This document shows, in pieces, positions 1-64,000 of a DNA stretch of 64,000 bases; within the stretch, counting starts at the first letter, position 1; every line of letters starts with the position of its first letter. Under the pieces are notes generated by a model that had not been told where the DNA came from, ran no database searches, and worked only from the letters and a program-made list of their open reading frames with translations. The position numbers and the translations under genes are program-made. Origin of the DNA: Henckelia pumila (lineage: Eukaryota; Streptophyta; Magnoliopsida; Lamiales; Gesneriaceae); NCBI RefSeq assembly GCF_033568475.1, contig NC_133122.1, forward strand, positions 82,173,442-82,237,441, read 5' to 3'.

Positions 1-393
1 TCTAGCTAGTTGATTAATACTCAATCGTGAATTGTCAGATAGATGAATTGTTATCCATGTGCATTGGCTGAAGAATATCAGCTAGAATATGTATGTGCAT
101 TCAATTCAGATACAACAGAAGTCGATAAGATTGTAAGCAAGACAGACTAACTGAGGTAGAATTAGATCACGAGAAAGAGCAACTTAGATCTAAGTTGACT
201 CAGTGAGTTTATATTTTACAGAAGCAACCAGAAAGAAGAGTAAGATACAATAGAAGAGAAGATATCAGAATAGATATCGAAAGCTCGAAGAATTTGAGTT
301 AGTATTACTTTAGTCAGCTATACAGTTTACGAGAATCAGCAGTAAGATCGAATGTGATTTCGAGGACGAAATCATTCCTTAGAGGGGAGGAAT
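1..393 (+). mobile_element. 3' internal tail of a gypsy element (gypsy-0) with polypurine tract
   Basis: This is the last stretch of an LTR retrotransposon whose body lies left of the window. No long reading frame survives. The end has the layout typical of plant gypsy elements: a 'cgaggacgaaat' motif at 361-372, a purine-rich tract (agaggggagga, 381-391) that would prime plus-strand DNA synthesis, then an LTR opening with TGTAAGGCCCG at 394. The same layout recurs in this window at 45812-45831, where integrase coding sequence lies directly upstream, which supports the reading. Positions 1-360 hold nothing else I recognise. Confidence 0.7.
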
Positions 394-2712
394 TGTAAGG
401 CCCGAAAATATTAAGTTCTTAATTACGGGATTTAAGATTTAAATTCCGAAAATGAGAAAAGAGTTATTTGAAGAAGTTAAGAAATTTGAGATTTCAATTT
501 CGGGTCAAAATATTTAATTTGAGTATTTTCGGATTTTAAGATTTTGATATCCGGAATTCTTAAATTAAAAGATTAAAAATATTTGAATTGATATTTATGG
601 AATTTAAGATGTGAATTCCAAGATGATAAATATCAAGGATTTAATTTGAGGATGACAGCCGAGCAAGGACCCATTTACAAATATTGAATAGTTCAAGGAC
701 TAAAGTGCGATAAGTTCCGAAATAATTTAATTTGAATTCGAGAATATTTAATTTGAGAATATTTAAAATTTAGAATTAAATTCTATTATTCTTAAATTAT
801 TTAGGATTGAAATTTAATTATATCGCTTGTCCGGGGACTGAATTGCAATTAGGCCAAAGTTCAGGGACTAAACTGCAAATAGGCCAATATATATCTAAAT
901 TCACATATTCCTAGACTTCATTCACGTGGGATTCAGAGGGGAATCAGAAAAGAAACCGTGAGAAAAGAAAAGAGAAGGGTTAAGCCATTTTTGCCTTTTC
1001 AAACTCCGATATCTTTTGATCCGTCTGGTAGAATTTCCAATTGAACATATATTTGCGATCACAGCTCCGAGTGCTACGTTTTGATATTTGAATTAAAAAT
1101 TATCGAAGTTGAATCGACGAGTTCAAGTTCGAATGACTTGAAGTGTTTGAAGTTGAATCAAAAACACCTTCAAGTAGCACTGATTGAAATGAGCAGATTT
1201 TGATGACCGATTTGGCTAGCTTTGAGATACTCAGCATTGGAAACAGATTCAAGATGTTTGAATCGCGATGAAAGGTATGAGTTGACATTATTCTTGCCAG
1301 GTAGAACAACTCGAGAACGTGGTGGTTTTCGAGTTATCCTGAAATCACATACTTACTTGTTTAAGTGTTTTTATGTGCTTCTTATTATGCCTTGAATGAT
1401 GTTTGAATGGTGTGTTCAAGATGTGTTAGCTTATTTAATGCATACAGATTATGTTGCATTCATCTTGAACCCTACCTTGAATAGCACAGAGGGCAGAATG
1501 GCCTAGAGTGCAGATGACGTTTGGAGAACTGTAGTGAGTGGCATGGAATGTAGATTTACTTTCAGAGTCAGATGACTCATGGCACGGAATATAGATTTAT
1601 ATCCAGAGCTAGATGACTCACTATAGTTGCACCAAAGTCAGGGAAATTAAGATATTTAACACCACCTCGATTGGGAGAGTCGGTGGTTAGTTAAAGATTT
1701 TATTTCCCGGGATCCCAAGAACTAAGCTTATTGGTATCAAATTTGATAGCCTATTCCTTGGCACATGCATTGCATTTATGCATTAACCTAGAGTTTTCTA
1801 TGGTTTAGAATATGCAGTTATAAATTCTAGCATGTTGTGATATGACATTCTAGATATGAATGTTTTATTATGCTTTATATGCTATTGCTTTAGATGAATC
1901 ATTATGCGTTAAGAGTTTAAGAGTCGATGATGATTCTATGATCTACATGTTATTACATGTTTTATGATTTTAGAGTTTTATAGCATATAGATTTCATATG
2001 CTTTCATGATGTATATGCATGTCTTTCATACTGAGATTTATTCTCACCGGAGTTATCCGGCTGTTGCTTTGTTTGTATGTGTGCATTGCATCAGGTTGGG
2101 GCATGATCAAGCTAGAGTTGGCTTGGATAGCTTGAGAAGAGAGATAGCATGTGGTGATTCGGGTTTTAAGCAGATGACATGTATTTATGCCTTGGTAAAC
2201 ATGTTAGAAAGCAAGAACAGTTGTATATGTTGTTTTTTTCAAGTATTGATTTATACTTGAGATTCCATATATTCTAGATCACTTGATATTAGTATGAATA
2301 CATGTAAATTATTTAGAAGCATGTTTAGATATATATATGATGTTTGTATGAGATTTGGAATCACTTTGTACAGCAAAGTTGCATTTTTTTATTTCCTGGA
2401 CATAGTGCCCGCTCGATCGGGTAAACTCCACGGATCGAGCGCGGGCTGTGATTTCCAAAGCAGAGAAATGAGCTTTTGGGCTCGCTCGATCGGGTGATTT
2501 CCACCGATCGAGCGAGGCCAAAATGAGTGTAGGCCGAGAGTTTGAATATTTAGCTCGCTCGATCGGTAAAGTTTGCCCGATCGAGCGAGGGGCCTTCTTT
2601 AAAAAAAAAAAATTTTGTTTTAGCTCTTGGTCTATTATTCATGTATTGTTTGATTAATTGTTAATTAATCATTTAGTTCCCTAAGATGAGATTAGCAACC
2701 CGGGTCCCCACA
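394..2712 (+). repeat. Gypsy LTR A (3' LTR of gypsy-0)
   Basis: The LTR opens TGTAAGGCCCG and closes with gtccccaca. Its body resembles truncated LTR D at 43070-45391; both share the 'gcgatcacagctccgagtg' stretch, the 'cacctcgattgggagagtcg'-like block and the 3' end 'agatgagattagca'. Internal gypsy sequence lies on its left and a copia LTR on its right, so it is the 3' LTR of an element that inserted into the copia 5' LTR. The bases after it (gatat) match the copia 3' LTR around 9005, which marks the insertion point; the matching duplication would lie left of the window. The short reading frames inside it are not genes. Confidence 0.85.
2404..2611. repeat. Hairpin cassette in LTR A followed by poly-A
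   Basis: Three inverted repeats lie in a row. One is imperfect at 2407-2446. The other two have exact 13 bp arms (CTCGCTCGATCGG and its complement) at 2481-2493/2504-2516 and at 2554-2566/2577-2589. A run of A follows at about 2600-2611. The last arm ends 123 bp before the LTR end. Equivalent cassettes with different sequences lie at the same place in LTRs B, C, D and E. Confidence 0.85.
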
Positions 2713-2769
2713 GATATATTTTGAGTTTTGAAATTTTTATTTTTTACCATAAATTTTTACTTTTTCACA
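2713..2769 (+). repeat. Remnant of the copia 5' LTR
   Basis: The stretch 'gatatattttgagttttga' and the AT-rich run after it match the end of the copia 3' LTR (9005-9062). It ends in 'cttttt caca', where the 3' LTR has 'tttttaaca'. No clear primer-binding site follows; the next bases (gcaagcacgatcgctccaag) do not resemble the usual initiator-Met tRNA complement. Confidence 0.75.
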
Positions 2770-2884
2770 GCAAGCACGATCGCTCCAAGGTTCTGTATAA
2801 TTTCCAAAACTCCCAAACACAATGAAAATGCAAAAATATTCAACAAGTAAGAATATTTATTTTACTGTTTATATATTTTTATTG

Positions 2885-3385
2885 TGTAATATATATATTA
2901 ATTATATATGTATAATGTCACACTATTATATAAAATGAGTCTATGACACCTCATTATAATATTGTGATGTGATATATAATATCTAACTTTATATTAACTA
3001 TATTTGTATAATTTTATGTTATTATATAAAATGATGTCAATGACACCACATTATAATAACGTGATATGATTATACTATATATTACTGCTTATATATTGTT
3101 ATTGTATATATACTAACTATATTTGTATAATTTCATGTTATTATATAAAAGGATGACTATGACACCACATTATAATAACGTGATATGATTATACTATATA
3201 TTACTGCTTATATATTGTTATTGTATATATACTAACTATATTGTTATTGTATATATACTAACTATATTTGTATTATTTTATGTTATTATATAAAAAGATG
3301 TCTATGACACCACATTATAATAATGTGATATGATTATATTGTATATTTTTTCTTATACATTTTTATTGTGTATATATAGTAACGG
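2885..3385. repeat. AT-rich tandem repeat in the copia leader
   Basis: About four copies of a unit of roughly 90-120 bp follow one another. Each holds 'atgttattatataaaa', then 'tatgacaccacattataat', then 'gtgatatgattata'. Copies begin near 2925, 3020, 3138 and 3275; the stretch 'tgttattgtatatatacta' is also doubled near 3220-3260. The array lies between the LTR remnant and gag, the untranslated leader of the element. Confidence 0.75.
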
Positions 3386-3708
3386 TCATAAACGATCATA
3401 AAATGACTAGTTTTTGCCATATAAATATGATCACTCAAACACATATCAATCACACCAAAATTACTCTTTCTCTCAAAATTATTTCTCCTCTACTTTTTCG
3501 AAGAATAAAAATATGACATTTTTTAGGCTATTTTTTATAACAATTATGATCATCATACTCACGAGTCTTGTATTTATCGATGATTATCCATCACGAATTT
3601 TTTCTCTATGTTTAAACATGCTTGTACTCATCGTTCTTCAATTATTTTGTATTGTCATATTAATGGAAATTAACTAATAAAATGCATTGTTATTTTTCTA
3701 GTACCACC

Positions 3709-5037
3709 ATGTCAAATTTGGCAAAACTTGAATTCGTAGCGCTCGATATCACGGAAAAAAAATTATATGTCATGGACTCTCGATGTAGAAATGCATCTTG
3801 AGTCATTGGGTCTAAATGATACTATCAAAGAAAATAATATATCATCCGCACAAGAAAAAGAAAAGGCTGTGATTTTCTTACGTAGAAATCTTGATGAAGG
3901 ATTGAAATGTGAGTATCTCACAGAAAAAGATCCAATGTTTTATGGAAAGGATTGAAAGAAATATTTGAGCATATAAGAGAAGTTATACTTCCGACCACCC
4001 TTAGGGATGTAAACGAGCCGAGCCGAGCTTTTGAATGTTCAAGCTTGGTTCATTTATAAACGAGCCGATCCCGAGCTTATTTAACGAATATATTCATGGC
4101 TCAAGAGCTTATTCGAGCTTTTAACGAGCCTAAACGAGCTTAATATATTTAAACTATAAATTTAAATATTCATTAAATTAATTAAAAATTAAATTATATA
4201 TTTGAAAAAAAATAATATTATTATTAAAATTTGTAATTTTATTCTAATAAATTAATTTTTATAGATTTTTCAATATTTTTCATAAGTAAAGTGTAAATTT
4301 ATAAATTAAATATCAATACTATTATTTTTTCGTCTAAGAGATGACTTACGAACTTGTTAACGAGCCTGTTAACGAGCATGTTCACGAGCTAACGAGCCAA
4401 ATATTGTAAAGCTCGAGCTTGGTTCGTTTGCCTTAACGATCCTCATTAAATGAGTTCGAACGAGCTTTTAATGAGCCGAGACCCGAACAGTTCGCGAACT
4501 GTTCGCCTCATTTACATCCCTAACCGCCCGTGATGAATGGAATACGTTAAGATTCCAAGACTTTAAAAAAGTGAGTGATTATAACTTTGCGATGTATCGA
4601 ACAGTCTCACAATTGAAATTTTGTGAACATGTGGTTACTGAAATAGAAATGCTTGAAAAAACACTTTTCACTTTTCACGTATCAAATATAACTCTACAAC
4701 AACAGTATAGAGTGCGTGGATTTTCGAGATATTCTGAACTCATCGCATGTCTTTTTGAGGCGGAAAAAAACAACAAATTATTAAAGAGAAATCATCAATC
4801 CCGACTCACTGGATCAATGACATTTCCAGAAGCAAATGTCGTAAGTAAAAATGAAAACCAAAAATCAAAGTCATAGACAAGATTTTGGTGATGAACGAGG
4901 TCGAGGTCGAGGACGAGGACGTGGGCATGGGCGTGGACGTAGAAATGATATCGGTCATGCATATGAAAACAATCGAGATAGTTATAAGAATAACTCATCT
5001 AAAAAGGCGACACGAACCACCCACCAAAAAGGCAGCA
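3709..5037 (+). pseudogene. Copia gag, broken
   Basis: This encodes the capsid protein of the copia element (UBN2/retrotran_gag type). The start chosen is ATG at 3709, which opens the family's usual N-terminus (MSNLAKLEFVALDI). The frame is lost at an A-run near 3754-3762 and resumes from 3767. Coding stops where an hAT-like MITE sits (4002-4522) and continues on its right side at 4523-4876 (e.g. LQQQYRVRGFSRYSELI). A basic RGRGRGRGHGRGRR run follows in another frame (about 4890-4945), as expected between capsid and zinc knuckle; the knuckle itself is not recognisable. At least two frameshifts and one insertion make it non-functional. Confidence 0.85.
4002..4522. mobile_element. hAT-like MITE inserted in copia gag
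   Basis: This 521 bp non-coding element starts TAGGGATGTAAA and ends with the inverted copy TTTACATCCCTA. Its ends are rich in 'acgagccgagc' and its inverted form. The 8 bp flanks are accaccct (3994-4001) and accgcccg (4523-4530), matching at 6 of 8 positions, as expected for a decayed hAT duplication. The copia gag protein reads across the element once it is set aside, so it is an insertion. The core is AT-rich and encodes nothing. Confidence 0.85.
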
Positions 5038-5154
5038 TGAAAAAATGTAACATATTGTATTTTTCATGTATTCTTGTGTTATTATGAAACATGTTATATT
5101 TTTCAAATGTATTGTCCTCAATTTTTCTTTATTGCATATTTTTTGAAGTTAGAT

Positions 5155-5790
5155 ATGGAAAATGCTATAAGCAAAGATAAACAAGGAAATAATCCAATGA
5201 AAGTTTGCATACCTAATAGTGGTACAATACACACTATTCTGCGAGATAAAAGATATTTCTTGGAACTAAAATCAACAAAAATAATGGTGAATACAATATC
5301 AAGTCCTGTATACTTGATTGAAGGTTGTGGTAAAGCACATTTTTTGTTACCTAATGGTACAAAATTTCTGATAAATGATGTTTTATATTCACCACAATCG
5401 AAAAAAAATTTGTTGAGTTTTAATGACATATATTTTCATGGGTATGATACTGAGACAATAACTGACGGAAATCAGGAATATATGTGTATTACCATATATC
5501 AATCGGGAAAGAAATATGTAGTAGCAAAACTACTAATGCTCCCTATTAGATTGCATTATACACATATAAGTCCAATCGAATCAAACATGGTGGTTAATAA
5601 TTCTTTAATATTAACCAATTGATATGATCGATTAGGACATACTAGTTCAATAATGATGCAAAGAATTATAGAAAATACACATGGTTATCCGCTGAAAGAT
5701 CCGAGGATCTTTCAAAATAATAAGTTTTAATGTAAAACATGTTCTCTTGGAAAACTTATTATAAGACCATCACCAGCTAAAATCCAAACT
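5155..5790 (+). pseudogene. Copia protease and pre-integrase domain, broken
   Basis: This is the aspartic protease of the copia polyprotein followed by the GAG_pre-integrase region. The active-site motif, normally D-S/T-G, reads NSGTI (about 5213-5227), so the catalytic Asp is replaced by Asn. Downstream, ILINDVLYSPQSKKNLLS-type sequence fits the family (the frame here reads FLINDVLYSPQSKKNLLSF). The pre-integrase part (DRLGHTSSIMMQRIIENT, near 5625-5675) comes after a stop at 5620 and carries another stop near 5728. The loss of the catalytic Asp alone would prevent polyprotein processing. Confidence 0.8.
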
Positions 5791-5799
5791 GAATCACCC

Positions 5800-6708
5800 A
5801 TGTTTCTTGAACGTATTCAGGGTGATATTTTTGGGCCAATTCATCCACTATGTGGACCATTTCGATATTTTATGGTATTGATCAATGCCTCTAGCAGATG
5901 GTCACATGTATGCTTGTTGTCAACTCGGAATGTGGCATTTGCAAGATTAATGACTCAAATAATAAAATCGCGGAATCAATTTCCCGATTATACAATAAAG
6001 AAAATAAGACTTGATAATGCTGGAGAATTTACTTCCCAGACTTTCAATAACTATTGTATGTCAATGGGAATCACTGTTGAACATCTTGTTGCTCATGTAC
6101 ATACACAAAATGGATTAGCTGAATCATTGATTAAACGTCTACAATTGATTGCTAGACCAATGGTTATGAAAACAAAACTCTCTATTTCTATATGGGAACA
6201 TGCAATTTTACATGATGCTGCATTGATTCGCATCAGACCAAGTGCATATCATAAATACTCCCCATTGCAGCTTGCATTTGGTAAAGAACCAGACATTTTT
6301 CATCTGAGAATTTTTGGATGTATGGTATATGTGCTTATTGCACCACCTCAACGATAAAAAATGGGTCCTCGAAAAAAGATTGGTATTTATATTTGTTATG
6401 ATAGTCCATCAATCATTCGATATCTTGAGCCTCAGACAGACGATGTGTTAACAGCACATTTTGCTGATTGTCACTTCAACGAAGAAATCTTCCCAATGTT
6501 TGGGAGAGAAAAGAAACACATCAAAAAAGAAATTACATGGTATGTACCATCATTGTTATATTTGGATCCAAAACTAAACAATGTGAGAAAGATGTACAAC
6601 AAATTGTGCACTTGCAAGAATAGCAAATCAAATGTCAGATGCATTTGCAGACACAAAAGAGGTAACAAAATCATATATACCTTCTGTAAATTCCCATGCT
6701 CGAATTGA
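5800..6708 (+). pseudogene. Copia integrase, broken
   Basis: This is the catalytic core of the copia integrase (rve fold), which would insert the cDNA into host DNA. Recognisable parts are the first catalytic Asp region (IQGDIFGPIHP, near 5815), the second (IRLDNAGEFTS, near 6007) and the third (NGLAESLIKRLQ, near 6110-6145, with its Glu). The conserved LRIFGCMVYV stretch is at about 6307. A stop falls at 6355 and the frame then continues as GPRKKIGIYICYDSPSIIRYLEP. All three acidic residues are still readable, yet the polyprotein is interrupted before and after. Weak continuation runs to about 7000 with further stops. Confidence 0.85.
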
Positions 6709-7084
6709 AATTCCAAAGAAACAAATTGAAGACACTCATGATGTCATAAAACGCTTGAAGCGTAGAAATCCAGTCGGTTCCAAGGAAAAAAATTCTCAAA
6801 AAAAAAATGCATAAAAAAACACGATGATCACAAAATCGAAAATGGTGTTCCAGAAGAAATACATAATGATAAAAATGTTCAATCAGAACCACAAACTGAC
6901 AAGAATCGTGAAATCTCTATCAATTATATAAATACTAGAAAAATATGGAACCGAAAAGATGTAGAACAAATTGATGAGATATTTTTTTATAATGTGGCAT
7001 GTGACATCATAAATGAAAATGAAGATCGTGAACCGCAGTCTTTTGGTGAATCTAAAACTTTACAGGATTGGGTAAAATGGAAAG

Positions 7085-7985
7085 ATGCTATATAGGTTGA
7101 ATTGGATTCACTAAATAAACGTAATGTTTTTGGACCTATAATCCTCACACCTGAAGGTGTAAAACCTGTTGGATACAAATGGGTTTTTGTTCGAAAACAA
7201 AATGAGAAAAATAAAATAATAAGATATAAAGCTAGACTTGTTGCACAAGTTTCTCAAAGGCTTGAAATTAATTATGAAGAAATATATTCTCCCGTTATGG
7301 ATGTAATTACATTTCGGTATTTGATTAGTTTGGCATTGTCTGAAAATTTGAAAACGTGTCTTATGGATGTTGTTACAGCTTACTTATAAGGATCACTTGA
7401 TAGTGATATATACATGAAAATCCCTAAAGGATTTAAGATGCCTGAAGCACAAAGTTCAAAACCCAAAGAATTTTATTCTGTGAAATTTCAAAGATCATTA
7501 TATGGGTTAAAGCAATCCAGTTGAATGTGCTATAATCGGCTAAGTGAACACTTGATGAAAAAGGGATATATAAATGATATATCCAATATGCCCTTGTGTT
7601 TTCATCAATAAATCAACATCCGGATGTGTAATTATTGTTGTATAGGTTGATGATTTAAACATCATTGTAACGAATAAGAAAATTCAAGAAGTTATGTTGT
7701 ACTTGAAGGAAGAATTTGAAATAAAGGACCTTGAAAAAACCAAGTATTGTCTGGGTTTGCAAATTAAACAAAAAGAATGTGGAATTTTTGTTCACCAGTC
7801 AAATTATACAAAAAAAAAGGTCCTTAAACATTTTAATATGGATAAATCAAATCCTTTAAGTACTCTAATGGTTGTTAGATCATTAAACATAGAAAATGAT
7901 CGATTTCGTCCATGTGAAGATGGTGAAGTTATTCTTGGTCAAAAAATACCATATCTAAGTGTCATTGGTGCCCTTAAGTAACTTG
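7085..7985 (+). pseudogene. Copia reverse transcriptase (RVT_2), broken
   Basis: This is the RNA-dependent DNA polymerase of the copia element. It opens with a truncated ELDSLNKRNVFGPI stretch and the family's GYKWVFVRKQNE motif (about 7170), then KARLVAQ (7231). Stops fall at 7387, 7522 and about 7606. The catalytic Tyr-Val-Asp-Asp box near 7645-7660 reads stop-VDDLNIIVTN, so its first residue is a stop codon. Thumb-like sequence (FEIKDLEKTKYCLGLQI) runs from 7694 and ends in a stop at 7979. Four or more lesions rule out function. Confidence 0.85.
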
Positions 7986-8111
7986 AAAATTGTACTAGAC
8001 CTGATATATCTTTTGCTGTAAATTTATTGGCAAGATTCAAGCTCATATCCAACAAAGAGACGTTGGAAAGGAATTAAACATATATTCTGTTATTCACGAG
8101 AAACAACATAT

Positions 8112-8641
8112 TTGGGACTTTTATATTCAAAAGATACAAATCAAAGTATAATTGGTTATGCTGATGCTGGATACTTATCTGATCCACGTAAGGCACGTTC
8201 CCAAATCGGATATGTATTTACTCGTGGAGACACTGCAATTTCTTGGCGTTCACAGAAACAAACACTCGTAACAACTTCATCAAATCACGCCGAGATTATT
8301 GCACTACATGTAGCAAGCCGTGAATGTGTGTGGCTAAATCAATTACCCAACATATCCAAACTTTTTGTGGATTATCAGTAGACAAAAATCTAGTGACACT
8401 ATATGAAGATAATGTTGCATGTATTGCTCAAATGAAAGAAGGATATATCAAAAGTGACAGAACCAAACATATCTCCCAAAGGTTTTTGCCTTCACCAAGA
8501 GCTTGAGAAGAATAAAGATATTGATATCTGTTACATTCGATCAAGTGAAAACTCATCAGATCTCTTCACAAAGGCACTTCCTACGACGATATTCAGAAAT
8601 CATATATATAACATTGGGATGCACAATCTACGAAATATGTG
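8112..8641 (+). pseudogene. Copia RNase H, broken
   Basis: This is the RNase H domain that would degrade the RNA template. The first acidic motif is GYADAGYLSDP (about 8155-8187), followed by the typical SWRSQKQTLVTTSSNHAEI stretch with its acidic residue (8242-8298) and the LYEDNVACIAQ motif (near 8400). The frame shifts at about 8340 and again near 8455-8490. It ends before the purine-rich 3' region. Context and order mark it as the C-terminus of the copia polyprotein. Confidence 0.85.
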
Positions 8642-8807
8642 AAGAATCGTTCGTGTTAACATAAGGGGTAGTTTATGTGGCTGCACTCTTTTTTCCTTAC
8701 TATGGTTTTTATCCCAATGAGTTTTTTCTCGTAAGGTTTTTAGCGAGACAATATAAAAACACGAAATGAAGACAGTCATTATATCTCGATCATCATCACA
8801 AGGAGAG
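8642..8807 (+). other. Copia 3' untranslated stretch with polypurine tract
   Basis: This is the non-coding spacer between RNase H and the 3' LTR. It ends in the purine-rich tract aaggagag (8800-8807) directly before TGTTGAAAATA, as is usual for plant copia elements. Confidence 0.75.
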
Positions 8808-9062
8808 TGTTGAAAATATATTATTATAGTTGAATGTTGAAAATTAGAGTTGAATGTTGAATATTAAGTGTGTGATGATGTAAGTAATGATGTATTTAAT
8901 TTTTGGAATTATTTTCAAATGATATTGATATATATAAATAGGTCTCTCCATTTGTGTAGAAAATCACAATTTAAGAGAAATTGTTTTTATAAATTATAGA
9001 GTTTGATATATTTTGAGTTTTGAATTTTTTACTTTTTATCATAAATTTTTATTTTTTTAACA
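8808..9062 (+). repeat. Copia 3' LTR
   Basis: The LTR of about 255 bp starts TGTTGAAAAT and ends in ttttaaca. Its last ~58 bp match the 5' LTR remnant at 2713-2769. The exact 3' base is uncertain (9062 or 9065) because of the acaaca repeat. Confidence 0.8.
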
Positions 9063-10070
9063 ACAAAAACAATCCGAATATGAAAGCATATACTTGTTCA
9101 TGCCTCGTTCAATTTTAAACATTAAACTGTACTTTAAGTAGTTGCTATTATTTTCAAAAATATAATAATTAAGGCAACAATTCACGATGAAGATTATGCC
9201 ATGATCATTATAATCTAAAGAATTATGCAGTATAGATATATCATCATACAACAAACCCGTATGACGTAAGAAAAACAAGAACATAACGAACTGAAATGAA
9301 ATAAGGGGTAATTGTATATACTACTCTTATGAAATATCGAGATTGTTAAAACAAAAATTTAAAAAAATAATGATCTATTATGTCCCTGTGTTTTTTAATC
9401 TTGAGCACATACATCCCAGTGTTTTCAAATTTTGAGCACACAACCTCTTGTTCGTACGAGTTTTCAGGGGTATTTGTGCTCAAATTTCGAAAGACAAGGG
9501 GTTATTAGCAATAGGGGGTTTTCAGCAATATTCTTATGAATTCACATGGAAAATGTACGCAATTATCAATGAAATAATTCATTATATATATATATATGTA
9601 TGTATGCGTTAAACCCTCAAATGTGTGCAGATGAACCGGAAGATAGCATTCCCTTCATTTGCTGCACAATGCATGCAACGTACAATCATTCACATGGAGA
9701 TATGAATTGTGTCTTCTTATTTATTTTATTGCATTGTCATTTTTACCTTCTTTTTTTATTATTGATGACAACGTAAAATGTTTTGTTTTGCAAAGCTGCT
9801 CTTAGATAATTTTGTTGGCATAGGTATGATTATCTCTAATATTGTTTCAATCAAATGAATAGAGAATAAGAGACGAACATGATAATTGTAAATAATCTCG
9901 AAATTAAAGTGGTTATATACGTTCTATAATCTCTCTTTCAAATTTTAAAGATTTACATTTCAATTTTTTTAAATAAAATAAAAAATTTAAGTAAAATGTC
10001 TGAGTGAACTTCTAAAAAATATTTGTAAGTTTTTTTTCACAAAATTTTACCTTGTCTACAAGTCACGATT
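9063..10070. other. Non-coding stretch
   Basis: This is AT-rich, with no supported gene. Around 9300-9540 two phrases resemble each other inverted or repeated (aggggtaattgtatat, gagcacatacatccca, gagcacacaacctctt, caaggggttattagcaat), which may be a decayed small element, but I could not define its ends. Confidence 0.4.
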
Positions 10071-10073
10071 TAG

Positions 10074-10310
10074 ATAATAAGATCCCAAGGAATTTAATAA
10101 ATAAAATACAAAATAAATAAACATCCAACTTCCATTAATTAATAAACATCGATTTAACTTTAACATCATTTGATAATATGATCCCAAAGGATTTAATAAA
10201 TAAAATACAAAATAAATAAACATCCAACTTCCATTAATTAATAAACATCGATATCATTTCATAATAAGATCTCAAAGGACTTAATAAAATACAAAATTAA
10301 TATATCTCTT
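10074..10310. repeat. Short tandem duplication, 2.5 copies of about 100 bp
   Basis: Two near-identical units hold 'aagatccca(a)aggatttaataa', 'ataaatacaaaataaataaa'-type sequence and 'catccaacttccattaatta'. A third partial unit starts near 10265. The units differ by a few substitutions and a small deletion (aactttaacatca missing in the second). Confidence 0.8.
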
Positions 10311-10390
10311 ACTTAACATCCTTAGGCACTCCCGGCCCCTTTCTCAAGTTAACCAACCAAATCCCTGATGCAGGGACCGGATGATATTAT

Positions 10391-10441
10391 TTATCGCAAC
10401 TTGAGTCTAGCGTAAGCTTCGTCTACCTCTTCAGAAATAGA
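10391..10441 (-). other. Possible terminal coding exon (minus strand)
   Basis: On the minus strand an acceptor-like 'ttttatgcag' is followed by 16 codons (SISEEVDEAYARLKLR) and TAA. The charged, helix-like make-up looks like a protein C-terminus, and the region is not an obvious repeat. No homologous family is recognised and the upstream exon is not established. It could be chance. Confidence 0.25.
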
Positions 10442-10907
10442 CTGCATAAAACAAGTGGGTACCATATGTCAATTTAGGACAGTCAAAACAGAACATCAAC
10501 AAATATATATTCCGCAAAGAAGAAAAATTAGTGAAATAAAGGGGCACCAAGTTAAGACGACATGGGATCACATAATACATCTGTTCTTATCCCCCCAAAT
10601 TTGCAATACTTCATTGATGTTCTTAGCTTCCTACATCATACAATTATTAGTTCTTAAATGTAAATGACTGCTTCGCAGTGGGACACTGAAATAATGTAAT
10701 GTCTCGAGAATATTTCAGCTTCAGTAATTAAAACAAAGGGAGACGATTGCATTTATCTCCTTACCAATAGGGTTAGCCAGCAAACTAAAAGTTATGGCGT
10801 GCACCACCAACAGAAAATGTTGAAAATATTAGTCAGCTGGAAATGATTTTCCCCTAAAAATTTAGAAAACCAATTCCATGTCGCATGATATTAACAGCTA
10901 GCATGCC

Positions 10908-11014
10908 GATGCAGCACATTGAGCGCTTCAATAATATGACTCTGACCACGTGGATTATCAAAGTGAAAATAACGTGTCAATATATTCTTTACTGGTTTAC
11001 AATGTTCTGTTAGC
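10908..11014 (-). other. Possible coding exon (minus strand)
   Basis: After an acceptor-like 'gtgctaacag' an open stretch of about 35 codons runs to TAA (reads HCKPVKNILTRYFHFDNP, then ends in HRHASC). Codon make-up looks protein-like. Joined to the candidate exon at 11082-11175 it falls out of frame, and the gap would be a very short intron (about 67 bp), so a simple two-exon model fails. I do not recognise the product. Confidence 0.25.
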
Positions 11015-11081
11015 ACAAATTAGGGGTAAAAAAATGATAATAAACAAAGACAAATATATAACACGGAAAGACGACGAACCT

Positions 11082-11175
11082 TGGGTCGCTTCGATGTGTC
11101 ATAAGTTTACATAGTCTCCAAATCTGTTCATTCAGATACAGATGATTAATCAATTCATGAACAAATCTACACTGC
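11082..11175 (-). other. Possible coding exon (minus strand)
   Basis: On the minus strand 'cttgatgcag' precedes about 31 codons (CRFVHELINHLYLNEQIW, then RLCKLMTHRSDP) and a donor-like AAG|gttcgt. Other frames have early stops. The sequence is leucine-rich and helix-like. It may belong to the same host-gene remnant as the neighbouring candidates, but splice phases do not agree and no family is recognised. Confidence 0.3.
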
Positions 11176-11675
11176 ATCAAGACAAGAATATATATGGACA
11201 TTTCTGCTAAAAAGAAATGACAAGATCTCAATCCCCAAAGTCTAATCAACCACAAACATCAATCAAAAAATCAAAACGAACACACACCCCATCCAAAACA
11301 GAAGTATGAAAGGCAAGGTTAGACAGGTCGTTCATGAAAGACGGTCGACAACCAGATAACTCCATGAACGCCCTCGTACCCACAGCACGCATGCAGTAGT
11401 ACACAACTTTAACCACCCACTAGCCGAACATCTGCCAAGGAGTAAAAGATTCATTTGAAGATATTTATTGTTATAATTAAATTCATGATAATGAAAAGGA
11501 AATGCGATAAAAAAGGAAGAATTCTTGCACGATAAAAAATTGCGCAAGTTAGAGATGAAACTAGAACCTGAAAACATAACACAGTACCTTAGGCTTTACG
11601 AGACAAAGCAAAAAATTAATAATAATGAACTAAAAGGATTTTCCTTTAATATCCATGCCTAACCACCCCCAAAAA

Positions 11676-11897
11676 TTAGCCAATGCTTTCATATCCCATT
11701 TCTCCAAAGATCCTACTGTTCCTATCTCCATCACCCAAGTACAAGCTAGAACTACTAGTTTCAGCATCTGTAAAGTCGCAGAAGAAAAAAAAGGTGATCT
11801 GAACACTTGTTGTATGATCTATAGAACTACTAGTTTCATCAAGAATTGATCTTCCTTCGTGGCTGTATTCTTTAGTGATCTGCATGCATTCTAACAA
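11676..11897 (-). other. Possible 3' coding exon(s), minus strand
   Basis: An open stretch of 73 codons ends in TAA at 11676. Two serine-rich phrases that resemble each other (DETSSSIDH and AETSSSSLY) flank a run of phenylalanines encoded by a T-tract. That T-tract ends in 'ctttacag', so it may be a retained intron end and the last exon may start at about 11771. The tail (YLGDGDRNSRIFGEM, then GYESIG) looks like a plant regulatory protein C-terminus, but I cannot name it. No repeat family is evident here. Confidence 0.3.
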
Positions 11898-12232
11898 GTT
11901 CTACCATGTTTTCTCGATTATAATATATCGTTAGCATTAGATAGTTCCGACACCCTAGAAACCATTTCTCGGCTGATGATATACTAAGATCTCGATACCA
12001 CGAGTCAATCATTAATGCAAAAGCATGCTACAAAAAATAAAATAAAAAACCTTCAGCTATTTCAACTTCGAGGATCAGAAATAATTCACTGCTCAAAAGT
12101 CAAGAAAGAGAAACAACTTGGTATAATTCATGACACGCCGTGCTATTGTATTGAACTCCCTATGTTCTATTTAAACACCAAAAACAAAGTATGTGATTAT
12201 ACGTAGAAAATTCAAAGGCATGAATAAATTTA

Positions 12233-12469
12233 GGGTGCATTTACATTGACCTAGTTCAAATCATATCCACGATAACAAATACATTTTTTATTGTTTTGAT
12301 GAAATTATCATGACTGATTTCAAATCCATAATTTATTTAATTTAATTAACCATACAGGTATTTGTATAGATTTGAAATACACCCAAAAATAGTTGTCTCA
12401 AATCTATTCTTCAACTTCCTCAAATCAAAACCTTTATTCTAACTCAAATCACTCAATCCAAATGCAACA
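12233..12469. mobile_element. Harbinger/Tourist-like MITE
   Basis: A 237 bp AT-rich element is flanked on both sides by TTA (12230-12232 and 12470-12472), the target preference of PIF/Harbinger elements. The left end GGGTGCATTTACATTGA and the inverted right end TGTTGCATTTGGATTGA agree at about 13 of 17 positions. It has no coding capacity. Confidence 0.65.
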
Positions 12470-14955
12470 TTAAATCTTGGTGCCAATAGTCAAAATGCAA
12501 TGAGATAACAAGATATCATACGTAAAAAAAATGGAAACCAAAAATCCTTTTTTGTATAGCTAACAGGTGAACTTACTCTTCTAATTATATCACGGGCACC
12601 ATCTATCTCAATGTATTTTTGTGTTCGCGAATATAAACTGGATGAAAACAAAAAAATTCAGTCTTCCGCAACTCAAATATAAAACATATATATCGGTAAT
12701 GGTGAAACAACTGGCACCATTTTAAGCTAATTAGTCGACTACTAAAAAAGTTAAATACCAACAAGTGGAAATTCACCATGACGCGGAGCCGTGAAATGTC
12801 AGCGCCGTGGACAATGAGCTGGCAAAATGTAGGAAATGCTTCACAATTTTACCATCTTCTGTGGGAGGAACCACTAAATCCAATGCTCTGTAGAATATTT
12901 ACTTTCTTTCAAGTTTCTGTATGTTAATGGTACCAAATTTCAAAATGTCTTTGGAGAATAGCTAACCCGAATATGAGCATTGCTCCAAACCATACAAAAA
13001 AACACTGAATGTATGAGATCGCAACATGGTATGTGCTACCTTCTTTCCAACTATTGTCGTGTTTCTGCATAGCAAGATCAATGTGAATATTCACATTAAA
13101 ATTAAATTGAAATTAAAATCTCAAGTTCGACAACTCTGTACACTCAATAAACAAGGGCGCTCAAAAAATAGGAACAGAAGTGTGCGGAAAACTAATTACA
13201 CAAAGATGCATACATTCTGGCATATGCTCTTGCTCAGACGCACAAATGGCCCAAGTCCCCTTAATATGAAAATAGTGACACCAACTACTAAAGCCAATTT
13301 GACAATGACAGGACTTATTAAGACAAGATCAAAGACAAACCCACCTCGCAACTGTTATTCTCACTCGAGCCGTCGGAAAGCCTACGCTCTCATCGAACGA
13401 CACTACAGGTGAATACCGGGAAAATATTAACTTCTTGTAGCTCTTGTAGTTGCCTGTCACGATTGAAAAAATAAACCCAAAAGGATTTGCGACAAGTTCT
13501 TTAGGGTTTTCAGTGGGTGTTTACAGTCCACATTGTCGGAAGTGTCATTGCTCTCATAGTCTTCAATTGATTCAATTCTCGTTATATTTCTCTATAACCT
13601 TATAATGCTAGATGCGTGCAAATGTTTGTAAGAAACTGAGATATCTAGAGGTGTTGCGTGTTTTTTGGGCTGCTCAAAATCTCATATACAACTTGCTCTG
13701 TTTTTTGGGCTGCTCAAAATTTCATTCCTCAGTGTTGCTTTCATGTGGGTTTGCCCTGTTATCTGGATTTTGTTCTTTTTATTATTTATTATTTGCAAAA
13801 TGCTTCATCGGTTGCTTGATTCAATCTTCTATTCCAATATCTGGTTTTTCTGTTATGAGGATGATTTTGATCCGTATTTAACTTCCTTCTGTTTATTTTT
13901 GGGTTATTACGATAGGTTTGGTAGTTTAGATTATGGCTTTGTAAAATCTGGTTTGATATTTTAAACTCTATTGCAAAGCACATTTTCTCTTTCTAGCTAG
14001 ATTCCCTCGAAACTTTGAGAAATCGAATATTTCAGTGGAAATCAAGGGTTTTTTTTTCACATGCGAATAATTTATTTTGTTAATCTTTATCTTCATCCAG
14101 TTGATCTACAATTTGTGGTTGATTTGGATAGGACTACTATTATTTAGAGAAAAGCTTACAACTTGCTTGATAAATCGTGAAGAAGAACACTATTTAGTTA
14201 ATATAAGCATATTTTTTGGTAACAATTTTCTCGTGTCTTATTATCATTCAGGTTTCATTTTTGTAATATTACCTTATCTCTGTTTTCTCTTTATAGACAA
14301 TTAGAGTATTAGACATATTTATACTATTTTTGTCCCAGTACACAAAATCAAACCTGAGTTTTGGTATTTCGTACATGAATTTCTACTTTTATTTTATCAA
14401 TTATATGTATATTAAGCAAACCATATGGCTGGCTATGTTAATTCTGATCAATGGGAGCTACGTGTTATTTGTGTCGTTTTGCATCTATGTGCATCTGGAT
14501 TGCCTACTCTGTTTCATGCTTTGTCTATGTGATTTGGCCGTCGAAGCATAACTTTTTATATGTTTTTTAATGCTACCGATTTGGAAATATATTTGACAAT
14601 ATTTTTTAATGTGGAAAAAGATTCTTTTACAGAAAGATTTTTAATTTGGTTGATTGTTCACGAGATCGATATTTTAATATTGATTGGTCTGTCAAAACTT
14701 TGGTCATTGAATGTCTCCTCTTTTTTGGCCTTTGGCCAAGCATATGGGACGAACCACTTGACCTTTTTTTTCAACATAAAACTATATATAGATGTCCCAA
14801 TTTTTACAAGCTTGAGTTTGGGAGTTGGTGTTATTCTAATTAATATGATCAGAAGAGAAGGTTTATAAGTTATAACTCCTGTGAGCTCAACTGTTTTTAT
14901 ATTGGGTTCAATCGGTTCGTGGATCTTAGTTAACTGTAGCTTCTGTTTGTTCCAG
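12470..14955. other. Mostly non-coding stretch with weak exon-like signals
   Basis: No gene can be built here. Minus strand, about 13210-13330: after 'ataacag', an open segment reads as a hydrophobic span (FVFDLVLISPVIVKLAL, then VVGVTIFILRGLG), which would be a membrane helix if coding. Minus strand, about 12848-12882: an open segment between AG and GT reads ALDLVVPPTED. Positions 13612-14870 are T-rich; the open frames there are full of Phe, Leu and Ile and look like chance or intron sequence. Confidence 0.3.
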
Positions 14956-15018
14956 CCAAATTCGGGACGTGTGGATGGAGGAACCGACATCAAGTACATG
15001 AACATGTTTGATGCACAG
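14956..15018 (+). other. Possible 63 bp internal exon
   Basis: A pyrimidine-rich tract and 'ttccag' precede exactly 21 open codons (PNSGRVDGGTDIKYMNMFDA plus Gln), and CAG|gtaatt follows. Acceptor and donor fit the plant consensus and the exon keeps phase 0. It lies in a T-rich setting typical of plant introns. This is the best hint of a host gene in the window. A second candidate at about 15106-15178 (starts after 'ttattag', ends AATG|gtaaat) does not keep phase with it. I do not recognise the product. Confidence 0.3.
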
Positions 15019-16326
15019 GTAATTAACTAGTATTGTTTTATGCTTACATGTTATTTATAAGTTCTTACATAATCTTCGTCTTCTCGATTTCTTCTTCTTT
15101 ATTAGGACTGGATAATATACATCTGGGGTTACTCATGCCGCTGCCAGTGCCTTTTGTATATCCTTCTGTAACAAATGGTAAATATGAACAAAATTTAGAT
15201 TGCAACTACATAACTAAGCAATTGAGGCATAATTCCCCATCAACAATGATCTGTCACTTGTTGTATTGCAGAGTCGAAGCAAGAATTCTTTTAGCTCTAT
15301 TTGAAAAGGAGAAATTGTTGATGCGTATCGTTTGAAAATAAGCTACTGGCCAATTGTTTCGAATTCAAAAGGTACGAGCGAGACCCAAAAACTTAATGCT
15401 AAGAAGTACCTTATCAAAGATGGGAAACTTTGTTTTGGTGATTGTGTTCATATCTTTTCCTTTTGTGTGTTGGAACTGTGTTGGTTTGAAGTGGAGTGGT
15501 TTTTGTTGGTGTTTGATTGAGTTGTTCTTGCTGCCATTATGAGTATTGTTACTGCTTGAACCACTTAGAAGATGCCACACATCCAATTCCAAACCACATC
15601 CATTCCCTCTAAATTCCGCTGTTCCACCTTTCAAGTTCTATCGCTCTTTCCCCAAACTATCTCCTCCTGCTTGGTTTGTTTTTATTCCTCCTACGGTGAA
15701 AGAATTAAGCTTTATTGATTTATGTTTGATAGTGTTTTTGGGTTTTTTGTTATTTGATTGGTTGTTCTTAGTCCTGTTCAACAATTTAAAGCATTGAGCT
15801 ATATTGTTATGTGAATCCAGTGTTTTTATTTGTTTAACTTTGCTTTCTTGACTGTTGTCGGTTCAGTTCTGAAGTTGGATTTGTACAGCCGCTTTGGTTT
15901 GATTGTGTTTAAGTTTAACCCATTTCCCATGCTAATTCTTGCTGGGTTTTAATTAATTTTTTCAGTAGGTTTCGAGGTTAAGAGGGATTTAATGATTTCC
16001 AGTATGTAAATTGTTCTTCTGATTGTATAAATGATTTATTTATGTTTATTTATAAAAAATTAAAAATGAATAAATATAAGGAAAATAGGACAAGTGAGAG
16101 AGTAACCTTACAAATAAAGGGAAATCACCGTCAGTTTTAAAACAACAACTTCTAAAAAATGAGACCAGATTTTCGATTCCAATTTCATTGTCTGCTTTCT
16201 TTAAGTTTGAAAACAACTTCTGAAAAATTAAATTTTTTTTTTGTATTATTATTTTACGTTACTTGTGTATTATATTGGTTTTATTGCAAATGATTCTCAA
16301 AGAAGCTGATCGAACAAGTAACAAGA
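15019..16326. other. Non-coding stretch upstream of the CACTA transposase
   Basis: This is T-rich, intron- or intergenic-like sequence. The left terminus of the CACTA element should lie here or further left, but no CACTACAAGAAAA-like end and no copy of the aacgcttttt palindromes seen at the right end was found, so the left end may be deleted or diverged. Confidence 0.4.
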
Positions 16327-19300
16327 ATGGACAAAGAATGGATGTCAAAGTCTCGGTTATCAAGTGAATATGAGCATGGAGTAGAGTCTTTCTTGAAATT
16401 TGCAATAAAAAATGCCGAGGATCGGGAAGCAATATCTTGTCCATGTACAAAATGTGGTAATCTGAAGAAGAAAAAGGTAGAGACTATAAGGGCACACATG
16501 TATTCTAATGGTATAGATTTGACATATCATACTTGGATATGGCATGGTGAAAGGTCTGCGATGAAGAACTCAAAGAATGATCGTGATCAAGAAAGGGAAG
16601 ATGAACCAAAGTTTGACGCCGAGGAACCAATAGATATGGTACATGCTGCATTTGATAGTTATGCTGAGAATCCAACCACATTCAAAAATCTACTTGAAGA
16701 TGCTGAGAAACCTTTATATCCTGGATGCAAAAAATTTACAAGGTTATCTGTAGTTGTAAAATTATTCAACTTGAAAGCCAAATATAGTTGGAGTGACAAA
16801 AGTTGCACCGACCTACTCAATTTGTTAGGAGAAATGCTTCCAGATGACAACGAATTGCCTTTATCTTTCTACGATGCAAAGAAAAGCTTGTGTGCATTAG
16901 GGATTACTTATGAGAAAGTCCATGCTTGCCCTAATGATTGCATCTTATACCGAAAGGAGTATGAAGATTTTAACAGTTGTCCTACTTGTGGGATGTCAAG
17001 GTGGAAGATGGGCCAAAAAGATACGATAAATGAAAGAAGTTCCTACAAAGTTTCTATGGTACTTCCCTCCAATTCCGAGATTTTTACGAATGTTTTGAAA
17101 TAAGGAGTTTTCCAAGGAGCTGACTTGGCATGCTGATAAAAGACTTCATGGCGGATACTTGCGCCATCCAGCTGATGCACCTTCTTGGAAATTAGTAGAT
17201 CACAAGTGGCCAAATTTTGCTTCTGATTCAAGAAATCTTAGATTGGCCATTTCAGCTGACGGGATCAATCCCCATGGTATGATGAGTTCTACATATAGTT
17301 GTTGGCCAGTTTTAATGATCACTTACAATATTCCCCCGTGGTTGTGTATGAAGAGAAAATTTATGATGCTCACAATGTTGATTTCTGGTCCCAAACAACC
17401 AGGAAATGATATCGATGTTTACTTAGCACCTCTAATCGATGAATTGAAATTCCTATGGGATACAGGTGTTGAAGCATATGATGCATATAGACAAGAAACC
17501 TTCTCGCTCAGAGCTGTCTTGCTATGGACCATCAATGACTTTCCTGCATATGGAAACATGTCAGGATGCATTGTGAAAGGATATCACACATGTCCGATTT
17601 GTGGTGAAGAAACATATTCAACAAGGTTGAAACATAGCAGGAAAATGTCGTACACAGGCCATAGAAGGTTTCTACCTGCAAATCATCCTTATCGAAGGCA
17701 AAGAAAGGCATTTAATGGGGACCAAGAGTTCAACCCTGCACCCAAACCATTGAGTGGCGATGAAGTGTTAAACAAAGTCGATGGAATTCATTGTCATTGG
17801 GAAAAAATGAGAAAGAAGATTCACTCCACGAAGGATGATGTAAAATCATCCTTCAAAAAGAAATCAATTTTCTTTGAACTTGAGTATTGGAAACATCTAT
17901 ATGTTAAACATGTTCTTGATGTGATGCATATAGAAAAGACGTCTGTGAAAGTCTTCTCGGTACGTTGCTTGACATTCCGGGAAAAACAAAGGATGGAATT
18001 GCAGCTAGATTAGACCTTGCTGAAATGAATTTGAGGACAGATTTGGCTCCAGTGATGGGGGAGAAGAAATCTTTTCTGCCAGCAGCATGTTATACACTTA
18101 CAAAAGATGAGAAAATAAAGATTTTGAATTCTTTGTCTAGAATGCAATTGCCTACATGTTACTCATCCAACGTTAAAAACTTTGTTTCGATGAAGGACTT
18201 GAAACTTGTTGGCCTTAAGTCACACGACTACCACACTTTAATGCAGCAATTACTTCCAGTGGCCATACGTGGTGTCTTGCCCAAATATGTCAGAGACTCT
18301 ATCACTCGTTTGTGCTTCTTCTTCAATGAGCTATGTAATAAAGTGATGGATCCCTCAAAGTTGGATGAGCTGCAGAGAGATATTGTGATCATATTGTGTT
18401 TACTTGAAAAGTATTTTCCACCTTCGTTTTTTGACATAATGATTCATTTAACAGTTCATCTTGTGCGAGAGGTGAAATTATGTGGCCCAGTTTGGTATAG
18501 GTACATGTATCACTTTGAAAGATACATGAAGATTTTGAAAGGTTATGTGCGAAATCGCAATAGACCGGAAGGTTGCATGGCTGAATGTTATATTGCTGAA
18601 GAGGCGGTTGAATTTTGCTCAGACTATCTTGGTAGTTTGCACACAATTAGTATCCCTACAAGTCATCGACAAATAGAACTTACTAAACCTTTCTCGGCTG
18701 CAGTTGTGCAATCCATTACTAAGGATGAGTTGCAACAAGCACATCGTTATGTATTGGAAAATGATGTTGACACTGTTCGCTATATCGAGTAATTTCTTCC
18801 ACTTACTAATATGTTCATTAAGTTTTCTTAAATCTACATGTTAGCTTACTCTTAATAATAATTTGAATAGGGAACACATGGCATATTTTAATGCAAGATT
18901 TTCACAAAGGGCTAAGTCCAAGAGGTGGTTACAGGATAAGCATAACCGAACGTTTAATACCTGGTTTCTTGATCGTGTGAGTTCATTTATTATCACAATT
19001 GGCGTACATTTATTATCATGACTGTGCATAAATAATAAGTTATCACATAAATAATATAGGTTGCACGTGTAGATGATTATTCCACTTATCAAGTATCCGA
19101 AAGATTAAAGTGGATGGCGCGTGGACCTTCCAAGCAAGTCTTAAAGTACTCTAGTTATTTGATTGATGGGGTTGCTTATGCTACAAGAGAGCGTGATGAT
19201 ATGCGAGTTGTTCCAAACTCCGGAGTCAGCTTAGTTGCAAAGACAATGCAAGTTTCTAGTGCAAAGAATAAACATCCTATCGTGTCAGATATGGTTTTTT

Positions 19301-19567
19301 ATGGAGTAATACAAGAAATATGGGTGGTTGATTACCACAAATTTCAAATTCCGATGTTTAAATGTAATTGGGTGGAGAATAGTAATGGTATCAAGGTAGA
19401 TGATCTTGGATTCACGTTGGTCAACCTCCATAGAATTGGATACAAATCTGATTCATTTATTTTAGCGAGCCAAGCGAAGCAAGTTTTTTTACATTGAAGC
19501 TCCTGAAGATCCTTTATGGAGTGTTGTACTTGCGACTCCAAGTAGAGAGTACTTTGAATACAAAAAG

Positions 19568-22260
19568 TGAAACGACCCTAACTCTCTAAATATAAATAAA
19601 TAAATATGCGGAAATTTTTTTTTTTTAATATTTACTAAGTAAAAATATGTGCATACATGCCCATACATATATGCACATAATAAATAGATTTAAAGATAAA
19701 TAACTTGAATAAAATAATGCAACAATTCGAAAACTTAATATTTCATAAATTAAATATCTGAGTCATGCGTTTAATAAAATACTGACAAAAACAAAATAAA
19801 TTAAAGTTTTGCATGCACTGAAAATATTTCAATAAAAACATCCCATAGTGTCAATTACTGGAAATAAATAAAAATGTATAACATGATAAAATATTCGAAA
19901 CATGCATATAGACTCAGACAACAGTCACGGTCACGGGGTCACTGCATGTCCACTCATAGGTCCTCGCCGCCGGTGGGTACCACATCCTCCTCTACGTACT
20001 CACCTGCACCATACCAGTATAGTGAGCCTAGAGGCCCAACATGCTAACATAACAAGGGTTTAAAAAATAATTTAAATCACTTTAGTACTAATACATAACA
20101 TATACATGAATGAGCATGCTTAAAAAAATATCATGACATAACATAACTTAAATTAAACTTAAATATCATAATAATACATAAACAATGTAGAACAAAGTAT
20201 TTTCTAACATCGAAAGGTTGTATCCATAGTGTAACCATACATACATTAAATATTGATCAGCGTGATAAACCAACGTACGTGGCGGTGATGAATCACCTCT
20301 TAAATTGGCAGTAAACTTCCCTTCAATAGTTCACATATGGGGACGAATCCCCCTCAAATTGTCACACTACTTCAACTTCCAACATAAAAATTATTTTCTT
20401 TTGCTCAACCTTAAACATTAAATCATGCATAAAAAAAATTATTTCATGAATGCATGTACTTAAATAAAATGTGTGTACTTCATATATATTTAATTTAATT
20501 TCATACTAACATATAAATATTAAAAATAACTTCCATGCTTAAAAATAATTAAATATATATTCAGGACACATGCAATTTCTCATGGGTTGTACTGAACTGC
20601 TGGCCCTAACACTCAAACCCATTTTCTTAAAATTCTGGCCCATTAACACTGAGACTGACCCATTAATATTCTTAAGCCCAACAATAATTATTCTGAGCCC
20701 AAATAATTACTTAAAGCCCATTAGAACAATCCTGGCCCAATAACATTCTATTCCGGCCCAATGGATCCAAAAGCCCAAAGACTGGCCCAATAATTTCTAC
20801 GGGCCCACGAGCCCATAAAAATTATTGGGCTAACTTAAAAATAATTTAAAAAGCCCAAATAAAATTATTTGGAGGCCCAAATAATTTTCTAACTAATTTT
20901 AAAAGCCCAAAATGCACTTGAACCATTAAATACTTGAAAATTTTAAAATACCCGAGTCCGGCCCACCTAACCCAGACCCGGACCACCTGACCCAACCCTG
21001 CTACTACCCAGAACCGACCAGACCCCTACCCGACCCAGAACCCACCCCAAACCCATAACCCGAAGCCCCCCCCCCCCTCGCAGCTGCCCTCGGCTGCGTG
21101 CAGCAGCCCTTGAAAGGGCTGCTGCCGCTTCAGTCCGGCCACGACTGGACGGACTGCCACCGGCAGGACCTTCCCAAGGTCCTGCCGGTCCTAACCTGGC
21201 CATGGGTCGGCTGGTTCTCGGCCTTGCATGCCCCAGCCGACCCCTCTTCTCCCAAACCCTAACCTACGAACCCTTGGACCCAGAACTGATGCAGCTCGAC
21301 TCCAGCCCTGTTTCAGCCTTAACCATCCAACCAAACCCAGCCTAGGGACCCTAAGACACCCCTCTGAACCGTGGACCAGCAGCCATGCACGCCCATAACC
21401 ATAAAAACGTGAGTATGTTAATGAAATCAAATAACCATGTGCATACCTCCAAAAATCCGATTTGTTTTGCTGAAAATTTCAATGAAAAGTTTGATTCCTA
21501 CACACACACACGCATAATAACTGATATGGCACGAAAAATAGAGAAAGAATCATGCCTTGCACCGAAGTTTGAAGAGAAAAGGCGTAGGTGACGAGTCCGG
21601 GACGACGGGACGACGAGCAACCTTGAATCTTCGAAGAAAAATGGCTATGGAGTCCTAGAGCCTGCTGATCGATGAAGAAGATGAAGGAGAGGTGGAAGTG
21701 TTGGCTGAGAGCTTGGAGGCGTGAGGGTTGGGTAGGTTTAGGGTAAGGTTTTAATTAAAAATAGGTTTTTAGGATAATAAAATATTAATATGGATTTTTA
21801 ATTATGAAATATATAACTTAAAAGCTCTAACTAATAATTAAAATCTGATAACTAATTTAAAAATCCCGAAATAAATAATTAAGGGAATTTTAAATATAAT
21901 AAAAAGTCATTATTTTGGCTTATTTTGAATAAAAATGGACTCCTAAAATCATATAAAATTAAATAGTAATAATTTTGAGGAAATAAAACTCAAAATAATA
22001 TTTTTGGGCTCTAAAAATGCTCATGAAATAAATTGGATAGAAAGTTGTCATCTCGTCCGTCCACGGTCCCGTCAACGCGATAAAATAATTCAATTACCAT
22101 AAATCATGAAAATCTCTTATTATAGGTTAAATGCTTGAAAATCAATTAAATCATACACAAATAATTCACATAAATATTTAACCGATACTCTAAAATTTCA
22201 AATAAATAAATTTCCTAATTATGCATGCAAATTTACGTATTAAAAATATCGGGTGTTACA
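19568..22260 (-). repeat. Gypsy solo LTR in the TNP2 gene
   Basis: This LTR of 2693 bp has a perfect 5 bp target duplication aaaag (19563-19567 and 22261-22265). On the minus strand it starts TGTAACACCCG and ends GGGTCGTTTCA. No internal retroelement sequence is present, so it is a solo LTR left by recombination between two LTRs. The transposase frame continues on both sides. It is related to the 5 kb solo LTR at 38045-43048 (shared start, shared 'gtggcgagggc'-type block near 19960). Reading frames inside it (20967-21430, 21385-21591) are not genes. Confidence 0.92.
21061..21190. repeat. GC-rich hairpin cassette in solo LTR
   Basis: A C-run (about 21066-21077) is followed by perfect inverted repeats. 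GCAGCAGCCCTT pairs with its complement at 21100-21111/21114-21125 (2 bp loop). ACCGGCAGGACCTT pairs with its complement at 21159-21172/21176-21189 (3 bp loop). The surroundings are AT-rich, so the cassette stands out. Confidence 0.85.
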
Positions 22261-22403
22261 AAAAGGGTGAAGAGTTGGAAGAAACTGCAATGCATTATCA
22301 GTCTTCTAGCAGAGGGTTAGCACCAATGGATGTTGATGTTGCAGATGACAATGAACCATGCATTCGTGAAGACTGTGATGGGATTTGGGTTGAAAATAAT
22401 TAA

Positions 22404-23243
22404 GTACTTAAGTTTCACATTTGAGATGAGTTTGTAAAAAATTTACATTGATATGTTATTTACGCTTTGAAGATGCTTGTTTGACATTGTTATTTATGAT
22501 CAGATATTTTTTGACATTCAGTAATCGAACAATGGCAAATTAGTAGTTTTTGGATATTGGAGTACTTTTATCTTACATGAATTATTCTTGTTTTTTGTTG
22601 TTGCCTATATTTCTTTCTTATTTCTAGACCATGCATTTATTTGTGATTACATAATGAATCTAAAAGTTCACAGGAAAGGGTTCGACAACTAGCGAATACT
22701 TATCAGTTCATGTATTTGTTGTAGGTTTTGGCTTCTGAAAAGCAGTTGGAGAACAAATATAAAGCTGCCCAACGAAGCAAAGCAGTTCCTAATTAGCGTC
22801 TGGTTTGAACTGTAAAGCTTACAAATACATTTTGTTCGTTGTTCTGTGCTGAACTTTTTCATCTTATATTGATGTTAAATCTATCTGTTATGTGTCATTC
22901 GTCTCATAGATTCTATTAACTTCAGTATTGTTAAAACTTTTTGTTAGAATCACTCACTTTGCTAATGGCAGATTAAATTTTTTCCAGAATCAGATTAAAT
23001 TTTTTCCAGAAATCAATCATAAAGGGTTGGATTTGGAATCATTCCAATAATATTTTGGACCCCAAAAAAATGAAATTGGATTAATTTTGGCGTTTTTGAT
23101 GATTTATTATTATTTGAAATATTTTGCACCTTTAATTATGTTGTTATTATATTTACTCTTCCATGCAGGGGTTCATATGACAAAGTGAAGTTGGTTCTGC
23201 CCTCTACAATTGCAAACAATAAATATTAGTGAAAAAAGCTAAA
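22404..23243 (+). other. Spacer between the two CACTA genes, with a possible exon
   Basis: This is AT-rich and mostly non-coding. At about 22725-22795 an acceptor-like 'gttgtag' is followed by an open, charged stretch (VLASEKQLENKYKAAQRSK) ending in TAG at 22795. It resembles the lysine-rich, coiled parts of CACTA accessory proteins and may be a leftover exon of a TnpA-like gene, but I cannot confirm it. Confidence 0.35.
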
Positions 23244-26200
23244 ATGGGAAAGGGTAAATATAAAGTAGAATATGCTGCCACTATAGAAGACGCAAAGTTG
23301 GGCAAGGGTAAAGAAAAAGCAGAATATGCTGCCACTAGAGAGAGTTGGTGTGGTAACACTGGGTTGGATTCTGCTGACACCGACACCACTAGAACTCCTA
23401 GAGGTCGCACAAAAATGGATAGTCTTGCAATACAAAGAGCTAAAGGAATTAAAAAGGATGCTGCATTCAATAAACTTGGACAACCAGTTGGAGAAGCTGC
23501 TATTGGAATGCGGAGTTACATTGACGTGGTTGCATGGGAAAAGGTCAAGATTTCTTACAAGACATGGAAGCAAGTTCCAATAGATGTTAAATAATTGATA
23601 TGGGATTTGGTTAATGTAAGTAACTAATCATGTATTAAAATCTAGGATATATTTAATATTATGTTATTAAATCTTTCTAATGTATTCTCGCTTTTGTTAT
23701 TTGTAGTTGTTATATAATGTTGACGCAAAGTGGAAGAAGGGCTGTTTGAGATCAGCAAACAATAAGTGGCATCAATACAAAGCCCATCTTACTCAGACGT
23801 TTATTTTAGGCAAACTTGATAAACCTGAGGAGTTGTATGAGCCACCTGCTAGTCATGGTATACCAAAAGATGATTGGAGTGCATTTGTCATCAGTCGTAT
23901 GTCTGGAAACTTCATTGTAAGATTCTATATTATTTATAATTTGTACATAATCAACCAAAAGTCATTCTTTAACTATTATTCAAATTTGATTTGTCGCATA
24001 TTTGAAATGACTAGAAACTAAGTGAGCAACAAAAAGATAGAAGAAAACAAAACGTATATCCTCATCGACTTTCACGCAAGGGATATGCACGATTTGCGTC
24101 TGAAATAGTAAGTATTTCTTTACAAACCATCCAAATTATTCACATACAATTTATTCACATGTGTTATTGTATTTTTCTTGCTTGTAGGAGGCTGAATTAT
24201 GTGACGATGATGACATTAACAGGGCTATTATGTGGAAGAAAGGACGAGCCAACAAAGCAGGAGACTTTGAAGGGGAGGATTTGACGCAAAGAGTACAAAA
24301 GATTGTAAGTGAATTCACATTTTAGAAAATCAGCATGCTTTTTGAAATGACAATTTTCTTAGTAATTATTCTTTTAATTTGCATGACAGGATGATTATAT
24401 CCAACAAAAAAGAGATGGTGTGCTGAGAATTGAAGGAACAAAAGAGGATATCCTTACAAAAGCACTTGAGACCAAAGAATATGATGGGCGTGTGAGGGGG
24501 ATTGGAGGTCATGTCACTCCAACCTTATATTTCAATGCTGGCAGAACATTGAAGAGCATTGGAGTTCCCATAGATGTACTCAAGGAGCATGAAAGGAAGT
24601 TGATGGAAGCAAATAGAATAATTTCAGAACAAGGTGCACATTTACAAAGACTTGAGGAAATGATGCATAACATGGGTGCACGCGACGTTTTAATGGATGA
24701 TAAAGTCAGTTGCTCAGTAAAAAATCAAGTTAACCAAGCCAAGATGGAAGACAATGATTATGAAGACGTGCTGATTTTGAGCAAAGCCGATGCTTTACAG
24801 GTATGACATTAGTTTGAGTCATATTAAATAGAGGTAATAAAACTTATTGACATGTCTATTTGTCTTTCTAAGGGTAAATCAGCTGCATTAACTTTGGAAT
24901 CTAGCACAAATATTGTTGCTTATGGTACAATTATTTGTGTTGATCCTCAAAAGTTGCTTCATGGGGTTTCATTACCAAAGAATTGTTACCGAGTCTCTAT
25001 TGATGTAGTAGTTGATAAATCAGCGCCTTTGCCATTTTCTATTGCAAATGAATGTGAAGTAGTGGGTGATGCTCATGGAACCCATGTGGCTTGGCCACAA
25101 CACTTGATAGTGGAGCAAGATAAGGTATATGTGATATTGTAACTTTATTCATTATTCAACCAATTTAACTTGTATGTATTTACAATTAATAGAATCCTCG
25201 AAAGAAGGATTTGGCACCACCCAAAGAGAAACATGCTGTGTCACCTTCTGTCCCAATGTCACTACATATGATGTATTGTTATAGCAAGCATGCTTTGGGT
25301 GAAGGAAGATTTATATCACTGCGTTTAGATCGTGAGGTGTTCGATGATGATTGTGTAATTTTTTTGCACTGTGAGGATATTGATGGTTTGTATCATGTTG
25401 GGCCAATATCAGGCAATTGTGTAATTGCCTATATATGGTAAGTTTTTTGGTTTTAAGCTAAGTAATACATCAACTTCATATTTTTGCTTACATTTATTTT
25501 TATTTTATTATATTTACAATGAAAGGTATCTTTACACAAAAATATTGGGAGATAACAAGGAAGGAAAATTTAGATTTGTGAATCCACACAGAATCTCGGA
25601 TATGGGAGAAACTACACACGACAAAAAGATTAAGCTTAAAAGGTTGAACCAAAGGGCGAGTGCTTTAGCAGATAGACTGAGTGGTGCATCGGTTGATCAA
25701 CTATTTCTGGCGCCATGTAATATCGGGTAAGTAAAAATTTAAATATCAATTTGGTTGCTTTATTTTGATTATTTATTGAATTAGAAGCACTAATTATGTT
25801 TTTTATTTTTTGCGTAGCTATCATTGGATTCTCACTGTTATTCAACCATACAAGGATGTTATTTATGTGTTGGATTTCTTAAGTCACCGCATTCGTCATG
25901 ATGATTGGAAATATGTAGTGGAAATGTGAGTTCATATTTATTTATTTATATCAAATATTTATTTCACTCATACAAAAACTCATATATCAAGTATATTGAA
26001 GGTCCTTGCGATTGTTTAACTCAAACAAAGGAAGGAAGGGTAGAAAGAATGCTATGTGGGTAGTAGTACAGGTATGCATAATTTATGTTTAATATATTAT
26101 GTTTAAATATCTAAATTTGTCACCAAAAATTTTTCTCTACTACCATAGGGTCCTCGGCAGCCAGATGCAAAACAATGTGGTCTTTATGTAATGAGATATA

Positions 26201-26438
26201 TGAGACAAATTATTCAAGAAGTTGAGAATATCGAGAACGTTTCACTATGATCAATAGTAGTCTTTCTTAACTCAAATAATTACAACTAAATTGTTTTAAA
26301 TTTGCAAAGTTATTGTTATATGAATTTTTATTAACATAATATATGTGACAGTTCTCAAAAGGTGAGTACTCGTTAGAAGAAATTAAAGAGGTTCTTTCAG
26401 AGTTAACAGAATGTATACAAGAACACGTTTATGAATAG
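23244..26438 (+). pseudogene. CACTA second gene: Transposase_24-like region plus Ulp1-type protease, one premature stop
   Basis: Twelve exons with GT-AG borders can be placed: 23244-23615, 23707-23916, 24015-24107, 24188-24304, 24390-24800, 24873-25124, 25193-25437, 25526-25726, 25818-25925, 26002-26071, 26149-26238, 26352-26438. They sum to 2256 bp, exactly 752 codons including the stop, with every phase consistent. The N-terminal half resembles the plant En/Spm accessory domain (Transposase_24; WKKGCLRSANNKWHQYKAHL). The C-terminus is a C48 SUMO-protease fold with His636 (GYHWIL), Asp653 (YVLDFL), Gln697 and Cys703 (QPDAKQCG). His-Asp spacing (17) and Gln-Cys spacing (6) equal those of yeast Ulp1. 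One stop, TAA at 23592-23594 (codon 117), breaks exon 1. An upstream start at GTG 23229 is unlikely. Confidence 0.85.
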
Positions 26439-28420
26439 GTATGCACATGTATTTTGTGTCTTGAATAATGCAACAACTATCATAATGCATGGATGCATTG
26501 AATTAATTAAAGCCTCGAGTGCATGGAGTACTCATGAGTGCACGTGAGCAATTCATCTTTCAAAACATACCTATATCTGCTCAAGATATCTTTTTCTAAA
26601 TATTCTTGGTCCATATCAGGAACATGAGTTGTGTATGCTGTTTATTCATGGATAACATATCCTCGAGTTCTATCAAACTTTTCTTTTCTTTTCTTTTTTT
26701 TTTTGTTGCCATAAAGACAAATAAAAGCTCGGAGATGAACGAACAACCATTTCTACACTTTTTCATTTAAACTTTTACGTAATGAAAATTGTCAAAATTA
26801 AAGAAACAGACTATAATGGTATTTGTCACATTTCCATCCATGTTGCATATGTAGGAACATTAAACTATTTTTTCTATTACACTTCACCATGGTTAAAAAT
26901 AGCTTTACAAACTGGATGCACATTGAATCACTCATTGATTATGTTTTATATTGCAGTCTAATGGTGAAGGTAAGAAATCTTCCTTCAAGAGGTCGCGAAA
27001 GAAGAAGGTGAATCTATTTGGTTATCAAACTTGCTTAGATTTTATGTTAAAAAATTCTTTGATAGTTTAAACATTCAATACAACCGATGCAGTTACTAAG
27101 TCATAAGAAACAATAGTTGTTTTGAAGGTTCTTTAATCGTTCACAGCAGTTATGGTTTCTGGATGTCATGTACTCTTGAAATATCTGTATGATGCTGGTT
27201 ACAAAGGTGAATTATTCCAACTTTGAAGAAAATAACTGAGTTGTGATGTCAGTTCTGGAAAAGTGAAAATAAGGTCTTGCCTTATTTGTGAAATTAGCCA
27301 GGATCTTGATTCAGCTTTTAGGACCGGGATTTCTTTGTCTAAGTGCAGTTTCCATGTCGACTGAAAGCTGCAATCGACCTAGTTTATGCATGCAAAATTG
27401 ATGCCCTTAAATATTTTTTTATTAAGTCTGATTCCAACTTTTGTTTAACCCTAAGTCTGATTTGATATTTAAATACATGCATGCATTTGGTGATTTGGGC
27501 ACATGCATGTCCATATTTTTTTTCAGTGCTTCCACTTGGATGAATATGTTATTGATTTATTCTTTGGATTTGTTTCCTTTGTGCCTATTTAAGTTTGCCA
27601 CAAGGCAACATATAGACATGTCTTTCCAAATATTTCTATTTTGTGATTTAGTTTGCCACAAGGCTGAATTTGATTTTTGTTGGAAATGAGATTTTTAATA
27701 TTTATCAACATGATTGGTGGATGAAGATTATGTTAATGTTACATTTTGCATGATGGTTTTCTTTTAAGTTTATTGTTTCATTCTTTACATTATTTTGTGC
27801 GAGATTTATATGTTGGATTGCTCCTTAGGCTATCGTGTTGGAGTTTGATAGTGTCTTTAAATGATAATGGGTTTGGTTGCAAGATTATGTTGGAGTGCGG
27901 ATTTAAGTCTGGGAATTGAAATTTTCTATCATTATGAGGTTTACATCTGTTAGTCTATTTTATGTTTCATGTGTCTTTAAATGATCATGATGTTTGATAT
28001 GCTTCCACTGTGTTATCATTTATAAATTTATGGTTAGATTCTCTCCAGTTATTTCAAATTTCATTTTCCTCTGCTGTGTTATATTTAACCTGTGTTATCT
28101 CTAATGTTGTATTTTAGAAGTCTGGTTCTTACTGGTGGCGGAGATCGTCTGGTTCTTACTAGTGGCGGAGATCGTCGCTAACTGTGGTGGGCATTCAGAA
28201 AAATTGCATTGTTAGGAACAATTTTCTTTTGATATTGCAGCACCATCTTTGTGGGGATAGCTAGCGCTAAATGTTTTTTGATACCTTACACTTTCAATAT
28301 TGCAGCACAATGACTATATACTTTTTTATGAGAATATTTTGCCACACAGATTTGCAATTTCATATATTTTAATGGTGTTTATTTATATAGACATTTAAAT
28401 TTTCCAAAAAAAAAAATCTA
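26439..28420 (+). other. CACTA 3' region, mostly non-coding
   Basis: This AT-rich stretch separates the Ulp1-type gene from the subterminal array. One possible small exon follows 'atattgcag' at about 26958-27007 and reads as a basic tail (SNGEGKKSSFKRSRKKK) with a donor-like end. The preceding gene already has a stop, so its use is doubtful. The rest shows nothing I can support. Confidence 0.35.
28122..28175. repeat. 27 bp tandem duplication
   Basis: Two adjacent copies of a 27 bp unit (ctggttcttact, then ggtggcggagatcgt) differ at one base (ggtgg against agtgg). The unit lies in the CACTA 3' region and has no coding role that I can see. Confidence 0.85.
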
Positions 28421-29093
28421 AAACAACGTTCTTAACGACAACGTTTTTTATTGGTTATTTTGGCACAAATTAACAACAAAGCACAATGATTTTTTAAGCG
28501 ACCTCTGCCAAGCACAACGCTTTTATACACTAAGGAAGCGTTGTCGTAGCTTCAATCTACAACGCTTTTTATGCGTTGTCATTTCTACAAACAACAACGC
28601 TTTTGCAGCGTTGTCTTTTATACAATCTACAACGCTTTTAAGCGTTGTGGTATTTGGAAATTACAACGCTTAAAAGCGTTGTAGATTGTATAAAAGACAA
28701 CGCTGCAAAAGCGTTGTTGTTTGTAGAAATGACAACGCATAAAAAGCGTTGTAGATTGTATAAAAGACAACGCTGCAAAAGCGTTGTTGTTTTTAGAAAT
28801 GACAACGCATAAAAAGCGTTGTAGATTCACGATACGACAACGCTTCCTCAGTGTAAAAAAGCGTTGTAATTTCCAAATACCACAACGTTTTTTGTGGATA
28901 CGACAACGCTTTTTAAGCGTTGTCGTTTCCACATACCACAACGCTTTTTAAGCGTTGTCTTCTCCGGAAACCACAACGCTTTTTCCGCGTTGTTTATGAC
29001 CGCGGTCTTTTACAACACTGCCTACGACAACGCTTTTTCTGGGACAACAACAACGCGAAAAAAGCGTTGTTGTTCGCCTTTTTTCTTGTAGTG
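28421..29093. repeat. CACTA subterminal palindrome array and right terminal repeat
   Basis: More than a dozen copies of acaacgctttt or its complement aaaagcgttgt occur in alternating orientation, many as near-perfect palindromes (acaacgcttttaagcgttgt at 28629-28648). Spacers repeat as well (gtagattgtataaaagacaa occurs twice, 28680-28760). In En/Spm elements such subterminal repeats bind the accessory protein. The terminus at about 29069-29093 reads CACTACAAGAAAAAAGGCG on the minus strand. Open frames here (28627-28941, 28894-29120) are translated repeats, not genes. Confidence 0.88.
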
Positions 29094-30345
29094 ATTTGCC
29101 AATTTGCACATGACCTGTAAAACCTAAGGATATGTTAATAAATGTTTATCCAGACAAAATAATAACAAACAACATCCACTGCAAACATGATTATCAATTG
29201 CTGTTCCAATGCAATAACATTCATATGGTCCCTACATGAATATTTGCAATTTGAAGTGTTTCAAGGAAACATAGGGCTGTAGAAATTAAGTGTTTGGGCT
29301 TAAGTAGTGATACTGTCTAATATTTTTGTTAAATTAAAATAAATACATAATTTATTTTTAAAAATTATTTTATTAATAAAATTATAAACATAAATTTATA
29401 TTTATTTAAATTTTATATTCTAGAAAAAAGATCGTATTCATTGTACGAAACATTGTGAACATTAATTAATACAAACATGCACATACACACATATATATAA
29501 CAATTGATAAATTATATATTTAAAAATAATATATATTAAAAATATATAATAAAAGATATTTTTTTTTTGTTTATGTATGTTATAATATTATTCTTTATAT
29601 TAATCAAATTAAAAATTATATATGTGTGTGTGTCTTTCATTTATAATTTATAAATTTTACGTTGAATATTTTTTCGTATAATGATATATAATATTCTTTT
29701 TATTGTATAGTAATTAGTAAATATAAATTTATATTTACAATTGTGATTAATATAATAATTTAAAACACAAAAATATGTATATAGTTCAATTAATCAATTT
29801 AATAAAAATATTAAATTTTTAAAAAATTAAAATAAAGGGAAAAATTGAATTTTGAGTTTGATTATATACCAATTTAATCATTTTCAATAGTTCATGTACC
29901 AATTTGACATTTTATCAATAGTTCATGTACCAAAATAATTTTTATTTTTACTCTATAATATATGTATACATATATATACACACACGTATATAGGTATTAC
30001 CATTACATAGATATAAACACAATGTATTTGTATTCTTTTTGACCACTCCTTTTTTGTTTTTTGTCTTTTTTCATTTTAATTTTAATTATAACCATTACTT
30101 TGAATTTTTTTTTTTGTGTTTTTATTTTTAAAATTAAGTAATACATAATAAAAATATATCATTTATATATATATAAGATTTATAAATTGATAGTTGATAT
30201 ATTTGAATTGAATGTGGGTTACATAAAAAAGTTGTTTGAGTTTTTATGTTATAGTGAAGAGTTGGATGATGTTTTTTGTTTTTAACGTGACAATGATGTG
30301 GCAGAGAGAAAAGCTCGAAAAAAATCATGTTGGGTTTTATTATTG
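29094..30345. other. AT-rich stretch, nothing recognised
   Basis: This is strongly AT-rich, with TA and A/T runs. A phrase 'caatagttcatgtaccaa' occurs twice (about 29886 and 29918). No gene, terminal repeat or LTR end was found. Confidence 0.5.
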
Positions 30346-31628
30346 TGGCAACGGTCGAGGTGCCGCCGGACACTATAAACTCTGCGGATCTGTCCCTCGG
30401 TTTCCTCAACGAACTCACATGCACCAAGTATAGTATTGAGCCTAAAGACTCAACAAGATTTGCACTATGAATAACGAGGGTTTAAAATATATGTTTCATA
30501 CTAATAATAATAATAAGTATACAATGAACTCACACGAACGAAACACAACTCATGCTCGAAGTAGAACCTTTACAATATGCAATGAAAACATGACAATCGT
30601 AAATATTTCCTTTTAACTATAATGTGAATTTAGATTCTCGATTGTGACTATGGATTTTGATCGATCAATGGCTACAATACTTTGCTGGCAAGAAAACCGA
30701 GTTTTTCCCGGCTCCACATTGCCCCTATGAATTGGTAGGAAAGCCGAGATTTCTCCAGACCTCGTACTATATGTCTGATTGGTAAGAAAACCGATATGTC
30801 TCCAGACCTCGTACTACGTACACGTATAATTTTGGCAAGTGAGCCAAGACATCCCTCAACCTATCATTGCACGTCTAAGTCACAACCAATTTTACTCATT
30901 CAAAAATTTTACATTTAATTTAACCTTTTCACATTTAACTTTTCATCTTTACACGATTTATACTTCGGGACTAGAACATGAATAAATTGAAGTTTACTCA
31001 CGCGAAGGATAGGGACATCAAACTTAAAGACATGAGCCCAAATGATAATATGAACTTTGAAGCATGGATGAATGACATGTAGGTGTCCACCTCTAAAAAT
31101 ATAGACATCCTTAGAATCTCTTAGACTTAACCCCTTAACGAGTCAATATGGGAATTCGGCCCGTACGGCCCATAAACTAGCTCATTCTTATCCGAATGAA
31201 CTCTCGTTCAAACCAAAATATCGTACACATCCTAAATCATCCCTAAGATCAGTCCTTAACCTCTAATGCAATCCCGAGCAGCCCGTTCACTTTAGGTTCC
31301 CGGACAACCCTTAAAATTTTCGGAAAACTATTCTAGCCACTTCAACTTAATCCACCCTTTTCCTACCCCAAACTTACCCGAATTTAGCCTAATTTGAACC
31401 GACAAAACCTCAACATCACACACAATAAGTAGGGTCAGGGAACCCCCTGTCCAGGTCTCTATAGCACCGAAATCAGAACCACATTCTAGAGACAAACCGT
31501 ATGGAACACGAAAATCTTCACTAGCCTTTCATAACTTAAAACCTTTAAAACCCTTTGACGATTGACTACTCCACATTACAACCATCGAGACACCATCTAA
31601 GACCTCTATTTTTACCAGCATGTGCCCT
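30346..31628 (-). repeat. Truncated gypsy LTR fragment (minus strand)
   Basis: The order of landmarks follows the minus-strand LTRs at 19568-22260 and 46015-48795: 'gtgccgccgga', 'catgcaccaagtatagt', 'ttgagcctaaagactcaaca', 'ataacgagggttt', then several 'ggtaggaaagccgagat'-like repeats. Neither a TG nor a CA end with a target duplication is visible. It abuts truncated gypsy-1 gag at about 31629, so a deletion probably removed the gypsy-1 5' LTR and this fragment's end together. Confidence 0.6.
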
Positions 31629-32490
31629 TGAACTAGCCTCATACCTTCAGGGTATTGCTAAAAGCTGGTGTATTGCGACGAAGAAAGGCATAGAGAATTG
31701 AGGCACAGTTGTCACCTGGAATCTGGTTAAGACTGGGTTTTATAAGCGGTTCTTCCCAGTTTCTTATTGAAAGGATAAAGGTGCCAAATTTGATAACTTG
31801 AGGCAAGGGAATCTGAATATCGAGGAGTATGTATCCAAATTTGATAGCCTACTGAGATTTGCAGCGCACATTGACGATAACGAGGAAGAAAAAACCGATC
31901 AGTTCATAAATAGCTTGAACCCCGATATCTTTGTTTTGGTGAATACTGGTAGGCCCGATAACTTTGCCGATGCTATGAATCAGGCCAAAGGAACCGATGC
32001 AGATTTGTTAAGACAGCGAAGAGCTCAATTTGTGCCTCAGCAGTCGAGACAGTATCAGAATCAGCCATCTCAGTATCAGAATCAACCACCGAGAAATGAG
32101 GGAGGAAGCAGTAGCAATAACCGTAGGGATCACTATCGACCTAAATGGAAACAATTCAAGAAGTCAGGGAGCAGTTCTTCGAGTTCTAGTGGCTCGAAAC
32201 AGTTTGGTTCTGGACAGAGTTCTAGATCTTCAGGTTTGTCTTGCAGCAAATGTGGAGGTCACCACACCAGTGATCAATGCCGTGGAATTTTTGGGAGATG
32301 CAACATCTGTCAGCAGCCTGGACACTTTTTCATAGTTTGGCCTCAGCATGGTTCTGATCGAGCTCAGAGTGGATGTTCTTCTAGACCGTCAGCTCATCCT
32401 AAGAGGCAGGCTTTTGCAGTCCACTTTTTTCAGCCACAACAGCAAAACCAACAGGGAGGTAATCACAATGTGAATCAGCCTCGTATATAG
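31629..32490 (+). pseudogene. Gypsy-1 gag, broken, 5' truncated
   Basis: This is the capsid/nucleocapsid part of gypsy-1 (retrotrans_gag). Sequence before 31798 reads as capsid (YLQGIAKSWCIATKKG) with two stops; from 31798 it is open to 32488 (EYVSKFDSLLRFA, then a Gln/Ser-rich linker with two YQNQPSQYQNQP repeats). Two zinc-finger-like motifs follow: CSKCGGHHTSDQC, and CNICQQPGHFF whose last Cys is replaced by Trp (about 32303-32340). There is no native start codon in view; the open frame begins at a TTG. The stop at 32488 interrupts the link to the protease. Confidence 0.85.
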
Positions 32491-32985
32491 CAGACGAGAG
32501 TCTTTGCTCTTATCGAGGATCAAGCTCACGCAGCACCCGATGATGTTATAGCAGGTAACTGTTCGATTTATGGATATCCTGCTCATGTTTTGATAAATAC
32601 GGGTGCGTCTAATTCTTTTATATCTGAGAAATTTGTTTTGATGCATATCTTGCCTTCTGAGCCTTTGCCTGCTGTAGTTGCTGTTACTTCACCTTTGGGT
32701 GGGGGAATTGTTTCTGTGAAGTTGGTTTGAAACTGTGAACTTCATTTTGAAGGGAATATGATTGAATTAGACTGTATTGTACTTGGGTTATCAGATTTTG
32801 ACTGCATTGTTGGTATAGATGCTTTAACCAAGTACAGGACTACAGTTGATTGTTTCCAGAATGCAGTTCGATTCATACCGAAAATTGCAGATGAATGGAA
32901 ATTTTTTGATAAGGGTTCTCAATCCAAGATTACTTTGATATCTATTTTTTCAATGACCCGTTTGTTACAGAAAGGTGCATAGGGA
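32491..32985 (+). pseudogene. Gypsy-1 aspartic protease, broken
   Basis: This is the protease that would process the polyprotein. The flap-proximal motif reads INTGASNSFIS (about 32593-32625), with the catalytic Asp of DTGAS replaced by Asn. A stop falls at 32728. The typical CIVLGLSDFDCIVGIDAL follows (about 32772-32826). A stop at 32980 comes just before the solo LTR target site; across that insertion the frame continues into the reverse-transcriptase linker at 36183. Confidence 0.85.
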
Positions 32986-33199
32986 TTTTTATACCCTTAA
33001 ACGCATACAAATCTCGTGTTATAAGATTGATATTTTTAATGCATTAAGAAGTCTCAAAATATTATGTTTTGATGATTACAAAACTCGGTTAATTGTTGCT
33101 AACAATTGAAAGTGAGAAATTTGCAGATAATAAATTTCTTGTGTTAGGACAATATTGGAAGCAAGAACCGATAACAAAAATTGAAGAAAATAGTTGAAG

Positions 33200-33580
33200 T
33201 GTTCGGATTTGCCCAGGTTCGGACGATCCGAAGGAGGGTTTGGACCATCCAAACAATTTCCAGGAATTAAAAATACTCGGATGCAAAGTTCAAAGACCAA
33301 AAAGTACAGGTTCAAATGATCCGAAGTGAGTTCAGACGGTCCAAACTTTTTCAGAATTTTATATTCCTCGGAGGCACGGTTCGGAGGGCACAAAGCCAGG
33401 ATCGGATGGTCCGAACTACTTTACGACGATTGAAAGATTTTGTCGGAAGAAATTTTCCGGAATGAATTTAATGCTGCCGATCGAACGATCCGAAGACAGG
33501 TTCTGACAGTCCGAACAGTACAAACAGTCGCACATTTTTTAATTTGAATCACCGACGTTCGAAGAATTCGAAACCAGTTT
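33200..33580. repeat. Array of TTCGGACNNTCCGAA-type palindromes in the SIRE-like LTR
   Basis: About nine imperfect palindromes of one consensus occur roughly every 35-50 bp: gttcggacgatccgaag (33217), gtttggaccatccaaac (33238), ggttcaaatgatccgaag (33308), gttcagacggtccaaac (33330), atcggatggtccgaac (33401), gatcgaacgatccgaag (33480) and gttctgacagtccgaac (33501). The last, gtttggacggtccaaaac, was cut by LTR B and resumes at 35574. Confidence 0.8.
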
Positions 33581-35573
33581 TGTAACGCCCGAAATTATTT
33601 AATTTTAATCCGAAAATATTTAATTTGGGAATATTTGGAGTTTTGATTTAAATTCTAATATTCTTAAATTATTTAGGATTGGAATTGAATTAGATGATTG
33701 GCCGAGGACTGAATTGCAAAGAAGCAAGAATTGGAGGGCTAAATTGCAAATACTCATGAAGTTATCAGAATTTTTAATTCCTTGTCATCATGTTTACGTG
33801 TAAGTGTTAGAGAAAGTTCAGAAATTTGAGAGGAATTGAACAGAGCAAGTCGAGCTCCCTCCTTTTCTTTGCAATCTTCATTTTCAAATTGCCATATCTT
33901 TTGTTCCGGTTATCCGAATTCGATTCCAAAAAGTTTTCTGGACTCCTTGAAACAAGACCTTCGATTTGATGTAAGTTTTTGTATCTTTCATCATGGTTTA
34001 AGAATTCGAAAATGGCAGAGATCAGATGTGATTATGAATTGATGTTGTTGAACTTCTATGTTGTGTTATATTGAAGTCGGGTTGAGGAACGGATGTCGTA
34101 TCGGTTTCTTATGAATTTCCAGCAATTATTTCGAAATACCTATAGTATGTTATTCTGGTTTTGATTGATATTCAGCTGATATAGGATGTGAATGATTGTT
34201 AGAATTGTTGTAGTTGAGTTTCGGGTTGCCGAGCTCATACCGTTACGCCGTCGAATTTATGATTTGAAGCTGTTTTGCTATTGTATATGGGACTGAGATG
34301 TTGCTGAGTTTTAGCTGATATTTCCTTGATATATATTCTGTGATTTCAGTTCATACACAGGGGATGTCAACTTGAGAATCTCGAATTCTAAACCGATAGA
34401 ATTTCGAACAAGGTTTGTAGTATTTTGCCTTGAAGTTGGGCTGTAACTTGAGCAGAATTTTAATGCAAGATGGTGTGGTTATTTGTACAGATTTGGATAG
34501 CTAGAAGACACCATAAACCTCACACTTGAAAGGTAAAAGTGGACTACTACTTGAATGGGATTAAAACTCGAGATGGTTTGTATCGAGTTCCCTAAATCAC
34601 ATACTTATTTGCTTGTTTTCTTTTATGTGCTCTTCTATGAATTGTTGAATGAGTCTATGATGTTAATGTATGCTATTATGATGATATATGTTGCATTCAT
34701 CTTGTGAGACTTATTCTTGATTTTGAAATGAACGGAAACGTTCGATTAGATGATTTGAGGGATTATATATGTATGGCCTAGGTGGTTGAGTTAGCCTAGC
34801 GTCTGATTTAATATATAATGGCTTCAAAGTCTAGGGAAGCAAGATAAGTAACCCCACCTCGATCGGGAGAGTCGGTGGTTTAGTTACGATATCTTCTTCT
34901 CGGGATCCCAACCGATGAAAGGAGAGATTCTCTAAGAGAAGCCTATTTTAAAACATGCATTGTCTTTTATTATATATTGAGTTTGATATATATGACATGA
35001 TTTGCATGTTAGCTGCTTTTACTGGGAAATATGTTTCTTACTGGAGTTATTCGGTTGTTGTCGTGTTTGTATGTGTGCATGTCAACAGGTGGTTCAGGAT
35101 CAGGGAAACGACGGGCTTGAGGAATTGAGACTTGAGAGATTAGAGTGATGATCTGGTTTAGATGATGAGCTGCTGTCATATTATGCTTGTATAGATCTTA
35201 GACTTGAACTTTAGTCTAGAATGTTGCTTCGTGATCTTGTAATAATATTCAAAGTTCTTGTTGTTATTGTTATTAACTCTTTTGTTGGGATGTTGAGATA
35301 TGGACTTAGCAAGATCACATCTTTGGCTGCTGAATAACAGAGCTCGGGACTGTCCAGGATGAGCCCGAGCTGCAGAAAACTGCAGCTCGAGCGCACCTTT
35401 TGGTGCTCACACCCGAGGGTGGGCGCTCGAGCGGCTGAAAAGTGCCGCCCGAGCGCACCCCCCCTCTTAAAAAAAAATTCTTTGAAGCTTCGGATGCTTG
35501 TTGATTGCTTATCTTTAATTCATGATCTTGGATTCATTTTATGATTTGAGAGATTAAGAACCGGGTCGTCACA
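33581..35573 (+). repeat. Gypsy solo LTR B, nested in the SIRE-like LTR
   Basis: This LTR of 1993 bp opens TGTAACGCCCG and ends gggtcgtcaca, with a perfect duplication agttt (33576-33580 and 35574-35578). Removing it restores a palindrome of the surrounding array. Its start closely matches LTR C (50942-52947, minus), including 'gggaatatttggagttttga'. No internal sequence is present. The frame at 33836-34042 lies within it and is not a gene. Confidence 0.93.
35341..35476. repeat. Hairpin cassette in LTR B followed by poly-A
   Basis: CGAGCTGCAG pairs with its complement at 35366-35375/35380-35389 (4 bp loop). GCGCTCGAGCGGC pairs with GCCGCCCGAGCGC at 35423-35435/35444-35456 (one mismatch). An A-run follows at about 35468. 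The last arm ends 117 bp before the LTR end, the same place as in LTR A. Confidence 0.85.
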
Positions 35574-36182
35574 AGTTTGGACGGTCCAAAACTCACCCAA
35601 GTTTGCAACTATAAATAGATGCATTCCATGGCCATTTTCAATCATCCAATTCACTCCGCATCTCTTGAAAGAGTTCTTCTATCATTCAAATGATCTATCA
35701 AAGATTAATCCGATATATTCGTCCAAAACAGAGAGTTGTTTGTAAAAATAGTTTATGAGTTTGTTGTGTTATCTTTGTAAACACTCGAGTATGAAGCCGA
35801 GTTTGTTGTGCTATTGTTGAGGGTATCCTTGGAGCCCTTAAGGCCAAGTGTATCGAGTTGTAAAGTTATTAGCGCGGTGATCGTGTTATTGTACGGCTAT
35901 CCTTGGAGCCATTAAGGCCAAGAAGTTGAAGTGCTAGTGGATCCTTGGTTAATCGACCTTAACCAAGAATGGAGACGTATACGATTTATCGTCGAACTTC
36001 CATAAACATATCATATCTCTTTTATTGCTTTATTTACTTTACGGATTTATTTATCGCATTTACTTTGATTGCTTTAAGTTTTTCGCTTACGTACTTGCAT
36101 AATCGCTTTAAATTGCTAAAATTGCCAATAGAACCTAAATTCCTCCCCACCCCCCCTCACCCCACCCCATTAGGTTCTAACA

Positions 36183-37003
36183 GATTTTTGATATATGTTG
36201 TCGATTTTCTGAAATCTAGCCTCGAATTGGTTGATATACCAGTGGTTAGGGAGTTTTATGATATCTTTCTAGATAAGATTCCTGGATTTCCGCCTATTCA
36301 TGAGATCAAATTCAGCATTAAATTGATGTCAGGTACTCGGTCGATATCAAAAGCTCCATATCGAATGGCACCGGTCGAATTGAAGGAATTGAAAGAACAA
36401 CTCGAGGATTTTATTGTCAAGGGATACATTAGACCCAGTGTGTCGCCTTGGGGTGCTCCTGTTTTTTTTTTTTTTTGAGAAATAAAGAAGGATCTATGCA
36501 ACTCTGTATCGACTACCGTCAGTTGAACCAAGCCACAGTAAAGAACAAATATCCATTGTCTCGAATAGATGACCTTTTTTATCAATTGCAGGGTTCTTGT
36601 GTTTATTCAAAGATTGATCTGAAGTCGGGTTATCATCAGCTGAGGGTTCGTGAGGAGGATGTTCCTAAGACTGCTTTCAAGATGAGGTATGGCCATTTTG
36701 AGTTTATAGCCATGCCGTTCGGTTTGAATAACGCTCAGACAGTTTTTATGGGTCTAATGAACCAAATCTTTCAGAAATATTTGGATGAGTTTGTGATTAT
36801 TTTCATTGATGATATTTTTATCTATTCGAAGAGTTGTACTGATCATGTAGAGCACTTGAGGACCGTTTTGCAGATTTTGCGGACCGATCAGTTGTATGCC
36901 AAATTGTCTAAGTGCGAATTCTGGTTGGATCGAGTTGTATTTCTCGGCCACATTATATCGGAGATGGGATTTTTGTCGATCCCAGCAAGATCGAAGCGGT
37001 TAT
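36183..37003 (+). pseudogene. Gypsy-1 reverse transcriptase, broken
   Basis: This is the polymerase domain of gypsy-1. Landmarks in order are DKIPGFPPIHEIKF (about 36272), APYRMAPVELKELKEQL (36350), [14 protein letters not shown] (36421), [15 protein letters not shown] (36500), [13 protein letters not shown] (36611, with the first catalytic Asp), [12 protein letters not shown] (36713) and the catalytic FIDD box (36804-36815). A poly-T tract at 36462-36476 breaks the frame just after GAPV; the frame resumes from about 36478. Near 36960 a further shift leads into the connection domain. Catalytic residues survive in the fragments. Confidence 0.88.
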
Positions 37004-37575
37004 GAATTGTCCTAGACCGACATCTGTGCCTGAGATTCGAAGTTTTATGGGTTTAGCAGGTTACTATCACATATTCATCGAGGAATTCTCATCTATTGCA
37101 AAGCCAATTACTCAGCTAACTCAGAAGAATGCGCCTTTTGTCTGGACCAAGGCTTGGGAGGCCAATTTTGTTGATTTTAAGAGGAGATTGACTAGCGCTC
37201 CAGTGTTATCTACTCCGTCAGGTACTGGTGGTTTTTCAGTTTATTGCGATGATTTTCACCAAGTTTTGGGATGTGTTCTTATGCAGAGGAAGCACATGAT
37301 AGCATATGCATCGAGACAGTTGAAACCGCACGAGACTCGATATCCGATTCATAATCTTGAGCTGGCAGCGATCGTTTTTGCATTGAAGATTTGGCGTCGC
37401 TATCTTTTCAGTGAGACATTCGAAATCTTTTTTGATCATAAGAGCCTGAAGTATCTGTTTTCGCAGTCCAAGTTGAATATGAGGGAGAGATGATGGTTAG
37501 ATCTGCTGAAGGACTTTGACTGTGAAATCAAGTATTATCCGGGAGAATCGAATGCAACAGCTGATGCTTAGAGCC
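36965..37575 (+). pseudogene. Gypsy-1 connection and RNase H domain, broken
   Basis: This continues pol with [15 protein letters not shown], then [18 protein letters not shown] (about 37034) and an RNase H-like part: [17 protein letters not shown] (37219), [35 protein letters not shown] and [13 protein letters not shown] (37428). Stops fall at 37492 and 37570. The first RNase H Asp sits in a YCDD context where the family has TDAS. This region joins the reverse transcriptase by a frameshift near 36960. Confidence 0.85.
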
Positions 37576-38044
37576 GAAAGATTTGTTCTCTATCTCTTTC
37601 TACTAACGATGTTTCTCAGTTGATCAATGATTGTTGTACTTCTAGTTTAGAGTTTGAGACAGGTAGGAGATCTATCAGAGTGTTTGCTATTCAAGCCAAA
37701 CCAGAGTTGATTGTGATGATAAAAAAAAAAGCACAGAAATCTGATCCGAGCATTTAGAGTTCAATAGAAAAAGTCATATTAGGATACCAGTCTGAGTTTC
37801 AGGTTAGTGATGATGCATAGTTTGTGAATAATCCTATTTTTGTGCCCGATATTTCTGAGTTGAGACATCGTATTCTGCGAGAGGCACATTGCAGTCGATT
37901 CAGTGTTCATCTAGGTGGCCGAAATATGTATAATGATTTGAGAAGTCAGTTCTGGTGGAAACCGTTGAAGCGTGATGTTACGAAATTTGTTTCTCATTGT
38001 TTGAACTGTCAGCAGGTGAAAGCAGAGAGAAAGCGACCCCGTGG
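37576..38044 (+). pseudogene. Gypsy-1 integrase zinc-binding domain, cut by a solo LTR
   Basis: The HHCC zinc-binding module is readable from 37824: HRILREAHCSRFSVHLGG provides the histidines and HCLNCQQVKAERKRP the cysteines. Upstream (37576-37823) the linker has several stops and an A-run near 37720. Coding is interrupted at 38044 by the 5 kb solo LTR and resumes for a few codons at 43049 (GGLLHN). The catalytic core beyond that is missing and truncated LTR D takes its place. Confidence 0.85.
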
Positions 38045-38374
38045 TGTAACACCCAGAAATTCGCCACGTAAACCCGCATGCTTAACTAGGGGATTTATTG
38101 GTTTTAAAATAAAGTAAAAGGGTTAAATGAATTTTATGTGCTATTATGTAAATTATGTGATTTATTTGCATGCTTTATACGACATTTAACCTGCTATGTT
38201 GCAATTTATGAAATTATTTGAGAAAAGTTATTTTACGATCGCGTAGACGGGACCGTGGATGGACGAGATGTTAGATTTTCACCCAAAATATTTTATGAGA
38301 TTTTAATAAGCCTTAAAATATTATTTTAATATATGATTTCGAGAAAATTACGGTATTTACAGATATATATATAT

Positions 38375-38413
<39 letters not shown>

Positions 38414-39438
38414 CGTTTTTACCCAAAATAAGTTATATTAATGACTTTTATTAAATTTTAAAAATCTCCTATTTTTATATTTCGGGATTTAAGTTAAATA
38501 TCAGATTTTATTATTGTGTTTAACAGTTTTAAGTTTATTTTATTAATTCAATAATTAGTTAATATCTTAAGCTTGTTTTATTAAAGATTTAACCTAATCC
38601 TACCCCTTAACCTACCGTAAACTCACCTAGCCGCCTTCCTCATCCCTTCTTCCCCATCTCCACGTTCCTCAGCAGAGAACTCAGCCCCCATAGCCGACTT
38701 GTAAGATTTTTTCCTATTGTTTTGGAGATACGTTCGTCCCGGAAAGCCGTACGCGCGATTTAGACATTGTTTCTTGAAAATATTCATCAAGGCACGTTTG
38801 ATTCCATTCTTGAACACCATTTGAATCATATTACAATGTTTTTAAGCTTGAGTGATCTGATGCATGCCTACGATTTCATTGATCCATGTTCTGCATGTTT
38901 TACTTTCGTTTGTGTGCATATGACTCGGTTCTTTGGCATAATTTCCACCCATGGTCATTCGCGTCTGCTGCTCCACTATTAGAGGTCTGAGTCAAGGTAC
39001 CTAGGGTTGAATTAACAAGTGGGTTCAAACCTAGAAGTGGTGGTGCAAGCTGCATGGCGTGGGCTGTACTAGGGAAACCCACGCAGCAAGCTTTGTCTTG
39101 ATTGGGAAAGGGAGAAACTCACGTTGCTTCCATTGTGCATGGGCATTCTTCACGTTTTCTTGTGATGGATTGAACATGGCTGTTGGTTCATGGGTAAGGG
39201 GTCGTGTTAGGGTCCCTAGGGTTAGGTTGGGTTTGTAGCTTGAGGATGGAGATGTCTAGGACCGAAGCCTTCTTCCTTGGTTGCAAAGCAGATTACGGCA
39301 GTTTTGGGATTTCCGAATTGTGGGTTGCTAGGGCGGTGTGGAATCGGTTCAAAGCGAGACTTGGTTCGTTGGAACCGCCCAGACGTGGGCTATGTCTGGG
39401 TGGTGGAGCTCCAGCCGTTCGGCGGGCAAAGCTAGTCG

Positions 39439-39462
39439 GCAGCAGGCCTCAAAGCCTGCTGC
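39439..39462. repeat. Hairpin in the 5 kb solo LTR
   Basis: GCAGCAGGC pairs with GCCTGCTGC across a 6 bp loop. It lies in a GC-rich patch (39360-39475) that also holds an imperfect pair around 'ccgcccagacgtgggc'. The position corresponds to the cassette at 21061-21190 in the related solo LTR. Confidence 0.75.
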
Positions 39463-39573
39463 TGCACGGCCGTTACATGCACAATTTTGTGCAGGTCACG
39501 TTTGTTGAAAGTGGGCCGTGGGTTTTTCAAAGAGTGGGTGCCCGGTTAGCAAACTTGTGGCTAAGGGCTTTTA

Positions 39574-41422
39574 TGACTCTATGTATAAACAATCTTTGTT
39601 TAATATAATTTACATTCATTAATGACATTTTCTTTGTCTTTCTTCATATTGTTATATTGTGATATACTATTGTTGTTTTGATAAAGACCTTGAATATACT
39701 ATAGTGTAAGTAAGATGAGATAGTGAATAAAGAGAGATCACTATTATGAAACACATCTTATAGTCACTGTGTATTCTAAACAGTTTCTAGTCTATTGAGC
39801 CGTCCGCTAATAAGGATAAGGATCGCTCGAGATTGAGACTAGAATTTGTGATGCCAAGTACCACGTTTCATTGGTAATGGACATGGAGATGTTCAAAGCA
39901 TGCAAATGGATATTCATATGATGAATGATCGAACTACCCTATTCGGACTTTCCAAGTGGTTATCACTTATTGAGTGGATAAAGTCCGCGGTTTTGGTTGT
40001 ACACCATTAGTCCTTACTACTTGAAACATCATTGAGACTCTATATGCTAGTACTGTACTTTGACTCGTTTACCGACTCTATTGGGGTTATCAGGTATCGG
40101 GATTGGGTACAGTTACGACACATATAGGAGTCGATGATTTGTTGTCAAGGATTTACCACATACTTGCGAGTGTGGATATCCTATGCGATCTGAGGAGATA
40201 TTAGTGTGACAAATCTCTGGCCAGAGTACATGATGTTCTTTAAGAAATGGTTTCCTAGTAGCACATGCGATGTCACTATTTGATCTTCAAGATGCATTGC
40301 ATAGTTGTCGAATCTCGAACGACTCTCGATGTACCAATGGTTGTTGATTCGATCGGGATATATGGATGAAGGGACCGTACTGTACACTAACCAAAATCTA
40401 CTGGTTCTTGCAGGCACTATCAGTGATACCTAGGGAATCATGGGGCGATGTTGCTAGGCGCTCTTACCATGATTCGATGGGTAAGTCGGAAATTGTTGTT
40501 CCGAGTCACAAGGAGTTGTGAGCCCACGACTAGCTGTATCCCTGAACCATTGAGGGTCACACAAGTAATGAATTACTAAACCTCGTTGAGATAGTTAAAT
40601 TTAAAGAGTTAAATTTAATGAAAGAGAAGTTGGACTTCTTAACTAAAGGGAGTGGAATTTCCTAAAATGACATAGGGATGAACATTTTTGAAAATCACTG
40701 AATTCGGATTCAGAAAAATTATCTTGACTTTAAAAGATGCAGAAATGGTTTCTGTGCACATTGGTAAAATCAGTTTATCAATCGGAGTCACGGTGAATTT
40801 TATATTAATTTCTATAATAACAGGCTTGGCTTGTTGGGCTTAAGTTATGGATTGTGGGCCCTAAGGAGTTAGTATCCTAATACAATTATAACTTAATCTA
40901 GTCTAAAAATTATCTATAAATACATGTGTAGTGTTCGAAAATTACATAGCATTCACTCTTGCAATTTTCGAAAATACTGCATAATATTTCAAGGGGAATT
41001 TTCGAATTCCTCTGCTCCTTTTTGAGATAATTTAGTTTGTAATTTTTGTGAAAAATTACATTCTGAATTGACAGATCAAATCTGTTTATTCTCTTCGATA
41101 AACATCTGATTGATTTCTAGTGCAATCAATCAGAGGGTTTTAGTTTTCTATTCGTGAACTTAATTCCGGAGGTTGATCGTGATAGTCATCGGTTCTCGGG
41201 ATTTACAAGAAGAGTAGATTAAATTCTGTTGGAGTCCATAATCAAGCCTTAGCTTGAAGAGGTAAAATATTTAACTATGTTTATTATTTTACTTGCAAGA
41301 TTTTAATCGTTAGGATTTGATACCCACGATATAAGATCGTTCCATATCGAAAAATAAAATTTTTTAAACTTCCGCTGCTTCGGGTATCACATCCGTGTGA
41401 TCAGAGAACGCGTGTTCCAACA
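39574..41422 (+). repeat. Copia-type solo LTR nested in the 5 kb LTR
   Basis: The 3' end 'acgcgtgttccaaca' is typical of plant copia LTRs, and the body is unlike the gypsy LTR on either side. The left end is placed at TGACTCTATG. Flanks ctttt (39568-39572) and gtttt (41423-41427) are similar but not identical and leave one base unassigned, so the left end may be off by one or two. A TATA-like ctataaata at 40914-40922 would be the LTR promoter. No internal sequence is present, so it is solo. Confidence 0.75.
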
Positions 41423-43069
41423 GTTTTGGGGTGTTCATGGGCCGGGCTTGGGTCCTTGGATCCGGATCCGGGTCCGGGTCGGGTCAATATGTGATGAGTC
41501 AAATTAATTCTAGTTCGGGTCTAGACTTTTATTAATTGGGCTCGGGTATTTTATTTTAATTAATTAAGAGTTTAAGTTAGTAAATTAATGGGTTGGGCTT
41601 GTTTAATTAATTAATTGGACTAAATTAATGGGCTTTAATAATTATTGAGGTGAGTCCACTAATTTGTCATGGGCCGTGTAATCCATGAGAATTATTGGGC
41701 CAAGTTGTACCGGGTTAATAAATTAGTAGATTAATTTTGAGTTAATTGTTAATGGGCCTAATTTATGTTTTAAGTGAGCCCATTAGTTTTCCATGGGTCT
41801 GGGGCCCATGAAACTTAATGAGCCAGGTCAGGTTGGGCTTTTAGGTTTTTGAGTCAATCTAGGAATTTTTGAGTCTAAGTCAAGTGGTCAGCAGCTCGAA
41901 CAAGTCCATGGAAAAATAAAAAGGTTCGTAAATATATATTTAATTCATGCATGTATTTTATTAGTTATATAAGTATGATTTTTAAGAAAATAAATTAAAT
42001 ATATTTTTACGGGCAAATTTTCATGAAAATAAAGAAATAAGTGAGAATTTTCAAGTTCATGCATCATGTAAGAATTTTTATGATAAGTTTAAATGCTTGT
42101 TAAGAAAAATATAATTTTTATGAAAGTTGAAGTGAAGGTGGAATGTGATGTGGTTGGAGGCCGGGATACCTGGTCCCGGTGACCTTCCTAATGATGTTTA
42201 TGTATGATGAGCTTATGGATCCAACTGAGAAGGCTGGTGAAGTGGCAGCACAGAGGTGGAAATCCCACCGCCGCGTACGTTGGTTTAAGATTAATCAATC
42301 GCTTAGTATGAGGCCACCGACATGGATACGACCTGTTGAGAACTAAGAAATCATGTTATGTCGTTTTATGAGATTTATTAAGTATGATGATATATGTTAT
42401 AGCATGATGATAAAGCAATATAATTATTTATTTCATGTTTATATGCATATAATTTTAAGATCATGCACGTATAGTTATATTCACGTATTTTATATGATGT
42501 GTGCTTGTGTGTGGTTTCATGTTGTTACATAAGGATAGAACGTGCTGAGCCTCTAGGCTCACTAGATTTAAATGGTGCAGGTGAGCAAAATGTCAATGAG
42601 GATAATGTGTTCCCGACTGGTGGCGAGGGCATATGAGTTTCCAGGCGGCTAGAACCCATGACCATTGCTCTAGGATAATTTTTATGTTGAAATTTAGAAC
42701 ACTCATTTTCGCACATGTTTTATTATTTTAGATTTTTAGTATATGCATGGATGTTAGATTTAAGTATTTATTTTAATGTTTGCATGGATTTTGGTGTAGA
42801 ATTATTATTTAGAAATTTCATTATGAAATGTTTTATAAATGAATATTTAGTAATTAATTTTAAGTATTTAATTGCATGCGTGTACTTTTATTGTATTTAT
42901 TGTGTACATGTATTTTAAATTAAGTAAAGTTATTTTTAAGTATGATATATATATATATATATATGTATGGGCATATATATATTTATATTCATTATTTTAT
43001 AGTTAGAGAGTTTAAAAAAAAATTCAGTAGGATTTCTAGGACGTTTCAGGTGGTCTGTTGCACAATTAA

Positions 43070-45391
43070 AGAGAGGAAAAAGGGTTCCAAGCCATATTTA
43101 ATCATTTTAAGCTCCGATAAAAATTGATCCGCTCGGTAGAATTTCTGATTGATTGTATATTTGCGATCACAGCTCCGAGTGCTACGTTTTGACGTAAGTT
43201 TTATGAATTTCTACCATGTTTGAATTTTAAGTTGTTGTTAGAATTAAGATTTGATTGTATAAACATGTTCTAGCATATACGACGATAGCATATCTAAGAC
43301 GAATCGAGCAAAGATCGTCGTTTGAACCTGTTTATGAATTTTTGAAGATTATTTGCAATTCTGAAATTTAGGGGCTGCATATTTCAAAATTTAGCTGAAG
43401 AATTGAAGATGATATCATGTTGAGATCATAGTATTGATGATGTTCATGTGTTTAGAATTTCCGGTTTTGATCCGTTACGCCGTCGGTTTGAATTCAGGTC
43501 ACGTGATCAAGTTATTAGATTGTTTGATAAGAATGAAATGATATTGAAAGCTCATATTGAATTAGATATCAATGCATTTCAGATTTGAATTGCAACATAT
43601 CGATTTCGAGTCGGCGAACTCGAGAAGTTAGCCTTTGAACCGAGAAAGACTGAAGAAGGTGTGAAGCTAGTTTGCCTTGAATGATTGTAATGATTTGAGC
43701 AGTTTTGGATAGAAGTTCTTTGATGTCAGTTATCCAGAATTGGAGCTTCTCAGATTCAGAAGGAAAGGTATGAATAGAGATTAATAAGATGGGCAGAATA
43801 ACTCGAGATTGTTTCTGATTATCGAGTTTCCTAAAATCACTTACATGCATATTTAATATATGTTATTGTTTACGTTTACATAAATGAGATAGATTATTCA
43901 AGATAGCTATCTTCTTGAATTTCCAGAATATTTATGTAAATGTTTACTTGCCTTCTTTGATTTATATTATGTTCTGTATTGAACATGTTTTACGTATTCT
44001 ATGTGATGCTTATAGATTTGTCCGTATCCTTGAGTGATTATATGATCATATGATTATATGATTGATGCGTTCAAGATGTTGTTTTAGCTTATGTATGATT
44101 TGATGCATCCAGATTATGTTGCATTCATCTTGAACTCCATCCTAAAAAGCACAGAGGGTTGAATGGCCTAGTGTGCAGATGACGTTTGGAAAATTGTAGT
44201 TGAGTGGCATGGAATGTAGATTTACTTTCACAGTCAGATGACTAATGGCACGGAATATAGATTTATTTCCAGAGCTAGAATACTCACTATAGTTGCACCA
44301 AAGTCAGAGGAATTGAGATATTTAACACCACCTCGAGTGGGAGAGTTGGTGGTTGGTTAAAAATTTTATTTCCCCGGGATCCCAGAGCTACGATTTATTG
44401 ATATCAGATTTGATAGCCTATTCCTTGGCACATGCATTGCATTTATGCATTAATCTAGATATTTCTATGGTTTAGATTATGCGTTTTTAAATGTTAGCAT
44501 GTTATTATATTTCATTCAAGATGTGAATGTGTTTATATGCTTGGTATGAGATTACCTTGGGTCAATAGTTATGCTTTAAGAATTTAAGGGTCGACTATGA
44601 TTCTATGATTTACATGTTATTACATGTTTTATGATTGAAGATTATTATGGCATATAGATTCAATATTCTTGAATGATGTATATGCATGTCGTTCATACTG
44701 AGATTTATTCTCACCGGAGTTATCCGGCTGTTGCTTTGTTTTTATGTATGCATTGCATCAGGTTGGGGCATAAGCAAGTCAGACTTGACTTGGATTGCAC
44801 GAGATTGAAAGATTAGAAGTGGAGACTCGGGTTTTTAAGCAGATGACATGTATTTTATGATTTGGTAATCATGTTAGAACAACAAGCACTTTTGTATATG
44901 TTGTTGTTGAGTATTGATTCATGTATTACAGATATGTAGATTGATGTCTAAATGCATGTCAAGTATGTGGAATCATGTTGGATAGCTTATATGATAGATT
45001 ATATCATTTTTTAGACTTGATAGCATTAAAAAGACTGAATTTTATGCGTAGGGCACGGACCCCATGCATGCCATGTGCATAGGTCCGGATGGACACTGTC
45101 CCAAAAATTTTTTGAGAAAAGGAGGCACGGACCCCGTGTAAGCCTCCGTGTAAGGGTCCGTGTGTCCTCTGTTCCGAAACTCCTTTGATTTCAATTTCTG
45201 CATAGGCACGGACCTTTATCCAGAACAGGCACAGACCCCGTGCCCTGGTCCGTGCAAGGGTCCGGACCAGGGTCCGTGTATGTTAAAAAAAAAAATTCAG
45301 TCTTTGATTTTATTCGTTCAAGTGTGATCCTTTTATGATTAAATGTTAATTTGCCTCTTAAGATGAGATTAGCACCCGAGGTCCCCACGTA
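43070..45391 (+). repeat. Gypsy LTR D, 5'-truncated, in place of the gypsy-1 integrase core
   Basis: From about 43070 the sequence follows LTR A (shared 'gcgatcacagctccgagtg' and 'catgcattgcatttatgcat', same middle block) and ends with 'ggtccccacg', where LTR A has 'ggtccccaca'. The first part of the LTR is missing. The left neighbour is integrase at GGLLHN and the right neighbour is integrase at LSPRFIKPYEIL, so the integrase core (roughly 230-300 residues) is missing with it. The left junction is purine-rich (aaagagaggaaaaag), which suits an illegitimate deletion. Confidence 0.82.
45051..45295. repeat. Hairpin cassette in LTR D followed by poly-A
   Basis: Several copies of 'gcacggacc' and its complement 'ggtccgtgc' alternate, for example CACGGACCC at 45126-45134 against GGGTCCGTG at 45154-45162. 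An A-run follows at about 45284-45294. The cassette ends about 111 bp before the LTR end. Its motif differs from those of LTRs A, B and C but resembles that of LTR E. Confidence 0.82.
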
Positions 45392-45745
45392 AGTTGTCTC
45401 CAAGATTTATCAAACCGTATGAGATTCTAGAGAAGATAGGCGATCTTGCCTACAGACTTGCACTTCATCCATCTCTTTCGGGTATTCACGATGTATTTCA
45501 TGTCTTTATGTTGCGGAAATATCATCCAGATTCTTCTCATACTCTTCAGCCAGACGAGGATGAACTTGATGAGACTTTGAGCTACTTCGAGCGACCGATT
45601 CAAATTCTTGACAGAAAAGAGAAGCAGCTCAAAAAAAAGTCGATTTCGTTAGTGAAGGTTTAGTGGAGCCGACACGGAGTCGAAAAAGCGATTTGGGAGA
45701 CAGAGTTTGATATGAGACAGCGATTTCCAGATTTATTTCTATGAC
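45392..45745 (+). pseudogene. Gypsy-1 integrase C-terminus with chromodomain-like end
   Basis: This is the C-terminal end of the gypsy-1 polyprotein: PRFIKPYEILEKIGDLAYRL, then HDVFHVFMLRKYHPD, then PIQILDRKEKQLKKKSISLV. A stop falls at 45661, followed by an EKAIWETEFDMRQRFPDLF end in the same frame. The WE and YP/FP-LF residues match the chromodomain-like tail found in many plant gypsy elements. The LTR starts soon after. Confidence 0.85.
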
Positions 45746-45811
45746 GTGAGTTCTTATTTCAGTCTTTGGTTCTTTATTCTCTATCTTATGTATTTGATTC
45801 TTATTCGATTT

Positions 45812-46014
45812 CGAGGACGAGGGGGGAAATTGCAATGCCCCAAAATTATCTCAATTGAGTGTATTATTGATATTCAGAGTTTAGAAATTGAGGGATTGAA
45901 TTGATATTTGATCAGGTACCGAATTGCTAAATTTTGAAGAGTTCAGGGACCATAGTGCAAAAAGAGGATTTTATATATTATCTTCAACTTTTTGAGATTG
46001 ACTAAGTCTCATTT
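45812..46014 (+). repeat. Gypsy-1 polypurine tract and left part of 3' LTR E
   Basis: The tract gaggacgaggggggaaat (45812-45830) precedes TGCAATGCCCC at 45831. The LTR is cut at 46014 by gypsy-3 and resumes at 58512, with cattt duplicated at 46010-46014 and 58507-58511. Confidence 0.87.
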
Positions 46015-48795
46015 TGAAACGACTAGCTACTATTACTCAAATAAATAAAAGAAAATAATACGCGAATTTTCAAAATAATTAAAATTTGCTAAAAAAATCT
46101 CGGCATGACCCGTTTGTTTATAGAACCAACCACCAACATAGATAGCAGTTCAAAATATTCTAAATAAAGTCTCCCAAACATTCAAAAAGTACCAAAAACA
46201 AGTAACATGACAGTTGGGTGCCACACCGGGCAACCAAACGTAAAAGCGATACAAGACAAATGTTCCTAAGCAGGGAAACACATCCTGCTACCAAATAAAA
46301 CGAGAAAGTAGGAATGTAAATTTATTACAGACTCTCAAACTGAAATGACACAGCGGAAAATAAATGGAGCCACGGTCACAGGCCTGCGCCTCCGGGAACC
46401 TTACCCAGGGGATCCTGCCCCTCAGTCCATTGATACTCGTCCTCATCTGAAAGTAGAAAGAAGTGGGGTGATTCTAAAAGACACAACAAGATCATTGGGG
46501 GGGGGGGGGGGATAACGAGTACTACATAACTACAAGCACACACAAAATTCAAAATAGTGCGTAATAAAATAACCGTTAATGCCCCTGAACTTAAAAGTAA
46601 TGAACATGTATAAAAAATAAATGCATGAATATGACATGTGCAAGCTTAAGTCAAATAACTCAATGAATATCATAAAATGTACTGAACATGGTCATATGAA
46701 TTTTGAATGAACTCCGATCCATGAATTGTGACTCTGTGATTGCGATCATGATCATGGTTATAGTGCACAATGCCGCAAGGAGATCAAGATGAAATCCAAC
46801 CCAATCTTTCCCTAAATTGGTAAGGGAGACCAGAATAGCTCCGGACCCACACGAACACATGCTAAGGTAAGAAAACCCATAATGATTTGGTAAGGGAGGC
46901 CAAAACGTCTTTCAGCCTCACACGAACACATGAATATGTAGTCACAACCATCTCACTTCGTTCAAAATTTTTTTTTTCTTTATTGAATTTGAGACTTAGC
47001 ATGCACATGTTGATGTAAAGTTTACGAAAATAATGACTCAATGAATCATGCAAAGGACTCAATGGTGAATGACTTGAAATTGTGATTTAGGGAAGTACCA
47101 AGGGTGGGAGTCTAAACCATGGTTAAAGCACTTAGGTGAAAGGAGCGGTACACTCGACACATTAATAACTCACTCAATACTTGCCCAAAAGAGATTCGGC
47201 ATGAAACAACACTTTCCTACCCTCTTAAGTTAATTCCAGCCCCGTACCCTTAACCCGAGTCTGTTTCCATACTTTACTTAAAAGCTCAAACCCAAACAGA
47301 AATTTGTTTGCCTAAAATTTTTCCCCTCTATAGTCTCAAGTCTTAGAACTTAGTGAAAACTCATCCAAATTGAATTTTGCTCGAAAATTCATTTCCCTAA
47401 CTCCCTAAAGCGTCGATCATCCCTGAGCCCTTCTCCGAGTTCAGCCTCTAACCCTGTTATGAACCCACATTTCTGGGCAGTAAGGGCTGCCTCAGAAATC
47501 TGCTCAACAACCCTTTCTCAAGTTCAACCCAAAGCCTAATGAATCGTCCCTCAGTCCTAAAACCATTATCCTATCATCAAAGCCAACATCTAAACTCATC
47601 CAACAACCCCTTAACAGTCGCCAACACCCCTTGCTAAAGCTCATTCCCGGACAACCCAAAACAACCCTTAGTTGCTGCCAAAATTTCGAACAGGCCATAA
47701 CCCAATCTCAAAACGCATCTGACTCATTCTATTGCTGTCACGCGAACTACATATCACCCGTGGTAGCTCCTAATTCACCACACCAATCAACACCATCAAT
47801 CACACGATAGAAAACGAACAAGGAAGCCAAAAATTTCTGGAAATTTATCGGAATTGAGTTAACATGTTTACCATTGCATATCAAGGCCTCAAAATCAATT
47901 TAACTACACATATGATCATCATCAACCATTTACAAACAACATCATAAGCAGAAACCACAGGCCAAGAAGAGGAAATCCAACACAGGGCACGCATAAATTT
48001 TGGAAAAAAAATCGGAAATGAGGGGGGGGGAGGTGGGGGGGGGGGGGGAACGCAGCAACTATCACCTAAATGCATACACAATAATCGTATATTAAATGCA
48101 AGGAATGAACCAAAATCTTTCCTAAACTAAATCAAGCAAGAATCAAAATTCTCGAACAAGAAGTGAAGTTGCGGCGTGAGTGAGGCGAGGGGGAAAACAG
48201 GAGAGAATCGTAGGAGCCGAGCTCAAACCACCATTCTAGCTAGCCAAGGAACGATTTCGTGGAGGAAAACGGAGCTTGAAAATTTCCTGGTGAAGAATCA
48301 AAGGTGCCGAGCTCACCTTGAAGAACAGGGAAAATCGGGTTGTTCTGTGTGTGTGTGTGTGTGTGTGTGTTTGTGTGCGGAAATGGGGTGTGTGTGTTAA
48401 GGTGTTAGTATGTGTGTGTGTGTTTTAAAAGTTAGGGTTAATCCCAAACCTAGGTGAAAAATACCAATTAAAATTTAAAGTGCTAAACTAAGGTGATAAC
48501 TTACATCCTAAATTAGTTTGCACTAAAATACACACCAGGATTTCCCAAATCAAATTAAAAGATCGAATTCGATAGCGCGGAAATTAAAATACTAATCCTC
48601 GCAGAGATTTAAAAGAAATGGCTCAGGAGCGCGGGAAAATTAAATTTAAAAGCGGCTGTCACCGAAAATTGAAAATAATTAAATAATATAAAATTTAAAA
48701 CTGATTTAAGCAATTAAATACCCAAAATATAAAATTATAAATATTAAAATAGGTTTAGGCATAAAACTCAAATTATGGAAATTCTAGGCGTCACA
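46015..48795 (-). repeat. Gypsy-3 3' LTR (left in window)
   Basis: The LTR is 2781 bp; on the minus strand it starts TGTGACGCC and ends GTCGTTTCA. It matches the LTR at 55745-58506 along its length. It holds G-runs at about 46497-46511 and 48022-48048 and a GT microsatellite at about 48342-48370, all longer than in the partner. The frames inside it (46660-47062, 47504-48400) are not genes. Confidence 0.93.
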
Positions 48796-48812
48796 GTTCC
48801 TCCCTCCCTAAT
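48796..48812 (-). other. Gypsy-3 polypurine tract
   Basis: On the minus strand the tract tagggagggaggaac precedes the 3' LTR start. It would act as the plus-strand primer. A 'cgaggacgaaa' motif lies just upstream, as in gypsy-0 and gypsy-1. Confidence 0.8.
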
Positions 48813-48819
48813 ACAGATT

Positions 48820-50493
48820 TTCGTCCTCGAAATTCGAGACTCACCAAATAGTTCCGGATAGCAAGCTCTGATATCTGCTTCTGCTTCCCAAGTGGCCTCT
48901 TCATCCTAATGGTTCTGCCATCTCACCTTGATCATTGGAATCGACTTGTTACGGAGGCTTCTCTCCTGTCTATCCAAAATCCGGATGGGCCTCTCCTCAT
49001 AGGTCATGTGAGGAGATAGCTGAAGTTGTTCCAAACTGAGCACATGGGACGGGTTCGAGATGTACTTCCTCAGCATCGACACATGGAAGATATTATGGAC
49101 CCCATCAAGGTTAGGTGGCAAGGCCACCCTATAAGCCAATGCCCCTACCCTATCCAATATCTCGAAGGGTCCTATGAACCTCGGTGCCAGTTTTCCTTTC
49201 TTCCCAAACCTCATAACTCCTTTCAGCGGCGCTACTCGGATGAACACATGATCTCCCACCGAGAACTCCAAGTCTCTCCTCCTGTGATCAACATAACTCT
49301 TTTGCCGACTCTGTGCAGTCCTCATCCTTTCACGGATCTTGGCTACAACTTCGGCAGTCTGCTGAATAATCTCTGGTCCCAACTCTGACCTCTCCCTAAT
49401 CCCGGTCCACAATACCGGAGATCTACATGGTCTCCCATAGAGTGCCTCGTAAGGCGCCATACCAATGGTGGCTTGAAAGCTGTTGTTATAAGCAAATTCC
49501 ACCAATGGTAGTCTCGACTCCCAACTGTCTTGAAAGTCAATGGCACAAGCTCTCAGAAGATCCTCTAGAATCTGGATCACCCTCTCGGACTGACCATCTG
49601 TCTGCGGGTGAAAGGCAGTGCTATACAAAAGCTTCGTCCCCAAAGCTGAGTGAAGACTCTTCCAAAAAGTTGAAGTAAACCGTGGATCTCTATCAGACAC
49701 TATGGAAACAGGGATACCTGTATTCTGACTATCTCTCGGATATAAAACTCCGCGTACTGTGTTATCGTGAAGGTCTCCTCACTGGCAAGAAGTGTGCTGA
49801 CTTTTTGAGTCGGTTTACTATAACCCAAATAGCATTCGAACTCCTCATTGTTCTCGGCAAACCAACAACGAAATCCATAGTAATGTTCTCCAATTTCCAC
49901 TCTGGAATAGGGAGTGGCTTAAGCAATCCTGCAGGTCTCTGATGTTCCGCCTTGACCTGCTGGCATGTCAGGCATTCTGACACAAATCGGGCGATGTCAT
50001 GCTTCATGCCCGGCCACCAATACAACCGCTGAAAGTCCCAATACATCTTCGTACTACCTGGGTGGATAGAGTACAATGATGTGTGCGCCTCTGCCATGAT
50101 AGTAGCTCGCAGAGAGTCACCTGCGGGAACCCAAAATCGTTCTCTGAACTTCACAATCCATTCTACTACAGAATACAGACCACTATCTTTCTCCTCAGCT
50201 CTCTGTCTCCACTTTCTCAGCTGTTCATCATCTGTTTGAGCAACTCTGATACGGTCAAACAATGTCATCTGCACTGACAAGGCTGACAATCTAGGAGCCC
50301 TACCCTTAGCATAGAACTCTAATCCAAAACTCTGAATATCATCCTGCAACGGTCTAGCCACTAACATGGAAGCAATCACTGCCGTCTTCCGGCTCAATGC
50401 ATCTGCGACCACATTAGCCTTACCCAGGTGGTAACTGATCTCACAATCGTAATCCTTCACCAAATCTAGCCATCTCCGTTGCCTCATATTCAA
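48820..50493 (-). pseudogene. Gypsy-3 RNase H end and integrase with chromodomain-like tail, broken
   Basis: The stretch opens with the RNase H end ([28 protein letters not shown]), then the HHCC domain ([28 protein letters not shown]). The catalytic core shows MDFVVGLPR (first Asp), SDRDPRFTSTFW (second Asp, 49700 downward) and GQSERVIQILEDLLR (Glu). The C-terminal part has PRFIGPFEIL and FHVSMLRKY, and the tail reads EATWEAEADIRACYPELF after a stop near 48904. Two frameshifts, near 49775 and 49720, separate the zinc domain from the core. All catalytic residues remain readable, but the protein could not be made intact. Confidence 0.9.
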
Positions 50494-50941
50494 CTCCTTC
50501 TGGGTGAAGAAGTACTTGAGGCTCTTATGGTCGGTGAATATCTTACACTTCTCTCCATAGATAGTGTCTCCAAATATTGAGAGCGAACACTACTGCCGCT
50601 AACTCCATATCATGTGTAGGATAATTCTTATCATGCTCCTTCAACTGCCTAGAAGCATAAGCAATAACCCTATCACGCTGCATAAGAACTGCTCTCAATC
50701 CCAACTTGGATGCATCAGTGTAAACCACGAAATCACCTTGCCCCGATGGCATAGCCAATACTGGTGCTGCGTAAGAGCTTCCTTCAATACATCAAAGCTC
50801 TTTTGACACTCGGAACTCCAAACAAACCTAGCATTCTTATTGGTTAATGCTGTCAAGGGCACTGCAATGGATGAAAAGACCTTGATAAATTTCCTGTAAT
50901 ATCCAGCCAATCCGAGAAAACTGCGAATCTCTGAGGCGTTT
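50494..50941 (-). pseudogene. Gypsy-3 RNase H, broken
   Basis: The frame enters from the reverse transcriptase side as IRSFLGLAGYYRKFI (near 50920) and runs to VLKEALTQ, where one base is lost near 50772. It then continues as the RNase H start, [55 protein letters not shown] second one-base loss near 50560 ends the frame before the [12 protein letters not shown] motif, which is readable in the next frame. The catalytic Asp of YTDAS is intact. Confidence 0.87.
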
Positions 50942-52947
50942 TGTGGGGCCTCAGGTTGCTAATCTCAAATCTTAAGGGCATTTAATGAATAAGCATCATT
51001 AAACTAATAAGGAAAGAAAGGATCTAAAAAAAAATATATATTTTTTTTTTCAAAAAGGGGTGCGCCCCCGCCGCCAAAAACTACCGCGGGGGCGCCCTTG
51101 TTTTTTTTCAAAACAGTAGGCTAATCTCCAGGCTGCGCGCGAGCCGTCAAAAATTACCGCGGGGGCGCCTCCTGGAGCAGAAACTTGCCCTGTTCTTTGT
51201 CCGCAAATATGATCCCTTCAATTCCTTCCAATTCATCAAACTCAAGTCTAAAACATGATATAAAAGATCCAAATCATGCATATTAATATAAAAAAGGTCT
51301 CAAGCATCTATACATGTATTTATTACATCGCACAAGTCGCTAAAGAAACGATAAACGACATAATCTATCTCAAGTTTCATACATGTATTCCAAAACCCAC
51401 AAGTTCTAAGGTTCCATGCTTCTAACATTCAAAACATCATCTACAACCCGAGCCCTCACGTGCTAGACTCTCTCCCAGCTGTCAATGACGTCGATGATCA
51501 GCTCCTGCCCTCTCTGTTGTCATGCACACATACAAAACAAGACAACAGCCGGATAAACTCCGGTGAGATATAATTCTCAGTATAACCAACATATCGAAAG
51601 CGTTAAATAAATCATATTAACTATATTTCAAACTCAACTCAACAAATAGAGTACTCAAACACTTTAAATACGAATTGATTCACATAACTTCGAAGCCATC
51701 AAGATTCATAACTGATCTTGACATGGATATCCATCTAACGAATTCGTAAACGACTCGCAAATAAGGTTAGCCGCAACCTTGGCTTAGAATCAATTCGATA
51801 ACATCATATCAACTCAAATTTAAAGATCCACTACCTGAGATGGATCGACAACACCACAATCAAATTAAAACATAAACAAGTATGTGATTTTTTTGCGGGC
51901 CAACTCAAAGATAATCGTTTTTGAGTTTCAAAGTCCCTACTTCGCGATGTCGTCATTATACCTTCTTTGATGTTGATTCTGAACTCTTAAATCTGAAAGA
52001 TAACAATCAAAATACTCATATCAAACTTCATTTCAACCTATCATTTCAGAAACGAGTCAAAACCATCAAGATTTCATCAATCAAAACCAATTCAAACCTC
52101 AATCAACTTTCTTCGGTTCAAAGTTGGCGTCTCGTGTTGTTGGCCTTCCAAACTTGACTGAAACTGAACAATAAAAATACTATAACATTCATAACATCTC
52201 AATAACAACTTCAACTCAGAATTCGGCTATCAAAACAGTTCCAAAACTTGATTAAACGACGTAGCGATTCAAAATCAGTAACCGACGTAATCCCGACTTC
52301 GAAACTTGTAACTCCAATTCATATATCAGCATGTATCATAAAAAACTCAGTCATAAAACATCTTATCAGCAGCTATAGTCATCGATATATAAGCTACAAA
52401 TCATAATCAATCCTTTCAATCATCCAACTTTGATCCAGTTTCGAAAATAGAAGCGATACAATAGCAAGAACACAATCAACAACTAAAAATCTGATATCTG
52501 CTCCATAATGATTTCGAAATCCATGAAACACAGCATAAAACTTACACGAGATTGAAGCCCTTGTTGTAAGGATTCCAGAACACTTTTCGGAATCGAAATC
52601 GGACAACCGGAACAAAAGTTATGGCAAATCGAAAATCAAACTTTCTAAGGAAAAGAGGAAGAAGACGGACTCTGTTCTTATTTTCTGAATTTTTCCTACT
52701 TCATACACGTGCACAAGCTGATAATCAATTCAATATCTGATAACTTTCAATAGAAATTGCAACTTAGTCCCTAGATTCTTCAATAATTGCAATTTGGTCC
52801 TCAGCCCCTATTTTAATTCAATTTCAATCCTAAATAATTTAAGAATATTAGAATTTAAATCAAAACTCCAAATATTCCCAAATTAAATATACGCGGAATA
52901 AAATTAAATAAATTCAGATTAATTTCTAATTAATTCCGGGCCTTACA
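50942..52947 (-). repeat. Gypsy solo LTR C in gypsy-3 pol
   Basis: This LTR of 2006 bp starts TGTAAGGCCCGG on the minus strand and ends ggccccaca. In element sense the flanks are aaatg on the start side (52948-52952) and aaacg on the end side (50937-50941). They differ only by a C-to-T change in CpG. Pol reads across the site. Its start is close to that of LTR B. Frames at 51921-52157 and 52394-52615 lie within it and are not genes. Confidence 0.9.
51055..51185. repeat. Hairpin cassette in LTR C
   Basis: GCGCCCCCGC pairs with GCGGGGGCGC at 51062-51071/51086-51095. A second, less perfect copy (gctgcgcgcgagccg, then accgcgggggcgcc) is at about 51134-51169. A/T-runs flank it at 51025-51053. The hairpin edge nearest the LTR end is 120 bp away, as in LTRs A, B, D and E. 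Confidence 0.83.
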
Positions 52948-53915
52948 CATTTCTAGGTACTGACCACTCCTTCACTGCTTGGACTTTGGAGGGGTCCACC
53001 TCAACACCTCCCTCGGAAATGACATGGCCCAAGAATTCTATTCTCTCCAACCAAAACTCGCATTTGTTGAACTTAGCAAACAGTTTCCGCTCTCAGAGTA
53101 CCTCTAGAACAGTCCTCAAATGCTGTGAATGCTCCTCTCTATCCTTGGAATAGATGAGGATATCGTCAATGAAGACGATGACAAATTGGTCCAAGAATGG
53201 CTGGAACACGCGGTATATAAGATCCATGAAGACCGCTGGCGCGTTCGTCAACCCGAACGGCATCACAAGGAACTCATAGTGACTGTAACGAGTCCTAAAA
53301 ACTGTCTTGAACACATCCGAATCTTTCACCCTCAGCTGATGATAACCGGATCGAAGGTCGATCTTTGAAAATACGGAGGCTCCTTGCAACTGATCAAAGA
53401 GGTCCTCAATTCTGGGTAGTGGGTACTTGTTCTTCACTGTCACCTCATTCAACACCCGATAGTCTATACACAGCCTTAAGCTTTCGTCCTTCTTCTTCAC
53501 AAAAAGGACCGGTGCACCCCATGGAGAGAAAATAGGGCGTATGAAACCCTTATCAAGTAACTCTTGAATCTGCTCTTTTAACTCCCTCATTTCCGTAGGA
53601 GCCAATCTGTACGGTGCCTTAGAAATTGGCACAGTACCGGGTACTAAGTCGATAGAGAACTCCACTTCTCTATCAGGCAGAATGCCCGCAACATCATCTG
53701 GGAAGACGTCATCAAAATCCCTGAAAATGTCTACATCTGAAATATCTGGATGCACTGGCAACTCTGTCAATGATAAGCTGGCTAAGAACGCCTCACATCC
53801 TTCATGCACCATCTGCTTAGCTTGCATAAAAGATATGATTTGCGTCTTCCTCTAACCCTTAATAGCCTCAAACTGAAACGGTTCTTCTCCCTCTGGTCTG
53901 ACCAACACTGACCTC
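52948..53915 (-). pseudogene. Gypsy-3 reverse transcriptase, broken
   Basis: In element sense the order is linker ([20 protein letters not shown]), [88 protein letters not shown] and the catalytic [10 protein letters not shown] box (about 53150-53180). The domain runs from 53827 to 53093 without a break; a stop at 53092 then precedes FAKFNKCEFWLERIEFLGHV. Two more stops lie between protease and this domain. Catalytic residues are intact. Solo LTR C splits the connection part at 52947. Confidence 0.9.
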
Positions 53916-54219
53916 TACTGAAAGTTGATCACCACTGCGTTCTTCGTCTTCCAATCTATCCCAAGAATCAAGTCGAACTCAGGCATGGGCAATACAATCA
54001 AGTCTGCAACTACTGATTGCCCTTGCAACAGAAGTTCAAGATTCCTCACCATTCTCCTAGTGGACAGTTCTTCCCCTGATGGGATGGTCACTGTGAATCC
54101 ACCAATCAGATCCTCACAGTCAATGCTCTGCTTGCGGGTAAAAGCCTCTGATATGAAAGAATGGGTAGCCCCTGAGTCTAACAAGCCTCTAGTGGCCACA
54201 CCGGCTACTAAAATTCTAC
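53916..54219 (-). pseudogene. Gypsy-3 aspartic protease
   Basis: This protease part of the polyprotein runs in element sense from about 54219 to 53916. It holds RILVAGVATRGLLDSGATHS with the catalytic DSGAT, then LIVLPMPEFDLILGIDW, the typical second conserved block. It is open until a stop right after VVINFQ at about 53915. In relatives the upstream stretch (LVTG) joins this one directly; here 235 bp separate them (54220-54454). Confidence 0.87.
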
Positions 54220-54454
54220 CTTCATTAAAGGTGATTACAACCACGAAAAGATTGGAAGCAAATAAGGCAAGTCCTACTTAGGCACATTCTAAGCCAACAA
54301 ATTCCATACTCATAATTATCTATTTCAACACGATCAATTAACACGAAGAATGCAACCTAAATCAAGTCCTCATTCCCCAAAAAAAAAGATCAAAATTGAA
54401 AATTGCATCTATGAATCAATTAAATCACCCTTAATTAAATGCTCTAAATATTAC
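54220..54454 (-). other. Putative intron, or small insertion, between nucleocapsid and protease of gypsy-3
   Basis: In element sense, coding up to ACAG| is followed by gtaatattta; the segment closes with ctttaatgaag| and coding resumes with GT-AGA-ATT. Removing the segment joins Val-Thr-Gly to Arg-Ile-Leu in frame. The segment is AT-rich with in-frame stops. Both borders carry AGGTA, so a 5 bp target duplication of a small insertion is also possible. Weak inverted similarity between its ends (gcatttaattaagggtgatt against tcattaaaggtgatt) would fit a MITE. Confidence 0.6.
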
Positions 54455-55523
54455 CTGTGACGAGCATGGTATCAGGATCGGCCTCCTCGGCCTTCATCAC
54501 AAACACCCTACCCTGAGTCGGCATGGCGCGCAATGGACAATCAAAAACCACGTGTCCTGGCTTCTTGCATCGATAGCAAACTCCGGCACCTGCCAGACAC
54601 TGTCCAAGATGAGCACAATGGCATTTCGGGCATACAGGTTTTTCCCCAGCCTTGGAAGGAGCGGGTCTCGGTGCCTGCTGGCCTTGGGGTCGCTGAACAT
54701 GATGTCCCTGGGGCCTATGGGTTAGATGTCCCTGAGGTCTAATGGGTCCCTGCTGACGCTGCGGCCAAATGAATGGCCTCTTCCCATGCTGCTGCTGCAG
54801 ACCATGGGATGGTAGTGGCCTCTTACTCTGCGCCTCAGTGCTGATGTCCTTCAAAGTCTGCTCAGACCTCAAAACTCGTCTGAGCGCCGAAGAATAATCA
54901 GCTGGATCCGCCATGAGTACATCTCGACGGATGGTGGGCCGTAGCCCAACAATGAAGTGCTGGAGCTTCTCCGCCTCATCGTCCCCAATAAAAGGCACAA
55001 AGTGGCAACCTCGCTCAAATTTCACCACAAACTCAGCCACTGATAAGTCTCCCTGTCGCAGCCTCAAAAACTCCATCTTCAAACGGGCCCTCACATCAGC
55101 AGTGAAATACTTTTCAAAGAAAAGTCTCCTAAACTCAGCTCAAGGCAGGGTAGCCGTGTCTACTTTCTTCTCCACTCCCTCCCACCAGAGGGCAGCATCA
55201 TGCTGGAGGTGAAAGACAGCACAACGGACTCGATCCGAATCTCCCAACTGCATATAGCGGAAGATCACCTCAAGCGAACGGATCCATCCCTCCGATACCA
55301 GTGGATCAGTGGTGCCAGCAAATTCCTTCGGATTCATCTTCCTGAACTGCTCATAAACAGTCCCAAGTCCAGCCCTCGGAGCGTCCACGTGTCGCTCTAG
55401 GATACGGGCTAAACCTGCTAGCACCTGTGTCCCGACATCCCCAGCTGGTAGAGGTGGCGGAGGAGGAGGTGGCGACGGTGGAGGAGGCGGTGGCTGCAGC
55501 GCACGTCCATGACGAATGACCAT
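54455..55523 (-). pseudogene. Gypsy-3 gag, one in-frame stop
   Basis: In element sense ATG at 55523 opens a protein with a Pro-rich N-terminus (HGRALQPPPPPPSPPPPP). The capsid domain follows (YEQFRKMNPKEFAGTTDP, WIRSLEVIFRYM, HDAALWWEGVEKK). A single TGA near 55139 stands where the family has Trp (stop-AEFRRLFFEKYF); from there it is open again: EFLRLRQGDLSVAEFVVKF, then Gln/Arg/Pro-rich repeats (RPQGHLTHRPQGHHVQRPQG) and Cys clusters CPKCHCAHLGQC and CYRCKKPGHVVFDC (an intact CCHC knuckle). The stop is one substitution (TGG to TGA). Confidence 0.9.
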
Positions 55524-55729
55524 CTGTAAGCAAGTTCAAATTCCCACATTCAAATTTCATGCCTTAGAAAAAGATTTTCTTTAAACTTTTGCAAGCTCGA
55601 AAATTAAAAGGATAAGCGGAAATGAACTTAAACAAATAGAAATAATTGCACTTAAATCTTACAGACTTTGAGGCGAGATCCCTTTGAGTTTCGGTAACCG
55701 GTAGTAGGCACAGACCCAACCAAGACCGA

Positions 55730-55743
55730 GGCTCTGACACCAA
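55730..55743 (-). other. Gypsy-3 primer-binding site
   Basis: Directly inside the 5' LTR, the minus strand reads TTGGTGTCAGAGCC. This matches the usual plant initiator-Met tRNA primer site (TGGTATCAGAGC) with one substitution. It would prime minus-strand cDNA. Confidence 0.85.
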
Positions 55744-55744
55744 C

Positions 55745-58506
55745 TGAAACGACTAGCTACTACTACTCAAATAAATAAAAGAAAATAATACATGGATTTT
55801 CAAAATAATTAAAATTTGCTAAAAAATTTTTGGCATGACCCGTTTGTTTATAGAACCAACCACCAACACAGACAGCAGTTCAAAATATTCTAAATAAAGT
55901 CTCCCAAACATTCAACAAGTACCAAAAACAAGTAACATGATAGTTGGGTGCCACACCGGGCAACCAAACGTAAAAGCGATACAAGACAAATGTTCCTAAG
56001 CAGGGAAACACATCCTGCTACCAAATAAAACGAGAAAGTAGGAATGTAAATTTATTACAGACTCTCAAACTGAAATGACACATCGGAAAATAAATGGATC
56101 CACGGACACAGGCCTGCGCCTCCGGGAACCTCACCCAGGGGATCCTGCCCCTCAGTCCACTGATACTCGTCCTCACCTGAAAGTAGAAAGAAGTGGGGTG
56201 AGTCTAAAAAACCCAGAAAGATCATGGAGGGGGGGGGGGGTAACGAGTACTACATAACTACAAGCACACACAGGTTTCAAAATAGTGCGTAATAAAATAA
56301 CCATTAGTGCCCCTGAACTTTAAAGTAATGAACATGTATAAAGAATAAATGCATGAATATGACATGTGCAAGCTTAAGTCAAATAACTCAATGAATAGCA
56401 TAAAATGTACTAAGAATGGTCATATGAATTTTGAATGAACTCCGATCCATGAATTGTGACTTTGTGATTGCGATCATGATCATGGCTACAGTGCACAATG
56501 CCGCAAGAAGGTCGAGATGAAACCCAACCCAATCTTGACCTAAATAGGTAAGGGAGACCAGAATAGCTCGGGCCCCACACGAACACATGCTAAGGTAAGG
56601 AAACCCATAATGATTTGGTAAGGGAGGCCAAAACATCTTTCAACCCTGCACGAACACATGAATATGTAGTCACAACCATCTCACTTCGTTCAAAAATATT
56701 TCTTTCCTTTATTGAATTTTAGACTTAGCATGCACATGTTGATGTAAAGTTTACGAAAATAATGACTCAATTAATCATGCGAAGGACTCGATGGTGAATG
56801 ACTGGATATGGTGATTTAGGGAAGTACCAAGGGTGGGAGTCTAAACCATGGTTAAAGCACTTAGGTGAAAGGAGCGGTACACTCGACACATTAATAACTC
56901 ACTCGATACTTGCCCAAAAGAGATTCGGCGTGAAACAACACTTTCCTACCCTCTTAAGTTAATTTCAGCCCCATACCCTTAACCCGAGTCTTTTTCTATA
57001 CTTGACTTAAAAGCTCAAACCCAAACAGAAATCTGTTTGCCAAAAATTTTGCCCCTCTATTGTCTCAAGGCTTAGAACTTAGTGAAAACTCATCCAAATT
57101 GAATTTCTCTAGAAACTTGATTTCCATAACTCCCTAAAGCGTCGATCAGCCCCGAGCCCTTCTTCGAGTTCAGCCTCTAACCCTGTTACAAACCCACATT
57201 TCTGGGCAGCAAGGGCTCCCTCAGAAATCTGCTCAACAACCCTTTCTCAAGTTCAACCCAATGCCTAACGAATCGTCCCTCAGACCTAAAACCACTATCC
57301 TATCATCAAAGCCAACATCTAAACTCATCCAACAACCCCTTAACAGTCGCCAACACCCCTTGCTAAAGCTCATTCCCGGACAACCCAAAACAGCACTTAG
57401 TTGCTGCCAAAATTTCGAACTGCCCCTAACCCAATCTCAAAACACATCCGACTCATTTTATTACTATCACGTGAACTACATATCACCCGTGGTATCTCCT
57501 AATTCACCACACCAATCAACACCATCAATCACACGACAGAAAATGAACAAGGAAGCCAAAATTTTTTGGAAATTTATTGGAATTGATTTAACATGTTTAC
57601 GATTGCATATCAAGGCCTCAAAATTGATTTAACTACACATATGATCATCATCAACCATTTACAAACAACATCATAAGCAGAAACCACAGGCCGAGAAGAG
57701 GAAATCCAACACAGGGCACGCATAAATTTTGGAAAAAAAAAATCTAAAATGAGTGGGGGGGTGGGGGGGAAACGCATCAACTATCACCTAAATGCATACA
57801 CAATAATCGTATATTAAATGCAAGGAATGAACCACAATCTTTCCTAAACTAAATCAAGCAAGAATCGAAATTCTCGTACAAGAAGTGAAGCTGCGGCGTG
57901 AGTGAGGTGAGGGGGAAAACAGGAGAGAATCGTAGGACCCAAGCTCAAACCACCATTCTAGCTAGCCAAGGAACGATTTCGTGGAGGAAAACGAAGCTTG
58001 AAAATTTCTTTGTGAAGAATCGAAGGTGCCGAGCTCACCTTGAAGAACAAGGGAAAATCATGTTGTTCTGTGTGTGTGTGTGTGTGTGCGGAAATGGGGT
58101 GCATGTGTTTAGGTGTTAGTGTGTGTGTGTGTGTTTTAAAAGTTAGGGTTAAACCCAAACCTAGGTGAAAAATACCAATTAAAATTTAAAATTCTAAACT
58201 AAGGTGATAACTTACATCCTAAATTAGTTCGCACTAAAATACACACTAGGATTTCCCAAATCAAAATAAAAGATCTAATTCGATAGCCCGGAAATTAAAA
58301 TACTAATCCTCGCAGAGATTTAAAATAAATGGCTCAGGAGCACGGAAAAATTAAATTTAAAAGCGACTGTCACCGAAAATTGAAAATAATTAAATAATAT
58401 AAAATTTAAAACTGATTTAAGCAATTAAATACCGAAAATTAAAAATTATAAATATTAAAACAGGTTTAAGCATAAAACTCAAATTATGGAAATTCTAGGC
58501 GTCACA
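55745..58506 (-). repeat. Gypsy-3 5' LTR (right in window)
   Basis: The LTR is 2762 bp, the partner of 46015-48795, and borders the primer-binding site. It has shorter G-runs (about 56228-56240 and 57752-57768) and a shorter GT repeat (58070-58087) than its partner; otherwise differences are scattered substitutions, many of them transitions. The frames inside it (56388-56636, 57261-58158) are not genes. Confidence 0.93.
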
Positions 58507-58511
58507 CATTT

Positions 58512-60427
58512 ATTCTCAAGCTTTCAGAATCCCGGTTTTGAACGATCCGTGCTGTAGAAATTTAATCCGAAGGTAGATTCGCAATCACGGCTTCGAGGGC
58601 TTCGTTTTATCGTAAGTATTTCTTTGATCGGTTATACTTCATTTTCCGTATGTCGATAAAATTTGATTTCGATTGGATATATCGTTCTTGAGCTAGCATA
58701 GATCGTGTTTTTGAAGACGGATCGGAAAATGTATGATGTTCGGAATTTTTATGAATTTTTTAAGCATAATTCGAAAATGGGGTGTTGAGATTTGGTTGAT
58801 ATTGAGTTTTTGTTGATGAATTGTTATTGATATGAGTTGGTTGGGATAGATTTATTGTTGTTGTGGTTTTTCGGTTGTTCGTTATACGTCGTTATGCCGC
58901 CGATTCGAGTTTTGGATATCATTTGGTTTGGTTGTTTGAGCCGTGTCTTCGATTGAGTTGTATATTGATTTCGAGACTATATTAATTCATTACAGATTGG
59001 TTTGAAGGTCGTAGAGCTCGGAGTTTCAGAATTCGAATCGATATAGAGTTTAAGCCGATATTGGGTTGATTTCTCTTTTGAAGATTGGTTTGAATTCGAA
59101 TGAGTTTTGGTATGAGATTATCATTTGTTTATCCAGGTTGGAGCACCTTTGAATTGAGAAAATATATAAGTCGACATCGAATCGAATAGGGTAGAATACT
59201 CGAATCCGACTAATTTTCGAGTTCCCTGGAATCACATACTTGTCTGTTTATTTGAATTACTTGATTTACATGTTTGAATGTATTTTGATTTCACTTACAC
59301 TCATATTGAGCCAACAATTTGATTTCATTTTGAATTAGACGTTTTGGGGATTATATTCGAGTGGCCTTGGTTGTCGAGTTCTTCCATGAGCCCGAATACT
59401 CGTTATAGTTGCTCCAGATCAGTCTAGAGGATTGGGATATATGCATCTTTCATCTCGAATAGAAGAGTCGGTGAGTAGTTCAAGTATCTCATCCTCGGGA
59501 TCCCAACCGAAGAACCGAGATTACCTTTGATTATCCGATTAGATAATCCCAATTTTTAAGACATGCATTTCATTCCATTTCATATTTGGAATATGTTGAA
59601 GTTATATCTTTTTTTATATAATTACTTGATATTGCATGTTTGTTGCTTTAATTTTACTGGGTATATAATTCTCATCGGATTTATCCGGCTGTTGATTTGT
59701 TTTTGTATGTGTACTTGGCAACAAGTGGGGCATGATCGAGTTAGAGGCAGTATGGCTTGATCAAGTTGAATGTTAGAAGTGAGGACTTGGTTTTAGAAGT
59801 CGAACTTGTTTGTGTTTAGTTATGTAAAACCTAGAACCGATGCATGTTCTACGCTTTTGAGTATTCGAATAACTTCAGACGTATCATGTATTGTATTTTG
59901 CGAGTTGATTATGTTATTTCATGTTGAAATGGAGATTTTGGATTTGTGATTGAGGTTCCTTTTCATGCTTCCTTAACTTATTTTTACTGGTTTTATCAGG
60001 GCACGAACCCCGTGCCTACATCCGTGTAGGGGTCCGTGTACCCTCGCATTGTTGATTTTGAATATTTTGTTCATGCACGAACCACGGACATGCCTCCGTG
60101 CATGGGTTCGTGTGAACATATGATCGAGACAGTAAGTTGGGCTTTTTAAAATGCTAGGCATGGACCCGAGCACAGAGGGTGCACGAGGTCCGTGCAGAAA
60201 ACATAGAATTGGACTTTTAGTGTATTTTTATGCACGAACCTTGACCCGAAGGTGGCACGAGGTCCGTGTACCCTACAGATTAATGCACGAATCCGTTCTC
60301 GGAGGTGTGCACGGGGTCCGGGCATGTTCTTTTTTTAAAAAAAAACAATTCTTACTTATGTATTGATTCTCTATTATCGATTGATTGATTTAATCTTGAT
60401 TAGATAATTAGAACCAAGGTTCTCACA
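58512..60427 (+). repeat. Right part of gypsy-1 3' LTR E
   Basis: The LTR resumes after the cattt duplication of gypsy-3. It carries landmarks of LTR A and its relatives in order ('gattcgcaatcacggcttcgag', the 'gagtcggtgag' block, 'ctcatcggatttatccggct') and ends with ggttctcaca at 60427. With 45831-46014 it makes an LTR of about 2.1 kb. It abuts gypsy-2 integrase on the right. The frames at 59050-60366 are not genes. Confidence 0.85.
60000..60349. repeat. Hairpin cassette in LTR E followed by poly-A
   Basis: About four units pair 'gcacgaacc' or 'catggacc' with 'ggtccgtg': near 60001-60039, 60073-60114, 60159-60200 and 60231-60327. A T/A-run follows at 60330-60346. The cassette ends about 101 bp before the LTR end. 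Motif and layout resemble LTR D. Confidence 0.8.
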
Positions 60428-61443
60428 TTATAAATCTAAGAGATCATACGATTTCATGGTGTCCCACTGAGCATAGTCAGCGAAAAATATCCGAGGTTCA
60501 CCTCACAATTTTGGGGTAGCTTTCAGCGAGAATTGAGCACTACTTTAAGTTTGAGTACTGCATATCATCCAGAGACTGACAGTCAGTCCGAGAGGACTAT
60601 TAGGACATTAGAGGATATACTGAGGACTTCAGTGCTGAATTTTTGGTTTTCCTGGAAGGATCAATTCGGATGATAGAGTTCGCGTAGAACAATAACTATC
60701 ACCGTAGTATTGGCATGGCACGATTTGAGGCTTTAAATGGTAGTCATTGTCGGACACCCTTATTTTTGGATGAAGTATGGGAACGACGGGTCAAAGGGAT
60801 AGAGTTGATCGAGCAGATCATGGGACAAGGTTGAGTTAATTAAGAAAAAGATCAGGACCGCGCAAGATAGACATGCTAGTTATGCCAAAACCAAGCGCAA
60901 ACCATTGCATTTCGAGACGGGAGAACATAATTTCTTGCGAGTGTCACCTTTACGGAAGGTGATGAGATTCGATTTGAAGGGCAATTTAGCGTCTAGATTT
61001 ATTGGTCCGTTTGAGATAATAGAGAAGGTTGGAGATGTGGCTTACCAATTGCATTACCATAGTATCTCTCTGGTATTCACAATGTGTTACACGTATCGTT
61101 GCTTTGCCAGTATATTGCAAATGAATCGCACATTTTGAATCCGACGGAGGTTCAGCTAGAACACAATTTGTCCGCTCAGGATTCTTGAAATGAAAGACAA
61201 AGTTCTTCGGAATAAATTCATTCCTCTAGTCATGTTTTGGTGGCAATGCCGAGGAACTGAAGAGGCAAATTAAGAGTTAGAGATTCGTATGCATTTGAAA
61301 CACTCAGAGTTGTTTTGATTGTAATTTATTTGTGAATTCAGTGAATTTGTAACTAATTGTATTGAGAACTTGTTTTCAGTGTTGTTTTGTTCTGATTATC
61401 ATAGTTTGGATTTCGTGGAAGAAATCTCCTAATTTGGGGATAA
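60428..61443 (+). pseudogene. Gypsy-2 integrase C-terminal half, broken
   Basis: This is a different gypsy element, into which gypsy-1 inserted. The sequence begins inside the integrase core (near the SDRDPRFTS-type block, degraded here). Still readable across frames are the TDSQSERTIRTLED-type region (about 60570-60625) and RTAQDRHASYAKTKRKPLHF (about 60855-60914), then PLRKVMRFDLKGNLASRFIG and PFEIIEKVGDVAYQL from 60905 to about 61050. The EELEIRMH-like chromodomain end is near 61290. Many stops and shifts are present. A purine-containing tract (tttggggataa) precedes the LTR. Confidence 0.8.
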
Positions 61444-61579
61444 TGTAGTATCCCGACTCCTAATTATGTTAATCAACTTCTTAAACATGATTAAAGGTTC
61501 CTAAGTAAGTTTAAGGAGTTGAAATACGGATGCAAGGTGATCGAAAATGGTTCCAAGGGCTTCAAATTAGTGGACAGTT

Positions 61580-61860
61580 TGGAAGATTAGTTCGAAGCAC
61601 CGAACCAGTTCAGAAGAAGCTTTGCACTTTAGAGGTAAAGGGTGAGTTCGTAAGCTCCGAACTCAGGATCAGAAGCTCCGATCGCCTTCGTATAAGAAAG
61701 TATGAACTTTATGATTGGTGAATTGACTTGACATATATCTAAAGCATCGGTATCAGTGTGTTGTCCAATCAGGGGCACACATTCAGTGGATAGAGATCGG
61801 AAGCTCCGATAGAGAGATTTGAAGCTCCGAAGTCTGATTGGAAGGTGCGATCGATGGATT
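61580..61860. repeat. Array of GAAGCTCCGA-type motifs in gypsy-2 LTR
   Basis: Repeated short units occur: ttcgaagcaccgaac (61590), ttcgtaagctccgaac (61647), cagaagctccgatcg (61669), tcggaagctccgatag (61797), ttgaagctccgaagt (61820) and tggaaggtgcgatcg (61838). They are imperfect palindromes and resemble the array in the SIRE-like LTR at 33200-33580 in style, not in origin. Confidence 0.65.
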
Positions 61861-61900
61861 GTCAAGTTCGATATTTTGGGTTTGTTTTTACAGAACAATA

Positions 61901-63292
61901 TTGATTTTGATGATAACAAAACTTGTTATTATGTTTCTAACATATTTACTTAAGTGTTTAGTTGGTAGATCACATTTTGGAAGTTTCGAGATGATGAACT
62001 CGAATTCAACCAAACCAAGTTTCTGGCGTAGATTATTGTTTCGAGCATAACTTATAGCTCAATGATTCAAATGACCAGCCACCAAAACCGTTGAGCATCC
62101 AACTCAGATATATACAAGTCATATTTCATACCATTCGGACCAATTCGTATGTTAGCTAGGTCAAACTGCTGCCTCAACATTGAACTGGACGAATGAGATG
62201 ACAACAAGTTGTTTGACAGACCAGCTCTGGTATTTTGGTAATATCTTGTAGCTTGGTTATCCAAATGAAATGATTCAGTATGTGTTGGAAATCTAAGAAC
62301 ATTATCTACAAATCATCTTCAGAAGTCGAGATTTGAATATTAGCATAAAGAACTGATAAATGGAATTGAAATATCTAGGTCTGCACTGAGCTAGACTTGT
62401 TGGGCTAACCAGTTGAAGCAAGACTAGTTGAGTGAGATCAGTTGAAGAACCAGCTCATATAATCAGTTCTAATACAACATTGGAAGATCAAACAACAGCC
62501 CATAAATACAACATTGAGAAGATCAAATAATTGCTCATAAATACAACATTGAGAAGATCAAATAATTGCTCATAAATACAACATTGAAAAGGACAAATAA
62601 TTAATTTCAATGAGGATGAAATGCATGGGCATTCTATATAAAAAAATATGAGCTGAAATGAGAACACATACATCATATGGGGCGTCCAAAACAGATTAGT
62701 TAGCTTTTTGAGAGCTTTCCATTTGTGTGGAGAACAAAAAACTAAATATACTTGAGCTTTCACAGTCAAGTTCTTCATATCCCAACTCACTCACACACAT
62801 ATGAGAGATGATTTGTAAAAATTATTTGAGTGAGAGTATTCACACAAAGACATTAAAAAATGTGTTTGTAGTCTTGACATAAAAGATGTTAAACATTATG
62901 CGGGTTGTGAGGTTGAGTCCTACAATCGAGAGTGCTAGGAGTTCAGACTTAGGCGATGGGATAATTCCTATGATTGGAGTGGGTTGTATAAACCAAAGTC
63001 TTCTAGTGGATCCTTCAAAGGGGAAGAAGGGGTGACGTGGGAGTTTTATCTCCGAACATCCATGAACAAATTCGTGCCTATTTTATTTATCGCATTTACT
63101 TACTTTTGCTACTATTTTTTGATTGCATTGTTTTCAAATGATTTACAAAATGCTTAATCTATTTTTACGAAGGATTATTTTGAGTGTCTTCCACTTGGTT
63201 TGGAAATCAAACTCAATTTAATTCGTCGGTGTTTAATATTTCAAGAACGAGCTATTGTAACTCAAAGAATCTTCCCCAAATCAATCCTAACA
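61901..63292 (+). repeat. SIRE-like copia solo LTR in gypsy-2 LTR
   Basis: The left part has 'ttgattttgatgataacaaa' and the right part 'gtgtcttccacttggtttgg', 'aattcgtcggtgtttaatat' and a cctaaca end, all usual in SIRE-type LTRs; it resembles the LTR at 32989-36182. Flanks caata (61896-61900) and caatc (63293-63297) match at 4 of 5. The left end is the least certain. No internal sequence is seen. Confidence 0.6.
62475..62602. repeat. 35 bp tandem repeat, about 3.7 copies
   Basis: The unit 'caacattgagaagatcaaat', then 'aattgctcataaata', occurs once with changes (62475-62508), twice exactly (62509-62543, 62544-62578) and once in part. It lies inside the SIRE-like LTR; the open frame across it on the minus strand is repeat translation. 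Confidence 0.85.
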
Positions 63293-64000
63293 CAATCGTT
63301 GCCTATAAATAGGTGGCTCGAGGCAGCCGTTTCCTCACACTTTCCTCACTTTTCTCTCTCGACTTCTAACTAAATTCTAGCAGTTTTAGGCGTTGGTTCG
63401 AAGGCTGAACTATAGCAAAGCGCTACCAGGGATCTTAGCGAAGTTGTGCCTAGGTTTTGATGACATTGCATCAAAAGGATAACGATGGACGTACGTATAA
63501 GTATAAACTCTGATTATCATATGTGAGTATCTATTACTCTAGTTAAGACTTTTAGTAGAGAATAAGTGATATAATGATTATGTGCTTATAGGATTGGACT
63601 AGATAGCTAGTTGTGCTAGGTTGCTTGAGTTGCTTAATAGAGGTACAGATGTACTATCCAAAATATCCTGATTGAGTATATATGTTATATGTTTGCATGG
63701 TTTTTATGACATGATTTATGTGCATTTATTATGCCACGTTTATTACTGCTACACACATTATCATGTTGAGTCTATAACTTGATATTACCAGTAAAGGGGT
63801 TGCTTAGCCCCGAGTGATTTGTGGATGGATTCCTTACTTTTGTCCACTTATTGTTATGGTATGGGAGTACTCCTCATGCGACGACTCACTGTGCTACATA
63901 TCATGACAACTATTTTTTGAGCAAGAGTTTCTAGCATGATAGGTTTCCGGTACCCTTTCTTTTGTATTAGCATTCATGGGATGTGTATACTTATACTTTT

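Follow-up and report, generated by a model that had tools for sequence, protein, structure and literature searches.

Five gypsy LTRs, here called A to E, lie within a window of 64,000 nt (the whole stretch of DNA that was analysed), and each bears near its 3′ end a GC-rich block of inverted repeats whose letters differ between LTRs. If the sequence of such a block is not what is kept, then what is, and in which form, DNA or RNA, is the block read?

Palindromic dyads in five LTRs and across the genome

In all five LTRs (5/5) the block resolves into two to five GC-rich dyads followed by an A/T run (Table 1), and its 3′ edge lies 123 (A), 109 (B), 110 (C), 107–109 (D) and 101 bp (E) before the LTR end. 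The original prediction of a hairpin block ~100–125 bp before the end is thus borne out in content and in place. Its figure of two to four inverted repeats per LTR proved too low for E, which has five units, and its span for D has to be amended, as there is no TG start at 43070 and D ends with CACG near 45389. The symmetric dyad finder returned three dyads in A, two each in B, C and D, and three in E, one of which spans two units; counted by eye, D has three units and E five. LTR C lies inside another element, N (46015–58506), which itself splits E; no dyad was returned in the LTRs of N at a finder score of at least 13. Single copies in the window can be weak: perfect inverted repeats of 8 are missing from LTR E, the sense-strand folding z of the cassette is -2.3 in C and -2.6 in E, and at that same score E and C show one dyad each. 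An Rfam scan of the window at gathering scores gave no match. Pieces of RT, RNaseH and integrase lie within the window at 36433–38114.

Table 1. LTR spans, palindromic dyads and A/T runs of LTRs A to E, in window coordinates
Feature	Position	Strand	Basis
LTR A	394-2712	+	span of the original prediction
LTR A dyad 1, GCTCGATCGG arms, longer outer stem	2401..2450	+	symmetric dyad finder and direct reading
LTR A dyad 2, TTTTGGGCTCGCTCGATCGG arms, 20-bp stem, 19 Watson-Crick	2474..2523	+	symmetric dyad finder
LTR A dyad 3, 36 nt, 13/13 pairs	2554..2589	+	symmetric dyad finder
LTR A A/T run, after array	2598..2616	+	located in sequence
LTR B	33581-35573	+	span of the original prediction
LTR B dyad 1, CCCGAGCTGCAG arms	35356..35399	+	symmetric dyad finder
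LTR B dyad 2, GCGCTCGAGCGGC arms	35415..35464	+	symmetric dyad finder
LTR B A/T run	35467..35479	+	located in sequence
LTR C	50942-52947	-	span of the original prediction
LTR C dyad 1, imperfect (12/15 pairs), upstream of dyad 2 on the LTR's strand	51126..51177	-	symmetric dyad finder
LTR C dyad 2, GCGCCCCCGC / GCGGGGGCGC, gap 14	51052..51105	-	symmetric dyad finder
LTR C A/T run	51025..51050	-	located in sequence
LTR D	43070-45391	+	span of the original prediction
LTR D unit 1, CACGGACC type	45052..45090	+	by eye, missed by finder
LTR D unit 2	45124..45163	+	symmetric dyad finder and location by sequence
LTR D unit 3	45228..45282	+	symmetric dyad finder and location by sequence
LTR D A/T run	45283..45297	+	located in sequence
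LTR E	45831-46014 plus 58512-60427	+	span of the original prediction
LTR E unit 1, CACGGACC type	60000..60039	+	symmetric dyad finder and location by sequence
LTR E unit 2	60073..60114	+	symmetric dyad finder and location by sequence
LTR E unit 3	60157..60195	+	by eye
LTR E unit 4	60231..60269	+	by eye
LTR E unit 5	60284..60326	+	by eye
LTR E A/T run	60330..60345	+	located in sequence

The counts beyond the window rest on several samples. A listing of 100 places drawn from 3,325 primer-site junctions supplied sixty LTR ends (40 discovery, 20 held-out), leaving out places also in the termini listing, two on contig C1 near 1.05 and 3.38 Mb, and those after the sixtieth. Twenty further ends, chosen for variety, came from 100 listed from 3,064 termini, and contig C1 is the source of all 80 sampled ends. 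Family copies were read as well: 18 of E plus the window copy, 20 of D (each of 40 scored matches) and two partial matches of B, together with 8, 30 and 30 loci of families A, B and C cut out by searches.

Across 65 LTR ends, the terminal 300 nt hold 115 perfect inverted repeats with arms of at least 8, AT-rich ones within U5 and the A/T run included, against 12.7 expected from dinucleotide shuffles, and folding z falls below -3 in 50 of the 65 (a count that has L132 in the wrong orientation). Among 65 copies (7 of A, 29 of B and 29 of C), nearly all dyads scoring at least 14 lie 100–250 bp from the LTR end, the three 50-bp bins of this interval holding 0.94, 0.20 and 0.35 per LTR and every other bin at most 0.11; the array as a whole spans ~100–445 bp from the 3′ end. 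By a cassette criterion set only after inspection of the discovery set, a cassette is present in 30/40 discovery ends (4/800 shuffles) and in 17/20 held-out ends (0/400 shuffles). The ends left over are L130, L134, L137, L145, L152, L153, L158, L159, L166 and L168 in the discovery set and L172, L182 and L187 in the held-out set; visual inspection shows no cassette in L145, L182 and L187, and two tandem LTR ends in L172. Genome-wide, the arm CCGATCGAGC with an LTR terminus at the expected distance gave 4,276 matches (2,080 and 2,196, a few places counted twice), and 19 (13 and 6) when the distance was raised by 300 bp; exact CTCGATCGG/CCGATCGAG dyads number 13,473, and the reversed pattern 0. 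The palindrome array holds genome-wide and is not confined to the window. Position bins, held-out ends and genome-wide distances all agree with the predicted fixed position with changing sequence, and not with blocks at unrelated positions.

Geometry of the dyads and a reading as DNA

What is kept is mainly geometry: the dyad length, the inner gap and a position beside an A/T run ~100 bp short of the LTR end, to which the commonest type adds a 72–74 bp period. Dyads are mostly 34–38 nt long. In the commonest type, with CTCGATC arms, the inner gap is 14 nt in 103/103 dyads, which hold 65 distinct gap sequences; zero length changes in 65 has P ~1e-9 at the length-change rate of the spacers if independence is assumed, and these sequences, being related, are not independent. 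In GCGC[CT]CG dyads the gap is 20 in 32/32, with 17 distinct gap sequences. Overall, three arm types have an exact gap, and two (CACGGACC and CTCGAGCG) show a variation of about one base. Spacing between dyads is looser: in the CTCGATC type it differs from the mode in 39/69 and is 72–74 bp in 87/96, and the arms of this type vary while dyad length and a spacing near 73 remain. In CACGGACC arrays it is not kept, with 82 bp in only 15/71 and a wide range, and in CGCG arrays it is 65–66, not whole helical turns. Helical phasing, which spacings near 62 and 73 had suggested, was set aside in view of the 65–66 spacing and the CACGGACC spread. Place, size and symmetry stay largely steady while the letters vary by family, and this pattern suggests that the site is kept for its shape and not for its sequence.

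We consider it very probable that the array is a selected cis-module in which dyad symmetry matters. How the module is read is a more tentative matter: at somewhat short of an even chance, it is read mainly as double-stranded DNA by a putative dimeric protein. Such a protein would need two half-sites at a set distance and several dyads in a row, and the array would serve the LTR as a site of regulation or of chromatin opening next to the A/T run. The half-sites of one element would be alike because the same putative protein meets all of them, and the arms of the families would drift apart, perhaps via small-RNA silencing or a change of partner protein. In favour of this account stand the fixed place, the exact gaps and, as set out below, the symmetry kept under change, the lack of strand preference once composition is corrected for and the single new type of all L176 half-sites. 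So does the CpG density, which across 80 ends is 7.1 per 100 nt in the cassette window, while the flanks have 1.0 (upstream) and 1.5 (downstream).

Several observations speak against recognition as DNA. The longest stem, 20 bp in dyad 2 of A, exceeds the usual half-site length, and in 17/58 LTRs the dyads of one LTR differ from each other and are each self-complementary, which is needless for one DNA-binding specificity. Only 31 of 294 differing pair cells are compensated, and without composition correction 76/96 ends fold with lower energy on the sense strand. The loose CACGGACC spacing, the CGCG spacing of 65–66 and the gaps of CACGGACC and CTCGAGCG that vary by about one base belong here too, as do the 10/40 and 3/20 ends outside the cassette criterion. 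The observed/expected ratio of CpG exceeds that of the rest of the LTR in A only, which likewise speaks against the DNA reading. Among copies of families A to C, a search for TATA boxes found TATAAAT common to the A copies (7/7), ~890 bp from the LTR end, and none common to the B or C copies.

RNA structure, template switching and mutation as alternatives

The dyads might instead act as RNA hairpins in R, which we judge unlikely though well worth weighing. The array would then lie just upstream of the poly(A) site, with the A/T run as the A-rich signal, and also in the 5′ leader, flanked by cap and primer site, where it could serve 3′-end formation, packaging or dimerisation in the manner of retroviral R hairpins. 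An A/T run does start a median of 114 nt before the LTR end in 83/85 ends (sought between 215 and 70), and the primer-site sequence, which we take to be that for initiator-Met, follows ~5 nt after CACA, so that the array falls in the leader if transcription starts upstream. The self-complementarity of each of the differing dyads of one LTR and the lower uncorrected energy of the sense strand also favour RNA, as does a sense-strand z below -3 in 73 of 96 ends. On the antisense strand, however, 81 of the 96 pass that value with a stronger mean (-5.90, against -5.35 for sense), and of 90 dyads taken singly 43 favour the sense strand and 42 the antisense. G.T pairs are no more frequent than A.C pairs either in the covariation set (45 against 78) or in 60 sampled ends (50 against 105), though family E leans to G.T (32 to 11); the ratios in the other families are 10 to 2 (A), 14 to 122 (B), 0 to 32 (C) and 48 to 56 (D). 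AATAAA is present in only 18/83 A/T runs; plant poly(A) signals are looser than AATAAA. RNA loops normally tolerate changes in length, whereas the gap of the commonest type is invariant. Wobble pairs and folding gave a sense-RNA reading no strand signal common to the families. The role in 3′-end formation or RNA structure suggested by the original prediction is therefore not favoured over a role as DNA, because composition-corrected folding has no sense-strand preference; the overall G.T counts and the scarcity of AATAAA point the same way, and the uncorrected energy leans to sense.

The block had also been proposed to be a swappable module or a hot spot for template switching. Families A and D are alike in the LTR body (identity 0.81, shuffle 0.65) and in U5 (0.73, shuffle 0.56) and unlike in the cassette (0.53, shuffle 0.54), and their sequences part not just at the A-run but already ~60 bp ahead of the cassette. 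Judged from its sequence, L134 is a recombinant in which the body and cassette of one group are joined to the U5 of another within the A-run: its 230 nt before the A-run resemble L117 and L152 (0.88 and 0.93, baseline 0.58), and its U5 resembles L124, L120, L111 and L186 (0.76–0.82, baseline 0.56). Among 3,875 pairs compared, 36 have a common U5 and different cassettes, 30 of them involving L176, L134 or cassette losses (L115, L123, L187), and only two have a common cassette and different U5s; single-linkage clustering placed 73/83 U5s in one cluster and was uninformative. The swappable module thus stands in part, with the A/D comparison and L134 in its favour and the apparent rewriting of L176 in place (below) and the kept geometry of the commonest type against it, and the hot spot has one clean recombinant, at the A-run, behind it.

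Such exchange would follow if the array were a landmark for reverse transcription, where GC-rich hairpins stall the enzyme and the T-rich nascent end jumps early to an A-run or poly(A), either on its own template RNA or on a different one. Pairing of hairpins with an A-run and cassette exchange at the A-run would both result, as the switch in L134 and the likeness of A and D on either side of an unlike cassette suggest. We nevertheless regard this as improbable in view of the single clean recombinant, the make-up of those 30 of the 36 pairs, the mere two pairs with a common cassette and different U5s and the A/D split ahead of the cassette, and it leaves the exact gaps and the like arms within an element unexplained.

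The symmetry of the arms bears on the main reading and on a further alternative. Covariation exceeded all 300 shuffles at 6/13 pair positions (1, 2, 9, 10, 12, 13), in a set picked for pairing (at least 8/13) in which covariation is inflated. Between dyads of one LTR, both partners differed 89 times, against 21 expected under independence, and 31 of these changes, spread over 17/58 LTRs, are compensated; the 294 differing cells of 1,742 further include 205 one-sided changes and 58 two-sided ones without full pairing. In L176 all four half-sites are of one new type with the 36-nt dyads kept, which looks like symmetric rewriting in place rather than a wholesale swap. Template switching within inverted repeats, as argued for RNA genes (PMC8794818), would copy arm to arm and keep palindromes without function; the joint, symmetric change of the L176 arms, the multibase compensated stem changes and the lack of strand bias after composition correction all fit it. 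As a full account it has a low probability in our estimate, since it would not hold the LTR place, the inner gap, both fixed here, or the slower decay of the arms; it could be the mutation source on which selection acts.

In family E (19 copies), identity is 0.929 in arm columns outside CpG, 0.854 in spacers, 0.829 upstream and 0.830 downstream, the arm columns being motif matches in the majority line, which somewhat favours the arms. In this family, the only one measured, decay is slower in the arms than in the flanks, unlike that of ordinary ancestral sequence. Plain common descent from a single old cassette decaying without constraint is very improbable: families are alike in dyad length, LTR ends and ACCCGAG-like spacer words (common to several families by eye), and 263/294 differences between dyads of one LTR are uncompensated, but the conserved E arms, the unrelated A and D cassettes between like flanks, the paired changes at 6/13 positions and the exact gaps speak against it.

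Known palindrome arrays and the meaning of the present one

In family C, the one examined, the gag of copies L041 and L057 has matches to Retrotrans_gag and Ty3_capsid. The Tekay/Del clade of Ty3/gypsy is a candidate clade for these elements. Among the literature matches listed, in which subscription journals are thinly covered, none describes such arrays in Ty3/gypsy LTRs; we do not claim their absence from print.

Among those matches the closest precedent is the repeated motifs (RM boxes) of Sireviruses, which are plant Ty1/copia elements (Bousios et al. 2010, PMC2829016). These boxes of ~10–20 nt cluster in the LTR's upper half, with a conserved TATA box downstream of them and a CGG-CCG core in all but one; Table 3 of that study gives 13 elements with motifs, at 3–14 boxes per 3′ LTR (PMC2829016). 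Like them, the present dyads are palindromic, several per LTR (2–5 here), CpG-rich and thought to be regulatory, and the motif varies between families and is alike within an element, though 294/1,742 pair cells still differ here. Unlike them, the dyads lie ~100–445 bp from the LTR 3′ end with no TATA box common to B or C copies, are mostly 34–38 nt with long inner gaps and an A/T run after, and have no core common to all families, CGG-CCG being found in CTCGATCGG dyads and missing from CTCGAGCG and other types. The host here is Ty3/gypsy by the family C gag. Sirevirus boxes form a CpG island; here CpG is raised to 7.1 against 1.0–1.5 per 100 nt, and its observed/expected ratio is above that of the rest of the LTR in A only.

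Other comparisons are more distant. Hairpin-forming palindromes in maize LTRs have been argued to be kept for cis-regulation against small-RNA silencing (PMC10760457); maize Ty3 elements are there generally without an obvious structure peak, whereas the gypsy group described here has a sharp one. The stem-loops and AATAAA of retroviral and metaviral R (Benachenhou et al. 2013, PMC3601003) resemble the array in that structure is kept near the polyadenylation signal while sequence varies, and differ from it in that the present LTRs have several dyads, mostly no AATAAA and no composition-corrected sense signal. A weak insertion preference for palindromes has been reported (PMC6911290), and the accessible text of a clade survey (PMC6317226) makes no mention of palindromes or hairpins.

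A bolder reading seems to us possible rather than probable: the array would be a nearly sequence-free cis-element of a large group of gypsy elements, in which selection keeps chiefly the form (paired mirror arms, their gap, and a fixed position by an A/T run close to the LTR end), its letters rewritten from family to family and in step among the dyads of one element, convergent with Sirevirus boxes from an independent origin and mobile via template switching at the A-run.

Palindromic LTR arrays have already been described for the plant Ty1/copia Sireviruses and tied to regulation and silencing. The array described here sits elsewhere in the LTR and keeps its gap, and the Ty3/gypsy group that bears it has copies by the thousand in a single genome. 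With many natural arm variants in one genome, symmetry, sequence and spacing would become separable, and the purpose of the palindromes would become testable; the A-run may be a landmark for exchange between element families. If the sequence-free reading is true, two unrelated superfamilies would have converged on fast-changing palindrome arrays.

A dyad array near the 3' end of the LTR

All five gypsy LTRs of the window (A-E, which also name their families) carry a GC-rich array of inverted repeats, or dyads, near the 3' end, followed by an A/T run. This array, or cassette, is not explained by chance. In 65 LTR ends, 115 inverted repeats were observed against 12.7 expected, a count that takes in AT-rich ones, and the folding z was below -3 in 50 ends. 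A dyad scoring at least 13, with a GC content of at least 0.5 and its 3' edge 95-185 nt before the LTR end, a definition set after the first 40 ends had been seen, was found in 30 of those 40 (4 of 800 shuffles) and then in 17 of 20 further ends (0 of 400 shuffles); an A or T run of at least 6 lay within 45 nt in 25 and 15 of them, respectively. Across the 885 Mb source genome, CCGATCGAGC followed by GATTAG and CACA 75-105 nt on gave 4,276 matches (a few places counted twice), against 19 when the distance was increased by 300. The fixed place of the hairpin block, as originally noted, is confirmed. Exact CTCGATCGG/CCGATCGAG and CACGGACCC/GGGTCCGTG dyads numbered 13,473 and 1,847 genome-wide, and their reversed patterns 0.

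Features in the window and on contig C1 (window numbering unless marked G000:C1)
Feature	Position	Strand	Description
LTR A	394-2712		TG start, CA end; behind a purine tract
LTR B	33581-35573
LTR C	50942-52947	minus	inside nested element N
LTR D	43070-45391		start without clean TG
LTR E	45831-46014 plus 58512-60427		split by N
Nested element N	46015-58506		LTRs 2.76-2.78 kb, 93.5% identical
Transposase pieces	16294-18792	+	three overlapping frames: Transpos_assoc, Transposase_21 (tnp2), DUF4218; presumably CACTA type
Self-inverted (palindromic) stretches	28514-28993 and 29326-29797		several hundred bases; own reverse complement matched at 66-93% (blastn)
Second inverted repeat, U5 of A-type LTRs	2651-2671		AT-rich, TGATTAATT type, steady place in last 62-41 nt (also L111, L122, L124); CGATTAAT version in some LTRs, a paired change
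L172	G000:C1:14918734-14919134		two tandem LTR ends: A-type end with CACA, then other-type U5, then primer site
LTR termini	G000:C1:13516962-13525478		five, same direction, about 2.1 kb apart; apparently a tandem LTR array

LTR B is flanked by AGTTT on either side and has no partner in the window, and is therefore probably a solo LTR. The pol pieces of N lie on the minus strand on both sides of LTR C, and the dyad finder returned zero dyads scoring at least 13 in the LTRs of N. Copies of A, B and C have a primer site, which we take to be initiator-Met, about 5 nt past the LTR. Within about 1.5 kb after it, all 12 such family C copies had an ORF of 110 aa or longer, whereas none of the 12 A and B copies (in the range L002-L033) did. 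Copies of family C carry a gag that matches Retrotrans_gag and Ty3_capsid. Families A and B may therefore be non-autonomous, with a layout in common with a gag-bearing family.

Arms, gaps and symmetry

The arm types seen included CTCGATCGG, CTCGATCCG, CAGGATCGATCCTG, CTCGAGCG, GCGCCCGAGC, GCGCCCCCGC, CGCG-rich, GGGCGCGCC and CACGGACC. Our survey of 190 LTR ends revealed an inner gap of 14 in 103/103 dyads of the commonest type, CTCGATC, with 65 distinct gap sequences, and of 20 in 32/32 GCGC[CT]CG dyads, with 17; C-type dyads had 14 in 25/25, a weak case with 2 distinct gap sequences. Gaps were 9, 20-21 or 31-33 in CACGGACC dyads and 11-12 or 30-31 in CTCGAGCG dyads. A CTCGATCGG/CCGATCGAG search permitting gaps of 4-16 gave the 28-nt form throughout, among the matches listed (100 rows, 53 places). 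Dyad-to-dyad spacing was 72-74 bp in the CTCGATC register (87/96), 62-63 bp in B-like arrays (11/20), 61-62 bp in CTCGAGCG arrays (3/3) and 65-66 bp in CGCG arrays (3/3); CACGGACC arrays showed no single preferred spacing. One LTR, L176, has CAGGATCGATCCTG-type arms in both dyads while retaining the 36-nt dyad length and 74-bp spacing, and its U5, the part after the A-run, resembles that of CTCGATC-type LTRs.

Among 127 unique CTCGATC-register dyads, a set selected for pairing so that totals are inflated, Watson-Crick pairs exceeded all 300 shuffles at pair positions 1, 2, 9, 10, 12 and 13; position 10 was T-A in 105 and G-C in 20. The other 7 of 13 positions, most of them nearly invariant, did not exceed the shuffles. 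When dyads from a single LTR were compared, pairs differed at both partners 89 times (expected, 21). Of these differences, 31, in 17 of 58 LTRs, were compensated and 58 lacked full pairing. The latter and the 205 one-sided differences are what decay of many copies would produce. Within family E, identity was 0.929 in arm columns outside CpG (70 columns), 0.854 in spacers and 0.829 and 0.830 in the flanks; the arms are thus not decaying with their flanks, contrary to the alternative of an ordinary ancestral sequence lost at the flank rate.

Probable cassette exchange between families

LTRs A and D are alike before the cassette (identity 0.81, shuffle 0.65) and after it (0.73, shuffle 0.56), and unlike in the cassette (0.53, shuffle 0.54) and the 60 bp preceding it (0.62, shuffle 0.60). 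In L134, the body and cassette resemble L117 and L152, the U5 is that of the A-type group, and the switch point lies in the A-run. Seven B-family matches begin inside the cassette and run only to the LTR end at 92-94% identity; two, L069 and L070, were read. These cases fit occasional template switching. The idea of a swappable module gains from A/D and L134, but a single clean recombinant is insufficient for the proposed template-switch hot spot. A distinct U5 type with GCGACGTG/GCGTCGCC words occurs behind several cassette types (L110, L112, L117, L119, L152, L153, L167, L183, L187).

DNA or RNA, and known palindromic arrays

What the array does we infer from its form. A putative dimeric DNA-binding protein would need an exact gap and tolerate free letters within it, the combination seen here, and we favour, tentatively and at somewhat less than an even chance, that the array is read as DNA. 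That it is read as RNA, a less likely but serious alternative, is suggested by the 20-bp stems and by dyads that are self-complementary yet differ within one LTR, both pointing to a folded strand. In 76 of 96 ends, the sense strand also had the lower uncorrected folding energy. However, a selected stem should give a sense excess, and composition-corrected folding was similarly strong on both strands (mean z -5.35 sense, -5.90 antisense, 96 ends; 43 dyad sets favouring sense and 42 antisense, n=90), although many dead copies dilute the signal. G.T pairs were not above A.C overall, with individual families leaning either way. RNA loops are usually variable in length, whereas the gap here is exact in three arm types.

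The nearest kind to the present arrays is the Sirevirus repeated motif of Ty1/copia, described in PMC2829016 as element-specific palindromic boxes forming CpG islands upstream of the promoter; for maize Ty3 elements, PMC10760457 reports no obvious structure peak. Our arrays resemble the Sirevirus boxes of that description but differ in superfamily, position and core motif. We therefore file them, rather than as Sirevirus motifs, as a separate variant of the palindromic LTR array.
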